Positions 1 through 64,000 of a stretch of 64,000 bases of DNA are shown here, piece by piece. Each line of letters begins with the position of its first letter. The first letter of the stretch is position 1. The stretch comes from Zygnema cylindricum. Its lineage: Eukaryota > Streptophyta > Zygnematophyceae > Zygnematales > Zygnemataceae. Both the position numbers and the translations under genes were made by a program. The stretch spans positions 217,156-281,155 of the forward strand of contig JBBHKE010000990.1 of the NCBI GenBank assembly GCA_037447655.1, given 5' to 3'. The notes under the pieces are model-generated. The model saw only the letters and a list, made by a program, of their open reading frames with translations, searched no databases and was not told the origin of the DNA.

Positions 1-263
1 CCTCTCCCTCTCCCTCTCCCTCCTCCCTCTCCCTCTCCCTCTCCCTCTCCCTCTCCCTCTCCCTCTCCCTCTCCCCTCTCCCTCTCCCTCTCCCTTCCGA
101 CCCTGCCTCCCTCCCTCCCCTGCTCTCCTTCTCTTTCGTCCCAGGTGTTTGGGAAGACATAGGTTTCGATCTCCAACCCATCAATGTTACACTATCTGAC
201 ACCATCCTTTCCTCCCTCTCCCTCTCCCTCTCCCTCTCCCTCTCCCTCCCCCTCCCCCTCCCA
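1..263. repeat. CT-rich (CCCTCT)n microsatellite
   Basis: Two blocks of CCCTCT-type repeats (about 1-100 and 209-260) separated by about 100 bases of less repetitive sequence. The second block ends in CCCAG and looks like a very long polypyrimidine tract in front of a 3-prime splice site. Open frames through it encode only Gly-Glu repeats and are not genes. Confidence 0.9.
142..200 (+). other. Duplicate of an exon start (pseudo-exon)
   Basis: After CCCAG this stretch reads GVWEDIGFDLQPIN, a diverged copy of GVGRDISFELQLIEN encoded at 265-309. Both copies follow a CT-rich tract with an AG acceptor. The upstream copy runs on into more CT repeat instead of the rest of the exon. It looks like a local duplication of acceptor plus exon start created along with the microsatellite. 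Whether it is ever spliced cannot be told. Confidence 0.5.
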
Positions 264-264
264 G

Positions 265-768
265 GTGTCGGACGAGACATAAGTTTCGAACTCCAACTCA
301 TTGAAAATTATGGATGTCAAATCCACGCTTTTGACTGTACTCCTGTGAGCATGGAATGGCTCAAAACGCAGAAACTGCCGAAAGAGTGGCACCACCATCC
401 GTACCTTTTGGGAGGCGAAGACGGAAACCTGACGCTGGCGATGCCGGTGGGCCACAGAATCAGTTTCGCCCAATTAGGGGCAAACGCCAAAGGGTTCAGA
501 GAAGACTTTGAAAAAGTCACGTTACCGGCGAGGACGGTGGCGAGTATGATGAAGATGGGCGGGGTGGAAAAGGTGAGAGAGGGTGGGAAAGGGAGAGGGA
601 TTTTCTTCTACATGGACATTATAAGTCGTTTGTTATTGCTTTCTTATCAGAGCGTTTTTCTTTTCCTTCTCTCAGATTGATGTTTTGAAGATCGATATCG
701 AGGGAGGGGAGTTTCCGGCGATAGAAAGTTGGGGCAAAGGGAAGAATAGTGGACCTAAAACATGTCAG
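265..768 (+). CDS. FkbM-like methyltransferase, partial gene (two exons seen)
   Basis: Two coding exons are visible. Exon 265-572 follows an AG acceptor and stays open in one frame through HAFDCTPVSMEWLK and later GHRISFAQLGANAK, ending at AAG|GTGAGA. Exon 676-768 follows CTCTCAG and encodes IDVLKIDIEGGEFPAIESW, ending near CAG|GTATAT. The pattern of an acidic residue in HAFDCTP followed by LKIDIEGGE is that of Methyltransf_21/FkbM-type SAM-dependent methyltransferases; the DIEG motif is the most diagnostic part. The substrate is unknown. No start codon is claimed: upstream exons would lie before the window, and no exon continuing the expected VEFH-type strand was found downstream, so the gene may be truncated or have a long intron. 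Family assignment rests on motifs only. Confidence 0.6.
573..675 (+). other. Intron of the methyltransferase fragment
   Basis: Starts GTGAGAG after an AAG codon and ends in a pyrimidine-rich TTTTCCTTCTCTCAG. It contains in-frame stops and interrupts an otherwise continuous FkbM-like protein reading. Length 103 bp. Confidence 0.6.
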
Positions 769-2160
769 GTATATTGGGTCCATCAAGGGTTTGTTTGGGC
801 TTTTTTAAGTTTTTTGTGTGGACATGAAAAATCCACTCCTAGTCTCTTCAATATGGTTCACGAAAAAATCTGCAAAAATAATTTGATCTATCCCAACTTG
901 AACAATTTGTTTCACATAGAAATTTTATTACAAATTCACTCTATTGTCAATATCAACAAAAACAACACTAATGTAGTTAAAAACGTTTAACAATGTTTTA
1001 GTCCATTTTCAATATGGTCTCTGAATAACATTTTTCACAAAATTTAACCTTATTATCAATATGGTCTCTGAATGTCTTTTTTCACAAAATTTTAACCTTT
1101 ATTATCATTATGGTCTGTGAAATGCTTTAGTCATCTTTATCTGTTTGATAATGAAAATAACTTCTTGGTGTTTGAAAACTCAAAACATTGTCAGTTAACC
1201 TAAACATTTCTCCAGTTCAAATAATGACAGTGACTTATCTTCATTTGATAAAAGGTTAATCTTTGCCTATAATATTAGCACTGTATATTCTCACCATTTA
1301 CAGTTAAAAATGTAGTTTTCATGAATCTCATGGTTTTCGTGGCATGCACTCTAAATTCTATCATCACATTAGTAAGCGTTTGACAACTGTAGAGGAGAAA
1401 AACATGTTTGAGCTGAACGTAATCGTGAAACGCCACCAATATTCTCACCTCAGTAATATCGAACTCTCTATTTTTAGTGAACTTAGGGTAACAGATCACA
1501 CCAAGTTTTAAATTCAAGACACATGTTAGTAAAACGTATTTAAACGTCAAATTAGATGAAGGCGTCAATATGTAATCTGAGTCGTAGAGAAGTTAGTATG
1601 TAGTTTTAGTGCGACCCGTTGCTCTCCGTTGAACCGTGCTGCAAATTTTTGAAAGCATTTTTCTTAACTTCTTCAAGAAGTTTTTGTTAATGTTTTGTTT
1701 AACTTTGGTCGTCTATGCCATAAATATGCTGTCGGTGAGAATATACTTACAGCTTTCTCCTTAGCTCTGGAATTTCGAAAGCAAAAACTGACTGAAAGCA
1801 CCAAAATGCGGAGTCCTAGTTAACAATTATTGTGAAGTGTGAGTATCATTAATAAAAACGATATGTGGTATATGTTTTGGAAAACTTAGGGTGGTGGGCA
1901 CTAAATCATCCTTCCTTGCTTTTAGCTTTTTGTACCAGTTATAAGTGATTCTTCGTGAGATTTTACAGAAATTTGTAAGTGAATTGGAAACGTAGATTTG
2001 GGACATTGTCCGGTACAAACATTTTAAATTTATGATTTCATATCTTGAGCACGGATCTTGATTTCATATGGTAATATTATCCTTTGGCCATTTTTGTGCC
2101 TCGAAACAGTTGGTGAAAGGAGTCCAAATAGTAATATATGATCCTGCATATAGTAATTAA
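769..2160. other. AT-rich stretch without recognisable gene
   Basis: No recognisable coding, RNA or transposon signal on either strand apart from a short tandem repeat at 1008-1125. Small open frames lack similarity to anything I know and have no supporting splice or start context. Confidence 0.5.
1008..1125. repeat. 47-49 bp tandem repeat, about 2.5 units
   Basis: Units begin at about 1008, 1056 and 1105 with TCAATATGGTCTSTGAAT-like sequence followed by TTTTTCACAAAATTTTAACC. The first two units are nearly identical and the third decays. A related single unit with TCAATATGGTTCACGAAAA lies near 848. Confidence 0.7.
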
Positions 2161-2226
2161 ACTAAATCTGATTTGATCCGATCGATCCGATGGTTCCATG
2201 TTGATCGATCCGATCGATCGATCCGT
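2160..2226. repeat. GATC/CGATCGAT-rich simple repeat
   Basis: Repeated GATCCGATCGATCC tetramer-like units. It is followed by a C-rich stretch and an open frame of 62 codons (2198-2386) with no recognisable family. Confidence 0.5.
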
Positions 2227-3689
2227 TCGTCCACAATTCCCAGCCCTTCAACCCGTCCCAACCTCAACCAACCTCCAAACCTCCTCTTTGTCTCGACGCC
2301 GGATCCACTTTAAACGGAGTTTATTCTACGCAGATTTCCGGAGTTTTTCATATGCCAGATCGAACGGAGCGCTGAAAACTTTATGATCTTGGTTTTCAAA
2401 ACGCGGGTTGTCTCGTGGATAGTGACGGAAAAGACGAGTGCTTATTTTATTCTCCAAACGAATGTCTCGGTGGTATTTTTTGAAGCATTTATTTTTGTTT
2501 TTTTTCCTTTTTCTTTTTTCTTTTGGTTACTCTTTTCACAAGTTCCTGTTAGTTTTGGTTTTTGGTATTCTTGAGAGCCCTCTCCCACACATTGGTTCCT
2601 TTAGTGAACAAAAACACACTCAAGAAAAGAATTCCAATATCTAATGTCTATTAGTTTAAAATTTAATGTGATATATCCCAAGCTTGACGTCCAATATTTG
2701 GTGTGGACTATGTCTAGTGATTGATGCATATGTCTATTTTTTAAGCATTTCGGATCTTCCTTTGTTGATCTCACTACACCGTTCATGGTTATTAGTGTTA
2801 ATAACACTAATTTGGTTGCGATTTTTGTCGTATTTCATTTTAAAAAGAAGGAGAGCAGAGCCGCAAAGTGAGAGGGAAAGGGAGAGACGACGACGACTTT
2901 GACTTTTGCAAAGGACCCATGAATAAAAGGGGACGTCCGAGACCCCTTCAATTTTTTTTCTCTACATGCTCGTAATGAGCAGTGAAAAAAATAGCGTGTT
3001 CTCTTAGATTGGTGGTAAAGGTTATGGGCGTTGAGAGCCGTCAACGACCTTTGTTTTTGGACCAAGGAACCGGACTTAAAGTTCGGAACCCTGGTACCAA
3101 AATAGGAGTTAAGACGCATAGAAATTCGTTTTTTTGAACATTACCCATTCGTTTTTTTTGTTTTTTATTATTATTACCCCACTTTGATGTAACCAATTCT
3201 CAAAATCTTGGATAACCTTGTGGCCCAGTTTCTCGAATCCAACGTCCAAGGATAGATTGTTGGAAGATGAATTTTGCAAGTATTTAATGTTCCCCTTGAC
3301 TTCTCATTGTCATCCGTTTTCTGTCCTTGTCCTGAGAAATTTGAGTTTCTATTTTGAACAGGTTTTAAGTGCAACATTCGAATGGTACATCTTTCAACGA
3401 AATCACAAATTACTTGGGTTTTCTCAAACTATCCCTGCGAACTACAATAATAAGAAAAAATCCTGATGTCAAAAGAATTTCAATGCTTTTTCGAAGCACT
3501 TTTCATGCTTCATACATCATTCCTTCCCCCTAACCAAAAAGGAAGCTAAAACGGAATGCGTGCTTAATTTCCAATGGAGCTGCCATAAATATGGAAATTT
3601 AGGTAAATTAATCGACAGAACGCCCAAAATCTACAGAAGTTAAAGTACAGACATTGGTGTGATAAAACTTATGAAAGAAAAAGAGAATT
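2227..3689. other. Stretch with no gene recognised
   Basis: T-rich runs at 2500-2530 and 3150-3170 and scattered short open frames. The only identified item is a relic of the TA-flanked MITE family at 2775-2810. No conserved domain is visible. Confidence 0.5.
2775..2810. mobile_element. Terminal relic of TA-MITE family
   Basis: TACACCGTTCATGGTTATTAG followed by TGTTAATAACACTAAT matches the terminal inverted repeat of the family at 4522-4738 and 6016-6252. Only the end, and possibly a collapsed copy of the opposite end, remains. Confidence 0.5.
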
Positions 3690-3903
3690 CAATCTTCCGA
3701 TACGACCAACATTCACATGCCGAAAACTTTAATACTCCGACGTGAAAATCTGGCGGAAATCTCTCAACATTCAACAATTGATTCAACCTTTAAGGCCAAT
3801 CCTATATGACATGTGACAAAGCAGTATATCCTGCAAGTGATTAACTCTTGTCTAACTATGTTACATCAACTACAAGTTCCTCCTCATACTTTGCCATAAA
3901 AAG

Positions 3904-4363
3904 TAGTGTCATGTATTGGCAAGGTTTTGTCGATAATCGATATGTACCTTTATTTGGCTTGCCGATAATCGATATATTAGCACGATATATCGACGCCGGT
4001 GTTATCGCGATAAAAAATATTGGTTTTTCATCGCGATAACACCGGTACCGATGACTATCAGCGATAATTGTCCCGTTCATATGTACATCTGTCGGTTTAT
4101 CCTGTTTTACTAAACTTCCGTTCGGGCGTTTTACAGATTATGGAACAGATTGTCATAGATGGCATACCGCGCTATATACAGTGATAATATAATACAGTAT
4201 ATTATAAAGTTCTATTATGCAGCTTACTATATTTTTCTCCACTTGCCGCCAATAAATAATTTGTTGGTCTCGGAGCAATGCATCGAAACCTTCACTGTTC
4301 GATAACCGATAACTATTTGTATCGGTTTTATCGCGATAAATTTCTTGCCGATACACAACATTA
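3904..4363. mobile_element. hAT-like MITE, 460 bp
   Basis: Terminal inverted repeats of about 20 bp match at 16 of 20 positions: left TAGTGTCATGTATTGGCAAG, right (reverse complement) TAATGTTGTGTATCGGCAAG. Flanking 8-mers ATAAAAAG (3896-3903) and GCAAAAAG (4364-4371) agree at 6 of 8, as expected for an aged 8-bp TSD of the hAT superfamily. The paralogous copy at about 26860 lacks the block and has one such 8-mer. A hairpin with perfect 16-bp arms (3996-4011 and 4030-4045) lies inside. No transposase is encoded. Confidence 0.7.
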
Positions 4364-4521
4364 GCAAAAAGACTCGACCCTTAGTGCTGAGTAATCACGT
4401 GCCCAGTGACGAGTCATTACATGCTCAAATTACACCTACTACTATTCTCAATAAGCTCTCCTTAAAAGGTTCAGCCTTAGTGAAGAGAGACTACGTAACT
4501 ATGTTTTACAATATCACACTA

Positions 4522-4738
4522 CACCGTGAATTGCTATTAGTGTTGATGTCTTTTTTGTCACTAAAAACATCTTTTTTCCTTACACGTTGTTCTGATTATG
4601 GATCTAACAGTTGCAATTTAAAGGTAAGATTCTCACCTTCCGATCGGCGGTTTCCATTTATTAACCCGACAAATGTGCATGGAGAAAAGTTATATCAAGA
4701 GGCAAAAAAATTGTTAACACTAATAGCGATACGCGGTG
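4522..4738. mobile_element. TA-flanked MITE, copy A (217 bp)
   Basis: Ends are inverted: CACCGTGAATTGCTATTAG on the left, and CACCGCGTATCGCTATTAG as the reverse complement of the right end, with TA on each side (4520-4521, 4739-4740). The paralogous segment near 26990 has a single TA at this place, so the insertion is directly visible. TA TSD and size fit Tc1/mariner-derived (Stowaway-type) MITEs, although the terminal sequence is not the classical CTCCCTCC. Confidence 0.8.
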
Positions 4739-4795
4739 TACCTTGCTGAACTTTCCTTCAGAGACTTGACCTTCATGAAGAGTGACTTTGACTTA

Positions 4796-5741
4796 GGGCA
4801 CTTTCCCATGTGCTAAAGTTACAGTTATTTTCTGTCGTTTTCCTCTATAACTTGGAAAAAAACGAGAAAATACGCAGCCATACCAAAAAAATGAAATTAC
4901 CACCGTACGAGTTGCGTTACCTTGAAACTTTAACTGTAGTGTACTTCGTCGTCTAGCGCGATGCAGTTTGTCGTTTAGCGCGTTTCGACCCACTTTTGCG
5001 TCCTTCCGGCTCACCTTCAAACTTTATATAAAATCACCTCGCGAGGTGATTTTAAACAAAGTTCCACGACGTGGGCGGATATGCATATGATTTCGCACGC
5101 GACGGAGGTTTTTGACAATTTTTGTGCCCGGAGTACCAAAAAAAAAACCTACTGCACGTTTCCAGCCTGTGCGAGACTTTTTTCTGTGCGATTTTTTCCG
5201 TACAGTAATTGTGGAGGGAGTCTCAACCAACGGACGCCATTTCGCAAAAGCGAAGTCCGTGAAAGCGCCTCTCTCTCTCTCTCCCTCTCCCACTAATGCA
5301 TATATCTCACAATTCTTGCAATGAAAAAAGGCAAGAAAGGTATAAAATGAAAGATCTCTAAAAAATATTTATTTTGGCTATCTTTTAGCTTATTTTGATG
5401 GCAAGTCGAGTGAGAACGGACGATAAAACAAAATCGGGAAACCATGGCGGAATGTTTTAGATTCAGTGACGTCGACGCTATCATAAGTGAGCTTGACGTC
5501 AAAATGTCACAAACTCTAAACATCTACAATGTTACAAGAAGCTAGAAGTCTACAAACGTCGCTATTTTGTAAACGTCATCTCGTCTACAAACTGTCACAA
5601 ATTACACCCACGTCTACATCCGTCACGATCTAAAGTAACGATTTGATTTTTTTACATACGAATGCTTTGAAAGTAGTACGGAGAATCTTCGATAAAAACA
5701 AAGTTACAAGGCTTAAGTTTCGGTTACATGGGAAAGTGCCT
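4796..5741. mobile_element. PIF/Harbinger-like non-autonomous element, 946 bp
   Basis: Terminal inverted repeats GGGCACTTTCCCATGT and (right end, reverse complement) AGGCACTTTCCCATGT, flanked by TTA at 4793-4795 and 5742-5744. The paralogous segment near 27050 lacks the block. A 3-bp TTA TSD and G-rich ends fit PIF/Harbinger (Tourist-type) elements. No transposase frame is visible; the interior carries a perfect 24-bp palindrome and a CT-rich run. Confidence 0.7.
5030..5053. repeat. Perfect 24-bp palindrome
   Basis: AAAATCACCTCG followed by CGAGGTGATTTT with no spacer. It lies inside the 4796-5741 element. Confidence 0.9.
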
Positions 5742-6015
5742 TTAGTCGTCGTCTGTACGACTCTTTCGCCGTTCATTTTCAGCCGCTGCCCTCTGAGCCT
5801 TGCTGGCAAAGTTCCCCTTTTCCACTCGCCCTTCATTGTCACCCGCTTCGGCACTCTCTCCAAGAGAAAAGGTTAAACAATAAAGGAAGACTAACCCATC
5901 CACATGTATATCCGACATGTTAATTACAATCTTCCTCATATTTTATTACTGTCCAGCTTCCAACTCGTATTTTAGATGACAACAAATCATAGACTTGTGA
6001 AGACAATATACACTA

Positions 6016-6252
6016 GACCGTGAATCGTTATTAGTGTTAATGTTTTTTTCCTATCTTTAAACATCTTTTATCCGTAAACACATGTCGGGTTTTAGATCTC
6101 ACGGCACCGATTGAAAGGTAAGATCAGTGATTGAAAGGTAAGATTCTCAGCTTCCGATTGACGGTCTTAAATTGAAAATCGGACAAGAGTGTACTTAGAA
6201 AATATGTTTTAAGTGGTGGAAATATTATTAACACTAATAGCGATACACGGTG
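6016..6252. mobile_element. TA-flanked MITE, copy B (237 bp)
   Basis: Left end GACCGTGAATCGTTATTAG and right end CTAATAGCGATACACGGTG are inverted copies, flanked by TA (6014-6015, 6253-6254). The internal GATTCTCAGCTTCCGATTG motif is shared with copies A, C and D. The paralogous segment near 27320 has no insertion. Confidence 0.8.
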
Positions 6253-6411
6253 TAATAGTCATGTTACCACACAGTACACTGATGGTTATGAGACGTCCAC
6301 AATATAATCATCAGATTCAAAGCCAAATCCACACTATTTCGTGTAAAATGACCTGAATCCTTGCGGCATCGGCATGTGTCATATCGTCGCCGCTTTTCCT
6401 CGCAGCTTCTA

Positions 6412-7335
6412 CACCGTGTATCGCTATTAGTGTTAACATTTTTTCGCCGCGTAACATAACTTTTCTCCGTGCACACTTGTCCGATTAATACACGGAGACC
6501 GCCAATCGGAAGGTGAGAATCTTAGCTTTCAATTACAACCGTCAGATCCATAATCTGACCAGCCTATAGAGAGAAAAGATGATTAAAGTAGCAAAAAAAA
6601 CATTAAGAGCGTTGTTCCATTAGGCGGTATCAATAAACGTCAGAAATTCATTTACTGAAGCTATCGTTCCATTGTGTCGGGTCAGTAACCGACATTTTAT
6701 TTGCGTGACACACTCTGATTTGTCCACATAATGGATGGACATGATTGTGGTAATCTACAAACTATCTCCGAAAGCAAATTGTGACCACATATTTGTACCA
6801 GCGAAGGTAAATAGTGACTCGTACGACGTATTGAATAAAATCTGTACGAGCGGACGAAACTCAAGATTTATAAAAGCGTACGAAAATGTCAGAATGGTTC
6901 GTGGATGGCAACAAAAGCTTGAAACAATATCCTCTGTTCAAAGATTTTCTTGCGGCTTCCGGTGGCCTCGCATCCTCCCTGGCGGAAGGCTCATGTCATA
7001 CGCGACGTGTACCCACCTGGTCGCGCGGTCGTCGTGGATATTTGTCCACTTTTCCACAAGGCACGATGCTATTCGTTCAGGCGCTAAAAATTGACCTACT
7101 CCGGGCCACTTGTTCCGAACTGAAAGTGTCATACGATGGCGTATCCGATTATGCATCCGACGGTCCACATTTACGCCCATAAACGTGGAGAATCAAATCG
7201 CTCATTCAGTAGGCTTGTTTTTATGACATTTTTTTTTTTTGGTATGGAACTGTACGAATCTATACGGCTTTCAGTAAACAACGACATTTTTCCCCTAATG
7301 GAACCTTACCCTAACAGTAATAGCGATTCACGGTG
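6412..7335. mobile_element. TA-flanked MITE, copy C, split by another element
   Basis: Left end CACCGTGTATCGCTATTAG at 6412; right end AGTAATAGCGATTCACGGTG ending at 7335; TA at 6410-6411 and 7336-7337. The normal 0.2-kb body is expanded to 0.9 kb because a second inverted-repeat element (6607-7311) sits in it near the right end. Confidence 0.7.
6607..7311. mobile_element. Nested element with GTTCCATTAGG ends, about 705 bp
   Basis: Inverted GTTCCATTAGG motifs lie at 6614-6624 and 7294-7304 (as CCTAATGGAAC). Removing 6607-7311 plus one TAA restores a normal MITE-C end (TAA at 6604-6606 and 7312-7314). A 3-bp TAA TSD suggests a PIF/Harbinger-type MITE. Outer ends are diverged, so boundaries are approximate. 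Open frames inside (for example 6735-7094) show no transposase motif. Confidence 0.55.
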
Positions 7336-7337
7336 TA

Positions 7338-7829
7338 GCTTCCGCGCTCTACACAACCAAAATTATTAAAATAGTTTTTTTAATAGTAATTCAAAATAAA
7401 GTACACAATAAATCCGGCTTTAAAAAAAACAAAACCGAAATATTCGTTTGTTACAAAGTGGCAATAGGTTATGTGGAAACAAAAGTTTCAATGCCAGTTA
7501 AAAAGGACTCCACAAGATAGAAAAGATAAAAAAAAAACCAAAAATGAAAAAAAAGAAATGAAATCTTTATTTGTTGCAAGATGAAAAATGTTCGTGTGAT
7601 TAACACAATCTTCAAAGCCAGTCCAAAAGAAATGCACAAAATTTCTAACATCTTTACCAACTTGTGAGAAATAAAATGTAACAAACGTGCAACGAAAACA
7701 TAGCAAATAGATTCCAAATGTATGATACATTTTCAACTAAAAAACCCTTTTACAAATACATATGTAAGTTACTCACTTGAGCGCTATCAAATATGTGATA
7801 CATCTCCAACTAAGAAATCCTTTTACAAT
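7338..7829. other. AT-rich stretch, nothing recognised
   Basis: Low-complexity A/T-rich sequence with no supported gene. GATACATTTTCAACTAAAAA near 7722 and GATACATCTCCAACTAAGAA near 7798 are a short direct repeat of about 76-bp spacing. Confidence 0.5.
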
Positions 7830-7983
7830 ATATATATATATATATATATATATACACCCACACACACACACACACATGTAAGTATTATATGTGTTACATA
7901 TATAATAGATACATATATGTGCTGTGTAACACATTATATATATATATATATATATATATTATTATATATATATATATGAAAGA

Positions 7984-8045
<62 letters not shown>

Positions 8046-8130
8046 TATTAAATATATATATACATATATATACATACATATATATATATATATACATATA
8101 TATACATACATATATATATACATACACATA
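7830..8130. repeat. (TA)n microsatellite with (CA)n core
   Basis: Long runs of TA with short interruptions (TACACCCACACACACAC near 7852; TACATACATATATA near 8070-8130). Frames here encode alternating Ile-Tyr in both directions and are artefacts. Confidence 0.95.
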
Positions 8131-8629
8131 CGAGCAACATCGCTCAAAGATCGCCATTTCCTCTCCCTCCTTGTCCTCCTCCTCCTCCTCTACTACGATC
8201 CTTGTTGGTCACAACCAAGGGTGTCACATGAAGCCCCTATTTTCCGTTAAGTGACAGAGCTGAAAAAGAACTAGAAGAGCCAAACAATGTTGTATTAAGA
8301 AAACTTTTTTGATGACTACTAAATCCATTCTTTGAGGAATTTTCTCCAAGAAAATAGCTTATTCGGTGTGTTATTTTGTTGTTATACGTTTTTATCCTCT
8401 CTCTTAGACCAAACTCAAAATCAAGCTCCTCTACTCAAAAAACTCAAAACATTGTGACACTCTATAAGATGTCAAAAAAAATAATTCGCAAGAGGAAAAA
8501 AATTGAGCGACCTGGATATTTTTTCATAAAGCCTCCCGAAAGAGCTAAAATTCTACGCAAATTTTTTTTTTGTGACATCTATCGATCTGTTTGAATTTGG
8601 TTTTGAAGGGCACTTAATCCAACCACGTA
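8131..8629. other. Stretch with no supported gene
   Basis: CTCCTCCTCCTC run at 8173-8189 and AT-rich flanks. No domain or RNA gene visible. Confidence 0.5.
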
Positions 8630-8631
8630 TA

Positions 8632-8817
8632 CAACACCGTAAATCGCTATTAGTGTTAATATTTTTTTTTGCCATTTAAAACATTTTTTCTCCGTACACA
8701 ACTGTCGGATTGTTGATCTGACGTTCACTATTGAAAGGTAAGATTCACCTTCCCATTGGCCGTCTCAAAGTGGAAATCGGACAATTGTGTACGGAAAAAA
8801 TATAGCGATACACAGTG
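8632..8817. mobile_element. TA-flanked MITE, copy D (186 bp)
   Basis: Left CAACACCGTAAATCGCTATTAG-type end and right TATAGCGATACACAGTG, flanked by TA (8630-8631, 8818-8819). Shares TGAAAGGTAAGATTCACCTTCC with copies A and B. The right end has lost a few bases of the inverted repeat. Confidence 0.7.
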
Positions 8818-8967
8818 TAGTTAGATCTGCCCCATTGAGTTATTTTTCTTGTCTTGCATGACTGATTTGGAAAAATGGGCAGGCGTGGGCCGTCAGATTA
8901 AAATCTGACTGTCACAATTTGCCAAATCTTTAGAAATTTCCCAATCATTGACAGTAGGAAGTGGGCC

Positions 8968-8972
8968 AATGG
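8968..8972 (+). other. Target-site duplication of element H (left copy AATGG)
   Basis: AATGG directly precedes the TGTAGAAATT start of the LTR at 8973. The matching copy is CCATT at 45926-45930, in inverted orientation next to the sister LTR, as expected if the right part of H lies in an inverted segment. Confidence 0.8.
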
Positions 8973-10016
8973 TGTAGAAATTAATGGTTTTTTTAGTATT
9001 TTCTAGGTCTAAATTAATTGCACAAAAGAAGCCGAGGCAGTCTGCCTCTAACTCCTCTCTTCATCTCCCACACTTGTCGTAGTCATTGAAGATTGAAGAG
9101 GGAGATAGAGCCATGGCTGCCTGTGCTATCCAGAAAGAGAGACAAGCAGATGCTTTAGTAGATTTACTAAAAGGGAACTTAACAGACCCGAGATTTGATC
9201 TTGGTACCTGCCGCTTGTCAAGCTAGCCGGTAGCGGTTAGCTTTATCCTAATAGTCTAAGATCGCTGCTGAGACATATATGATTTGACAAATATATAAAC
9301 TGTGACGCGCAAACATATTTGAAACTATAAACGTCGCGCATGGATACAGTTTTGTAAAGTACGTAATACAGTACGAATTCGTAACGGATACTGCGCATTT
9401 TATTTTGACAGCGAAACAAATATCGCGAAACGATTTATGACGGCTACGATTAAAATCCGGTTTTTGATCGGACGGTTGCGAAGGACGCCGAGACTGCACA
9501 ATAAGATATTGGCAATTTTCGGTCACCGCCACATCGATTGACACGTGTAACGACAACATTAGATTACGACATATCCGGTGATTACAAGAACAAATCTAGA
9601 TATGACATATGTCAGCTGGTTGGCCATGTCGTACAATGGTCGTACAAAAAGTACACCAGCACCTGTACCTTTCTATACGATACAGTATTTTGATTGGTGC
9701 TGTATTTCAGTAGATAGAGTTTTGGAGAGAGATAGGACTTAGGAAAATTTGGTAGATAGGACCCTCTCTCCCACAGAGCTTCTGTACAAAAGGTCAACTT
9801 TGTACCCTTCATAACTTACTACTCAGGGGAGCAAATACAAAGATTCCTTTTGCTATTGACTCATGGGAGTCTTGCTTTGACAAGGGTGAACTTGGTCAGA
9901 GTTTTTATCTGCCAGGGTAGCAGTTATTCTTGTTGAAACACAAAGGGGTCAGGGTTATCCTAGAGGCTTCGTGTGAGCTGCCTACTCTAAGGACCTATGG
10001 AGGTCTCACAGTTGCA
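8973..10016 (+). mobile_element. Element H 5-prime LTR (copia family alpha)
   Basis: Begins TGTAGAAATTAATGG and ends GGTCTCACAGTTGCA (TG...CA), 1044 bp, followed by a primer-binding site. Its sister is the LTR at 45931-46981: only these two share AATTAATTGCASAAAAGAAGC, the GAGAGAGACA run and GATTTACTAAAARRGAACTT. It carries the GTAC-rich block and the CCTGG/CCAGG hairpin found in all alpha and beta LTRs. Confidence 0.9.
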
Positions 10017-10031
10017 AGTTATGGGCCCACT
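10017..10031 (+). other. Primer-binding site of H (half tRNA-iMet type)
   Basis: AGTTATGGGCCCACT lies directly after the LTR. It differs at two positions from GGTTATGGGCCCACC of element R and is read as complementary to the anticodon arm of initiator tRNA-Met, the priming mode known from Drosophila copia. Confidence 0.75.
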
Positions 10032-10469
10032 CTCTAGGGTGCCCATCTTTAACGGAACCGGCTTCATATACTAGGAGAGTATGATGATAGGAGCTCTTTG
10101 TGAGAAACGGTTTTGGGGAATAGTGAGTGGATGTGTGAGGCATCTATCCACTCTAAGGATTTCTCCAGGGTTTACAAGAAGCAGATTCACGAGAGATGCA
10201 GATCCATCTCCAACGAAGGAGACAAAGGAAAGGGAGGTGGAGGACAAAGGAAAGGAGAAGGAGACAGTCACACCTATAGCAACTGGTTTGGCATTCATAT
10301 CACCTATTTCGAGGAACAAGGGGAATAATATCGATGCCAGGGACTACAACAATATGGCGGCAAAGCACTTCATCCTCCGCCATCTTACTCAAGGGCTTGG
10401 ATCTCCTCATTTGCAGGTATAGAGGACATCCGATCTTTAGGTGGCTCTCATAGAGATTAAAGCGGTATG
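10032..10469 (+). pseudogene. Element H gag, N-terminal part
   Basis: Reads the start of a copia-type Gag in one frame after a short leader: MMIGALCEKRFWGIVSGCVR, then a Lys/Glu-rich linker, then YNNMAAKHFILRHLTQGLG, corresponding to the DUF4219/UBN2 Gag region of Pseudoviridae-type elements. Stops appear near 10421 and 10438. The frame ends where the minus-strand LTR of R begins at 10470; the last bases GTATG (10465-10469) are one copy of the R target-site duplication. The continuation of this gag is found at 54144 reading leftwards, 44 kb away, because of the inversion. Non-functional. Confidence 0.8.
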
Positions 10470-11537
10470 TGCAACTCTGAGACCTCCATAGGTTCGCAGA
10501 ATGAATAGCTTGCAAGAAGCCTCTAGGATAACCCTGACCCTTTTGTGTTTCAGCAAGAATAACCACCACCCTGGCAAACAAAAACTCTGACCACCTCCAC
10601 TTTTGTGAAGGCAAGACTCGTCTGAGTTGATAGCAAAAATAATCTCTGAATTTGCTCTCAAGAGCAGTAAGTTATGGAGAGTCAAAGTTGACCTCTTTAT
10701 ACGGAAGCTCTCTAGGAGAGAGTGTACTATCTAGCGAATTTTTCTAAGTCGTATCTCTCTCTAAAACTCTATCTGCTGATGTAGGCACCAATTATATTGC
10801 ACTTGCGTACACAAAAGTACAGCTGCCGGTGTACTTTATGTACGGATATTGTACGACATGGCCTAAATGTTGACACATGTTATATCCGGATTCGCTAACA
10901 TAATCCCCGGAGATGCCGTGATCCAATGTCATTCTGCCACGTGCCATCCGATCTGGCGATGACCAAAAACTGTTGAAATCCTATTCCTCCATCTCGGCAT
11001 TCATTCCGGCTGTCCGATTAAATGCACATTTTATCGTAGCCGTAATAAATACCTGCGCGATATTCGTTTCGCTATTGAAACAAATCCGCGATACTTGTTT
11101 CTTGTCCGTACATTAATCTGTACTTTTACATAACCAAGCCTATTTATCTTGTAAATAGTTTCCGTTAAATGAATTTGTCAGCGTAATAATGTTTATCTAA
11201 TTATTAAACACTATATGGTTTATCACTAGTCATAGACTAAATGGATAGAGCTACCGGCTACTTGCGGCTCAAACTATCGGTAGATACCAGGATCAAATCT
11301 TGGGTTTGACTACATTAGTTTTAGTAAATCAACTAATGTACTACCGTAAATCAACTAATCTACTACCCGTTAATCTCAAGATAGCATAGGTAGCCATGGC
11401 TCTAGCTTCCTTTCCGACTTTCAGTGATTACAACAAGTGTGGGAGTTGGAGAGAGAAGTTAGAGGCAGACTGACTTGGCTTCTTTTCTGCATTTTATTTA
11501 GACCTAGAAAATACTAAAAAAACCATCAATTTTTACA
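10470..11537 (-). mobile_element. Element R 3-prime LTR (copia alpha)
   Basis: Reverse complement begins TGTAAAAATTGATGG and ends CAGAGTTGCA; 1068 bp. Its sister LTR is 54145-55213: both share GGTAGTAGATTAGTTGATTTACGG, and the CATATAGTGTTTAATAATTAG stretch not found in other copies. The left flank GTATG (10465-10469) pairs with the reverse complement of CGTAC at 54140-54144 as a 5-bp TSD with one transition. A PPT-like CTAGAAAATAAATGGAG lies just inside at 11538-11555. Confidence 0.9.
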
Positions 11538-11589
11538 CTCCATTTATTTTCTAGTCAATCTTCAATTTCAAACCACACTTCTCCTTGTA

Positions 11590-13520
11590 AAAAAATAGCT
11601 TAGGGGAAGGCACAAGTTTTGGTCATCATATCTGCTACCATCTCGCTATCTGGTCGGTACTCTAAACTGATTATTTTGTTTTCATCTTTCTCTCATACAA
11701 AGCTGAGTCTAACGTCCATGTGTTTGGCTTTAAAATGATGTTTAGGATTGGCAGAAATAGCGATTGCTGCCTGATTATCACATAAAATTTCCTGCACACC
11801 ACTCTTAAGGTAACCAAGCTCACCAAGCAAAGACTTCACCCACATCAATTCTTTTACAACAGAGCAAGAGGCCATATACTCAGCCTCTATGGTGGACTGA
11901 GCAATAACCTTTTGCTGTTTGCTACTCCAACAACAACCCCCATCACCCACATATAATACATATCCAGAAGTGCATCTCCTCATCGGAGCATCACTATAAC
12001 TAGCATCACTCCAAGTAGTGATGTCAGTATTCTCCCCACCCAAATGCAACCATAGATCCCTAGTTCTTATCAAATATCTAAAAAATATCTTAGCTGCCTC
12101 CCAATCCCTCTTAGTGGGAGCATTTAGATTTCTACTCAGTACTCTTCACTCCAAGTAGTGATGTCAGTATTCTCCCCACCCAAATGCAACCATAGATCCC
12201 TAGTTCTTATCAAATATCTAAAAAATATCTTAGCTGCCTCCCAATCCCTCTTAGTGGGAGCATTTAGATTTCTACTCAGTATTCTTACAGCTGCAGCTAA
12301 ATCCGGCCGGGTACAATTCATAAAATAGATTAGGCTTCCCACTACTTGCCGGTAAGGAATAGTCTGCATGAACTTCTTTCTTCAGGACTTAATTCCTCGT
12401 CTAAGACTATGACTCGTTCTTCCTCACTCCCCTCATTTCTCTTCTTTAACTCCATTGGAGTTGTATAACTATTAGCTTTATCCATCTGAACATTTTCCAA
12501 CATGTTCCCTATTGCTTCCTTTTGAGTCAGTCTTATAATCTTTCTTTCTCAGTCTGTTTCTACTTGTATTCCCTAAATATATTTTGCCTCCCCCATATCT
12601 TTAATTTCAAATCTCCTCTTAAGATCGGTTTTCAGTTTATTATTTTTTTCCATTGATTTAGTTAAAACAAACAAATCATCAACATAAATTGCAATAAATA
12701 TATCACTTTCCTCATCTTCAAAAACATAGATTGAGTGATCTGAGCTGATAGGGATATATTCTAGACCGGTAAGAAACTCATCAAGCTTCTTATTCCACTG
12801 TCGAGGGGCCTGTTTCAAACCATAAAGGGATTTGATCAGATGACATACCTCACTCTCCTCTCCTTCGTCCACAAACCTTTCGGGTTGTCGCATGAAGATC
12901 TCTTCTTTCAATTCTCCGTGCAAAAAGGTTGTCTATGTCCATCTAGTGCACCTCCATGTCTTCAACTGTTGCCAGACTGAGAAGTATGCTGATGGAGGGA
13001 AATCTAACGACCGGGGCAAAGGTTTCCTCGTAGTAGATTCCTTCTTTCTGTGTAAATCCTTTTGCCACTAATCGGGCTTTGTAACGCTCAATGGTGTTAT
13101 CCGGGTTCAATTTTAATTTGAAAACCCACTTACAACCGATTGGTTTTTGGTTAGGTGGACAATCCACTAGCTCCTAAGTATCGGCTGCCATAATTGAGGC
13201 CATCTCTTCATTGATGGCTGTCTTCCACCAGTTCCTTTGTTGACAAGTTATCGCCTCTCCATAAGTCTGAGGTTCCTCTTGATGAGATAGTTTTGTTACT
13301 TTGTTAATAACCTGTTTTTCCTGCAATCTTTTGCTACTTCTCCTTCCCCCCTCAAAATGTGTGGCCGGAATCTCGTGGGTTCTTTCGAACACTCTCGGCT
13401 TCTCCCCTGTCCCTTGATTCCGAATCAATTTCAACCACGTCTTCCGCTTCGGGAAGAGTTGTCACTGGAGTTTCCGCAGCCAAGTCCTTTCCGGTCTGAT
13501 TTGTATCTACAAGATGTCAT
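11590..13520 (-). pseudogene. Element R pol: reverse transcriptase and RNase H
   Basis: In minus-strand order the remnant encodes [42 protein letters not shown], the catalytic IYVDDLFVLTK of copia reverse transcriptase, then RNase H with SYSDAPMRRCTSGYVLY, TIEAEYMASCS and CDNQAAIAISANPKHHFKAK. Several frameshifts and stops separate the parts, and a 140-bp tandem duplication (12007-12286) repeats the junction between reverse transcriptase tail and RNase H. In its native setting this polyprotein part makes cDNA in virus-like particles. Dead copy. Confidence 0.85.
12007..12286. repeat. 140-bp tandem duplication inside R pol
   Basis: The block starting CACTCCAAGTAGTGATGTCA at 12007 recurs at 12147, through TCTACTCAGTAYTCTT. 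Since 140 is not divisible by three it shifts the frame of the RNase H region. Near-identity of the units suggests a recent event. Confidence 0.85.
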
Positions 13521-13534
13521 GCCGCATGGTATCG

Positions 13535-13800
13535 GACGCATGCGCGCACAATATTTTGCATGCGTACACGATATCGCGCACGCACGCACAATGTTGTGCT
13601 CGCACGCGCGATATTCTGCATGCGTGCACGATACGGTGCACGCACACGCGATATTGTGTCCACGCGCACGATATCGTGCACGCGTTCGCGATATTCGGCG
13701 TGCGCGTGATTTCATTCACACGCGCACGATATCATTCTCGCACGCACGATATTTTAGCGTGCGTGTATGATTTTTGGTCGCACGTGCGACCGCGATTTAT
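13535..13800. repeat. Degenerate GCACGCGCGATATTGT-type array
   Basis: About a dozen diverged units of the form CACGCGCGATATYGTGC with variable spacing of 16-28 bp. The alternating purine-pyrimidine composition would favour Z-DNA. Frames on both strands translate to Ala/Arg/Cys/His-rich strings and are composition artefacts. Confidence 0.75.
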
Positions 13801-14423
13801 TTATGTTTGATGTGTACGCTATTCGCGTACACGTCTAATAGAACACATACTAATTTCGTGCGTGGTACCATGTCGTTTTGTGCGCAGGTACTCATTTTTC
13901 AAGTATTTCGTGCGATACCATATATTTCGTGCGATATGTTTCGTTTCGTGCATACGCACGCGATTTGGGGAGTATCGACTTGAAGTATCGTTTGGAGGTG
14001 TATCGCGATTTCCGGGCGATGCGTCGATTCATATATTTATTTAAGTCGCGAACCCATGTAGGTTCACGCATACATGTAGTTAGGGAGGGTTTTTACCCTC
14101 GGACAGTGGATTATGCGGAACGTGCGGCAGACAATGTTGGCCGCCTATTGGCCAACATTCTAAGTAGTTTTTTCATGTGAACTAGCCTAGACTTAGGTTA
14201 GGGTTTGCGTAGGCGTAGCGTAGCTAATACTTAGTCTATTTTCAGACTTAGAATTTCTAGCTTTTGGACAAGAATTTTCTCTTGGCGGCGGAGCTTTCTC
14301 TTGCTCTCTCTCTCACCGATTGCTCAAGTTTCCTCCTTTCTTTTGCTAGCTAGCTGTAGAGGCTAGATAGTTTACGTACATTCTCCTTTGTAATTCTGCC
14401 CACGCTTTTAATCCACGCGGCTC

Positions 14424-14623
14424 AAAGCCAAGTCCGGAAGGTTTCCCTCCAACTTGTGTCATTTTTGGGAAGTGGTGGATTGGAGTTCGTGTGGAGAAGC
14501 ATCCGGATCCGGCTGCCCTTCCAACGGACAGCTAGACGGTTTGGGTGTTTGTTCACACGAACTCCAATCCACCACTTCCCAAAAATGACACAAGTTGGAG
14601 GGAAACCTTCCGGACTTGGCTTT
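14424..14623. repeat. Perfect 70-bp inverted repeat with 60-bp loop
   Basis: Arms 14424-14493 and 14554-14623 are exact reverse complements by eye (start AAAGCCAAGTCCGGAAGG, end CCTTCCGGACTTGGCTTT). Spacer of 60 bp. Perfect identity implies a very young origin or active maintenance. Confidence 0.9.
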
Positions 14624-14816
14624 GTAGGATTCACTTATTGCTAAGAGAGTATTCTTCCCTTTTTATTCTTTCGCCATCTTCACCTTTATTCTTTTGCATG
14701 TTGTATATACATTTTGACCATCTCATTCATTTTCGTTTGTATATATGTTTGGAGCATGACTTTGCTGGTTGGGATGCATGTTCGCTCTTTGTAGTCTCTC
14801 ATGCACGACAAAGAAC

Positions 14817-16901
14817 GTCATCTTCTCTAAAACCTAGATAGTTAGGAAGCTCAAAGTCATCGAAATTTTCTGACGCAAATCTGATAGTTCCTCACTTTGT
14901 ATACTTGAAGGGATCCACAGACTTTCCTTCATCCATAACTACTAGATGCTTGACTAAATTATATCTTCCCTTTTTAGATCATAAACTGTGTGTCCTTTAA
15001 CATCCTCATCATATCCTAATAAGTATCCCGGTTTTCCTTTAGGATGTAGCTTCTAATTAGAGTGATCTGTATCTAGACTGAATACTTGACTCCCGTAAAC
15101 CTTTAAGTGAAATATGTCTGGTTTCCGGCAGGTCCATCTCTCATAAGGTGTTTGACCTTTTATAGCTGAAGTAAGAACTATATTTTTTAAGGTAATTAGC
15201 ACAGTTCATTGCTTCTGCCCAAAACCTTTTTCCTATCTTCTTATCCGACAACATACCCCTAGCACTATTACTTAGTGTCCTATTTAATCTTTCAGCTACC
15301 CCATTCTGTTCCGCGTTTTCTAGAACTATCTTTTGGTGTTGGACTCCATCTTCCCTCAAAAAATCCTCAAACTGGTAAGAGGTATACTCTCCACCATTGT
15401 CACTCCTTACTCTCTAGATTGAGGTTTCATGGAGTTTTTCACTCCATGCTTTATATTGTTTAAAACATTCCTGAGCTTATGACTTATGTTTCAAAAATTA
15501 CACCCTAGAATACCAAGACAAATCATTAGTGATAATCATCCTAAATCTTTTCCCCCCGGGTGATGGCACTCTGGCTGGCCCCCAAATATCTGTGTGTACT
15601 AAATCTAGAATCTTTTCTCCCTTATAGGTGGCATTTTTTGGGAAAGGTAACCTGTGTGCTTTACCTTGAGCACACCCACTACAATCACTTAGATTTTCAC
15701 TCTCACCGAACTGAATTCCTTCCACTACTCCCATCTTTTTCATCTCTCTTAACTTATCTAGATTCACATGACCAAGCCTCTTACGCCACAACATTATATC
15801 ATGAACACCAGAATAATAAAGTTTTTTCTTTTCATTGCTTAAAATCAGCCTAAACATCCCTTGGCTACCTTTTTCAGCAGTAAAATAAACTTCCTCCTCA
15901 AAACTAGCAGTAAAGACTCCTTTCCTAGTGCTTGTATCAAAACCCTTAACATCTAATACAAAGGTAGAGATGAGGTTTTCTTTCAGCTCCGAAATAAACA
16001 ATACATCGGAGAATGTAACTATGGATGTCTTTCCTTCTACTAACACTTTCAGATCTACCGATCCTAAAAGAGTAGTAGTGACTATCCTCCCATCCCGTAC
16101 TCTATCTCTACGGTGGGAATCTTTCTTATCTCAGTGAACATGTGTTTATCCTAACACATTTGCATTGAGGCACCTGAATCTACAATCCAACCTGCTTCAC
16201 CTTTCAATCCACCGAAAGCACATTTCTGCTTTCGTGGAATTTCTACCTCGTTTGTCGCTTCCAACTCCTCATCCAGCAAGAGCTCATCGTCCTCGTCTTC
16301 AGATTCCACCTTATGTACCTGTGTCACATGGGATTTTTTCTTTCCTATCAGGGTTTCACCGGTCTGCCCCTCCTTTAACCGAAGCTTGGTTAGCTTAGTG
16401 CACTCCTCTATATAGTGCCCTGGTTTCTTACAAAAATGACATAAACCCTTGGGAGCCCTTGGTCCGAACTCGTCGGTCCGATTTTTCTGCTCCCTCCCTC
16501 CATAATTTTTGACCGGTCTTTGCGAATCCTTGTTCCTCCAATCGGTCCCAGCTGCCAAGGCTTGCCCACTCTTTCCTCCCTTTAGGATCTCAATCGTATT
16601 CTCCCGAACGAGAATCATTCCCACCACTAAGTTCCATATCCACCTTGAGTCCGGCAAGTCCTGCACACGGTTCACTATGTTCTCGAACTCATCGGGTAAC
16701 CTCATTAGTAAACAGTTACCATTTCCCTTTTCACTAAATTCTTTTCCCGTGCTTTCTAGCTCCATGAAAAGTGTAGCAAGCTCATTGCAAAAATCCAACA
16801 TCTTCCCCCTTTTGTATACATACTACTTAACTTTCTTATCAACCAACTGTTGTTGCTGAATCGTACAACTTCGGTACATCTCTATGAGAGCCATCCAAAG
16901 G
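14817..16901 (-). pseudogene. Element R pol/gag: integrase, protease, Gag C-part
   Basis: From right to left on the minus strand: Gag core (GKMLDFCNELATLFMELES, LPDEFENIVNRVQDLPDSRW), a CCHC zinc knuckle CHFCKKPGHYIEEC, aspartic protease motif WIVDSGASMQMC, then integrase with LGHVNLDKLREMKKMG and CSGCAQGKAH (zinc-binding part; first His replaced in LWRKRLGH), LVHTDIWGPARVP, and further left NGVAERLNRTLSNSARG. Several stops and frameshifts. Gag begins abruptly at 16901 (MALIEMYRS); the missing N-terminal Gag of R lies at 55229-55545 on the plus strand. 16901/16902 is an inversion breakpoint. Confidence 0.85.
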
Positions 16902-17935
16902 AGTGAGAAACTCCAAGAAACCTCTATCAAGAGATTAAGGAGTGACAATGGTGGAGAGTATACCTTTAACCGGTTTGAGGATTTTTTGGGAGAAGATGGA
17001 GTGCAACACCAAAAGACGGTTCTTGAAAAACCTAAGAAAAATGGTGTAGCTGAAAGATTAAATCGAACACTGAGTGATACTGCTAGGAGTATGCAGTCAG
17101 ATAAGAAGAAAGGAAAGAAGTTTTGGGCCGAAGCAATGAACTGTGCAAATTATCTTAAGAATAGAGTTCTTACTTCAATTATATAAGGTGAAACACCTTA
17201 TGAGAGATGGACCGGCTGGAAACAAGACATATCTCACTTAAAGGTTTTCGGGAGTCAAGTATTCAGGCTAGATATAGATCGGTCTAATTAGAAGCTAGAT
17301 CCTAAAGGAAAACCGGGATACTTATTAGGATATGATGAGAATGTTAAAGGATATAGAGTTTATGATCTAAAAAGGGAAGATATAATCTTAGTAAAGCATC
17401 TAGTAGTTATGGATGAATGAAAGTTTGTGGATCCCTTCAAGTATACAAACTCAGTAAAAATCTGATTTGAGACAGAAAATTCCGATGACTTTGAGCTTCC
17501 TAACTATCCAGGTTTTAGAGAAGATGAAATTCTTGGAAGTACAAATCAGACCGAAAAGTACTCGGTTGCGGAAACTCCTATGAATACTCTACTCGAAGTG
17601 GAAGACGTGGTGGAAATAGATTCGGAATCAATGGACAGGGGAGAAGCAAAGATTGCTCGAAAAAACCAACGAGAACCATCTATTCCGGCCACACATTTTG
17701 ATGTGGGAAGGAGAAGTAGCAAAAGATTGCAAGAAAAACAGGTTAATAACAAGGTTACAAAACTATCTCATCAAGATGAACCTTAGACTTATGCAGAGGC
17801 GATGACTTGTCCAGAAAGGAACCGGTGGAAGACATCCATCAATGAGGAGATGGCCTCAATTATGACAGCCGATACTTGGGAGCTGGTGGATTGTCCACCT
17901 AACCGAAAACCAATCGGTTGTAAGTCGGTCTTCAA
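16902..17935 (+). pseudogene. Element T integrase core and linker (3-prime part)
   Basis: Starts in mid-integrase with SEKLQETSIKRLRSDNGGEY (second catalytic Asp in SDNGGEY) and NGVAERLNRTLSDTARSM (catalytic Glu), followed by the conserved HLKVFGSQVF and KPGYLLGYDENVKGYRVYDL region and the acidic linker ending YAEAMTCPERNRWKTSINEE. Stops at about 17184, 17288 and 17418 and a frameshift near 17935 inactivate it. The N-terminal part of this integrase is at 55546 on the other strand; about 110 bp between them is missing. Confidence 0.85.
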
Positions 17936-19363
17936 ATGAAATTGAACCCAGATAACACCATTAAGCGTTACAAAGCCCAATTAGTGGCAAAAGGATTTAT
18001 ACAGAAAGAAGGAATCGACTACGAGGAAACCTTGGCCGCGGTCGTCAGATTTCCCTCCGTCCACATACTTTTCAGTCTAGCAGCACCGAAAGACATGGAG
18101 GTGCACCAGATGGACATCAAAACAACCTTTTTGCAGGGAGTATTGGAAGAGGAGATCTTCATGCGACAAGTCGAAGGATTGGTGGAGGAAGGAGAGGAGA
18201 GTAAGGTATGCCGGTTGATTAAATCTCTTTATGGTTTAAAACAAGCGCGTCGACAATGGAATAAGAAGCTTGATGAGTTTCTGACAGGTCTGGGATATAT
18301 CCAGATCAGCTCATATCACTCAATCTATGTTTTTGAAGATGAGGAAGGTGTTATATTTGTTGCAATTTATGTTGATGATTTGATTGTTTTAACTAAATCA
18401 ATGAAAAAATTTAATAAACTGAAAACCAATCTTAAAGGGAGATTTGAAATGAAGGACATGGGGGAGGCAAGATATATTTTGGGAATTCAAGTTGAAAGAG
18501 ACCGAGAAAGAAAGATTATAAGATTGACTCAAAAGGAAGCAATAGGGAACATGTTGGAAAAATTTCAGATGGATAAAGCTAATAGTTGCACAACTCCAAT
18601 GGAGTTAAGAAGGGGATGCGAGGGGAGTAAGGATGAACGAGTCATAGTCTTAGAGGAGAAATTAAGTCCTAAAGAACAGAAGTTCATGCAAACTATTCTT
18701 AACAGGCAAGTAGTGGGAAGACTAATCAATTTTATGAATTTTACCCGACGGGATATAGCTGCAGCTGTAGGAGTGTTGAGTAGAAGTCTAAGTGCTCCCA
18801 CTATCAAGGATTGGGAGGCAGCTAAGAGAGTCATTAGATATTTAATAGGAACTAGGGATCTATGGTTGCATTTGGGTTGGGAGAATATCGACATCACTAC
18901 TTCTAGTGGTGCCACTTATGATGATGCTCTGATGAGGAGATGCACTCCTGGATATGTTTTATATGTGGGTGATAGGGCTTGCTGTTGGAGTAGCAAACAG
19001 CAAAAGGTTATTGCTCAGTCCACCATGGAGGCTGAGTATATGGCCTCTTGCTCTGGTGTAAAAAAATTGATGTGGGTCAAGTCTTTGCTTGGTGAGCTAG
19101 GTTACATTAAGAGTGGTGTGCATAATTTTTTTTGTGATAATCAGGCAGCAATCGCTATTTCTACCAATCCTAAACATCATTTTAAAGCCAAACACATGGA
19201 CATTACACTCTGCTTTGTTAGAGAGAAAGTAGAAAACAAAATTATCAGTTTAGAGTACCGACCAGATAGTGAGATGGTAGCAGATATGATGACCAAACCT
19301 GTGCCTTCCCCTAAGCTAATTTTCTGCAGGGAGAAGTGTGGTATGAAATTAAAGAGTGATTAG
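17936..19363 (+). CDS. Element T reverse transcriptase-RNase H, intact 475-codon stretch
   Basis: The longest open frame of the window. Residues about 1-60 hold YKAQLVAKGFIQKEGIDYEE, about 60-85 MEVHQMDIKTTFLQG (first RT Asp), about 100-150 LIKSLYGLKQARRQWNKKLD and IYVDDLIVLTKSM (catalytic YVDD). RNase H follows from about residue 320: GATYDDALMRRCTPGYVLY, TMEAEYMASC (Glu), CDNQAAIAIS (Asp) and KHHFKAKHMD (His). It ends PVPSPKLIFCREKCGMKLKS, the usual copia C-terminus, 13 bp before the LTR. The annotated ATG is internal to Pol; native translation would come from the upstream gag-pol frame, which is broken. Not a stand-alone gene. Confidence 0.85.
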   Translation: MKLNPDNTIKRYKAQLVAKGFIQKEGIDYEETLAAVVRFPSVHILFSLAAPKDMEVHQMDIKTTFLQGVLEEEIFMRQVEGLVEEGEESKVCRLIKSLYGLKQARRQWNKKLDEFLTGLGYIQISSYHSIYVFEDEEGVIFVAIYVDDLIVLTKSMKKFNKLKTNLKGRFEMKDMGEARYILGIQVERDRERKIIRLTQKEAIGNMLEKFQMDKANSCTTPMELRRGCEGSKDERVIVLEEKLSPKEQKFMQTILNRQVVGRLINFMNFTRRDIAAAVGVLSRSLSAPTIKDWEAAKRVIRYLIGTRDLWLHLGWENIDITTSSGATYDDALMRRCTPGYVLYVGDRACCWSSKQQKVIAQSTMEAEYMASCSGVKKLMWVKSLLGELGYIKSGVHNFFCDNQAAIAISTNPKHHFKAKHMDITLCFVREKVENKIISLEYRPDSEMVADMMTKPVPSPKLIFCREKCGMKLKSD

Positions 19364-19376
19364 AAAATAAATGGAG

Positions 19377-20443
19377 TGTAGAAATTGATGGTATTTTTAG
19401 TATTTTCTAGGTCTAAAATATAATATAGAAAAGAAGCCAAGGCAATCTGCCTCTAACTCCTCTCATCAACTCCCACACTTGTTGTAGTCACTGAAAGTTG
19501 GAAAGGAAGCTAGAGCGATGGCTAATTAGGCTATCTAGAGGTTTACGGGAAATAGATTAGTTGATTTACGGATTGGTAGTTTCTTTACTTAAAGGGAAGA
19601 TGTCAAATCCAGGATTTGATCCTGGTAACTGCTATTCGATAAAGGCGCCGGTAGCCGGTAGACTTATCCATTAAGTATAGGACTAGAGTTACATGCTATA
19701 GGGTTTGTTACTTATTTAAATGTTGTCACGTAGGATAATTCATTTAACGACAACTGTTTACGGGATACATAGATTGAATTATATAAAAGTACGGATCACG
19801 GTTTGGATAAGAAACGAGTACCGCGCATTTGTTTTTTTAAACGAAACAAATACCGTGCAAGTATTTATGACGGCTACGATTGAAATCTGCATTTAATTGG
19901 ACGGCCGAGAAGAATGCCGAGATCGCGGAAGAGAATCTCGGCGGTTTGTGGTCATCGCCACATCGGATGACACGTGGTAAAACTACATTGGATCGCGGCA
20001 TCTCCGGGGATTATGCGACTGAATTCGGATATGACATGTGTCGACATTTAAGCGATGTCGTACAATATTCGTACAGAAAGTACACCGGCAACTGTACTTT
20101 TGTGTACGGCAGTGTAATATGATTGGTGTTGTACCTCAGTAGATAGAGTTTTAAAGAGAGATAGGGCTTAGAAAAAAATGGTAGATAGGACCCTCTCTCC
20201 TAGAGAGCTTGTGTGCAAAAGGTCAACTTTGACCTTCTATAACTTACTGCTTAAGGGAGCAAATTCAGATATTCTTTTTGGTATCGACTCAGGGGAGTCT
20301 TGCATTCAAGGAAGTGAAGGTGGTCAGAGTTTTTGTTTACCAGGGTGGCAGTTATTCTTGCCGAAACACAAAGGGTTAGGGTTATCCTAGAGGCTTCTTG
20401 GAAGCTGTCCACTCTGAGGACCTATGGAGGTCTCAAAGTTGCA
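19377..20443 (+). mobile_element. Element T 3-prime LTR (copia alpha)
   Basis: TGTAGAAATTGATGG to CAAAGTTGCA, 1067 bp, preceded by PPT-like AAAATAAATGGAG. Its right flank ATTTT (20444-20448) is the reverse complement of AAAAT (58382-58386), which flanks the sister LTR 57317-58381. Both LTRs alone share GGATTGGTAGTTTCTTTACT and the AAAGGGAAGATGTCAAATCC stretch. The pair is now in opposite orientation. Confidence 0.9.
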
Positions 20444-20448
20444 ATTTT

Positions 20449-22344
20449 CTAGTCTACTTCTTTTCAATTCTCACAAACAAATAAACAAACATTCGCTTCC
20501 TTTTTTTTTCCTTTTCCTTTTTTTTTCATAAAACTTTAAGTTAACACCATTATATTTAAAAAGGTCCATTAAATGAGCTGTAGTAAACATTCTATTTAGC
20601 ATCCCACTTTCATAAATTCGAGCAAAGATATTATCCACCTCATCCTTTTTCCATCCACACAAAAGTCTGATTTCCCTCTTGCAATTGAACCAGCCAGCCC
20701 CATCTTGAATTTGCAACACACACCTAGATGCTAACCCTTTTACGGGTACACCTTCATAGATGACATCACTCCCATTAGTGATGTCAAAACCATTACCCTC
20801 AAAATTTATCTTTAAATCAAGAGTCCCCACTAAGTTCCTCATAAAATTTACATCTTCCTAACTCATATTTCTATTCATGATAATTATCCCACTTCTTGAA
20901 CTTTCCTCACTCTCTCTTGTGGAAAATTTCCACTATCACTTTCTATTTTGATTCCCAATAAATATTTCTCCTCCCCTAAACTTTTAATCAAATATTCCTC
21001 TTCTCCCTTATCATTTAGAGCCCCCTCTAGACCTACTTCTCCCCTTACTTTGAAATCCGTTGAAATCTCTTTTCCGACCAGTTTTATGTTTCCAAAATAT
21101 CTATAAAATTACCCTCATTATTTTTAACTCCCTTAAATACCTTCTTTCTCTTCACTTCCCTTATACCTCTAAAAGCACACTATTGCTTTCTTAGAATTTC
21201 TGTGTGTTTTTCTCTCTTCTCCATTCTACCAATGTGAAGAAGCTCCAAAATATCTTCATCCTCTTTCTCCTCTTCTTTTTTTTCCTCCTCATCCACATTC
21301 CAACTTCTAAGTTCTTCTAAACAAGGGCTTTCCCCCATATAATGACCCGGTTCCCTACAAAAGAAGCAAACCCCTCTTTTTCAAAGCTCCCTTTTCTTTT
21401 CCTCTCCCTCTCTTTCCAACAAAGTTGCGATAAGATTTACCTTTGTCTTTCTTCCTCTCATCACGCTTTCGCTCGTCATCGCCCTTCCTCTTATCACGAT
21501 TTCGCCAACCACCACCAGTTGTATATGCATTCACCCTGCCAATTCCCCTTCGAAGTTCCAAAGTGCTTTCCCTCACAAGATTCATCACTATGGTAATGCT
21601 CCAAGTCCATGTGGATCCATCCATTCCTTGCCTAGAGTAAATGATGTCTACGTACTCATGTGGGAGTTTCATGATAAGTGTATTAATCTTACTCATCTGG
21701 GAGTTTCATGATTAGTGTATTAATCTTTCTCTCCTCAGATTCTCCATATCCCGCACTAGCAAGCTCAACATATAAAGCAGCAATATCATTGCAAAACTCT
21801 ATCATGCTACCACCTTTATAAATATATGCATTGATTTCCTGTTTTACTGACTGTTGTCACTGTATAGTGTCACTCTTATAAATATGAATTAGTGTTTCCC
21901 AGATTTTCGAATACTTGGTTAGATTTATAAGATTGATAGCTATGGACTTAGACACATATCTAAGTATGAGATGTTTTGCTATAGTGTTTTTTATATTCCC
22001 AATTTTTTCTGTCATTTTTTTCAGTTTTTGGTTCAGTTATTACCCCCACAAGTGGAACCGTAGCCGAGAGCCTAGCTCCCCTCACCATCAGTGTCCCTTT
22101 ATCCTTTTCTCGTTTTCCCCCTTCCATGGTAATGATTTTCCCTTCACCTTCCGTTGCATCCTTACTCCGGTTGGTTTTTTTGGAAAGCCCAGATGATTCT
22201 CCATAGTGAGTTCTTCCAAAGCCCGGTGGCGGACAGCTCACTTGTCCCGAAACAATTCCACATAATTGCTTTTCAAAAAGCAATCCCTCAATCGTGAACT
22301 CCTAATAAGTGAAGTCTGTTCCATCAAACATAGGCACCATAGAT
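20449..22344 (-). pseudogene. Element gamma internal region, deleted gag-pol
   Basis: Minus-strand reading from 22344: leader, Gag N-part (MLFEKQLCGIVSGQVSC), Gag core (MSKINTLIMKLPHEYVDII, TLELRRGIGRVNAYTTGGGW), a decayed zinc knuckle (FCREPGHYMGE), an acidic linker, then a jump to the end of reverse transcriptase (KSLGEEKYLLGIKIESD) and a diverged RNase H (LVGTLDLKINFEGNGF, LQIQDGAGWFNCKREIRLLC). Protease, integrase and most of the reverse transcriptase are missing, so this copy is an internally deleted derivative of a family related to alpha. Its 3-prime end abuts the T LTR because T inserted there; the last 13 bp of gamma are at 58382-58394. Confidence 0.75.
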
Positions 22345-22359
22345 GGTGGACCTATAACC
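22345..22359 (-). other. Primer-binding site of gamma (degenerate half tRNA-iMet)
   Basis: Reverse complement GGTTATAGGTCCACC differs at two positions from the R site GGTTATGGGCCCACC. Next to it the LTR end is unusual: GGTTATG occurs twice and a GCACCAT/ATGGTGC inverted pair surrounds the site. Confidence 0.65.
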
Positions 22360-23549
22360 CATAACCTAGATGGTGCGCTCCATTGCCACACAAAATTTGC
22401 AGATCAAAAGAAGCTAATCTAGATAGTGACGAATCCAAGTTTATATAAACCGAAATGATTGACCCCTTGACAATCAAAACCCTATAACAACTTCACCCCT
22501 GTGAAATAAGACTTTTTGTGTGCTCAATTCCACCACAGAATGCAAAGTTAGAATATGAGATTTAGACAAATTAACCCACTTTGACTTTCCCTTAGAAATG
22601 CAGCCACCCTGGTAGGCAAACACTGTGACCAACTTCACCCCTGTGTAGCTTGGACTCCCTTGAGTCCGCAGCAAAAAGAATCACTGAAAATGGTCAATTG
22701 AGTTGATAGTTATGACTGGCCAAAGTCTGCCTTTTATACAAGATGCCCTCTGGGAGAGGCGGCTACCTACCAGAAATATTCTAAGTCGTATCTCTCTCTA
22801 AGACTCTATCTACCGACGTACAACACCAATCACTTTACTGCGCCGTACAAAAAAGTACAGGTGCCAGTGTACTTTTTGTACGGCCATCGTACGATATGGT
22901 CGAAATGTCGACACATATCATGTCCGTATTTGTTCTCGTAATTTCCGGAGTTGCTGCAATCCAATGTTGATGTGCCACGTGTTACTTAACGTGGTGATGA
23001 CCGTAAAACGCCAAAAATACATATTCCGCGATCGCGGCGCTTATCGTGGCCGTCCAATCAAATCCGGCTATATTTCTAGCCGTTGAAAATAGACACGCAG
23101 TATTTGTTTCGCGATCGAAACAAATGCGCAGTATCCGTTTCATACAATACATAAAACGATACTCTGTGCTATCTAGAACTATATCTATGCACTACGTTTA
23201 TATTTCCCTTTAAATGAATTAGTTTACGTGTAACTATTTAAGTATTTATCAAACCCCAGGTATGCTAGTACTAGCCTTAGACTAAACTGACAAAGCTACC
23301 GGCTATCAGAATATTGACGGACGGTAGGTACCAGGATCAAATCGTGGTTCCGTCAATATCTATTTTAGTAAACTTACCATTTATCTACACTTGTCTCTCT
23401 GGAGAGCTTGGGTAGCCATAGCTCTAGCTCCTTTTCCAGCCTTCAGTGACTACAACAAGTGTGGGGGCTTGGAGAAGGGAGTCAGAGGCAAACCGCCTCT
23501 GCTCTTTTTATATCCTCATAAAGACCTACAAAATACTCAAATTTCAACA
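22360..23549 (-). mobile_element. Element gamma 5-prime LTR (copia beta)
   Basis: Reverse complement begins TGTTGAAATTTGAGTATTTT; 1190 bp. Sister of 58395-59580: both carry GACAAGTGTAGATAAAT, GTTTACTAAAATAGATATT and ACTAGCATACCTSGGGTTTGAT. Its outer (right) side abuts the Helitron N-terminal remnant at 23550. A perfect 11-bp stem ATATTGACGGA (23311-23321)/TCCGTCAATAT (23349-23359) encloses the conserved CCAGGATCAAATC hairpin. Confidence 0.85.
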
Positions 23550-25470
23550 AATGCCACCTTAGTACACCATATGGAAATAAAAGTGGGGATTGGAGTGGGT
23601 CATATAATGCATGTGACTGAAAGATGCGCATCATTCGATTGCCTCCTCTTACATTTAAAACTATATCTTTTCCTTCAGTATTTTTTGTTGGGTTAACCAA
23701 AATTGATGCCACTTCCTTTGCTTGTGGTGGATTGTAACAGCGTTGGTCTAAATTGTGAACATCATCTTTTAGTACTAAGCGTAATTTAGGGGCTTCATAG
23801 ATTTGGTCTCTTGCTGAAATAAATTGTTGCGCCAAAGGGTTATGTTTCTTCATCATATTCTGAATGATTGTCACTACATCGTGGTCTAATCTATCCATAA
23901 TACTCATTCGCCTGCTTATTTTTGTCTCCATTGATGTGTGAAATACGCAGACTTGTGCAAATGCAACTTGGTTTTCTTGAGGCGATAGTTGACCTATTCG
24001 ACGACATATTTTTCATTGAATACGGAAATTGAAAGAACCATTACTGGCTCCAATCGATAAGTCGTTGAGAGGTAGCGTTTTGGATGCACCAAATGATGTA
24101 AACGAAAACACCATGTTGTACGAAAGAATTTTATTTAAGAAATTTGTATTGCTATATAAAGTTAAAAGCTCTGAATGAGGCGTTTCATATGGAGCAAGTT
24201 GTACTTTGCCAAGTACACAACAAACTCATGCGGTCTCTCCTACCCATTTTTGTGAGTTGCAATGAGTGCATGTAATTTCCATAAGTGGAAGTTTATGGTG
24301 TTCTGGACGTGTGTAATGTTCATAAAGTCCTAAAGCAATTTTCAGCACCCCTCACGTCGTCGTGTGATACGTTGACGTTGAAGGTCACCTTTTGTGCGTT
24401 TTTGAGTGTCAAGCTATTCTTTTGTCAAATTTTGTTGTTGTACGGTGTATTGTCTAACTTCATGCTCTTCGAAGGATTCGTGAGTACATTTGGTGTTGTC
24501 TTGAATAACATTAGCTTCTTCTCCAGCAGCTTGTAGTTTTTCATCCTCATCATTTTGTAGAGCAAAATGTTCTTCAACATCAATAGTACATATTTTAGCG
24601 GTGCATTGTTCATTTTCCCTTAACCTTAAGTTCACTGTATGTTGCGCCTCTATGTCTTGAAGGTTTTTCCTTGCCACCTCACTTCTAGTATTGTCTGTTA
24701 GAGAGCTTTTGCTCGTTTTCTTTCATGATTTTTTCTGTAGTCGCTCCTCACGTTTTTCAGGGGTCTCTTATGCTCGTTTCCTTGCACGTTCTTGACGTAA
24801 ATGTTCATTACGTTGATCACTTGTTTCTTTGGTCGATGTGGGTCTAATTGCATCCATATGTACAATGTGGTAATTACTTATATTACTTTAGATCTACCCA
24901 GATTTCTCCTTCCACTTTTTTTATTCGTTTTATTTTACCGTTAAAGCAAAAATACAACTATAATTTCTTTACGGTTAAAATGAATGATGTTTTTTTAAAG
25001 TTGGGGTAGTACACCTTTTTCAATTTAAGAGCTTCTTCATTTAAGCATTCAAATTACTGTCACGATCAAGTTGCTTTATGTGTTGTAAGTGTGACTATAG
25101 TCTATATGGGAACAACAATCACAACGTGGTTTTATGAACCACACAGACGCACCTTTTTCTCGTTTTCTTTCACGATCTTTAAACTGACATTGTTCTCGTT
25201 GTTTTGAGGGTTCACGCGCGCGCTTGGTAGCTGCACGTTGTGCGTCGTTGCGTTTTGATTGAGTTGGTACACCATCATCTAGTTCTTGTTTTGTTGCACG
25301 TGTAACTCTCTTTCTTTTACCCTTTTTGCGCAACCGTTTTTCGCATTGCTTTGCTGTAATTTGGGTCTTAGTAGGAGTATGTGTAGCGGTTGGAAGTCCA
25401 TGTGGTGGATTAGACCCTGCGTCCACGCATAAAATATGGTCAGTACGTGTCTTTCAATTCCCACCGGCAT
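23550..25470 (-). pseudogene. Helitron Rep/helicase protein, N-terminal half
   Basis: Reading leftwards: two Arg/Lys/Glu-rich blocks typical of Helitron N-termini (KRLRKKGKRKRVTRATKQE at about 25330; a block near 24750 reading TPEKREERLQKKS), then the Helitron_like_N region with THCNSQKWVGETA, NMVFSFTSFGASKTLPLND, QLSPQENQVAFAQVCVFH, METKISRRMSIMDRLDHD, NMMKKHNPLAQQFISARDQI, a RDIVL-like DIVLNVRGGNRMMRIF and YDPLQSPLLFPYG. At least two in-frame stops (near 24010 and 24226). The protein is cut at LLFPYG by the gamma LTR. The Rep catalytic and helicase parts are absent here and are found at 59581-63332 on the plus strand, starting where this half stops. Confidence 0.85.
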
Positions 25471-26640
25471 GTCTCATATTATTTTTTATCAATATTTTAT
25501 TTGCCACATGAAGAAAGGGTACAACGATTATATGTACGTCATGAATAACTAATTACATTTTCATTCATCTTTACTCACTTTCATTACATTTTTCCAACTC
25601 AAACCCATCATAGTAGCTTTTTAATTGGAAGAGTAAATTGGCATGCATCTATCCCACATACACATTTTACGACATTTTTATGGAAATTTTTACTTTAAGA
25701 TCTCTATCCTACCAACATATCGAAAGACTTAACATGACAACCAATAATCTCATTCCATAAAGTTCTTTAACAATATCTATACTATTTACAGGGAACAATA
25801 ACGGTAGTGTGATTTTTTTAGCTCACCTGAATGATATTGTATTTCTTTAGTTGTAGGTTGAAGCATCTATTTGGCCAAAATGCCACTCCTGAACGTATTT
25901 CCGAAAGGTAAAAGCATCATGCGTTTTATGTGCTTGTTAACTCTGTCGATTTATGTTCAATTGAAATAGGCGTACTAACGTCAACCCATGTTACACCATC
26001 AACCATAACACGATTTAATGAACAACTTGAAAACATAACACACAGTTTCTATTAAGTCCAAATGTCACTTCCGTACCATCATGCGTTCTATGTGCTAATT
26101 AACTTTATCAGTTTATGTTCAACTTAAAAGCGTACTACTATAGATTATACACTTCATAACATAAACCATAATATGATTCAATGTAACAACACGAACACAT
26201 CACAAACTCTTTCAAACTACAAAAGTGATTTATCATACGTTGAGTGAATTAAAGTACGCTACTCATATCTACACATTTTGCACATTTTTTACGAACAAAA
26301 CCCACTTTGAAACAAGAAATTCATTTTTTATCTGCCTGTGTACACCAACAAATCATGAACTAACCACACTTTCAAACGGGAAAAGCCGTTTTTTTCCTAA
26401 TTGTAGCTCTACATCGTACATGGCCGGTACGGCTGTTAGTCTGTAATGCCACGATTGGCAACGTTACATTACGCCAGCTGTACGGCGGTCTGTACTGCAA
26501 ACGGTCGCATGACAACGTTACATTGTGCCAGCTGTACGGTTGTCCTTACTGCGGACAGACAGAAAAAAACGATGACCGACATATCGCCTATATAAGGGTT
26601 TCCAAAAAAGAGACTGAAGGTCCATAATTTATATAGTGTT
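25471..26640. other. AT-rich stretch upstream of Helitron ORF
   Basis: No gene seen. It may be the 5-prime untranslated part of the Helitron. Two diverged 54-bp tandem units at 26459-26566 begin CAACGTTACATT and contain GCCAGCTGTACGG. The TC-type 5-prime end of the Helitron was not located. Confidence 0.4.
26459..26566. repeat. 54-bp tandem duplication
   Basis: CAACGTTACATTACGCCAGC at 26459 recurs as CAACGTTACATTGTGCCAGC at 26513; the units continue with TGTACGG and a TACTGC motif. Moderately diverged. Confidence 0.65.
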
Positions 26641-26659
26641 AAAAGGAGCACTAGATTTT

Positions 26660-27493
26660 TTTATACGACCATCATTCACATGTTGAAAAGATTTTACCTC
26701 GAAGCGAAAACTTTTGAATATTGAAAATTTGTGGAGGTACACATGATTCACCGTTTAGAGCCAATCCTACATGACAAGCAACAAAGCAACATATCTTGCA
26801 ACTAACTCCCTCTCAACTTTATTACATCACCTACAACTTCCTCCTTATTGCCTTCAAAAGACACAACCTCAGTGATGAGTAATCACGTGCCTATGTTACA
26901 TCAACAACTATTTCTCACTAAGCTTTACTATTTCTCTCCAAACTTTCCCAATTGACAACCTTAATGACTATTCGTAATGTAACTGTGTTACATGTCACTA
27001 TCTTGCTAAGCTTTCCTCCAAAACCTTCGTGAAAAGTGACTCTTCACTTAATCATCCCAATCAACTTCGTCAGCATCCTCTCTTATCATTGCTCTCTGTG
27101 AGCCCTACTGGAAGAGCTCCCCTTCCATACTCACCCTCCATTAGCACGCCCTTCAGCATTTCGTCCAAGAGAATATAAAGAAAAAAATGAAAAAAAAACC
27201 CACCCAATTAAGTATCCAGCATGTTGATTACAATCTTCATTTATTTTTAATACTCTTTTACTTTCAAATACTATTATAAGAAACAACAAATCATGGACTT
27301 ATTATTAACACAATCAACATGATAGCCATGTTAACACACACTATTATGATAAGTTCACAATATAATTTTCAATGTGAAAGCAAACTATTTTGTGTAAACT
27401 GACCTGGATCCTAGAGGCGTCGCCAAATGTCACATATTTGCATCTTTCCCTCGTAGCTGCAGTTTGTGCCTGGGCAATAGTACCCCCTTTAGA
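26660..27493 (+). repeat. Dispersed repeat segment, copy 2 (empty sites)
   Basis: Aligns with the 3690-6410 segment after removal of the MITEs there. It shares the landmarks listed for copy 1 and ends at TTAGA (27489-27493), the left TSD copy of the LTR array. Copy 2 lacks all of the DNA-transposon insertions of copy 1, so it serves as an internal empty-site control. The part beyond the array resumes at 45778. Confidence 0.7.
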
Positions 27494-28092
27494 TGTTGAT
27501 TTTAGGGGCGATTTTGGGGGAGTCAGTCCTGCAGATCTTGTGTGACCAATGTCACATTATTGAAAAGTACTATTTGTACGGAGGAACGTCAATAATTGGA
27601 CGACGTGGAGATGTACGACACGAGATCATGCAGTTAGAATTATTCAGGTTCATATGACAGGCATGTGGAAATAGCATTTCATTGAACCACAGTAAGAGAT
27701 TGTTTTATTCATACAGATGGCATTAAAATACAAATAGGCACTCATAATAGACAAGAAGTATACCCTTCATCCATTAATGCAAGAATAAGCAATTCAGACA
27801 TAGTCAAGTGAGATAAGGAATAAAATCTGGCTTTATTTGAGAAAGCCTTTTGTAACGCTCTCCTAAAAGGACCATTTATTAAAGCAACGGCTTCATACAA
27901 TTTTATTCTGTCTCTTTGCCTACTTTATCTGTTTGCTAATTATATCCCTTCCTAATCTTTCCTATCTCTCGTGTCTAACTATTTCCTTGACTCCCTTAGC
28001 CCCTCTACGTGTATTAACTTGTGGCCGGTCTTAGCTATATATGGCTACGGGAATCTCTTCCCGTTAGCTCGGATGACCGACCCATAGCTACA
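27494..28092 (+). mobile_element. LTR array family delta, LTR1
   Basis: 599 bp, TGTTGATTTTAGGGGCG to CCATAGCTACA. Preceded by TTAGA (27489-27493), which recurs directly after LTR5 (45773-45777). LTR1 and LTR5 agree in the TATTTGTACGGA and GTCAATAATTGGACGACGTG region where LTR2 differs, consistent with LTR1 and LTR5 being the original pair. Confidence 0.85.
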
Positions 28093-28107
28093 GGTTCCAG
28101 GCCCACC
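28093..28107 (+). other. Primer-binding site of delta unit 1 (decayed)
   Basis: GGTTCCAGGCCCACC follows LTR1; the unit 4 equivalent (40903-40917) is GGTTAAGGGCCCACC, one mismatch from the perfect half tRNA-iMet site of element R. The same primer use by two LTR families is indicated. Confidence 0.65.
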
Positions 28108-28135
28108 CCTTTGGAGCCCAAAGGAGTTCGAAATT

Positions 28136-28660
28136 TTGGAACACGAGAGCAGCAACCATCCCGAAACAACCGTGTGTAGAGGAGGAGAACTAGGTAGATC
28201 TGCAACAAAAACACCAAGAGAAGGTGCATCAGGTCAAACCCACACATTGGATGCGAGTGAAGAGGGAGCCTGGGAAAATAGTTTCCAAGGGCTCAGGAAA
28301 AAGCTAGACAAGACACCTGTGAAACCTACCATGGCAGAAAGAACTAGACTGCTACAGAGATTCTCACAAACACCATACGATGAAACGATGTCAATGTCAA
28401 AAAACATTTCCCACTATTCAGAAACCTAGCTATGGTAGAATCGGCAGAAATTAACCTTCCTACACAAACGAAAATCTTAATGTTCCTCGTGTCAATTTCC
28501 CATAGATTCGAACTATTTCTCACCTTATTAGAGAGCCTTAGATGGGAGGAGTCGAAGTGGGAGGACGTGGTTAAGATGCTGATCGCTGTAGTTGGTGATG
28601 CCCAAAAAGTCCTCGAAGATGGAGCCTGGCATCAAAGAGAAGAGTGGTCAAAGGTCTGAC
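28136..28660 (+). pseudogene. Delta unit 1 Gag remnant (UBN2-like)
   Basis: Two adjoining frames encode MAERTRLLQRFSQTPYDETM, then INLPTQTKILMFLVSISHRF and LFLTLLESLRWEESKWEDVV. The order (helix, flexible linker, LxSLPxRFxxF, tryptophan-rich helix) is that of copia-type Gag (UBN2 family). A stop at 28427 and a frame change separate the parts. It is the only retroviral-type protein signal in delta, which places the family near Ty1/copia by inference. Confidence 0.55.
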
Positions 28661-29716
28661 CAATAAAGAGGTGATAGGGTAGAGATCAAGCAAAATAGTC
28701 AGAACCCAAATCACAAGGATTCTGTGTGTTAAACGAGCACTCAGATCACAAACAGAGACGATAAATGCAGAGAGGGGATAGGTAGATCAGATGACGGCAA
28801 AAGAGAGGACAACCAAGAAACAAAGACCTCTCATGACCTCATCACAGACCACACTCTAGACTGCACAATGATCCCAAACGCAGGCCTCTTTCTGAAAGCA
28901 AATGCCAAGAAAGGAGAGGTATGCCACAATGGCATAAAGGAGGAGAGCGGCAACTTACCAAGTTTGGGGAGCCATCCGGGGAGATTCGCCAAGAGAATCG
29001 GCAAAGACAAACTAACACAATTTCCTCCATGCAAGATCCCCAAGAGGAGTTCCCAAGGCACCTTGCCACAAGCAACGTCTACACATCTGCAGATCCTGAA
29101 GTACGAAGCACCAAGCGATGGGAAGCCATCCTGCAAAAGACAAAACAAGCAGTCAAAAATGACGAGGAAGCGGTCAAAAAAGACAACAAAGACGACAACG
29201 AAGTTTAGACCCCTCACGCAGAGAACCGAAGCAACAAACAGGTGTGTTATAAGGTTAGATCAACTAAGGTTGTAGCAGCAATAGTAGAGATCAATCATAG
29301 CTCACGCAAGACGAGCACCAACGGCTCAAAGATGAGCATTCATAGAAAATGAGACTCCAAAATGCAGGAACTTTTGTGTCAGAAGGAAAGAACCGAGAGA
29401 TCTCACCAAGAGAGTCTTTCTACTCAAAAAGACACAAGTGGGAGAGCTTACCAAAAGAGAGTCGAACAGGTCACAGAGAAAGACACCACGCTTCAGGTGT
29501 CACCGAATGGCATCACATCGAGTAGTTTCGCCTCAGAACGGCTAGAAACCACAAAAGAGGAAATTTGCTAAGAGATCGCAGAGAGCCCTCCAAATCAAAT
29601 GAGCACTCCATTATCAGCAATCTGTAAGGAAAATAAGACACTCGTCCTACAAAAAAATGCCATAGAGATTGTCAGTCAAGCAAAGCAAAGGGAGACAGAT
29701 TGCACACTAACCATAC

Positions 29717-29974
29717 ATGTTGATACAGGAAATCAAGAAACAAAGGAATGTAGCACAAGTGAAGAAGAAGATTAAAAGATTGCAGGCGTACAAGAAACAA
29801 CCCCAACAAACAGAGGGAATCCGATGCATGTCAAAGAGGAAGAAAAACGGGAAGGAGACTCGAAACCTTACCTTAAAAATTGTGAAAAAGCGAGAGGCAA
29901 TTCCAAGCGAGATGACAATAGAGGTGGTAGTAGAGAGAGAACTAGAAACATTCTCTAAGTCACCGTCGGGCTAG
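29717..29974 (+). CDS. Delta conserved lysine-rich open frame (85 codons)
   Basis: Basic, coiled-coil-like frame (IKKQRNVAQVKKKIKRLQAY ... VVVERELETFSKSPSG). A nearly identical frame occurs in unit 3 (37652-37909), and unit 4 has it broken by a stop near 42588. No family recognised. Conservation may only reflect recent duplication. Confidence 0.3.
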   Translation: MLIQEIKKQRNVAQVKKKIKRLQAYKKQPQQTEGIRCMSKRKKNGKETRNLTLKIVKKREAIPSEMTIEVVVERELETFSKSPSG

Positions 29975-30479
29975 GTAGCACGGACAGAGTCCTACAAACT
30001 AGCTCCAATGACAAGATAGTCCAAGATCTGCGTAGAGAGATGGAAATCAAAAATCAGTTTTGTGATAGTGAAACTCATGCAAAGTGGAAGAGTGGCAGAA
30101 AAACCCGAAGGTAGCAAACCGCATGCTCGAAATCTCACAAAAAACAATAGTCTAGGGGACTTAGACAGCGGAAGCATTGGTGAGCAAGGGGTAGAGAGAA
30201 GACAGAAAAATAAAAAAAAACATAACATATAAAATAAAGAAAAAAAAGATGCAAAACAATGGGAGAAAGGAGAAAGAATAAAAAGACAAATGGGTGAACT
30301 TACAAACCTGCAGGTACACGATTTGAAGTATAGGTGACAAGATCATCTGGAGTCACCGTCATCATTCTCCAATTCCCGCCTCCATCTATGGGAGGAAGAC
30401 TGCCTCAGCATCGGAAACTAATCCAAATCTGTCAAAAACGCCACAGGAGAAAGGAATAACAGTTAGTGAGCCGGCGACA

Positions 30480-30839
30480 TTGGTGTCAACTTTGACACAA
30501 GAGCCGAAGGGGAACAAAGAGGATCAACAACGAATCAAGCACGAGTCAGATCAACGGAGCAAAGAAAATTTGAATAGCTTGAAGAATCTTCGAACATTTA
30601 CATCACACGGTGAGAAAAATGTCCCAAAAGCGGCAATTTGTGTCTTACCTCAAGCGTGGAGGACATGGCCAAATGAGATGGAGAGCGGAAAGAAACCAGT
30701 TGGCTCTCCTAATGCCTCATCCCTTGGAGATGGAGTAAGTGGACCTGCACAAATAAGTCCACAAGTGACATTAGATGTCAAAAACAAGAAATCCAAAAAT
30801 CTGCCATTCAAGTGGAGAAGATTGGAGATCAAAAGGTAA
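30480..30839 (+). CDS. Delta conserved open frame (119 codons)
   Basis: Hydrophilic frame (KGNKEDQQRIKHESDQRSKE ... LPFKWRRLEIKR) kept without stops in units 1, 3 (inside 38229-38774) and 4 (43285-43644) with only a few substitutions. No domain recognised; no Met context or neighbouring signal proves expression. Confidence 0.3.
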   Translation: MVSTLTQEPKGNKEDQQRIKHESDQRSKENLNSLKNLRTFTSHGEKNVPKAAICVLPQAWRTWPNEMESGKKPVGSPNASSLGDGVSGPAQISPQVTLDVKNKKSKNLPFKWRRLEIKR

Positions 30840-31704
30840 ACTTCAAAAAGACTCCTAGCATATATTTGCTGCACGCAAAACGACGAAATAGTGGGAGCAA
30901 TCAAATGAGAGAATTGGCCGAAAAATTACCTTACAGTTTGGCAAAAGTGGGAGATTTCGGATCTCCTCCACTATGCAGCTCAGAGAAATCCACCGAGTTC
31001 ACCACCAAATCTGCGAGCAAGGAAACCTAGATGTTAGAGAAGGTGAAAGTGGATAGAGGAAAACAATTCAACAAGCAGCCAAGGAAGGAGTAAGTTACAC
31101 TCACTTTGAGGAGGAAGAAAATCCGGAGGCTCTGATTCATCCACATTCGAGTACATGCGCCAAGCAAATGCAGATGGAGCGTCCAGCCATAAAGATTGCA
31201 GCGAAACGCGTGGAGGAGAAAGAGGAAGAAATCATAACCCTAATTCCTAACCCTACCTTAATGTCCATTTTCAGCCTGCAGATTCCAAAAATCAGATTGG
31301 AGGACAGGCGACAACTTCAACAGGAAAGAATGGAAGGAAAAGAGGAGTGGTAGCTTCAGCAAGGAAGCTTAAGGAAAGGAGGAAAGCACGAAAGGAAACG
31401 CTAAAGAGAGAAGGCGAACTTAGAGAGGAGGAGAGGGGCGAACAAGCAGCAGACAAAGAAAAATTCAGAAAATTGTTCACATCGTAGAAAAGTTGGCATA
31501 AGTACAATTGAAGCCAACTCAAAGGACGATTTCGTACTCATTGATGGTACCTTCCCTAAATCGCGGCGAAGGCACACGATCGAATTCGAACCCTCATTCA
31601 CGACCCTCGATCTAAATCTAAGTGAACAGTCTCGGTCAAATGAGACTTCGCCATATGCGCCGCCGGAAACGCATACGACGTCACGACATCAAAGTTTTTT
31701 ATTT

Positions 31705-32487
31705 GTGGGCGACGGCATATTGGGCGACAAGTCACACGTGAAACGTAGGATTGGCGAAAACCGTGCGACGTTAAAATCCGCAATCGCAATTCACACCATT
31801 GAACCGAAATCAAGGAACAGCGAGCGCAGTTCGATTTCACTGACAATTTTCACGCAGGTACATCAAGATGTTTCAACGGACGAGGACCACCCTGAATTAT
31901 CAACGGTCGAAGACCATCCAGTTGGAGACGAACAAGGTACATTCGAGGAGACGTTAAAACCCATGCCGAAATTATCGATTCCACGATCTTGGAAATTTAC
32001 AAAACCCCGTGGAAAGATCAACGGATATAGGAGTCTCGAGCTCACAAATCAAGCGAATGAGCTCCACGTGTTTAATCACGAGGGAATCATATCGGATTCC
32101 AAAGTTTACACGGAAAACTTGTCAGCGTGTGACGAAACAATTTCACATGCGAAAGTGGGAGGAAACTTCGAACCTTCCAAATCTTACGCCGTACAGGTTC
32201 ACAGTTCGAACGGATACGCGACAATTTCCACTGGCATGGATGAGTGCGACTTTTTACGAGCAACTTCGAATCGACCCAAAGTTATTTCAAAGGAAACTTT
32301 TACGCGAACCCATATCGCCGCAATCTCGAGTGGGAGTGTTGATTTTATAGGCGATTTTGGGCAATATCGGTTTCGCCGATTTTGTGCGACCGATGTCACA
32401 TCATGGATCAGTATTTTGTACGGACAGGCGTCAGGATTGGGACGATGTGGAGATGCACGATTTCAACAATCATGCAGTTGTATATAG
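31705..32487 (+). CDS. Delta 3-prime open frame running into LTR2 (260 codons)
   Basis: Longest delta frame. It covers the 3-prime end of the internal region and crosses into the LTR at 32337. Unit 4 has the homologous 200-codon frame at 44672-45274; units 2 and 3 are interrupted. Motifs such as YTENLSACDETISHAKVGG and SNRPKVISKETFTRTHIAA are conserved. It is unlike any Pol domain. Could be a remnant of captured host sequence; no function assigned. Confidence 0.3.
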   Translation: MGDGILGDKSHVKRRIGENRATLKSAIAIHTIEPKSRNSERSSISLTIFTQVHQDVSTDEDHPELSTVEDHPVGDEQGTFEETLKPMPKLSIPRSWKFTKPRGKINGYRSLELTNQANELHVFNHEGIISDSKVYTENLSACDETISHAKVGGNFEPSKSYAVQVHSSNGYATISTGMDECDFLRATSNRPKVISKETFTRTHIAAISSGSVDFIGDFGQYRFRRFCATDVTSWISILYGQASGLGRCGDARFQQSCSCI

Positions 32488-32934
32488 TCAGGTTCATATG
32501 AACAAGCATGTGTAGACATCACTTCATTGAACCACATTAGAGAGTGCTTTATTCATATAGATAGCATTAGAATACAAATAACACTCATAAGAGAAAAGAT
32601 AGATACCCTTCATCCATTAATGCAAGAAAAGCAATTCAAACATAGTCAAGTAAGACAAGGAATAGAATTTGGCTTTATTAGAAAGTCTTTTGTAACACAT
32701 TGTCCTGAGTGGACCATTTATTAAAGCTACGGCTTCCTTACAATTCTATTCTGTCTCTTTGCCTAATTTATCTGTTTGCTAATTATATCCCTCCCTAATC
32801 TTTCCTATCTAACCTGTCTAAATATTCAGTGACTCCCTAAGCCCCTCCGTGTGTATTGACCTGTGGCCAGTCTAAGCTATCTGTGGCTACGGGAATCCCT
32901 TCCCGTTAGCTCGGATGACTGACCCAGAGCGACA
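32337..32934 (+). mobile_element. LTR array family delta, LTR2
   Basis: 598 bp, TGTTGATTTTATAGGCG to CCAGAGCGACA. The most diverged of the five (for example GAACAAGCATGTGTAGACAT where the others have GACAGGCATGTGGAAATAGC). Downstream GAAGG does not match TTAGA, so LTR2 is not the partner of LTR1 in the insertion event. Confidence 0.85.
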
Positions 32935-34090
32935 GAAGGATCACAATTTTCAAGTGTTTTTTTTTTTCCTTTTCTAATGGAGCAATAATGCACATCTTGA
33001 TTGGTTTTTCGATTTTTCTTTCCTATATATTTTTTCGTATATACATGTATATATTTTTTGAAGATTTGAAATGGAAAATCTATGCAAAGGGAGTGAGAGA
33101 AAAACAAAGGGAGGGTGGGTGAGAGAAAGGTTATAACTACACATGTTTATTGTTCATTTACATATGTAGGTATGAGGGAGAGTTGCTAAAGAGACTTATC
33201 ATTTGCTTTGTGTTTCCTCTTGTTTTCCAACGCATTCTACAATATTTTTTCTGCCCTTTTACGTTTCAGATTTTTTTTATTTTGAAGTCCTTGTAACTTG
33301 GTTTTCTTGAGGGCATGTGTAAATTTTATATAAAAATCGTTTAAATTGCAATGTTTAAGTGTAGAATGTAGGAAAAGGGGAGGAGGTTCAGGGGAAGTGC
33401 TATTCGAACAAAAGTGACCCCATGGGGAAACTCCATTTTATTATATCCTTTGAATGTTCACAATAATTATAATTTTTTGTTTCTTAAGAAAAGAATATTC
33501 TAAAGAGGATAATTTTGCATATTGAAGGTGATAGGGGTTAGGTGTAAAGTCTAAATGTCGATGTTTTATTAACAATTAGAATACAACAAAAGATATCTAA
33601 ATGTTTTCCATAGGCAAAACGTGACGACATACATTACTTCAAAATATTTAAATTCTTGTAACAATTGTTGATACACATGTTTAAGTAAATTTTACAATGG
33701 AAATAAATAAATATGTATATGTGCAGTTATTGAAAAAATTATATAATTTGAGCACTATGTAGTGTAATGATTTAAAAATCTGAGCTAGTTCTACTATTCA
33801 ATTATGATAAAGGAATTGGTAAAGACATGCAATGCAATTTTGTTTCACACATTTCAATTTGTAAAAAAAGGGGATCAAATCTGTTAGGATATTGTACTGA
33901 GCACTTACTTAGCGACGAGATACTCTCGTAGCTAAAGTAGCGACGACTAGCGACGAAAATTGTCTCGTCGCTAGATATTTGAAGTGACGTAGAAGTTAGC
34001 GACGAAGTAGTTTCGTCGCTGGATATTTGAAGTGACGTAGAAATTAAGTGTTCGTTTCGTTTCACGTATGTTTGAATAGTACTATATTTT
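32935..34090. other. Filler between delta units, with TAGCGACGA hairpins
   Basis: 1.16 kb of AT-rich sequence not found in the other delta units. At 33910-34050 short hairpins of TAGCGACGA...TCGTCGCTA occur with a 48-bp tandem duplication (33965 and 34013). Such TAGCGACGA hairpins are typical of subterminal regions of plant CACTA elements, but no CACTA terminus was identified. Confidence 0.45.
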
Positions 34091-35485
34091 GGATCTCCTC
34101 CACAATGCACCTCAGAGAAATCCACCGAGTTCACCACCAAATCTGCGAGCAAGGAAACCTAGATGTTAGAGAAGGTGAAAGTGGATAGAGGAAAACAATT
34201 CAACAAGCAGCCAAGAAAGGAGTAAGTTACACTCACTTTGAGGAGGAAGAATATCCGGAGGCTCTGATTCATCCACATTCGAGTACATGCGCCAAGCAAA
34301 TGCAGATAGAGCGTCCAGCCATAAAGATTGCAGCGAAACGCGTGGAGGAGCAAGAGGAAGAAATCATAACCCTAATTCTTAACCCTACCTTAATGTCCAT
34401 TTTGAGCGTGCAGATAAAGCAGATTGGAGGACAGGCGGCGGCTTCAAAAGGAAGAAAAGGAAGGAAAAGAGGAGTGGTAGCTTCAGCAAGGAAGCTTAAG
34501 GAAAGGAGGAAAGCACGAAAGGAAACGCTAAAGAGAGAAGGCGAACTTAGAGAGGAGGAGAGGGGCGAACAGGCAGCAGACATGGAAAATTTAGAAAATT
34601 GTTCACATCGTAGAAAAGTTGGCATAAGTACAATTGAAGCCAACTCAAAGGACGATTTCGTACTTATTGATGATACCTTACCTAAATCGCGGCGAAGGCG
34701 CACGATCGAATTCAAACCTTCATTCACGACCCTCAATCTAAATCCAAGCATACATCAAAGTACGGAGAAGTCTAGGTCAAATGAGACTTCGCCATATGCG
34801 CCGCCAAAAACACATACGACGTCACGACACCAAAGCTTTTCATTTGTGGGCGACGGCATATTGAGCGACAAGTCATACGTGAAACGTATGATTGGCGACA
34901 ACCACGCGAGATAGACATCTACGATCGCAATCCACACCATTGGACCAAAATCAAGGAATAGCACGAGCCGTTCGATTTCACTGACAAATTTCTCGCAAGT
35001 ACATCGAAATTGCACGCAGCTACATCGAGAATATTGAACGGACGAGGACCTCCCAAGATTATCGACGGTCAAGGACCATCCAGTTGGTGACAAACGAGGT
35101 ATATACGAGGAGAAGTTAAAACCCACGCTGAAATTATCGAATTCACGATCTTGGAGATTTACGAAACAAGAGATTCACGGATATGGGAGTCTCAAACTCA
35201 CAGATCAAGCAGATAAGCTCCACGTGTCTCATCATTAGGAAATCAAATCGGATTCCAAAGTTAAAACTTGTCAGCGTGTGACGAAACAATTTCACATGCG
35301 AAAGTGGGAGGAAACTTCGAACCTTCCAAATCTTACGCCTTACAGGATCACAGTTGGAACAGATACGCGGCAATTTCCAGTAGCATGGATCAGTGCGACT
35401 TTTTACGGGCGACTTCGAATCGACCCAAAGTTATTTCAAAGCGATATTTTAAGCGAACCCATATCGCCGCAAACTCGAGTGGGAG
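34091..35485 (+). mobile_element. Delta internal region, unit 2 (3-prime part only)
   Basis: Starts abruptly at GGATCTCCTCCACAATGCAC, matching 30958 and 38894, and runs to the polypurine tract before LTR3. Everything 5-prime of this point is absent, replaced by the filler. Confidence 0.8.
34300..34914 (+). CDS. Delta unit 2 open frame (204 codons), basic protein
   Basis: MQIERPAIKIAAKRVEEQEE at the start, then a strongly basic stretch around residues 45-85 (SARKLKERRKARKETLKREG) and HRRKVGISTIEANSKDDFVL. Homologous frames in units 3 (39109-39381) and 4 (43979-44251) stop early at a shared TAG; unit 1 is frameshifted. Coding context continues upstream through YTHFEEEEYPEALIHPHSST after a GTAAGT-like donor, so an exon of a captured gene is possible. 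No family recognised. Confidence 0.3.
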   Translation: MQIERPAIKIAAKRVEEQEEEIITLILNPTLMSILSVQIKQIGGQAAASKGRKGRKRGVVASARKLKERRKARKETLKREGELREEERGEQAADMENLENCSHRRKVGISTIEANSKDDFVLIDDTLPKSRRRRTIEFKPSFTTLNLNPSIHQSTEKSRSNETSPYAPPKTHTTSRHQSFSFVGDGILSDKSYVKRMIGDNHAR

Positions 35486-35790
35486 TGTTGATTTTTAGGG
35501 GCGATTTTGGGCGATATCAGTTTTGCCGATTTTGTGTGACCGATGTCACATTATTGAATGGTACTATTTGTACGGACGAACGTCAATAATTGGACGACGT
35601 GGAGATGTACGACACGAGATCATGCAGTTAGAATTATTCAGGTTCATATGACAGGCATGTGGAAATAGCATTTCATTGAACCACAGTAAGAGAGTGTTTT
35701 ATTCATACAGATGGCATTAAAATACAAATAGGCACTCACAATAGACAAGAAGTATACCCTTCATCCACTAATACAAGAATTAGCAGTTCT
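35486..35790 (+). mobile_element. LTR array family delta, LTR3 (truncated)
   Basis: First half of the LTR (TGTTGATTTTTAGGGGCG onward). It breaks near AATACAAGAATTAGCAGTTC and joins directly to the internal sequence equivalent to 28915. About 300 bp of LTR and 800 bp of internal sequence are deleted. Confidence 0.8.
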
Positions 35791-38700
35791 TAAAGGAGAA
35801 GGTATGCCACAATGGCATAAAGGAGGAGAGCGGGAACTTACCAAGTTTGGTGAGCCATCCGGGGAGATTCGCCAAGAGAATCGGCAAAGACAAACTAACA
35901 CAATTTCCTCCATGCAAGATCCCCAAGAGGAGTTCCCAAGGCACCTTGCCACAAGCAACGTCTACACATCTGCAGATCTTGAAGTACGAAGCACCAAGCG
36001 ATGGGACGCCATCCTGCCAAAGACAAAACAAGGAGTCAAAAAGGACGAGGAAGCGGTCAAAAAAGACAACAAAGACGACAACGAAGTTTAGACCCCTCAC
36101 GCAGAGAACCGAAGCAACGAACACGTGTGTTATACGGTTAGATCTGTAGAAATTAATGGTTTTTAAGTATTTTCTAGGTCTGAATAGAAATAAAGAAGCC
36201 GAGGCAGTCTACCTCTAACTTCTCTCTCCAACTCTCAAACTTGTCGCAGTCACTGAGAAATTGGAGAGGAAGCTAGAGCCATGGCTACCTAGGCTATCCT
36301 GAGGTTTACGGGAAATTTATATTAGTCAAGGGATTAATTACTAAAAGGTATGTGCCGGCGACAGGATTTGATCCTGGTACCTGCCGGCCGTCAGAGAGTA
36401 GATAGCCGGTAGCCTTAGCCGTTAAGTCTAGAAGTAGTCTTACATAGTATATAGTACGATAATGATTTAAACATGTACACGTAGGATAAATCATTTAACT
36501 ATAACTGTTAACGGGATACATAGATATGGTAGTGTAAAAGTACGAATTGCGGTACGGATAAGAAATCAATACCGCGCATTGATTTCGTAGCGAAACAAAT
36601 ACCGCGCATGTATTTATTACGGCTATGATCAAATGCGAGTTTAATCGGACGGCCCGAATTAGCACTAAGATCGCGGAAGAAGAATTCGGCGGTTTGTGGG
36701 CATCGCCACATCGGATGACACGTGGCGATGTTACATTGGAGCGCGGCATCTCCGAGGATTAAAGGAGCGAATCCGGATAGTCCACGTGTGGACATTTAGG
36801 CCATGTCGTACAATGTTCGTACATAAAGTACACCAGAAGCTGTACTTTTGCGTACGGAACCGTATTATGATTGGTTCCGTACATCAGTAGATAGAGTCTG
36901 TGAGAGAGATAGGACTTAGAAAAATTAGAAGAAAGGACCCTCTCTCCCATAGAGCTTCTTTACAAAAGGTCAACTTTGACCCTCCATAACTTACTGCTCA
37001 AGGGAGCAAATTCAGAGATTCTTTTTGCTATCAACTCAGTGGAGTCTTGCTTTCACAGGGGTGAAGGTGGTCAGAGTATTTGTCTAGCAGGGTGGCAATT
37101 ATTTTTGCTTAAACACAAAGGGGTCAGGATTATCCTAGAGGCTTCTTGGAAGCTGTCCACTCTGAGAACTTATGGAGGTCTCAGAGTTTCAAGATCAACT
37201 AAGGTTGTAGCAGCAACAGTAGAGATCAATCATACCTCACGCAAGACGAGCACCAACGGCTCAAAGATGAGCATTTATAGAAATAGAGACTCCAAAATGT
37301 AGGAACTTTCCTGTCAGAAGGAAACAACCGAGAGATCTCACCAGGAGAGTCTTTCTACTCAAAAAGACACAAGTGGGAGAGCTTACCGAAAGAGAGTCGA
37401 ACAGGTCACAGAAAAAGACACCACGCTTCAGGTGTCACCGGATGGAATCACATCGAGTAGTTTCACCTCAGAACGGCTAGAAACCACAAAAAAGAAAATT
37501 TGCTAAAAGATCGCAGAGAGCACTCCAAATCAAATGAGCACTCCATTATCAGCAATCCGCAAAGAAAAGACGACACTCGTCTTACAAGAAAACGCCATAG
37601 AGATTGTCAGTCTAGCAAAGCAAAGGGAGACAGATTGCACACTAACCATACATGTTGATACAGGAAATCAAGAAACAAAGGAATGTAGCACAAGAAAAGA
37701 AGAAGATTAAAAGATTGAAGGCGTACAAGAAACAACCCCAACAAACAGAGGGAATACGATGCATGTCAAAGAGGAAGAAAAACGGGAAGGAGACTCGAAA
37801 CCTTACCTTAAAAATTGTGAAAAAGCGAGAGGCAATTCCAAGCGAGATGACAATAGAGGTGGTAGTAGAGAGAGAACTAGAAACATTCTCTAAGTCACCG
37901 TCGGGCTAGGTAGCACGGACAGAGTCCTACAAACTAGCTCCAATGACAAGATAGTCTAAGATCTGCGTAGAGAGATGGAAATCAAAAATCAGTTTTCTGA
38001 TAGTGAAACTCATGCAAAGTGGAAGAGTGGCAGAAGAACCCGAAGGTAGCAAACCGCATGCTCGAAATCTCACAAAAAACAATAGTCTAGTGGACTTAGA
38101 CAGCGGAAGAATTGGTGAGCAAGGGGTAGAGAGAAGACTGAAAAATAAAAAAAAACATAACATATAAAATAAAGAAAAAAAAGATGCAAAACAATGGGAG
38201 AAAGGAGAAAGAATAAAAAGACAAAGGGGTGAACTTACTAACCTGCAGGTACACGATTAGAAGTATAGGTGACAAGATCATCTGGAGTCACCGTCATCAT
38301 TCTCCAATTCCCGCCTCCATCCATGGGAGGAAGACTGCCTCAGCATCGGAAACTAATCAAAATCTGTCAAAAACGCCACAGGAGAAAGCAAGAACAGTTA
38401 GTGAGCCGGCGACATTGGTGTCAACTTTAACACAAGAGCCGAAGGGAAACAAAGAGGATCAACAACGAATCAAGCACGAGTCAGATCAAAGGAGCAAAGA
38501 AAATTTGAATAGCTTGAAGAATCTTGGAACATTTACATCACACAATGAGAAAAATGTCCCAAAGGCGGCAATTTGTGTCTTACCTCAAGCGTGGAGGACA
38601 TGGCCAAATGAGATGGAGAGCGGAAAGAAACCAGTTGGCTCTCCTAATGCCTCATCCCTTGGAGATGGAGGAAGTGGACCTGCACAAATAAGTCCACAAG

Positions 38701-40301
38701 TGACATTAGATGTCAAAAACAAGAAATCCAAAAATCTACCATTCAAGTGGAGAAGGTTCGAGATCAAAAGGTAAACTTCAAAAAGACTCCTAGCATACAT
38801 TAGTTGCACGCAAAACGACAAAATAGTGGGAGCAATCAAATGAGAGAATTGGCCGAAAAATTACCTTACAGTTTGGCAAAAGTGGGAGATTTCGGATCTC
38901 CTCCACTATGCACCTCAGAGAAATCCACCGAGTTCACCACCAAATCTGCGAGCAAGGAAACCTAGATGTTAGAGAAGGTGAAAGTGGGTAGAGGAAAACA
39001 ATTCAACAAGCAGCCAAGGAAGGAGTAAGTTACACTCACTTTGAGAAGGAAAAACATCCGGAGGCTCTGATTCATCCACATTCGAGTACATGCACCAAGC
39101 AAATGTAGATGGAGCGTCCAGCCATAAAGATCGCAGCGAAACGCGTGGAGGAGCAAGAGGAAGAAATCTTAACCCTAATTCCTAACCCTACCTTAATGTC
39201 CATTTTGAGCGTGCAGATTGCCAAAAAGAAGATTGGAGGACAGGTGGCGGCTTCTAAAGGAAGGAATAAAAGGAAAAGAGGAGTGGTAGCTTCATCAAGG
39301 AAACTTAAGGAAAGGAGGAAAGCACGAAAAGAAACGCTAAAGAGAGAAGGCGAACTTAGAGAGGAGGAGAGGGGCGAATAGGCAGCAGACAAGGAAAATT
39401 CAGAAAATTGTTTACATCGTAGAAAAGTTGGCATAAGTACAATTGAAGCCAACTCAAAGGACGATTTCGTACTTATTGATGATACCTTACCTAAATCGCG
39501 GCGAAGGCGCACGATCGAATTCAAACCTTCATTCACGACCCTCAATCTAAATCCAAGCATACATCAAAGTACCGAGAAGTCTAGGTCAAATGAGACTTCG
39601 CCATATGCGCCGCCAAAAACACATACGACGTCACGACACCAAAGCTTTTCATTTGTGGGCGACGGCATATTGAGCGACAAGTCATACGTGAAACGTATGA
39701 TTGGCGACAACCACGCGAGATAGACATCTACGATCGCAATCCACACCATTGGACCAAAATCAAGGAATAGCACGAGCCGTTCGATTTCACTGACAAATTT
39801 CTCGCAAGTACATCGAAATTGCACGCAGGTACATCGAGAATATTGAACAGTTAAGGACCTCCCAAGATTATCGACGGTCAAGGACCATCCAGTTGGTGAC
39901 AAACGAGGTATATACGAGGAGAAGTTAAAACCCACGCTGAAATTATCGAATTCACGATCTTGGAGATTTACGAAACAAGAGATTCACGGATATGGGAGTC
40001 TCAAACTCACAGATCAAGCAGATAAGCTCCACGTGTCTCATCATGAGGGAATCACATCGGATTCCAAAGTTTACACAGAAAACTTGTCAGCGTGTGACGA
40101 AACAATTTCACATGCGAAAGTGGGAGGAAACTTCGAACCTTCCAAATCTTACGCCTTACAGGATCACAGTTGGAACAGATACGCGGCAATTTCCAGTAGC
40201 ATGGATCAGTGCGACTTTTTACGGGCGACTTCGAATCGACCCAAAGTTATTTCAAAGCGATATTTTAAGCGAACCCATATCGCCGCAAACTCGAGTGGGA
40301 G
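35791..40301 (+). mobile_element. Delta internal region, unit 3 (5-prime deleted, with solo LTR)
   Basis: Runs from GGAGAAGGTATGCCACAATG to the polypurine tract before LTR4. A solo alpha LTR (36145-37191) is inserted in it. Shares private variants with unit 4 (for example GCCAAAAAGAAGATTGG near 39220 and 44090, and the same premature TAG at 39379/44249), indicating a recent common copy. Confidence 0.8.
36145..37191 (+). mobile_element. Solo alpha LTR in delta unit 3
   Basis: TGTAGAAATTAATGG to CAGAGTTTCA, 1047 bp, flanked by AGATC on both sides (36140-36144, 37192-37196). Units 1 and 4 show the uninterrupted site GGTTAGATCWACTAAGG. No internal region, so a product of LTR-LTR recombination. 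Confidence 0.95.
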
Positions 40302-40902
40302 TGTTGATTTTAGGGGCGATTTTGGGCGATATCAGTTTTGCCGATTTTGTGTGACCGATGTCACATTATTGAATGGTACTATTTGTACGGGCGAACGTCA
40401 ATAATAGGACGACGTGGAGATGTACGGCACGAGATCATACACTTAGAATTATTCAGGTTCATATGACAGGCATGTGGAAATAGCATTTCATTGAACCACA
40501 GTAAGAGAGTGTTTTATTCATACAGATGGCATTAAAGTACAAATAGGCACTCACAATAGACAAGAAGTATACCCTTCATCCATTAATGCAAGAATAAGCA
40601 ATTCAGACATAGTCAAGTGAGACAAGGAATAAAATCTGGCTTTATTAGAGAAAGCCTTTTGTAACACTCTCCTAAAAGGACCATTTATTAAAGCAACGGC
40701 TTCCTTACAATTCTATTCTGTCTCTTTGCCTACTTTATCTGTTTGCTAATTATATCCCTCCCTAATCTTTCCTATCTCTCGTGTCTAACTATTTCCTTGA
40801 CTCCCTTATCCCCTCTACGTGTATTAACTTGTGGCCGGTCTTAGCTATATATGGCTACGGGAATCTCTTCCCGTTATCTCGGATGATTGACCCAGAGCTA
40901 CA
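40302..40902 (+). mobile_element. LTR array family delta, LTR4
   Basis: 601 bp, complete, TGTTGATTTTAGGGGCG to CCAGAGCTACA. Shared as 3-prime LTR of unit 3 and 5-prime LTR of unit 4, without TSD on either side. Confidence 0.9.
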
Positions 40903-40917
40903 GGTTAAGGGCCCACC
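40903..40917 (+). other. Primer-binding site of delta unit 4
   Basis: GGTTAAGGGCCCACC directly after LTR4; one mismatch to the half tRNA-iMet site GGTTATGGGCCCACC of the alpha family. Confidence 0.7.
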
Positions 40918-43900
40918 CCTTTGGGGCCCAAAGGGGTTCAAAATTTTGGAACACGAGAGCAGCGACCATCGCAAAATAACCGTGAGTAGAGGAGAACTGG
41001 GAAGATCAACAACGAAAACACCAAGAGAAGGTGCATCAGGTCAAACCCACACAATGGATGCGAGTGAAGGAAAAAGCTAGACAAGACACCCGTGAAACTT
41101 ACCATACCCGTGAAACCAACCATGGCAGAAAGAACTAGACTGCTACGGAGACTCTCACAATCACCATACAATGAAACGATGTCAATGTCAGAAAACATTT
41201 CCCACTACTCAGAAACCTAGCCATGGTAGTATTGGCATAAATTAACCTTCCTACACAAAGGAAAATCTCAATGTTCCTCATGTCACTTCCCCATAGATTC
41301 GAACCGTTTCTCACGTTATTAGAGAGCCTTAGATGGGAGGAGTCGAAGTGGGAGGACGTGGTTAAGATGTTGATCGTTGCAGTAGGCTCCACCGAGGTGG
41401 TGATGCCCGAAAAGGCCTCGGAGATGGAGCCTGGCATCAAGGAGAAGAGTGGTCAGTGGTCTGACCAATTAAGAGGTGATAGGATAAAGATGAAGCAAAA
41501 TAGTCAAAACCCAAATCACAAAGATTTGGTGTGCCAAACGAGCACTCAGATCACAAACAGAGACAATCAAAGCAGAGAGGGGATAGGTAGATCAGATGAC
41601 GGCAAAAGAGAGGACAACCTAGAAAGAAAGACCTCTCATGACCTCATCACAGACCACACTCCAGAATGCACCATGATCCCAAACGCAAGCCTCTTTCCAA
41701 CAGCAAATGCCAAAAAAGGAGAAGGTCTGCCACGATGGCACAAAGGAGGAGAGCAATAACTTACCAAGTTTGGGGAGCCATCCGAGGAGATTCGCCGAGA
41801 TAATCGGCAAAGACAAACTAACACAATTTTCTCTATATAGGATCCCCAAGAGGAGTCGCCAAGGCACCTTGCCACAGGCAACGTCTACACATCTGCAGAT
41901 CTCGAAGTCCGAAGCACCAAGCGATGGGACGCCATCCTGCCAAAGACAAAACAAGGAGTCAAAAAGGACGAGGAAGCGGTCAAAAAAGACAACAAAGACG
42001 ACAACGAAGTTTAGACCCCTCACGCAGAGAACCGAAGCAACGAACAGGTGTGTTATACGGTTAGATCTACTAAGGTTGTAGCAGCAACAGCAGAGATCAA
42101 TCATAGCTTACGCAAGACGAGCACCAACGGCTCAAAGATGAGCATTTATAGAAATGGAGACTCCAAAATGCATGAACTTTTGTGTCAGAAGGAAACAATC
42201 GAGAGATCTCACCAAGAGAGTATTTCTACTCAAAAAGACACAAGTGGGAGAGCTTACCAAAAGAGAGGCGAACAGGTCACAGAAAAAGACACCACGCTTC
42301 AGGTGTCACCGAATGGCATCACATCGAGTAGTTTCGCCTCAGAACGGCTGGAAACCACAAAAGAGGAAATTTGCTAAGAGATCGCAGAGAGCGCTCCAAA
42401 TCAAATGAGCACTCAATTATCAGCAATCCGCAAGGAAAATAAAACACTCGTCCAACAAAAAAACGCCATAGAGATTGTCAGTCAAGCAAAGCAAAGGGAG
42501 ACTGATTGCACACTAACCATACATGTTGATAAAGAAATCAAGAAACAAAGGAATGTAGCACAAGAAAAGAAGAAGATTAAAAGATTGTAGGAGTATAAGA
42601 AACAACCCCAACAAACAGAGGGAATCCAATGCATGTCAAAGAGGAAGAAAAACAGGAAGGAGACTCGAAACCTTACCTTAAAAATCGTGAAAAAGCGAGA
42701 GGCAATTCCAAGCGAGATGACAATAGAGGTGGTAGTAGAGAGAGAACTAGAAACATTCTCTAAGTCACCGTCGGGCTAGGTAGCACGGACAGAGTCCTAC
42801 AAACTAGCTCCAATGACAAGATAGTCTAAGATCTGCGTAGAGAGATGGAAATCAAAAATCAGTTTTCTGATAGTGAAACTCATGCAAAGTGGAAGAGTGG
42901 CAGAAGAACCCGAAGGTAGCAAACCGCATGCTCGAAATCTCACAAAAAACAATAGTCTAGGGGACTTAGATAGCGGAAGCATTGGTGAGCAAGGGGTAGA
43001 GAGAAGAGTGAAAAATAAAAAAAAACATAACATATAAAATAAAGAAAAAAAAGATGCAAAACAATGGGAGAAAGGAGAAAGAATAAAAAGACAAATGGGT
43101 GAACTTACAAACCTGCAGGTACACGATTTGAAGTATAGGTGACAAGATCATCTGGAGTCACCGTCATCATTCTCCAATTCCCGCCTCCATCTATGGGAGG
43201 AAGACTGCCTCAGCATCGGAAACTAATCCAAATCTGTCAAAAACGCCACAGGAGAAAGGAATAACAGTTAGTGAGCCGGCGACATTGGTGTCAACTTTGA
43301 CACAAGAGCCGAAGGGGAACAAAGAGGATCAACAACGAATCAAGCACGAGTCAGATCAACGGAGCAAAGAAAATTTGAATAGCTTGAAGAATCTTCGAAC
43401 ATTTACATCACACGGTGAGAAAAATGTCCCAAAAGCGGCAATTTGTGTCTTACCTCAAGCGTGGAGGACATGGCCAAATGAGATGGAGAGCGGAAAGAAA
43501 CCAGTTGGCTCTCCTAATGCCTCATCCCTTGGAGATGGAGTAAGTGGACCTGCACAAATAAGTCCACAAGTGACATTAGATGTCAAAAACAAGAAATCCA
43601 AAAATCTACCATTCAAGTGGAGAAGGTTCGAGATCAAAAGGTAAACTTCAAAAAGACTCCTAGCATACATTAGTTGCACGCAAAACGACGAAATAGTGGG
43701 AGCAATCAAATGAGAGAATTGGCCGAAAAATTACCTTACAGTTTGGCAAAAGTGGGAGATTTCGGATCTCCTCCACTATGCACCTCAGAGAAATCCACCG
43801 AGTTCACCACCAAATCTGCGAGCAAGGAAACTTAGATGTTAGAGAAGGTGAAAGTGGATAGAGGAAAACAATTCAACAAGCAACCAAGAAAGGAGTAGGT

Positions 43901-45171
43901 TACACTCACTTTGAGAAGGAAAAACATCCGGAGGCTCTGATTCATCCACATTCGAGTACATGCACCAAGCAAATGTAGATGGAGCATCCAGCCATAAAGA
44001 TCGCAGCGAAACGCGTGGAGGAGCAAGAGGAAGAAATCTTAACCCTAATTCCTAACCCTACCTTAATGTCCATTTTGAGCGTGCAGATTGCCAAAAAGAA
44101 GATTGGAGGACAGGTGGCGGCTTCTAAAGGAAGGAATAAAAGGAAAAGAGGAGTGGTAGCTTCATCAAGGAAGCTTAAGGAAAGGAGGAAAGCACGAAAA
44201 GAAACGCTAAAGAGAGAAGGCGAACTTAGAGAGGAGGAGAGGGGCGAATAGGCAGCAGACAAGGAAAATTCAGAAAATTGTTTACATCGTAGAAAAGTTG
44301 GCATAAGTACAATTGAAGCCAACTCAAAGGACGATTTCGTACTTATTGATGATACCTTACCTAAATCGCGGCGAAGGCGCACGATCGAATTCAAACCTTC
44401 ATTCACGACCCTCAATCTAAATCCAAGCATACATCAAAGTACCGAGAAGTCTAGGTCAAATGAGACTTCGCCATATGCGCCGCCAAAAACACATACGACG
44501 TCACGACACCAAAGCTTTTCATTCGTGGGCGACGGCATATTGAGCGACAAGTTATACGTGAAACGTATGATTGGCGACAACCACGCGAGATAGAAATCCG
44601 CGATCGCAATCCACACCATTGGACCAAAATCAAGGAACAACACAAGTCGTTCAATTTCACTGACAAATTTCTTGCAAGTACGTCAAAATTGCACGCACGT
44701 ACATCGAGAATATTCAACGGACGAGGACCTCCCAAGATTATCGACGGTCAAGGACCATCCAGTTGGTGACAAACGAGGTATATACGAGGAGAAGTTAAAA
44801 CCCACGCTGAAATTATCGAATTCACGATCTTCGAGATTTACGAAACAAGAGATTCACGGATATGGGAGTCTCAAACTCACAGATCAAGCAGATAAGCTCC
44901 ACGTGTCTCATCATGAGGGAATCACATCGGATTCCAAAGTTTACACAGAAAACTTGTCAGCGTGTGACGAAACAATTTCACATGCGAAAGTGGGAGGAAA
45001 CTTCGAACCTTCCAAATCTTACGCCTTACAGGATCACAGTTGGAACAGATACGCGACAATTTCTAGTAGCATGGATCAGTGCGACTTTTTACGGGCGACT
45101 TCGAATCGACCCAAAGTTATTTCAAAGCGATATTTTAAGCGAACCCATATCGCCGCAAACTCGAGTGGGAG
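40918..45171 (+). mobile_element. Delta internal region, unit 4
   Basis: Complete 4.25-kb internal region between LTR4 and LTR5, with the same order of short frames as unit 1: Gag remnant, lysine-rich frames, 119-codon frame, basic frame, 3-prime frame. No pol domains. Confidence 0.8.
40955..41759 (+). pseudogene. Delta unit 4 Gag remnant
   Basis: Same Gag core as unit 1: MAERTRLLRRLSQSPYNETM and, in the adjoining frame, MSLPHRFEPFLTLLESLRWE followed by a 160-codon open stretch with a Lys/Asp/Asn-rich tail. A small local repeat (ACCCGTGAAAC and ACCATACCCGTGAAACC near 41089-41112) precedes it. Broken by frame changes. Confidence 0.5.
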
Positions 45172-45772
45172 TGTTGATTTTAGGGGCGATTTTGGGCGAT
45201 ATCAGTTTTGCCGATTTTGTGTGACCGATGTCACATTATTGAATGGTACTATTTGTACGGACGAACGTCAATAATTGGACGACGTGGAGATGTACGACAC
45301 GAGATCATGCAGTTAGAATTATTCAGGTTCATATGACAGGCATGTGGAAATAGCATTTCATTGAACCACAGTAAGAGAGTGTTTTATTCATACAGATGGC
45401 ATTAAAATACAAATAGGCACTCACAATAGACAAGAAGTATACCCTTCATCCATTAATGCAAGAATAAGCAATTCAGACATAGTCAAGTGAGACAAGGAAT
45501 AAAATCTGGCTTTATTAGAGAAAGCCTTTTGTAACACTCTCCTAAAAGGACCATTTATTAAAGCTACGGCTTCGTTACAATTCTATTCTATCTCTTTGCC
45601 TACTTTATCTGTTTGCTTATTATATCTCTCCTTAATCTTTGTTATCTCTCTTGTCTTACTATTTATGTGACTCCCTAAACCCCTATGCGTGTATTAACCT
45701 GTGGCTAGTCTAAGTTATCTGTGGCAACGAGAATCTCTTCCCGTTAGCTCGGATGACCGACCCAGAGCTACA
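45172..45772 (+). mobile_element. LTR array family delta, LTR5
   Basis: 601 bp, ending CCAGAGCTACA at 45772, followed by TTAGA (45773-45777), the right TSD copy for the whole 18.3-kb array that begins with LTR1. Confidence 0.9.
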
Positions 45773-45777
45773 TTAGA

Positions 45778-45930
45778 TACTTTGACACCGTAAGCCCTAA
45801 TTCCGCACAATGCAAAACCGAAATAACAACAACAATAAAAATAAAAAGCAATATTAAACCGCCTGGTGGATGCTTTTTGTCGTTACGCTGCTTGATTGTC
45901 ATCCCCATACCTCCTAACTAGCGCGCCATT
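45778..45930. other. Flank of the array and right TSD of element H
   Basis: 153 bp of sequence between the delta array and H; continues the copy 2 segment. Ends CCATT (45926-45930), the inverted partner of AATGG at 8968-8972. Confidence 0.6.
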
Positions 45931-46981
45931 TGCAACTGTGAGACCTCTGTAGGTCATTATAATATACAGCTCACACGAAGCCTCTAAGATAACCCTGACC
46001 CCTTTGTGTTTCATCAAGAATAATTGCCACCCTGGCAGACAAAAAATCTAACCAGCTTCATCCTTGTCAAAACAAGACTCCCATGAGTTGATAGCAAAAA
46101 GAATCTTTGAATTCGCTCCCCTGAGCAGTAAGTTATGAAGGGTACAAAGTTGACCTTTTGTATTGAAACTCTCTAAGAGAGAGGGTCCTATCTACCAAAT
46201 TTTCCTAAGACCTATCTCTCTCTAAAACTCTATCTACTGAAATACGGCACCAATCAAAATACTGTATCGTACAAAAAGGTACAAGTGCAAGTATACTTTG
46301 TTTACGGCCATTGTACGACATGGCCAACTAGTTGACGCATGCCATATCTGGATTCGTTCTTGTAATCACCAGAGATGTCGTAATCTAATGTTGTCGTTCC
46401 ACGTGTCAATCAATGTGGCGGTGACCGAAAACTGCAAAAATCCTATTCTGCGATCTCGGTGTCATTCGTAGCCATCTGATCAAAACCGGATTTTAATTGT
46501 AGCCATCATAAATCGTTGCGTGATATTTAATTCGATGTCGAAACAAATTGCCCGGTATGCGTTGCGTATTCGTATTGTACTCCGTACTTTACAAAACCGT
46601 TTCCATGCGCGACGTTTATAATTTCAGCTAAATGAATTTGTTTACGCGTCACAGTTTAAATATTTGTCAAACCATATATGTCTCAGCATAGATCCTAAAC
46701 TATTATGATAAAGCTAACCACTACCGGCTAGCTTGATAGACGGTAGGTACCTGGATCAAATCTTTGGCCTGTCAAGTTCTTTTTTAGTAAATCTACTAAA
46801 GCATTTACCTGTCTCTCTCTCTGGATAGCAAAGGTAACCATGGCTCTATCTCCCTCTTGAACCTTCAATGACTACGACAAGTGTGGGAGCTAAAGAGAGG
46901 AGTTAGAGGCAGAGTGCCTTAGCTTCTTTTCTGCAATTAATTTCTAACTAGAAAATACTAAAAGAACAATTAATTTCCACA
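45931..46981 (-). mobile_element. Element H 3-prime LTR (copia alpha)
   Basis: Reverse complement TGTGGAAATTAATTG to CACAGTTGCA, 1051 bp. Sister of 8973-10016, as shown by shared private sequence and by the AATGG TSD. Lies in the inverted segment, hence opposite orientation. The CTTGATAG (46732-46739)/CTGTCAAG (46769-46776) stem encloses the conserved hairpin. Confidence 0.9.
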
Positions 46982-47061
46982 CTCTTGTTATTTTGTATTC
47001 CCCTTTTAATTTCATACCACACTTCTCCCTGCAAAAAAATAGCGTAGGGGAAGGCACAGGT
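46982..47061 (-). pseudogene. Element H 3-prime end of pol and PPT
   Basis: Encodes the last residues before the LTR (the AFPYAIFLQGEVW-type tail) and ends in CAGGT (47057-47061), one TSD copy of the solo LTR that follows. Confidence 0.7.
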
Positions 47062-48240
47062 TGAAACTTTGTGTGCTCCATTGCCCACTCAAATCGCAGA
47101 TCCAAAAGAAGCTAATCTAGATAGTGGCGACTCCAAGTTTATATAAACCCAAATGACTGACCCCAAGACAATCAGAAACCCATTATAGCTTCACCCCTGT
47201 GAAAAAAGACTTTCTGTGTGCTCAGTTCCACCACAGAATGCAAAGTTAGAATATGAGTTTTGGACACATTCACCCACTTTAACTTTCCCTTTGAAATATT
47301 GCCACCTTAGCAGGAAAAAACTCTGACCGACTACTCTCTTGTGTAGCTTGGACTTCTTTGAGTCCGCAACAAAAAAAATCACTGAAAATGGTCTAGTAAA
47401 TTGATAGTTATAAATGGTCAAAGATGACCTTTTGTACTGGAGCTCTCTCGGAGAGAGGCTGCTACCTACTAAATTTTTTAAGTCCTATCTCTCTCTATAA
47501 CTCTATCTACTGACGTACAACACCAATCAAATTACTGTGTCGTATAGAAAAGTACATTTCTCGGTGTACTTTCTGTACGACCATCGTACAACATGGCCAA
47601 AATATCGACACATGTCATATCCGGATTTGTTCCCGTAACCTTCGGAGTTGCCGCAATCCAACGATGTTGCGCCACGTGTCATATGACGTGGCGATGTTAG
47701 TAAAATGCCAAAAGTACATATTTCGTGATTGCGGCCCCTATCGTGGCCGTCCGGTCAAAACCGGATTCAATTATAGCCGTTGAAAATATACGCGCGGTAT
47801 TTGTTTCGCGGTTGAAACAAATGCGCGGTATCCGTTTCATATAATACATTAAACTGTACATTGTACTATTCAAAACTGTATCTATACATTACGTATCTTT
47901 TTCCCGTTAAATGAACTAGTCTACGTGTAACAAATTAAATATTTGTCAAACCTTCTATATCCTACCACTAATCCTAGACTTATAGGTTAAAGCTAACATG
48001 TAGTTTGACGGACGGTAAGTACCCGGATCAAATCCTGGATCCGTCATACCTTTTAGGTAACTTTATATAGATTTGCCAAGAGGACAACCTAGGCATCCAT
48101 GAATCTAACTCCTCCTCAAATCATCAGTGATTGCAACAAGTGTGGGGACTAAAGTGAAGAGTTAGAGGCTAGTTGTCAGTGTCTCCTCTTTAACTTTAAT
48201 TTTACAATCTCTAGACCTAGAAAATAGTTCAATTTCAACA
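47062..48240 (-). mobile_element. Solo beta LTR in H, TSD CAGGT
   Basis: Reverse complement TGTTGAAATTGAACTATTTT to AAAGTTTCA, 1179 bp. Perfect 5-bp TSD CAGGT (47057-47061, 48241-48245). Fixes the exact ends of the beta LTR family. Confidence 0.95.
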
Positions 48241-48602
48241 CAGGTTTTGTCATCATATCTGCTACCGTTTCACTATATGGTCTATATTCTAAACTGGTTA
48301 TTCCGTCTTCTACCTTTTCCCTAACGAAACTAAGTATAATGTCCATATGTTTTGCTTTAAAATGTTGTTAAAGATTGGCAGAAATGGCAATTGCTGCCTG
48401 ATTCTCACAAAATACTTTATGAACACCACTCTTAAGATAACCAAGTTCACTAAGCAAAGACTTATCCCACATTAATTCTCTTACAGCAAAGCAAGAGGCC
48501 ATGTACTCAACCTCCATGGTGGACTGAGCAATGACCTTTTGTTGCTTGCTACTCCAGCAGCAAGCCCCATCACCCACATACAATACTTACCCATACGTGC
48601 AT
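48241..48602 (-). pseudogene. Element H RNase H fragment
   Basis: Minus-strand copia RNase H: YVGDGACCWSSKQQKVIAQS, TMEVEYMASCF, and CENQAAIAISAN (the usual CDNQAA Asp replaced by Glu). Interrupted on the right by the beta LTR at 48603; continues at 50967. Confidence 0.85.
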
Positions 48603-50966
48603 TGAAACACTAAGACCTCCATTGGTCTTCAAAGTAGGCAGCTCTCAAAAAGCTTATCTAGTTAGTGCAAACTCCAAGTTGATACAAACCCAAATGATTG
48701 ACCCCTTGACAATCAAAACCCTAATACAACTTCACCCTTGTGAAATAAGACTTTCTATGTGCTCAATTCCACCACAGAATGCAAAGTTAGAATATGAGTT
48801 TTGGACACATTCACCCACTTTGACTTTCCCTTAGAAATACAGCCACCTGTTGATATTTGAGTATTTTCTAGGTCTCTATTAGGATAGAAAAAGAGCTGAG
48901 GCGGTCTGCCTCTAACTCCCCTATCCAAGCCCCCACACTTGTTGTAGTCACTGAAGGCTGGATAGGGAGCTAGAGCCATGGCTGCCTAGGCTCTCTAGAG
49001 AAGACAGGGGGTGAAATAGGTAGACTTACCAAAAGTTAGTTGACGGACCCAGGAATTGATCCTGGTACCTGCCGTCCGTCAATCCGCATTAGCCGTTAGC
49101 TCTAGCCGTTAAGTCTAGGACAGATATTAAAATATATAGGGTTTGATAAATATATAAATCGTCATTTGTAGATTAATCCGTTTAACGATTAATAGATACT
49201 TAGTACATAGATACAGTTTGATTTAGTACGAAGTACGGTATGTGGACAGAACGGATACCGCGCATTTGTTTCGCTATCAAAACAAATACCGCGCGTCGAA
49301 TTTCAGCGGCTAGGATTATAGCCAGTTTTGATCGGACGGCCACGATAGGCGCGGCGATCACGGAAAAGGCATTTTTGGCGTTTTACGGTCTTTGCCACGT
49401 CAGATGACACGTGGCGTGATAACATTGGACTACGGGAATTCCGAAGATTACAGGAACTAATCCTGATTTGACACGTGTCGACATTTTGGCGATGTCGTAC
49501 AATGGCCGTACATAAAGTACACCGGCACCTGTACTTTTCTGTACGACACAGTAATTTGATTGGTGCCGTACTTCAGTAGATAGAGTTTTTGAGAGGGAAT
49601 AGGACTTAGAAAATTTTGGGTAGGCAGCTGCCTCTCCCAGAGAGCACTCTGTATAAATGGCAAACTTTGGCCAACCATAACTATCAATTTACTTGACCAT
49701 TTTCAGTGATTATTTTTGCTGCGCACTCAGGGGAGTCTAGGCTACACAAGGGTGTAGTCGGTCAGTGTTTTTGTCTGCCAGGGTGGCTGCATTTATAAGG
49801 GAAAGTCAAAGTGGGTGAATGTGTCCAAATCTCATATTATAACTTTGCATTCTGTGGTGGAACTGAGCACACAGAAAGTGTTATTTCACCGGGGTGAATC
49901 TATATTGGGATTGTGACTGTCAAGGGGTCATTCATTTGAGTTTATATTAACTTGGAGTCGACACTATCTAGATTAGCTTCTTTTGGATCTGCATACTCTG
50001 AGGGCCAATGGACGTCTCAGAGTTTCACCACCTTGGCAGGCAAAATATCTAACCGACTACACCTCTGTGTAGCGTGGACTCCCCTGGGTCCGAAGCAAAA
50101 AGAATCACTAAATTTGGTCAACCGAGTGAGTTAATATTAAATGGCAAAGTTTGCCGATTTATACTGATGCTCTCTAGTAGAGAGGTGGCTACCTACAAAA
50201 ATGTTGTAAGTCCTAAAACCCCTCTCTTAACCCTCTAGTATTGATGTCCGGTCCAATCGCAACACTGTATAGTACATAAAGGTACAAGTGTCGGTGTACC
50301 TTTTGTACGGCCATCGTACGACAAGGCCAAAAAGTCGATACATGGCATATCCGGATTCGTTCCTATAATCCCTAGAGATGCCGCAAGCAAATGTGGTTGT
50401 GCCACGTGTCAATCGACGTGGTTATGACCGCAAACCGCCAAAAACCTATTCCGCGATCTCGGCATCTATCGCGACCGTCCGGTCAGAACCGGCATTTAAT
50501 TGTAGCCCTTGAAATTAAATGCGCGATATTTGTTTCGCTATCGAAACAAATGCACGGTATTTGTTTCATCATCTTACCGTACTCCGTACTATATAAAAAC
50601 AATATTTATGCATGACGTACTATTTCTAGTTAAACGAATTAGTCTATGTGTAAACATTTGAATTCTTATCAAACCCAATGTATCATAGCACACTTTTTAG
50701 GCTAAATGTTAGCGTTGTCGGCTACCGGCTTGTCTGACCAACGGTAGGTACCAGGATCAATTTGAGGGTCAGTGAATCCCTTTTTGGTAAATATACTAGA
50801 CAGTACTCCTGACTCTCTATAAAGCTTAGGCAGCCATGGCTCTAGCTCCCTATCCAGCCTTCTGTGACTACAAAAAGTGTGAGGGCTTAGAGAAAGGAGT
50901 TAGAGACAGACTGCCTCTGCTCTTTTCTGTCCTAACAAAGACCTAGAAAATACTTAAATTTGAACA
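48603..50966 (-). mobile_element. Solo beta LTR in H, TSD TGCAT, itself split
   Basis: Two parts, 48603-48847 and 50033-50966, together one beta LTR in minus orientation, flanked by TGCAT (48598-48602, 50967-50971). Split by the plus-strand beta LTR at 48848-50027. The left end is somewhat diverged. Confidence 0.9.
48848..50027 (+). mobile_element. Solo beta LTR nested in a beta LTR, TSD CCACC
   Basis: TGTTGATATTTGAGTATTTT to CAGAGTTTCA, 1180 bp, flanked by CCACC (48843-48847, 50028-50032). The third level of nesting: H, then beta minus, then beta plus. Confidence 0.95.
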
Positions 50967-53900
50967 TGCATCTCCTCATAGGAGCATCCCTATATGTGGC
51001 ATCACTCCAAGTGGTGATGTAAGTATTGTACTCACCCAAATGCAGCTATGAATCTCTAGTCCCTATGAGATATCTAAGGACTCTCTTAGCTGCCTCCCAA
51101 TCTTTCTAAGTGGGAGCATTCAGACTCCTTCTTAGTACTCCTAAAGCTACGGCTATGTCTAGACGCGTACAATTTATGAAATATATTAGGTTGCCCACTA
51201 CTTGTCTATAAGGGACGGTCTGCATAAATCACTTCTCTCCCGAGCCTACCTCATCATCCAAGATTATAACTCCCTCTTCCACACTCCCCTCACTTCCCTT
51301 CTTTAGTTCCATAAGAGTGGAACAACTATTAGCCTTGTCTATTTGGAATCTTTCTAACATGATTCCAATGGCCTCTTTTTGAGTTAATCATATTATCTTT
51401 GTATCTTTGTCTCTCTCTCTACCTAAATTCCCAAAAAATACCTAGCTTCTCCCCTATCTTTCATCTCAAATCTTCTTATTAGATCATTTTTCAACTTATT
51501 TATTTTATCCATAGATTTACTTAAAACAAGCAATCATCAACATAAATTGCAATAAAAATAATTCCTTCCTCATCTTCAAACAAATAAATTGAGTGATCGG
51601 AACTGATCCAAATGTATCCCAAACCTATAAGAAACTCATCGAGCTTCTTGTCCATTGTCGGCGCGCATGTTTCCTCCCATACAAAGATTTGATCAATCGT
51701 CATACCTTGCTCTCCTCCCTTTGCTCCACAAATCCTTCGGGCTCTCATATAAAAATCTCCTCTTGTAACTCTCTATGTAGGAAGGCCGTCTTGATGTCCA
51801 TCTGATGCACTTCCATGTCTTCTACTGCAGCCATACTGAGAACTATCAGAACTGAGGGAAACCTGACGACCGGAGCAAAAGTCTCCTCGTATTCAATTCC
51901 CCTTTTTCGGGTAAATCCCTTCGCCACTAACCGAGCCTTGTAGCGCTCAATGGTGTTATCCGGGTTGAGTTCCAATTTGAATACCCACTTACACCCGATT
52001 GGCTTCCTATCAGGGGGACAATCTACCAATTCACACGTATTGGCTGCCATAATCGAAGCCATCTCCTCATTTATGGTTGTCTTCAACCAATTCCTATCAG
52101 GACATTTCATCGCCTCACCATAAGTTTGGGGTTTATCGAGATGAGACAGTTTGGTTACCTTGTTGTTAACTTGTGTCTCTTGCAGTCTTTTGCTGATTCT
52201 CCTTCCACCCTCAAACTATGATGCCAGAATGGATGGCTCTCGTGGATTCTTACGAACAGTTTCAACTTCTCCTCTATCCTTCGAATCTGGGTCTATTTCC
52301 ACCACGTCTTCTGCTTCGGTTGGAGTTAGCACTAGTGGTTCCACGGCTGAATTCTCCTCAGTTTGATTTGCACCTGCAATATCATCATCTTCTCAAAATT
52401 CTGGATAGTTAGAAAGTTCAAAATCATCATAATTTTCTGACTCAAATCTGATTTTGACTGTCTTTGTATGCTTAAAGGGATCTACACATTTCCCTTCATC
52501 TATGACCACTAGATGCTTTACTAGGATTATATCTTCTCTCTTGAGATCATAGACTCTATATCCTTTTACATCTTCATCATATCCTAGCAAGTATCTTGGT
52601 TTTCCTTTTGGATCTAACTTCCAGTTTGACCGATCTGTGTCTAGGCTGAATACTTGACTACCGAAAACCTTTAAGTGTGAAACATCTGGTTTTCGTCCGT
52701 TCTATCTCTAATAAGGAGTTTGGCCTTTTACTTCTGAAGTAAAAACTCTATTCTTGAGATAATTTGCACAGTTCATAGCTTCGGCCCAAAATCTCTTTCC
52801 TATCTTCTTATCTGAGAGCATACTCCTGGCACTATCACTTAGTGTTCTATTTAACCTCTCGGCTACACCAATCTGCTCAGGATTTTTAGAAATTGTCTTT
52901 TGGTGTTGCACTCCATGTTCTCTCAGAAAATCCTCAAACTGATTGGAGGTATACTCTCCCCCATTATCACTCCTTACTGTCTTAATAGAGGTTTCATGGA
53001 GTTTCTCACTCCATGCCTTATCTTCCTTAAATACCTGTGGGGCCTCTGATATATTTTTCAAAGCCACAACATAATATGATGAACACGAGTATAGTAAAGT
53101 TTCTTTTTTGATCGCTTAAAGTCAGCTTAAACATCCATTGGCTACCTTTTTCAGCAGTAAAATAAACTTCCTCCTCAAAACTAGCAGTAAAGGTTCCCTT
53201 CATAGTGATTATCCCAAAACCCTTATCATCTAACATAGACGTTGAGAGGAGGTTTTTGTTTAACTCTAGAATAAACAACACATCGGAGAATGTCACTATG
53301 GATGTCTTTCCCTCCACTAAGACTTTCAGATCTACCGATCCTACCATAGTAGTAGTGACTACCCTCCCATCCCTATACTCTATCTCTACGGTGGAAATCT
53401 TTCTCATCTTAGTGAACACGTGTTTATCCTTACACATGTGCATGGAGGCACCGGAATCCACAATCAAACCTCCTTCACCTTTCAAACCTCCAAAAGCACA
53501 TTTTTGCTTTCGAGGAATTTCGACATCGGTCTTTGCCTCCAACTCCTCATCCAGCAAGAGCTCATCGTCTTCGTCCTCGGATTCCTCCTCATGTACCTGA
53601 GTCACAAGAGCCTTTTTCTTTCCTCTTAGAGGTCCACCAATCTGCCCCTTCTTTAACCGACGTTCAGTTAGCTTAGTGCACTCCACCATATAGTGCTCTG
53701 GTTTCTTACAAAATTGACACAAACCTTTGGGAGCCCTTGGTCCAAACTCCTCGTTTTGATTTTTCTGCCCCCCTCCTCGATAATTTCCTATCGGTTTCCT
53801 AAATTCGTTGTTCCTCTAATCGGTCCTAGCTGCCAAGGCATGCCCACTCTTTCCTCCCCTTCGGATCTCAATCTTGTTCTCCCGAACGATAATCATCCTT

Positions 53901-54144
53901 ACCAATGAATTCCATATCCACCTTGAGTCTGACAAGTCCTCCACACGGTTTACTATGTTCTCGAACTCATCTGGTAACTTCATGAGCAAGCAGTTAACCT
54001 TCATCTTTTCAGTTTAAACCTATCCTATACTCTCTAGCTCCATGAAAAGTCTTGCGAGCTCATTACAAAAATCCAACATCTTCCCCACCTTGTATGCATA
54101 TGCGTTAATTTTCTGATCAGCCAAATGTTGATACTAATTCGTAC
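50967..54144 (-). pseudogene. Element H gag-mid, protease, integrase, reverse transcriptase
   Basis: Reading leftwards from 54144: Gag core (LPDEFENIVNRVEDLSDSRW), zinc knuckle CQFCKKPEHYMVEC, protease GLIVDSGASMHMC, the start of the integrase region, then a deletion (around 53055-53090) removing the zinc-binding and first catalytic part, then SDNGGEYTSNQFEDF and GVAERLNRTLSDSARS, the KPRYLLGYDEDVKGYRVYDL region, and reverse transcriptase with [33 protein letters not shown] and IYVDD. Many stops and frame changes. It begins at CGTAC (54140-54144), the R target-site copy, in the same Gag codons where the H N-terminal part stops at 10469. Confidence 0.85.
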
Positions 54145-55213
54145 TGTAGAAATTGATGGTTCTTTTAGTATTTTCTAGGTCTAAAATAAAATGCAGAAAA
54201 GAAGCAAAGGCAGTCTACCTCTAACTTCTCTCTTCAACTCCCACACTTGTTGCACTCACTGAAAGTCGGAAAGGAAGCTAGAGCCATGGCTGCCTATGCT
54301 ATCTTGAGATTTACGGGTAGTAGATTAGTTGATTTACGGGAGTACATTAGTTGATTTACTAAAATTAATGTTTTCAAATCCAAGATTTGATCCTGGTATT
54401 ATCCTACAGTTTGAGCCGCCGTAGCCGGTAGCTCTATCCATTTAGTCTATGAGTAGTGATAAACCATATAGTGTTTAATAATTAGATAAACATTACTACG
54501 CTGACAAATTCATTTAACAGAAACTATTTACAAGATACAAGGGTTCGGTTATGTAAAAGTACGGATTAATGTACGAACAAGAAACAAGTACCGCGGATTT
54601 GTTTCGATAGCAAAACGAATATCGCGCAGGTATTTATTACGGCTACGATTAAATCTGCATTTAATCGGACGGCCGAAATGAATGCCGAGGTGGAGCAAGA
54701 GGATTTTGGCGGTTTTTGGTCATCGCAAGATCGGATGACACGTGGCAGATTGACATAAGATCACGGCATCTCCGAGGATTAAGGTAGCGAATCCGGATAT
54801 AACATGTGTCGACATTTAGGCCATGTCGTACAATATCCGTACATAAAGTACACCGGCTGCTATACTTTTGTGTACGGAAGTGAAATATAATTGGTGCCGT
54901 ACATCAGTAGATAGAGTTTTAGAGAGAGATAGGACTTAGAAAAAAATGCTAGATAGTACCCTCTCTCCAAGAGAGCTTCAATCTAAAAAGGTCAACTCTG
55001 ACTCTCCATAGCTTACTACTTAGAGGAGCAAATTCAAAGATTCTTTTTGTTATCGACTCGCGGGAGTCTTGCCTTTACAAGGGTGGAGGTGGTGAGAGTT
55101 TTTGTTTGCCAGGGTGGTGGTTATTCTTGCTGAAACACAAAGGGGTCAGGGTTATCCTAGAGGCTTCTTGCAAACTGTCCATTCTAAGGACCTATGGAGG
55201 TCTCAGAGTTGCA
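54145..55213 (+). mobile_element. Element R 5-prime LTR (copia alpha)
   Basis: TGTAGAAATTGATGGTTC to CAGAGTTGCA, 1069 bp; sister of 10470-11537. Preceded by CGTAC (54140-54144). Now opposite in orientation to its sister because it lies inside the inverted segment. Confidence 0.9.
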
Positions 55214-55228
55214 GGTTATGGGCCCACC
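55214..55228 (+). other. Primer-binding site of R (perfect half tRNA-iMet match)
   Basis: GGTTATGGGCCCACC directly after the LTR. The reverse complement GGTGGGCCCATAACC is the 5-prime side of the anticodon stem and the anticodon loop (CAU) of plant initiator tRNA-Met as I recall it; in animal initiators the corresponding bases read GCTGGGCCCATAACC. Confidence 0.8.
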
Positions 55229-55545
55229 CTCTAGGGTACCCATCTTTAATGGAACTGGCTTCATATACTGGGAAAGTATGATGATAGGAGCTCTATGCGA
55301 GAAAAAAATTTGGGGGGTAGTGAGTGGACGAGTGGGGCGTCCATCAAGTCTTGGAATCCCGCCAGGGTTTGGAGGAAGCAGATTCACAAAGAAAGTAGAT
55401 CTATCTTCAACGGAGTAGACAAAAGAAAGGGATGTGGTGCACAAAGGAACGGAGAACGAGAAAACCACACCAATAGCAACTAGATCGGCATTCATGTCAC
55501 CTATTCCGAGGAACGAGGAGAATGATACTGATACCTAGGACTTCA
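55229..55545 (+). pseudogene. Element R gag, N-terminal part
   Basis: Gag start in pieces: MMIGALCEKKIWGVVSGRVG, GIPPGFGGSRFTKKVDLSST, then a frameshifted Lys/Arg-rich linker. It stops at about the FNN codons (55545), where minus-strand T integrase begins. The rest of this Gag begins at 16901 on the minus strand; about 85 bp are missing in between. Confidence 0.75.
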
Positions 55546-57301
55546 ACAACTCCCCGAGTGATGGCACTCTAGCTAGCCCCCGAAAATTTGTGTGTACTAA
55601 ATCTAGAACCTTTTCTCCCTTATAAGTGGCAGTTTTTGGGAAAGGTAACATGTGTGCTTTACCTTGAGCACTTCCACTACAATCACTTAGATTCTCACTC
55701 TCATTGAACTGAATTCGTTCCACTACTCCCATCTTTTTCATCTTTCTTAACTTATCTAGATTCACATGCCCAAGCATCTTGTGCCACAACATTATATCAT
55801 GAACACCAGAATAATAAAGTTTATTCTTTTCATTGCTTAGAATCAGCCTGAACATCCCTTGGCTACCTTTTTCAGCAGTAAAATAAACTTCCTCCTCAAA
55901 CCTAGTAGTAAAGACTCCTTTCCTAGTGCTGGTATCAAAACCCTTATCATCTAATACAGACGTAGAGATGAGGTTTTTGTTCAGCTCCGGAATAAATAAT
56001 ACATTGGAGAATGTAACCATGGATGTCTTTCTTTCTACTAACACTTTTAGATCTACCGATCCTACAAGAGTAGTAGTGACTATCCTCCCATCCCCGTACT
56101 CTATCTCTACGGTGGGAATCTTTTTTATCTTAGTCAACAGGTGTTTATCTTTACACATGTGAATTGATGCACTTGAGTCTACAATCCAGCCTGCTTCACC
56201 TTTTAATCCACCGAAAGCACATTTCTGCTTTCCTGGAATTTCGACCTCATTTTTCGCTTCAAACTCCTCATCGAATAGGAGTTCATCGTACTCGTCCTCC
56301 GATTCCGCCTCATGAACTTGTGTCACAAGGGCCTTTTTGTTTCCACTCGGGGGTCCACCGGTCTGCCCCTCGTTTAACCGCAGCTCGGTTAACTTAGTGC
56401 ATTCAACCATTTAGTGTCTGTGTTTTTTACAAAAATGGCACAAACCCTTGGGAGTCCTTGGTCACAACTCTTCGGTCTGATTTTTCTTCCCCTTCCCTCG
56501 ATAATTTCCAACCTGTTTCCTGGAATCATTGTTTTTATAATCGGTCCCAGCTGCCAAAGCTTGCCCACTCTTTCCTCCCTTTCGAACTCAATCATATTCT
56601 CCCGAACGAGAATCATCCTAACCGTTGAATTCCATATCCACATTGAGTCTGGCAAATCTTGCACACGGTTGACTATGTTTTCGAACTCATCGGGTAACTT
56701 CATCAAAAAAGAGTTAACCTTTTCCTTTTCGCTTAATACTTTTCCACCACTCTCCTGTTCCATGAAAAGTGTAGCAAGCTTATTGCAAAAATCCAACATC
56801 TTGCCCCCTTTGTATACATACTCCTTAATTTTCTGATAAGCAAATTTTTGTTGCTGAATCGTACCACTTCGGTAAATCTGTATGAGAGCCACCCAAAGAT
56901 CGGATGCCCTCTCTACCTGGAAATGGGAAGATTTAAGCCCTTGAGTAAAATGGCGGAGGATAAAGTGCTTAGCCGCCATATTGTTGTAGTTCGAGGTATC
57001 GATATCATTCTCCTCGTTCCTCGGAATATGTGACAAGAATGCCGAACCGATTGCTATTGGTGTGACCGTCTCCTTCTCCTTTCCTTTGTCCACCACCTCC
57101 CTTTCTTTTTTCTCCTCCATTGAAGATGGATCTGCATTTCTAGTGAATCTGCCTCTTGTAAACCTTAGCGGTATCCCAAGACTAGATGGACGCCTCACCC
57201 GTCCACTCATTATTCCCCAAAACCGTTTCTCACATAGAGCTCCTATCATCATACTTTCTTAGTATATGAAGCCAACTCCATTGAATATTGGCACCCTAGA
57301 T
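55546..57301 (-). pseudogene. Element T gag, protease and integrase N-part
   Basis: Reading leftwards: Gag (MMIGALCEKRFWGIMSGRVR, NNMAAKHFILRHFTQGLKSS, IQQQKFAYQKIKEYVYKGGK, LPDEFENIVNRVQDLPDSMW) open for 287 codons, a zinc-knuckle region broken at 56410, protease GWIVDSSASIHMC (DSSAS instead of DSGAS), then integrase LWHKMLGHVNLDKLRKMKKM with the second zinc Cys changed (CSGSAQGKAH), ending at LVHTNFRGLARVPSLGE, where the first catalytic Asp is Asn. The sequence stops at 55546; the rest of integrase and pol is at 16902-19363. The altered catalytic residues would already disable the protein. Confidence 0.85.
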
Positions 57302-57316
57302 GGTGGGCCCATAACG
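57302..57316 (-). other. Primer-binding site of T
   Basis: Reverse complement CGTTATGGGCCCACC; one mismatch to the perfect half tRNA-iMet site. Confidence 0.75.
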
Positions 57317-58381
57317 TTCAACTTTGAGACCTCCATAGGTCCTCAAAGTAAGCAGCTCTCACGAAGTATGTAGGATAACCCTGACCCTTTTGTGTTTCAG
57401 CAAAAATAACTGCCACCGTGGCAAACAAAAACTCGGACCACCTTCAACCCTGTGAAGGTAAGACTCCCTTAAGTCGATAGCAAAAAAAATCTCTGAATTT
57501 GCTCCCATGAGCAGTAAGTTATTGAGGGTCAAAGTTGACCTTTTGTATTAAAGCTCTCTAGGAGAGAGGGTCCTATCTACGAATTTTTCTGAGTTCTATC
57601 TGTCTCTAAAACTCTATCTACAGATGTACAGCACCAATCATATTTCACTCCGTACACAAAAGTACAAGTGCCAGTGTACTTTCTGTACGAATATTGTACG
57701 ACGTGGCCTAAATGTTGACACATGTCATATCTGAATTCGGTCCCGTAATCCTCGGAGATATCGCGATCGAATGTAGTTGGGCCACGTGTCATCCGATGTG
57801 GCGATGACCAGAAACCGCCGAGATTCTCTTCCGCGATCTCGGCATTCTTCTCGGCCGTCCGATTAAATGCAGATTTCAATCGTAGCCGTCATAAATACTT
57901 GCGCAGTATTTGTTTTGATTAAAGAAACAAATGCGCCGTACTCGTTTCTTATCCAAACCGTGATCCGTACTTTTTATAACTGAATCTATGTATCCCGTAC
58001 ATAGTTGTCGTTAAATGAATTATCCTACGTGACAACATTTAAATAACCAACAAACCCTATAGCATGTAACTCTAGTCCTATACTTAATGGATAAATCTAC
58101 CTGCTACCGACGGCTTTATCGGACGGTAGGTACCAGGATTAAATTCTGGATTTGACATCTTCCCTTTAAGTAAAGAAACTACCAATCCGTAAATCAACTA
58201 ATCTATTTCCTGTAAATCTCTGGATAGCCTAGGTAGCCATGGCTCTAGCTTCCTCTCCAACTTTCAGTGACTACAACAAGTGTGGGAGTTGAAGAGAGGA
58301 GTTAGAGGCAGATTGCCTCGGCTTCTTTTCTACATTATACTTTAGACTTAGAAAATACTAAAAGAACCATCAATTTCTACT
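57317..58381 (-). mobile_element. Element T 5-prime LTR (copia alpha)
   Basis: Reverse complement AGTAGAAATTGATGG (first T mutated) to AAGTTGAA, 1065 bp. Sister of 19377-20443. Right flank AAAAT (58382-58386) is one TSD copy; the other is ATTTT at 20444-20448 in inverted orientation. Confidence 0.9.
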
Positions 58382-58394
58382 AAAATAAGGGGAG
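58382..58394 (+). other. Gamma polypurine tract remnant
   Basis: AAAATAAGGGGAGTG: the T target-site copy followed by a purine-rich AAGGGGAG directly before the beta LTR. It is the last piece of the gamma internal region whose remainder ends at 20444. Confidence 0.7.
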
Positions 58395-59580
58395 TGTGGA
58401 TATTTAAGTATTTTCTAATCTTTATTAGGATAGAAAAAGAGCAGAGGCAGTTTGCCCTTGACTCGTTTCTCCAAGCCCCCACACTTGTTCTAGTAATTGA
58501 AGGTTGGAAAGGGAGCTAGAGCCATTGTTGCCTAAACTCTCCGGATAGACAAGTGTAGATAAATTGTAGGTTTACTAAAATAGATATTAACGGAACTTGG
58601 ATTTGATCGTGGTACCTATCGTCCGTCAATATTCCGATATTCGGTAGCTTTTTCATTTTAGTCTATGGCTAATACTAGCATACCTCGGGTTTGATATATA
58701 CTTAAATAGTTACACGTAGACTAATTCATTTAACGGTAAATATAAACGTAGTGCATAGATACAATTATAGATAGTACACAGTACGGTTTTATGTATTGTA
58801 TGAAACGGATACAGCGTATTTGTTTCGACCGCGAAACAAATATCGCGCGTTTATTTTCAACAGCTATAAATATAGCCTGATTTAATCAGACGGCCACGAT
58901 TGGCGCCGCGATCGCGAAATATGTACTTTTGGCATTTTACGGTCATCTCCACGTCAAGTGACACGTGGCACGTCAACATTGGATTGCGGCAACTCTAGAG
59001 ATTACGGGAACAAATACGCACATGACATGTGTCAACATTTAGGACATATCGTACTATGGCCGTACAGAAACTACATCGGCACTTGTACTTTTTTGTACGG
59101 CATTGTAAAGTGATTGGTACCATACGTCAGTAGATAGAGTCTTAAAGAGAGATAGGACTTAAAATATTTCTGGTAGGTAGCCACCTCTCTCGAAAGGCAT
59201 CTTGTATAAAAGGCAAACTTTGGCCAGCCATAACTATCAACTCAGTTGACCATTTTCAGTGATTTTTTTTGTTGCAAACTCAGGGGAGTCCAAGCTACAT
59301 AAAAGCGTAGTTGTTTAGAGTGTTTGCCTTCTGTGGTGGCTGCATTTCTAAGGGAAAGTCAAAGTGGGTGAATGTGTCCAAATCTCATATTCTAACTTTG
59401 CATTCTGTGGTGGAATTGAGCACACATAAAATTTTATTTCATAAGGGTGAAGTTGTAATAGGGTAATGATTGTCAAGGGGTCAATCATTTGGGTTTATAT
59501 AAACTTGGAGTCGGCACTATCTAGATTAACTTCTTTTGATCTGCGAATTTTGGGTGGCAATGGAGCCCATAGAATTACAA
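58395..59580 (+). mobile_element. Element gamma 3-prime LTR (copia beta)
   Basis: TGTGGATATTTAAGTATTTT to GAATTACA, about 1186 bp; sister of 22360-23549 by shared private sequence. Its right edge abuts the Helitron C-terminal half. The exact 3-prime end is uncertain by a few bases because this copy has a variant terminus. Confidence 0.85.
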
Positions 59581-60246
59581 TGTTTCCGTTTGACAATGAT
59601 AAATGGAAGATGTGTGTCTCCAAGAGCATATGCAACCTATCACTTATTTACGCGTGCAAGAGAAAACAACTTAATACCAAAATTTGGTATGCAACAACGA
59701 CTCAAGTTCCAGCGCGAGAATTAAGGTACATTGAGCGAAGAGTTGTATGGGGGATTAATGGATTTGATACCACGGGACCAATGTGTCCTTAGTGATGGGT
59801 TGAGGCAACAAAGTCACGCAAACCTTTCGGCAACAAATAATGTCGTGGTATACCACTGCAATGAAGAGCTTTCAAGAACATGGGAAAACATCATTTTAGC
59901 GCAAAGCTTCACAGGTGGTGATATATATATATATATATATATATATGCATCAACAATACCAAAACGCCATGGCAATTGTCCGCACACTCGGTAAGCAAGA
60001 TTTATTCATAATGGTCACATGTAAGCCTAAATGGAAAGAAATCAAACAATCATTGAAACTACCAGAGAGTGCATCCAACCGACCTGACATTACTGTGCGC
60101 GTGTTTTCCCAAAAGTTGGAAGCTATACTTCAAGACATTTTAGACAGTGCATTAGAAGTACAAGTGGCAAGAATTCACTTGATTGAGTTTCAAAAACGCG
60201 GTTCGCCTCATGCACATTTGATCCAAATGTTAGTTGATGAGGACAA
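59581..60246 (+). pseudogene. Helitron Rep domain, first part
   Basis: Continues a Helitron protein from just after LLFPYG: CVSPRAYATYHLFTRARENN, KFGMQQRLKFQREN, LSEELYGGLMDLIPRDQ, QSFTGG, then YQNAMAIVRTLGKQDLFIMV and CKPKWKEI, and the HUH motif in IEFQKRGSPHAHLIQMLVDE (about 60184-60243). A TA microsatellite at 59921-59946 lies between SFTGG and MHQQYQNAMAI. A stop at 59723 and frame changes are present. Interrupted at GACAA by a solo alpha LTR. Confidence 0.85.
59921..59946. repeat. (TA)n expansion inside Helitron Rep
   Basis: About thirteen TA units between the SFTGG and YMHQQYQNAMAI codons, a point where Helitron proteins normally continue with only one or two residues. It inserts Ile-Tyr repeats and probably arose from a native TATATG. 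Confidence 0.8.
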
Positions 60247-61285
60247 TGAAACTGTGAGACCTCTATAAGTCCTCAGAGTGGACAGCTTCCAAGAAGCCTC
60301 TAGGATAACCCTGACCCTTTTTTGTTTCAGCAAGATCAACTGCCACCCTGGCAAACAAAAACTCTGACCAACTTCACCCCTGTGATGGCAAGACTCCCCT
60401 GAGTCGATAGCAAAAAGAATCTTTGAATTTGCTCCCCTGGGCAGTAAGTTATGGAGGGTCAAAGTTGACCTTTTGTACAAAAGCTCTTTGGGAGAGAGGG
60501 TCCTATCTCCTAATTTTTCTAAGTCCTATCTATCTCACAGACTCTATCTACTGATGTACAGAGCCAATCAGATTACACTTCCGTACACAAAAGTACAGCT
60601 GCCGGTGTACTTTCTGTACGAACACTGTACGACATGACCTAAATGTCGACACGTGGTATATCCGGATTCGCTCCCTTAATTCTCGAAGATGCTGTGATCC
60701 AACGTCATTCCGCCACGTGTCATCCGATGTGGCAATGACCAAGAACCAGCGAAATCCTCTTTCGCGATCTCGGCGTTTAATTTCGGCCGTCCGATTAAAT
60801 TCACATGTAATCGTAACCGTAATAAATAAATGCGCGGTATTCGTTTCTTATCCGTACTGTAATCCGTACTTTTACATTAATGGATCTATGTCTCCCGTAA
60901 ACAGTTTCAGTTAAATGAATAATCCTACGTGTTAATGTTTAACTAAGTATCAAACCCTATAGTAAGTAACACTAGGTCTAGACTTAACGGAAAATGCTAC
61001 CGGCTACCGGCAGCTTACCGTCCGGCAGGTACAAGGATCAAATCCTGGAGGTATCACATATTCTTTTAGTAAATAAACCCCTAATGGTAAATAAACTAAA
61101 ATTTATATCTCGTAAACCTCTGGATAGCCTACGCAGCCATGGCTCTTGCTTCCTCTCCAATTTCTCAGTGAATGCGACAAGTTTGAGAGTTGGAGAGTGA
61201 AGTTAGAGGTATACTGCCTTGGCTTCTTTCTATATTTCTATTCAGACCTAGAAAATACTTTAAAAAAAGACCATTAATTTCTACA
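60247..61285 (-). mobile_element. Solo alpha LTR in Helitron, TSD GACAA
   Basis: Reverse complement TGTAGAAATTAATGG to CACAGTTTCA, 1039 bp, flanked by GACAA on both sides (60242-60246, 61286-61290). Removing LTR plus one TSD puts the two Helitron parts back in frame at DEDK. Confidence 0.95.
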
Positions 61286-61818
61286 GACAAACCTCGAACA
61301 CCCACAGAATATGACGTGTTGGCTTCAGCAGAGATACCTGATCCCATGAACAAGAAATTGTACAAAACAATGACCACATGTATGATGCATGGTCCATGTA
61401 ACGTTCGTTGTTTATATGAGGGTAAATGCAAGAAAGGATTCCCAAAAGTATTTTTTGAGGAGACTGAAGAGTTCGGTAATGAATATCCTATGTATAAGAG
61501 ACGAAGAAATGGCTGTCTTATTACAAAAAATGGTAATACACTTGATAATCAATTTGTCCTACCATACAACCCTTGGTGTTTGCACAAATACAACTGTCAT
61601 ATTAACGTGGAAGTGTGCTCAACAATAGCATCGGTCAAATATTTGTACAAGTATGTGTACAAAAAGCATGATCGCGCCGCAGTGTTACTGGAAAACAACC
61701 ATCCTAGAGACAAAATTCAACAATACTTAGATTCTCGATATGTGTCCGCATCAGAATCATGTCGGCGATTGTTTGAGTTCCCCTTACAAGCTAAGTCTCA
61801 CACTGTAGAAAAGCTTCC

Positions 61819-61882
61819 CGTGCATTTACCTCATCAACAGATGGTGCTTTCGTGCATTTACCTCATCAACAGATGGTTATGT
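61819..61882. repeat. 32-bp tandem duplication in Helitron
   Basis: CGTGCATTTACCTCATCAAC at 61819 recurs at 61851. It repeats the LPHQQMV codons and shifts the frame. Confidence 0.85.
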
Positions 61883-62332
61883 TTCATGCAACAGATAATG
61901 CGTCAACAGTTTCGAATCGTGCTTCATCTACAAAGCTTAGAAGTTACTTCGACTTATGTGCCATTGATGAGACCGCACGCTCCATTTTGTATTCAGATAT
62001 CCCTTAACATTGCATTTGGACGAATAAACATTGGCAAAATAGAGTAAGAGTTAATATGAGTGTCATAGAGAGAATGGTTACCTGCTTCGCAGTTCAACCC
62101 GAAGGTTTTACCTGCATTTGTTACTTTGCTATCGACGAGGACCACTGTCATTAAAGATTTGTGTACTATCGAAAGTGTCGAGTATGCCACATTTGCCGAA
62201 GCTGCAAGTGCAATGGGACTTTGCGATGATGATGTAGAGTGGGAAAAATGCATGGAAGAAGCGGTAACATTCCAAATGCCAAAACAACTTCGACACCTAT
62301 TTGCCACAATCCTCCTCTGCGCTAATCTTCAA

Positions 62333-62410
62333 TCTGCAAAATCATTATGGGCAAAACACTTCAAAGATCAATCCGCAAAATCATTATGGGCAAAACACTT
62401 CAAAGATAAT
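62333..62410. repeat. 39-bp in-frame tandem duplication in Helitron
   Basis: Encodes SAKSLWAKHFKDQ followed by SAKSLWAKHFKDN; 13 codons repeated exactly once. Confidence 0.9.
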
Positions 62411-62629
62411 TCTGATGATATCCACCATGGAAATCGGGCGAATTACACAGCTATTGAGTTGCGTAATAATGAGAATCTTCAACAAGAAAAAGAATACGAG
62501 ACTTTATTGGACATCGAACAATTCCTACGGGTGGGCGGTAAATCGCTTATGGACTATCCAACTCTACCCCAATTGGCACACTATCCATAGCAACTCATCC
62601 GTCAAATACAAAGACAAAATCCATTAATA

Positions 62630-63332
62630 GACGCCGAAAAATCCTACAATCTTCAAGACATGGCACGAGTGTTATCTTCATTCACCACACTCAATGTGGA
62701 ACAGAAAGAAGCATATCACGTAGTTACAAATGCAGTACAAGATACTTCAAAGGGCAAAACTTGCTTCTTTCTTGATGGACCAGGAGGAACAAGAAAGTCA
62801 TTTGTCGCAGAGAAGATTTTGGCAAAAGTGTGTACAAACGGTGAAATAGCTATCGCCGTTGGTGCAAGTGGTATAGCAACATTGTTATTGAAAGGAGGAA
62901 AGACATCGCACTCAAGATTTAAGCTTCCATTAAATATAGATGCTCAATCTACATGCAATATCTCTTCTCAATTGCAGAGCTATTGCGTCAAACCTCTCTA
63001 ATCGTTTGGGATGGAGTTTTTATGTCTCATTGACATCAACTTGAGGCGGTGGATAGATTATTGCAAAATTTACGAGAATATCACAAACCATTTGGGAATG
63101 TAGTGTTTCTCATAGCGGGAGACTTTTGTCAATGCCTCCCAGTTATTCAAAAAGCCACAGATGCTCAAATCATTGCAGCATGCGTAAAAAACAACCCCCT
63201 ATGGCAAAAATTTAAACAGCTTCGTCTGAAAATAAATATGCGTGTTCGCACAGCTCCAGATGACATTGCCGTTTCAACACTACAGGTTTTCAACGATTTC
63301 TTCCTTCAAGTTGGGGAGGGGCGACAATAACC
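62630..63332 (+). pseudogene. Helitron PIF1-like helicase, N-terminal part
   Basis: Starts FTTLNVEQKEAYHVVTNAVQ, Walker A as FLDGPGGTRKSF (consensus GPGGTGKT/S has Gly where this has Arg), IAVGASGIATLLLKGGKTSH (motif Ia region), a broken Walker B region near 63005 (VWDGVF with a following stop), then FGNVVFLIAGDFCQCLPVI (motif III-like GGDFRQxLPV) and NNPLWQKFKQLRLKINMRVR (TxNMR motif). This order defines the PIF1 family helicase of Helitrons, which unwinds DNA during rolling-circle transposition. Cut at 63332 by an LTR; the C-terminal motifs are beyond. Confidence 0.85.
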
Positions 63333-64000
63333 ATGAAATTATGTGGTCTCCATTGACCCACAGAATGAGCATCCTATGTAAAGCCTCTAGGATAATATTT
63401 GCCCCTTCTACTTTCCCGCTGAATAAGCGCCGCCCAGGCACACAAATATTCTGACCACTCTCACCCTTGTGAGGACAAGACTCCCTTGAGTCAAACGCAA
63501 AAAGAATCACTGAATTTGCTCACCCGAGCAGTAAGTTATGGCTGGTCAAAGATGACCTTTATAGTTACAAGCTCTCTTAGAGAGAGAGGTACCTAAATAT
63601 TACTAAGTCTCGGTCTGCCTACTCACGACTACCTACTATTAAACCCTAGTCCAATAGGAACACTATAAAGTACAAGAAGGTACAATGGGCGATGTACTTA
63701 TTGTACAACTATTGTACGACAAGGTCTACAAGGTGACACCTGTCATATCGGAAGCCATGGTTCCTCCTCCCATCTTCTCCGGTATCAAATAATGTGGCGC
63801 CACGTGGCACCGCGTGACGCTATATCCGTATGCCGCCGAAAAGCTCACTTCGCGTGGCGGCTATAATGCCGGCCGTCCGATCAAAACATATTTTACACGG
63901 TTCAGATTCGCGTACATGCAGAAATTGCTCATTTTGGTTAGTCTGCTGTTAATTAGCTGTTTTGTTAATGTGTATATATTTATGAAACCCGTGACGTGTA
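63333..64000 (-). mobile_element. Copia-like LTR, runs off the window
   Basis: Starts TGAAATTATGTGGTCTCCAT and carries alpha/beta LTR landmarks in the same order: GCCTCTAGGATAA, GACTCCCTTGAGTC, GAGCAGTAAGTTATGG, TCAAAGATGACCTTT, GTACAAGAAGGTACAATG, GCCACGTGGCAC. More diverged than the others, so perhaps a third subfamily. Its left flank lies in the Helitron helicase. Confidence 0.75.

What the first reader, a model, noticed from the sequence alone, without database searches (positions are those of the whole stretch)
16902..55545. A 38.6-kb inversion that restores four transposons and three target-site duplications when flipped
As written, three alpha elements appear as head-to-head fragments. 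Flipping 16902-55545 in place gives: H with LTRs 8973-10016 and 45931-46981 in one orientation and TSD AATGG (8968-8972; CCATT at 45926-45930); R complete and inverted inside H gag with TSD GTATG/GTACG (10465-10469; CGTAC at 54140-54144); T complete with TSD AAAAT (ATTTT at 20444-20448; AAAAT at 58382-58386); and gamma with LTRs 22360-23549 and 58395-59580. Each LTR pair shares private sequence not seen in other copies. One event explaining all of this is far better supported than independent rearrangements. Breakpoints are in R gag and T integrase, with about 85 and 110 bp lost, which suggests end joining rather than recombination between homologous repeats. The inversion post-dates R and T.
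Basis: seen in the sequence. Interest (0 to 1): 0.93.

Follow-up and report, generated by a model that had tools for sequence, protein, structure and literature searches.

The report
Small inversion through nested plant retrotransposons
A 38.6-kb stretch of repeat-rich, probably plant DNA seems to have been turned around by two breaks and re-joining, splitting two retrotransposons; the case is clear and neatly readable from one sequence, but inversions of this sort are well known.

Summary
Four LTR pairs lie inverted to each other, each a nearest-neighbour pair at 100/100 in the 13-LTR tree. TSDs: H and T 5/5, R 4/5, gamma none. H reads on across R apart from a 4-base gap, and the gamma polypurine tract reads on across T. 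R lost 82 bp and T 106-108 bp; the joins show 1 and 0 bp microhomology and no filler. Best reading: one two-break inversion sealed by end joining after R and T inserted. LTR divergence agrees with the nesting, significantly for R in H only. Assembly error is unlikely but not excluded: no reads, and the own-genome search did not complete (seven tries). Well supported, tidy, ordinary in kind.

The parts
16901..55549 (.). inverted segment, 38,649 bp
   Evidence: homology to paralogous copia bodies switches strand at both ends
16900..16901 (.). left join: R gag (minus strand) joined to T integrase (plus strand); 1 bp (G) fits both sides
   Evidence: T and H gag matches stop at 16900; R pol and H inner matches start at 16900
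55549..55550 (.). right join: start of R gag joined to T; no microhomology, no filler
   Evidence: T and H matches stop at 55549; the R match starts at 55552, with 55550 matching and 55551 not; the H inner match starts only at 55783
8973..10016 (+). H 5' LTR, TSD AATGG at 8968-8972, followed by PBS
10017..10469 (+). H gag, left of R; ends in the R target site GTATG 10465-10469
10470..11537 (-). R 3' LTR
   Evidence: nearest neighbour of 54145-55213, 91.0%
11538..16900 (-). R body, pol and most of gag; carries a 1.29-kb insertion near 13521-14810 absent from T
   Evidence: PF07727, PF13976, PF22936; gag PF14223 below its curated cut-off
16901..19376 (+). T body: integrase remainder and RT (PF07727)
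   Evidence: reads SDNGGEY, an integrase motif from recall
19377..20443 (+). T 3' LTR, TSD ATTTT at 20444-20448
20444..22375 (-). gamma interior, left remainder; its end at 20444 continues the polypurine tract at 58387-58394
22376..23549 (-). gamma 5' LTR
   Evidence: nearest neighbour of 58395-59566, 87.6%
45931..46981 (-). H 3' LTR, TSD (CCATT, reverse complement of AATGG) at 45926-45930
46982..54144 (-). H interior remainder with beta-LTR insertions; target site CGTAC at 54140-54144
   Evidence: PF22936, PF07727 and a sub-cut-off rve match
54145..55213 (+). R 5' LTR
55214..55549 (+). R PBS and start of gag region
55550..57316 (-). T PBS, gag and start of pol (PF14223, PF22936, PF13976)
57317..58381 (-). 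T 5' LTR, TSD at 58382-58386
58387..58394 (+). right part of the gamma polypurine tract, cut off by T
58395..59579 (+). gamma 3' LTR; no TSD found
36145..37191 (+). control: solo LTR wholly inside the inverted segment, TSD AGATC intact
48848..50027 (+). control: beta solo LTR wholly inside the inverted segment, TSD CCACC intact
60247..61285 (-). control: solo LTR wholly outside, TSD TTGTC intact

Best explanation
A real chromosomal inversion of 38.6 kb. H and gamma inserted first, then R into H gag and T into the polypurine tract of gamma (shown by continuity). Later two double-strand breaks, one in R gag and one in T integrase, freed the segment between them. It was re-joined turned around by end joining, with 82 bp lost in R and 106-108 bp lost in T. 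Order and orientation are shown; the breakage and the end-joining step are inferred from the joins; that the genome and not only the assembly has this order is inferred.
For: All four inverted LTR pairs are mutual nearest neighbours with 100/100 support in the 13-LTR tree. In a table of all 144 ordered flank combinations of 12 LTRs, 5 match 5/5: the predicted H and T pairs and three solo LTRs with their own flanks (about 0.17 expected by chance). H reads through the R site with T as template, and GTACG is the target. Reading across T gives gamma GACTAGAAAATAA next to its LTR, as in R; the six bases beyond the TSD match R 6/6 and T 5/6. Four paralogue alignments stop or start at 16900; T and H stop at 55549 and R starts at 55552. 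The R pieces and the T pieces are complementary without overlap, with gaps of 82 and 106-108 bp. R is younger than its host H: K80 0.096 against 0.138, z 2.6. Solo LTRs inside (36145, 48848) and outside (60247) keep local TSDs. No N in the window.
Against: Gamma lacks a TSD; the R TSD is 4/5, and about 2.6 matches of 4/5 or better are expected by chance in the table, where 7 were seen. One unpredicted combination (T with gamma) also reaches 4/5. T against gamma divergence (0.109, 0.137) gives z 1.75, not significant. Two LTRs not from one insertion also pair at 100/100. 156,266 of 1,000,000 random inversions would orient all four pairs. No reads, no related accession and no own-genome search could be used.
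Confidence: 0.85

Rival explanations
1. Assembly error: the structure is as described, but a contig or graph segment was placed turned around and the genome itself is un-inverted.
For: The region is repeat-rich, with many copies 70-97% alike, and no reads were available.
Against: No N in 64 kb. The joins are base-precise inside R and T at non-homologous positions, whereas assemblers usually err at homologous repeats or leave N (recalled). About 190 bp are missing in complementary fashion, which a mere flip would not cause.
Confidence: 0.1
2. Inversion by recombination between inverted repeats (NAHR).
For: Same-family copies lie at both ends, and NAHR is a known route for inversions (PMC7584159, passages read).
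Against: R and T would be direct copies before the event, the breaks fall in gag and integrase, and the four R-T comparisons of 400-bp arms show no match over 14 bp (E 0.23 or worse). The longest match among all six arm comparisons is 25 bp, 84%, E 0.005, between the two R arms, inverted, about 360 and 160 bp away from the joins.
Confidence: 0.02
3. Independent truncations, solo-LTR formation and insertions gave four unrelated head-to-head fragments.
For: Fragments, solo LTRs and nested insertions abound here.
Against: It would need two fragment pairs abutting within about 110 bp in element coordinates, two exact TSD matches and two continuous target sites, all by chance.
Confidence: 0.02
4. 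Inversion through a transposase (alternative transposition) or with staggered breaks.
For: Known routes: alternative transposition in maize (PMC8225341, listing with start of abstract) and staggered breaks (PMC7584159, passages).
Against: The joins lie inside R and T bodies, and there are gaps instead of inverted duplications.
Confidence: 0.01

Closest known systems
Cut-and-paste inversions made by two breaks and non-homologous end joining (as classed in PMC7584159, passages read)
   Same: Two breaks, no long homology between R and T at the breakpoints, no duplicated ends, small losses at the joins.
   Different: Recognised here from one sequence by nested LTR elements and their TSDs rather than by comparison of two arrangements.
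Inversions between transposon copies by ectopic recombination (Galileo in Drosophila, PMC2775673, listing and start of abstract)
   Same: Breakpoints lie inside transposable elements of one family.
   Different: There homologous copies recombine (title of the paper); here the breaks are at non-homologous positions of direct copies.
Nested LTR retrotransposon clusters of plants and their reconstruction (SanMiguel et al. 1996, seen only in a reference list; REANNOTATE, PMC2672092, passages read)
   Same: Insertion-in-insertion order and LTR divergence used as a record. That paper mentions an element (Milt) whose 3' LTR is in inverse orientation to the rest.
   Different: REANNOTATE joins only collinear fragments in the same orientation and says it detects only certain rearrangements; I infer that it would not restore this case.
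Plant Ty1/copia elements with a PBS for half tRNA-Met: Osser, Bryco, part of Gymco-II (PMC6317226, passages read)
   Same: Copia domains, 5-bp TSDs, and a PBS that fits the anticodon half of plant initiator tRNA-Met (tRNA sequence recalled).
   Different: Lineage not placed by a tree here; the organism is not identified.

Membership tests
Two-break end-joining inversion | segment reversed in place, with both joins complementary | tested here: met
   strand switch at 16900/16901 and 55549/55550; R and T pieces complementary
Two-break end-joining inversion | no long homology between the breakpoints | tested here: met
   R arms against T arms: no match over 14 bp
Two-break end-joining inversion | no or short microhomology, small losses | tested here: met
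   1 and 0 bp; 82 and 106-108 bp lost, judged from paralogues that are only about 80-92% identical, so a base more or less is possible
Two-break end-joining inversion | un-inverted arrangement present in relatives or ancestor | not testable with these tools
   no plant genome collection; own-genome search unanswered
NAHR inversion | inverted repeats at both breakpoints | tested here: not met
Staggered-break inversion | inverted duplication at the ends | tested here: not met
   gaps rather than overlaps
Ty1/copia LTR retrotransposon (R, T, H) | gag, integrase and RVT_2 domains of copia type | tested here: met
   RVT_2 in T, R and H; gag PF14223 in T above, in R below cut-off (25.2 against 27); integrase core rve only in H and below cut-off (30.2 against 32.6); PF13976 in R and T, PF22936 in R, T and H. 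Several frames are broken
Ty1/copia LTR retrotransposon (R, T, H) | LTR pair, PBS, PPT and 5-bp TSD | tested here: met
   TSD H and T 5/5, R 4/5
Ty1/copia LTR retrotransposon (gamma) | own copia domains and TSD | tested here: not met
   no TSD; the four interior frames of 110 aa or more (20471, 21346, 21355, 21960) give no Pfam match. Gamma has LTRs related to the alpha LTRs, a PBS-like site and a PPT only

The most novel reading that the evidence does not exclude
The two breaks fell in two copies of one family not by chance but because R and T lay paired or shared a break-prone feature, so that copies of a retrotransposon family steer end-joined inversions without recombining. A genome-wide search for nested LTR pairs in inverted orientation with matching TSDs would then show an excess of such breaks.
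Probability: 0.06. Interest if true: 0.5.

Novelty: new member of a known kind. Interest (0 to 1): 0.3.

Why it matters
It shows that LTR pairs, TSDs and nesting polarise an inversion and place it after datable insertions from one assembly, without a relative. Applied genome-wide, this could find small inversions in repeat deserts that gene synteny misses, and flag assembly flips. The single event itself is ordinary: both joins lie inside already decayed retrotransposons, and no host gene was recognised near them (41 of the 74 frames of 110 aa or more listed were put to Pfam).

Tried and rejected
Own-genome search for the left join: the genome search did not complete seven times, so copy number and independent assembly evidence are lacking. 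Species: an RVT_2 search (120 of 1980 hits listed) gave copia proteins at best 42% identical; of 11 listed rows that bear an organism name 9 are flowering plants and 2 carry bacterial labels; the best 15 rows bear none. A Helitron-like ORF (120 of 319 hits listed) gave mixed eukaryotes. T gag gave no hit among 264 candidates. No species is claimed. Rfam gave no match at gathering scores.

LTR orientation alone was rejected as weak proof (156,266 of 1,000,000 random flips orient all four pairs). Tree pairing and private columns alone were rejected as proof because solo LTRs 36145 and 60247 pair at 100/100 and share 29 private columns, although each has its own TSD. The LTR-like piece 47071-48063 was left out of the TSD table because its ends are unclear. 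A TSD for gamma was sought and not found.

Literature: six searches. Four of them sought inversions in nested retrotransposons or end-joined inversions; their listings showed 20 of 41, 20 of 44, 20 of 338 and 12 of 12 papers. I saw no inversion recognised by this method among the titles and abstract starts, but most hits were not listed and I read passages only of PMC2773423, PMC3017797, PMC4902974, PMC2686159, PMC2672092, PMC6317226 and PMC7584159. PMC8225341 and PMC2775673 were seen only in the listing with the start of the abstract. This is no claim that the method or the locus is unpublished.
Full report
What is there. The window is repeat-rich eukaryotic, probably plant (inferred), DNA without N. 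Copia-type domains lie in pieces of R, T and H: reverse transcriptase PF07727 in all three, PF22936 in all three, PF13976 in R and T, gag PF14223 in T and, below its cut-off, in R, and an integrase core match (rve, 30.2 bits against a cut-off of 32.6) in H. LTRs of about 1.0-1.2 kb fall into an alpha and a beta/gamma group, about 70-75% alike over long alignments. The primer-binding sites of H, R and T share GTTATGGGCCCAC. From recall this fits the anticodon half of plant initiator tRNA-Met. PMC6317226 (passages) reports half-tRNA sites (Met or Ile) in about 2% of plant elements, half tRNA-Met among copia in Osser, Bryco and part of Gymco-II, and 5-bp TSDs in 93.4% of elements.

LTR pairing. 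In a tree of 13 LTRs (8 alpha, 5 beta/gamma) the pairs H, R, T and gamma each have 100/100 support, with identities of 87.5, 91.0, 89.9 and 87.6%; the next-best partners are at about 75-83%. In the separate alpha and beta trees T and gamma have 99.7/100. As the window stands all four pairs are inverted, which an intact LTR element cannot be. Two cautions. The solo LTRs 36145 and 60247 also pair at 100/100 (85.5%), though each has its own TSD. And 156,266 of 1,000,000 random inversions would put all four pairs in direct orientation. So pairing and orientation alone do not settle the case.

Target-site duplications. For 12 LTRs with definable ends all 144 upstream/downstream 5-mer combinations were compared; one LTR-like piece, 47071-48063, was left out. 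Five of 144 match fully: H with H, T with T, and the solo LTRs 36145, 60247 and 48848 with themselves. Two of 144 match 4/5: the R pair and one unpredicted combination (T with gamma). From the per-pair chances about 0.17 exact matches and 2.6 matches of 4/5 or better are expected, so the R match alone is not beyond chance. The gamma pair matches at 2/5, so no TSD is claimed. The R mismatch has a simple reading: T and the R body, which carry the same gag site uninterrupted, read GTACG there, as does the right copy, so the left copy GTATG has a C-to-T change at a CpG.

Continuity across the inserted elements. H gag left of R (ending 10469) and right of R (starting, reversed, at 54144) together follow T without loss apart from a 4-base gap near the end of the left piece. 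Gamma is interrupted by T in its polypurine tract. Reading rc(20444-20475) and then 58387-58394 gives GACTAGAAAATAAGGGGAG before the LTR; R has GACTAGAAAATAAATGGAG. The six bases beyond the TSD on the left match R 6/6 and T 5/6. Only two 15-mers of 127,972 in the window match the T tract at 13/15 or better, which I take to be T itself and R, identical over these bases. These two results link DNA on the two sides of the proposed inversion.

The joins. Around the left join, T and H gag matches to R stop at 16900, and R pol and H matches to T begin at 16900. The base G at 16900 fits both sides, so there is 1 bp of microhomology. Around the right join, T and H matches to R stop at 55549 and the R match to T begins at 55552; 55550 matches R and 55551 does not; neither side extends over the other, so there is no microhomology. 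The H inner match begins only at 55783, because H lacks that stretch. No filler is seen. Between the two R pieces 82 bp are missing, by T and by H alike; between the T pieces 106-108 bp, by R alone. The paralogues are about 80-92% identical, so a base either way is possible. The R break maps inside the T gag domain (coordinates). The T break lies after PF13976 and, in H coordinates (53012), at the start of the rve match; T goes on with SDNGGEY, an integrase motif from recall.

Mechanism. Passages of PMC7584159 distinguish NAHR (inverted repeats, duplications at the ends), staggered breaks (inverted duplications in the inverted state) and cut-and-paste end joining (neither). Here the four R-T comparisons of 400-bp arms give no match over 14 bp (E 0.23 or worse). 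The one longer match, 25 bp at 84% and E 0.005, is between the two R arms and lies about 360 and 160 bp from the joins. The pieces show gaps and not overlaps, and R and T would be direct copies before the event. This fits two breaks with trimming and end joining. That step is inferred; the pathway (classical or polymerase-theta) cannot be told from 1 and 0 bp.

Order and age. K80 between LTRs: H 0.138, R 0.096, T 0.109, gamma 0.137. R is younger than its host H (z 2.6); T against gamma points the same way without significance (z 1.75). The inversion cuts R and T and so is younger than both. In years R is about 3.7 My at 1.3e-8 or 22 My at 2.2e-9 substitutions per site per year (both rates recalled). 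This is only an upper bound for the inversion, and I found no lower bound.

Assembly error. Against it: no N, precise joins at non-homologous points, and complementary losses. For it: repeat-rich DNA and no reads. The own-genome search did not complete, and none of the DNA collections described to me is of plants. I put it at 0.1.

Verdict. It is one more end-joined small inversion in nested retrotransposon DNA. The method by which it was read is of more use than the event.

Noticed in passing
27494-45772: A chain of LTR elements with about 600-bp LTRs that appear to share LTRs (near 27494, 32337, 35486 truncated, 40302, 45172; bodies 87-97% alike, the LTRs at 27494 and 32337 only 83%) and whose outer flanks both read TTAGA. 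It looks like a product of recombination between LTRs or a multi-copy insertion and lies wholly inside the inverted segment.
   Followed up: partly
10017-10036, 55214-55233, 57297-57316: Primer-binding sites of H, R and T fit the anticodon half of plant initiator tRNA-Met (recalled), a rare type reported for Osser, Bryco and part of Gymco-II copia elements (PMC6317226, passages), which hints at a host outside the flowering plants.
   Followed up: partly
13521-14810: A 1.29-kb insertion in R pol that T lacks, with 20-bp-period tandem units (13538-13752) and a 203-bp self-complementary stretch at 14423-14624.
   Followed up: partly
59900-63001: A decayed Helitron-like element (Helitron_like_N at 59900-60268, PIF1 helicase at 62591-63001, a Helitron-related frame at 61187-62047), apparently split by the solo LTR 60247-61285 with TSD TTGTC.
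   Followed up: partly
20449-22375: The gamma interior is only about 1.9 kb, has no match of 150 bp or more elsewhere in the window, and its four frames of 110 aa or more have no Pfam match, so gamma may be a non-autonomous element using copia-type ends.
   Followed up: partly
12006-12286: A 140-bp direct tandem duplication, 99% matching, inside R; more alike than the R LTRs (91%) and so probably later than R (inference).
   Followed up: no
625-990: A frame with a short match to Methyltransf_21 (FkbM), 28.6 bits against a cut-off of 22.7, over 37 residues: possibly a host gene fragment, about 16 kb outside the inversion.
   Followed up: no
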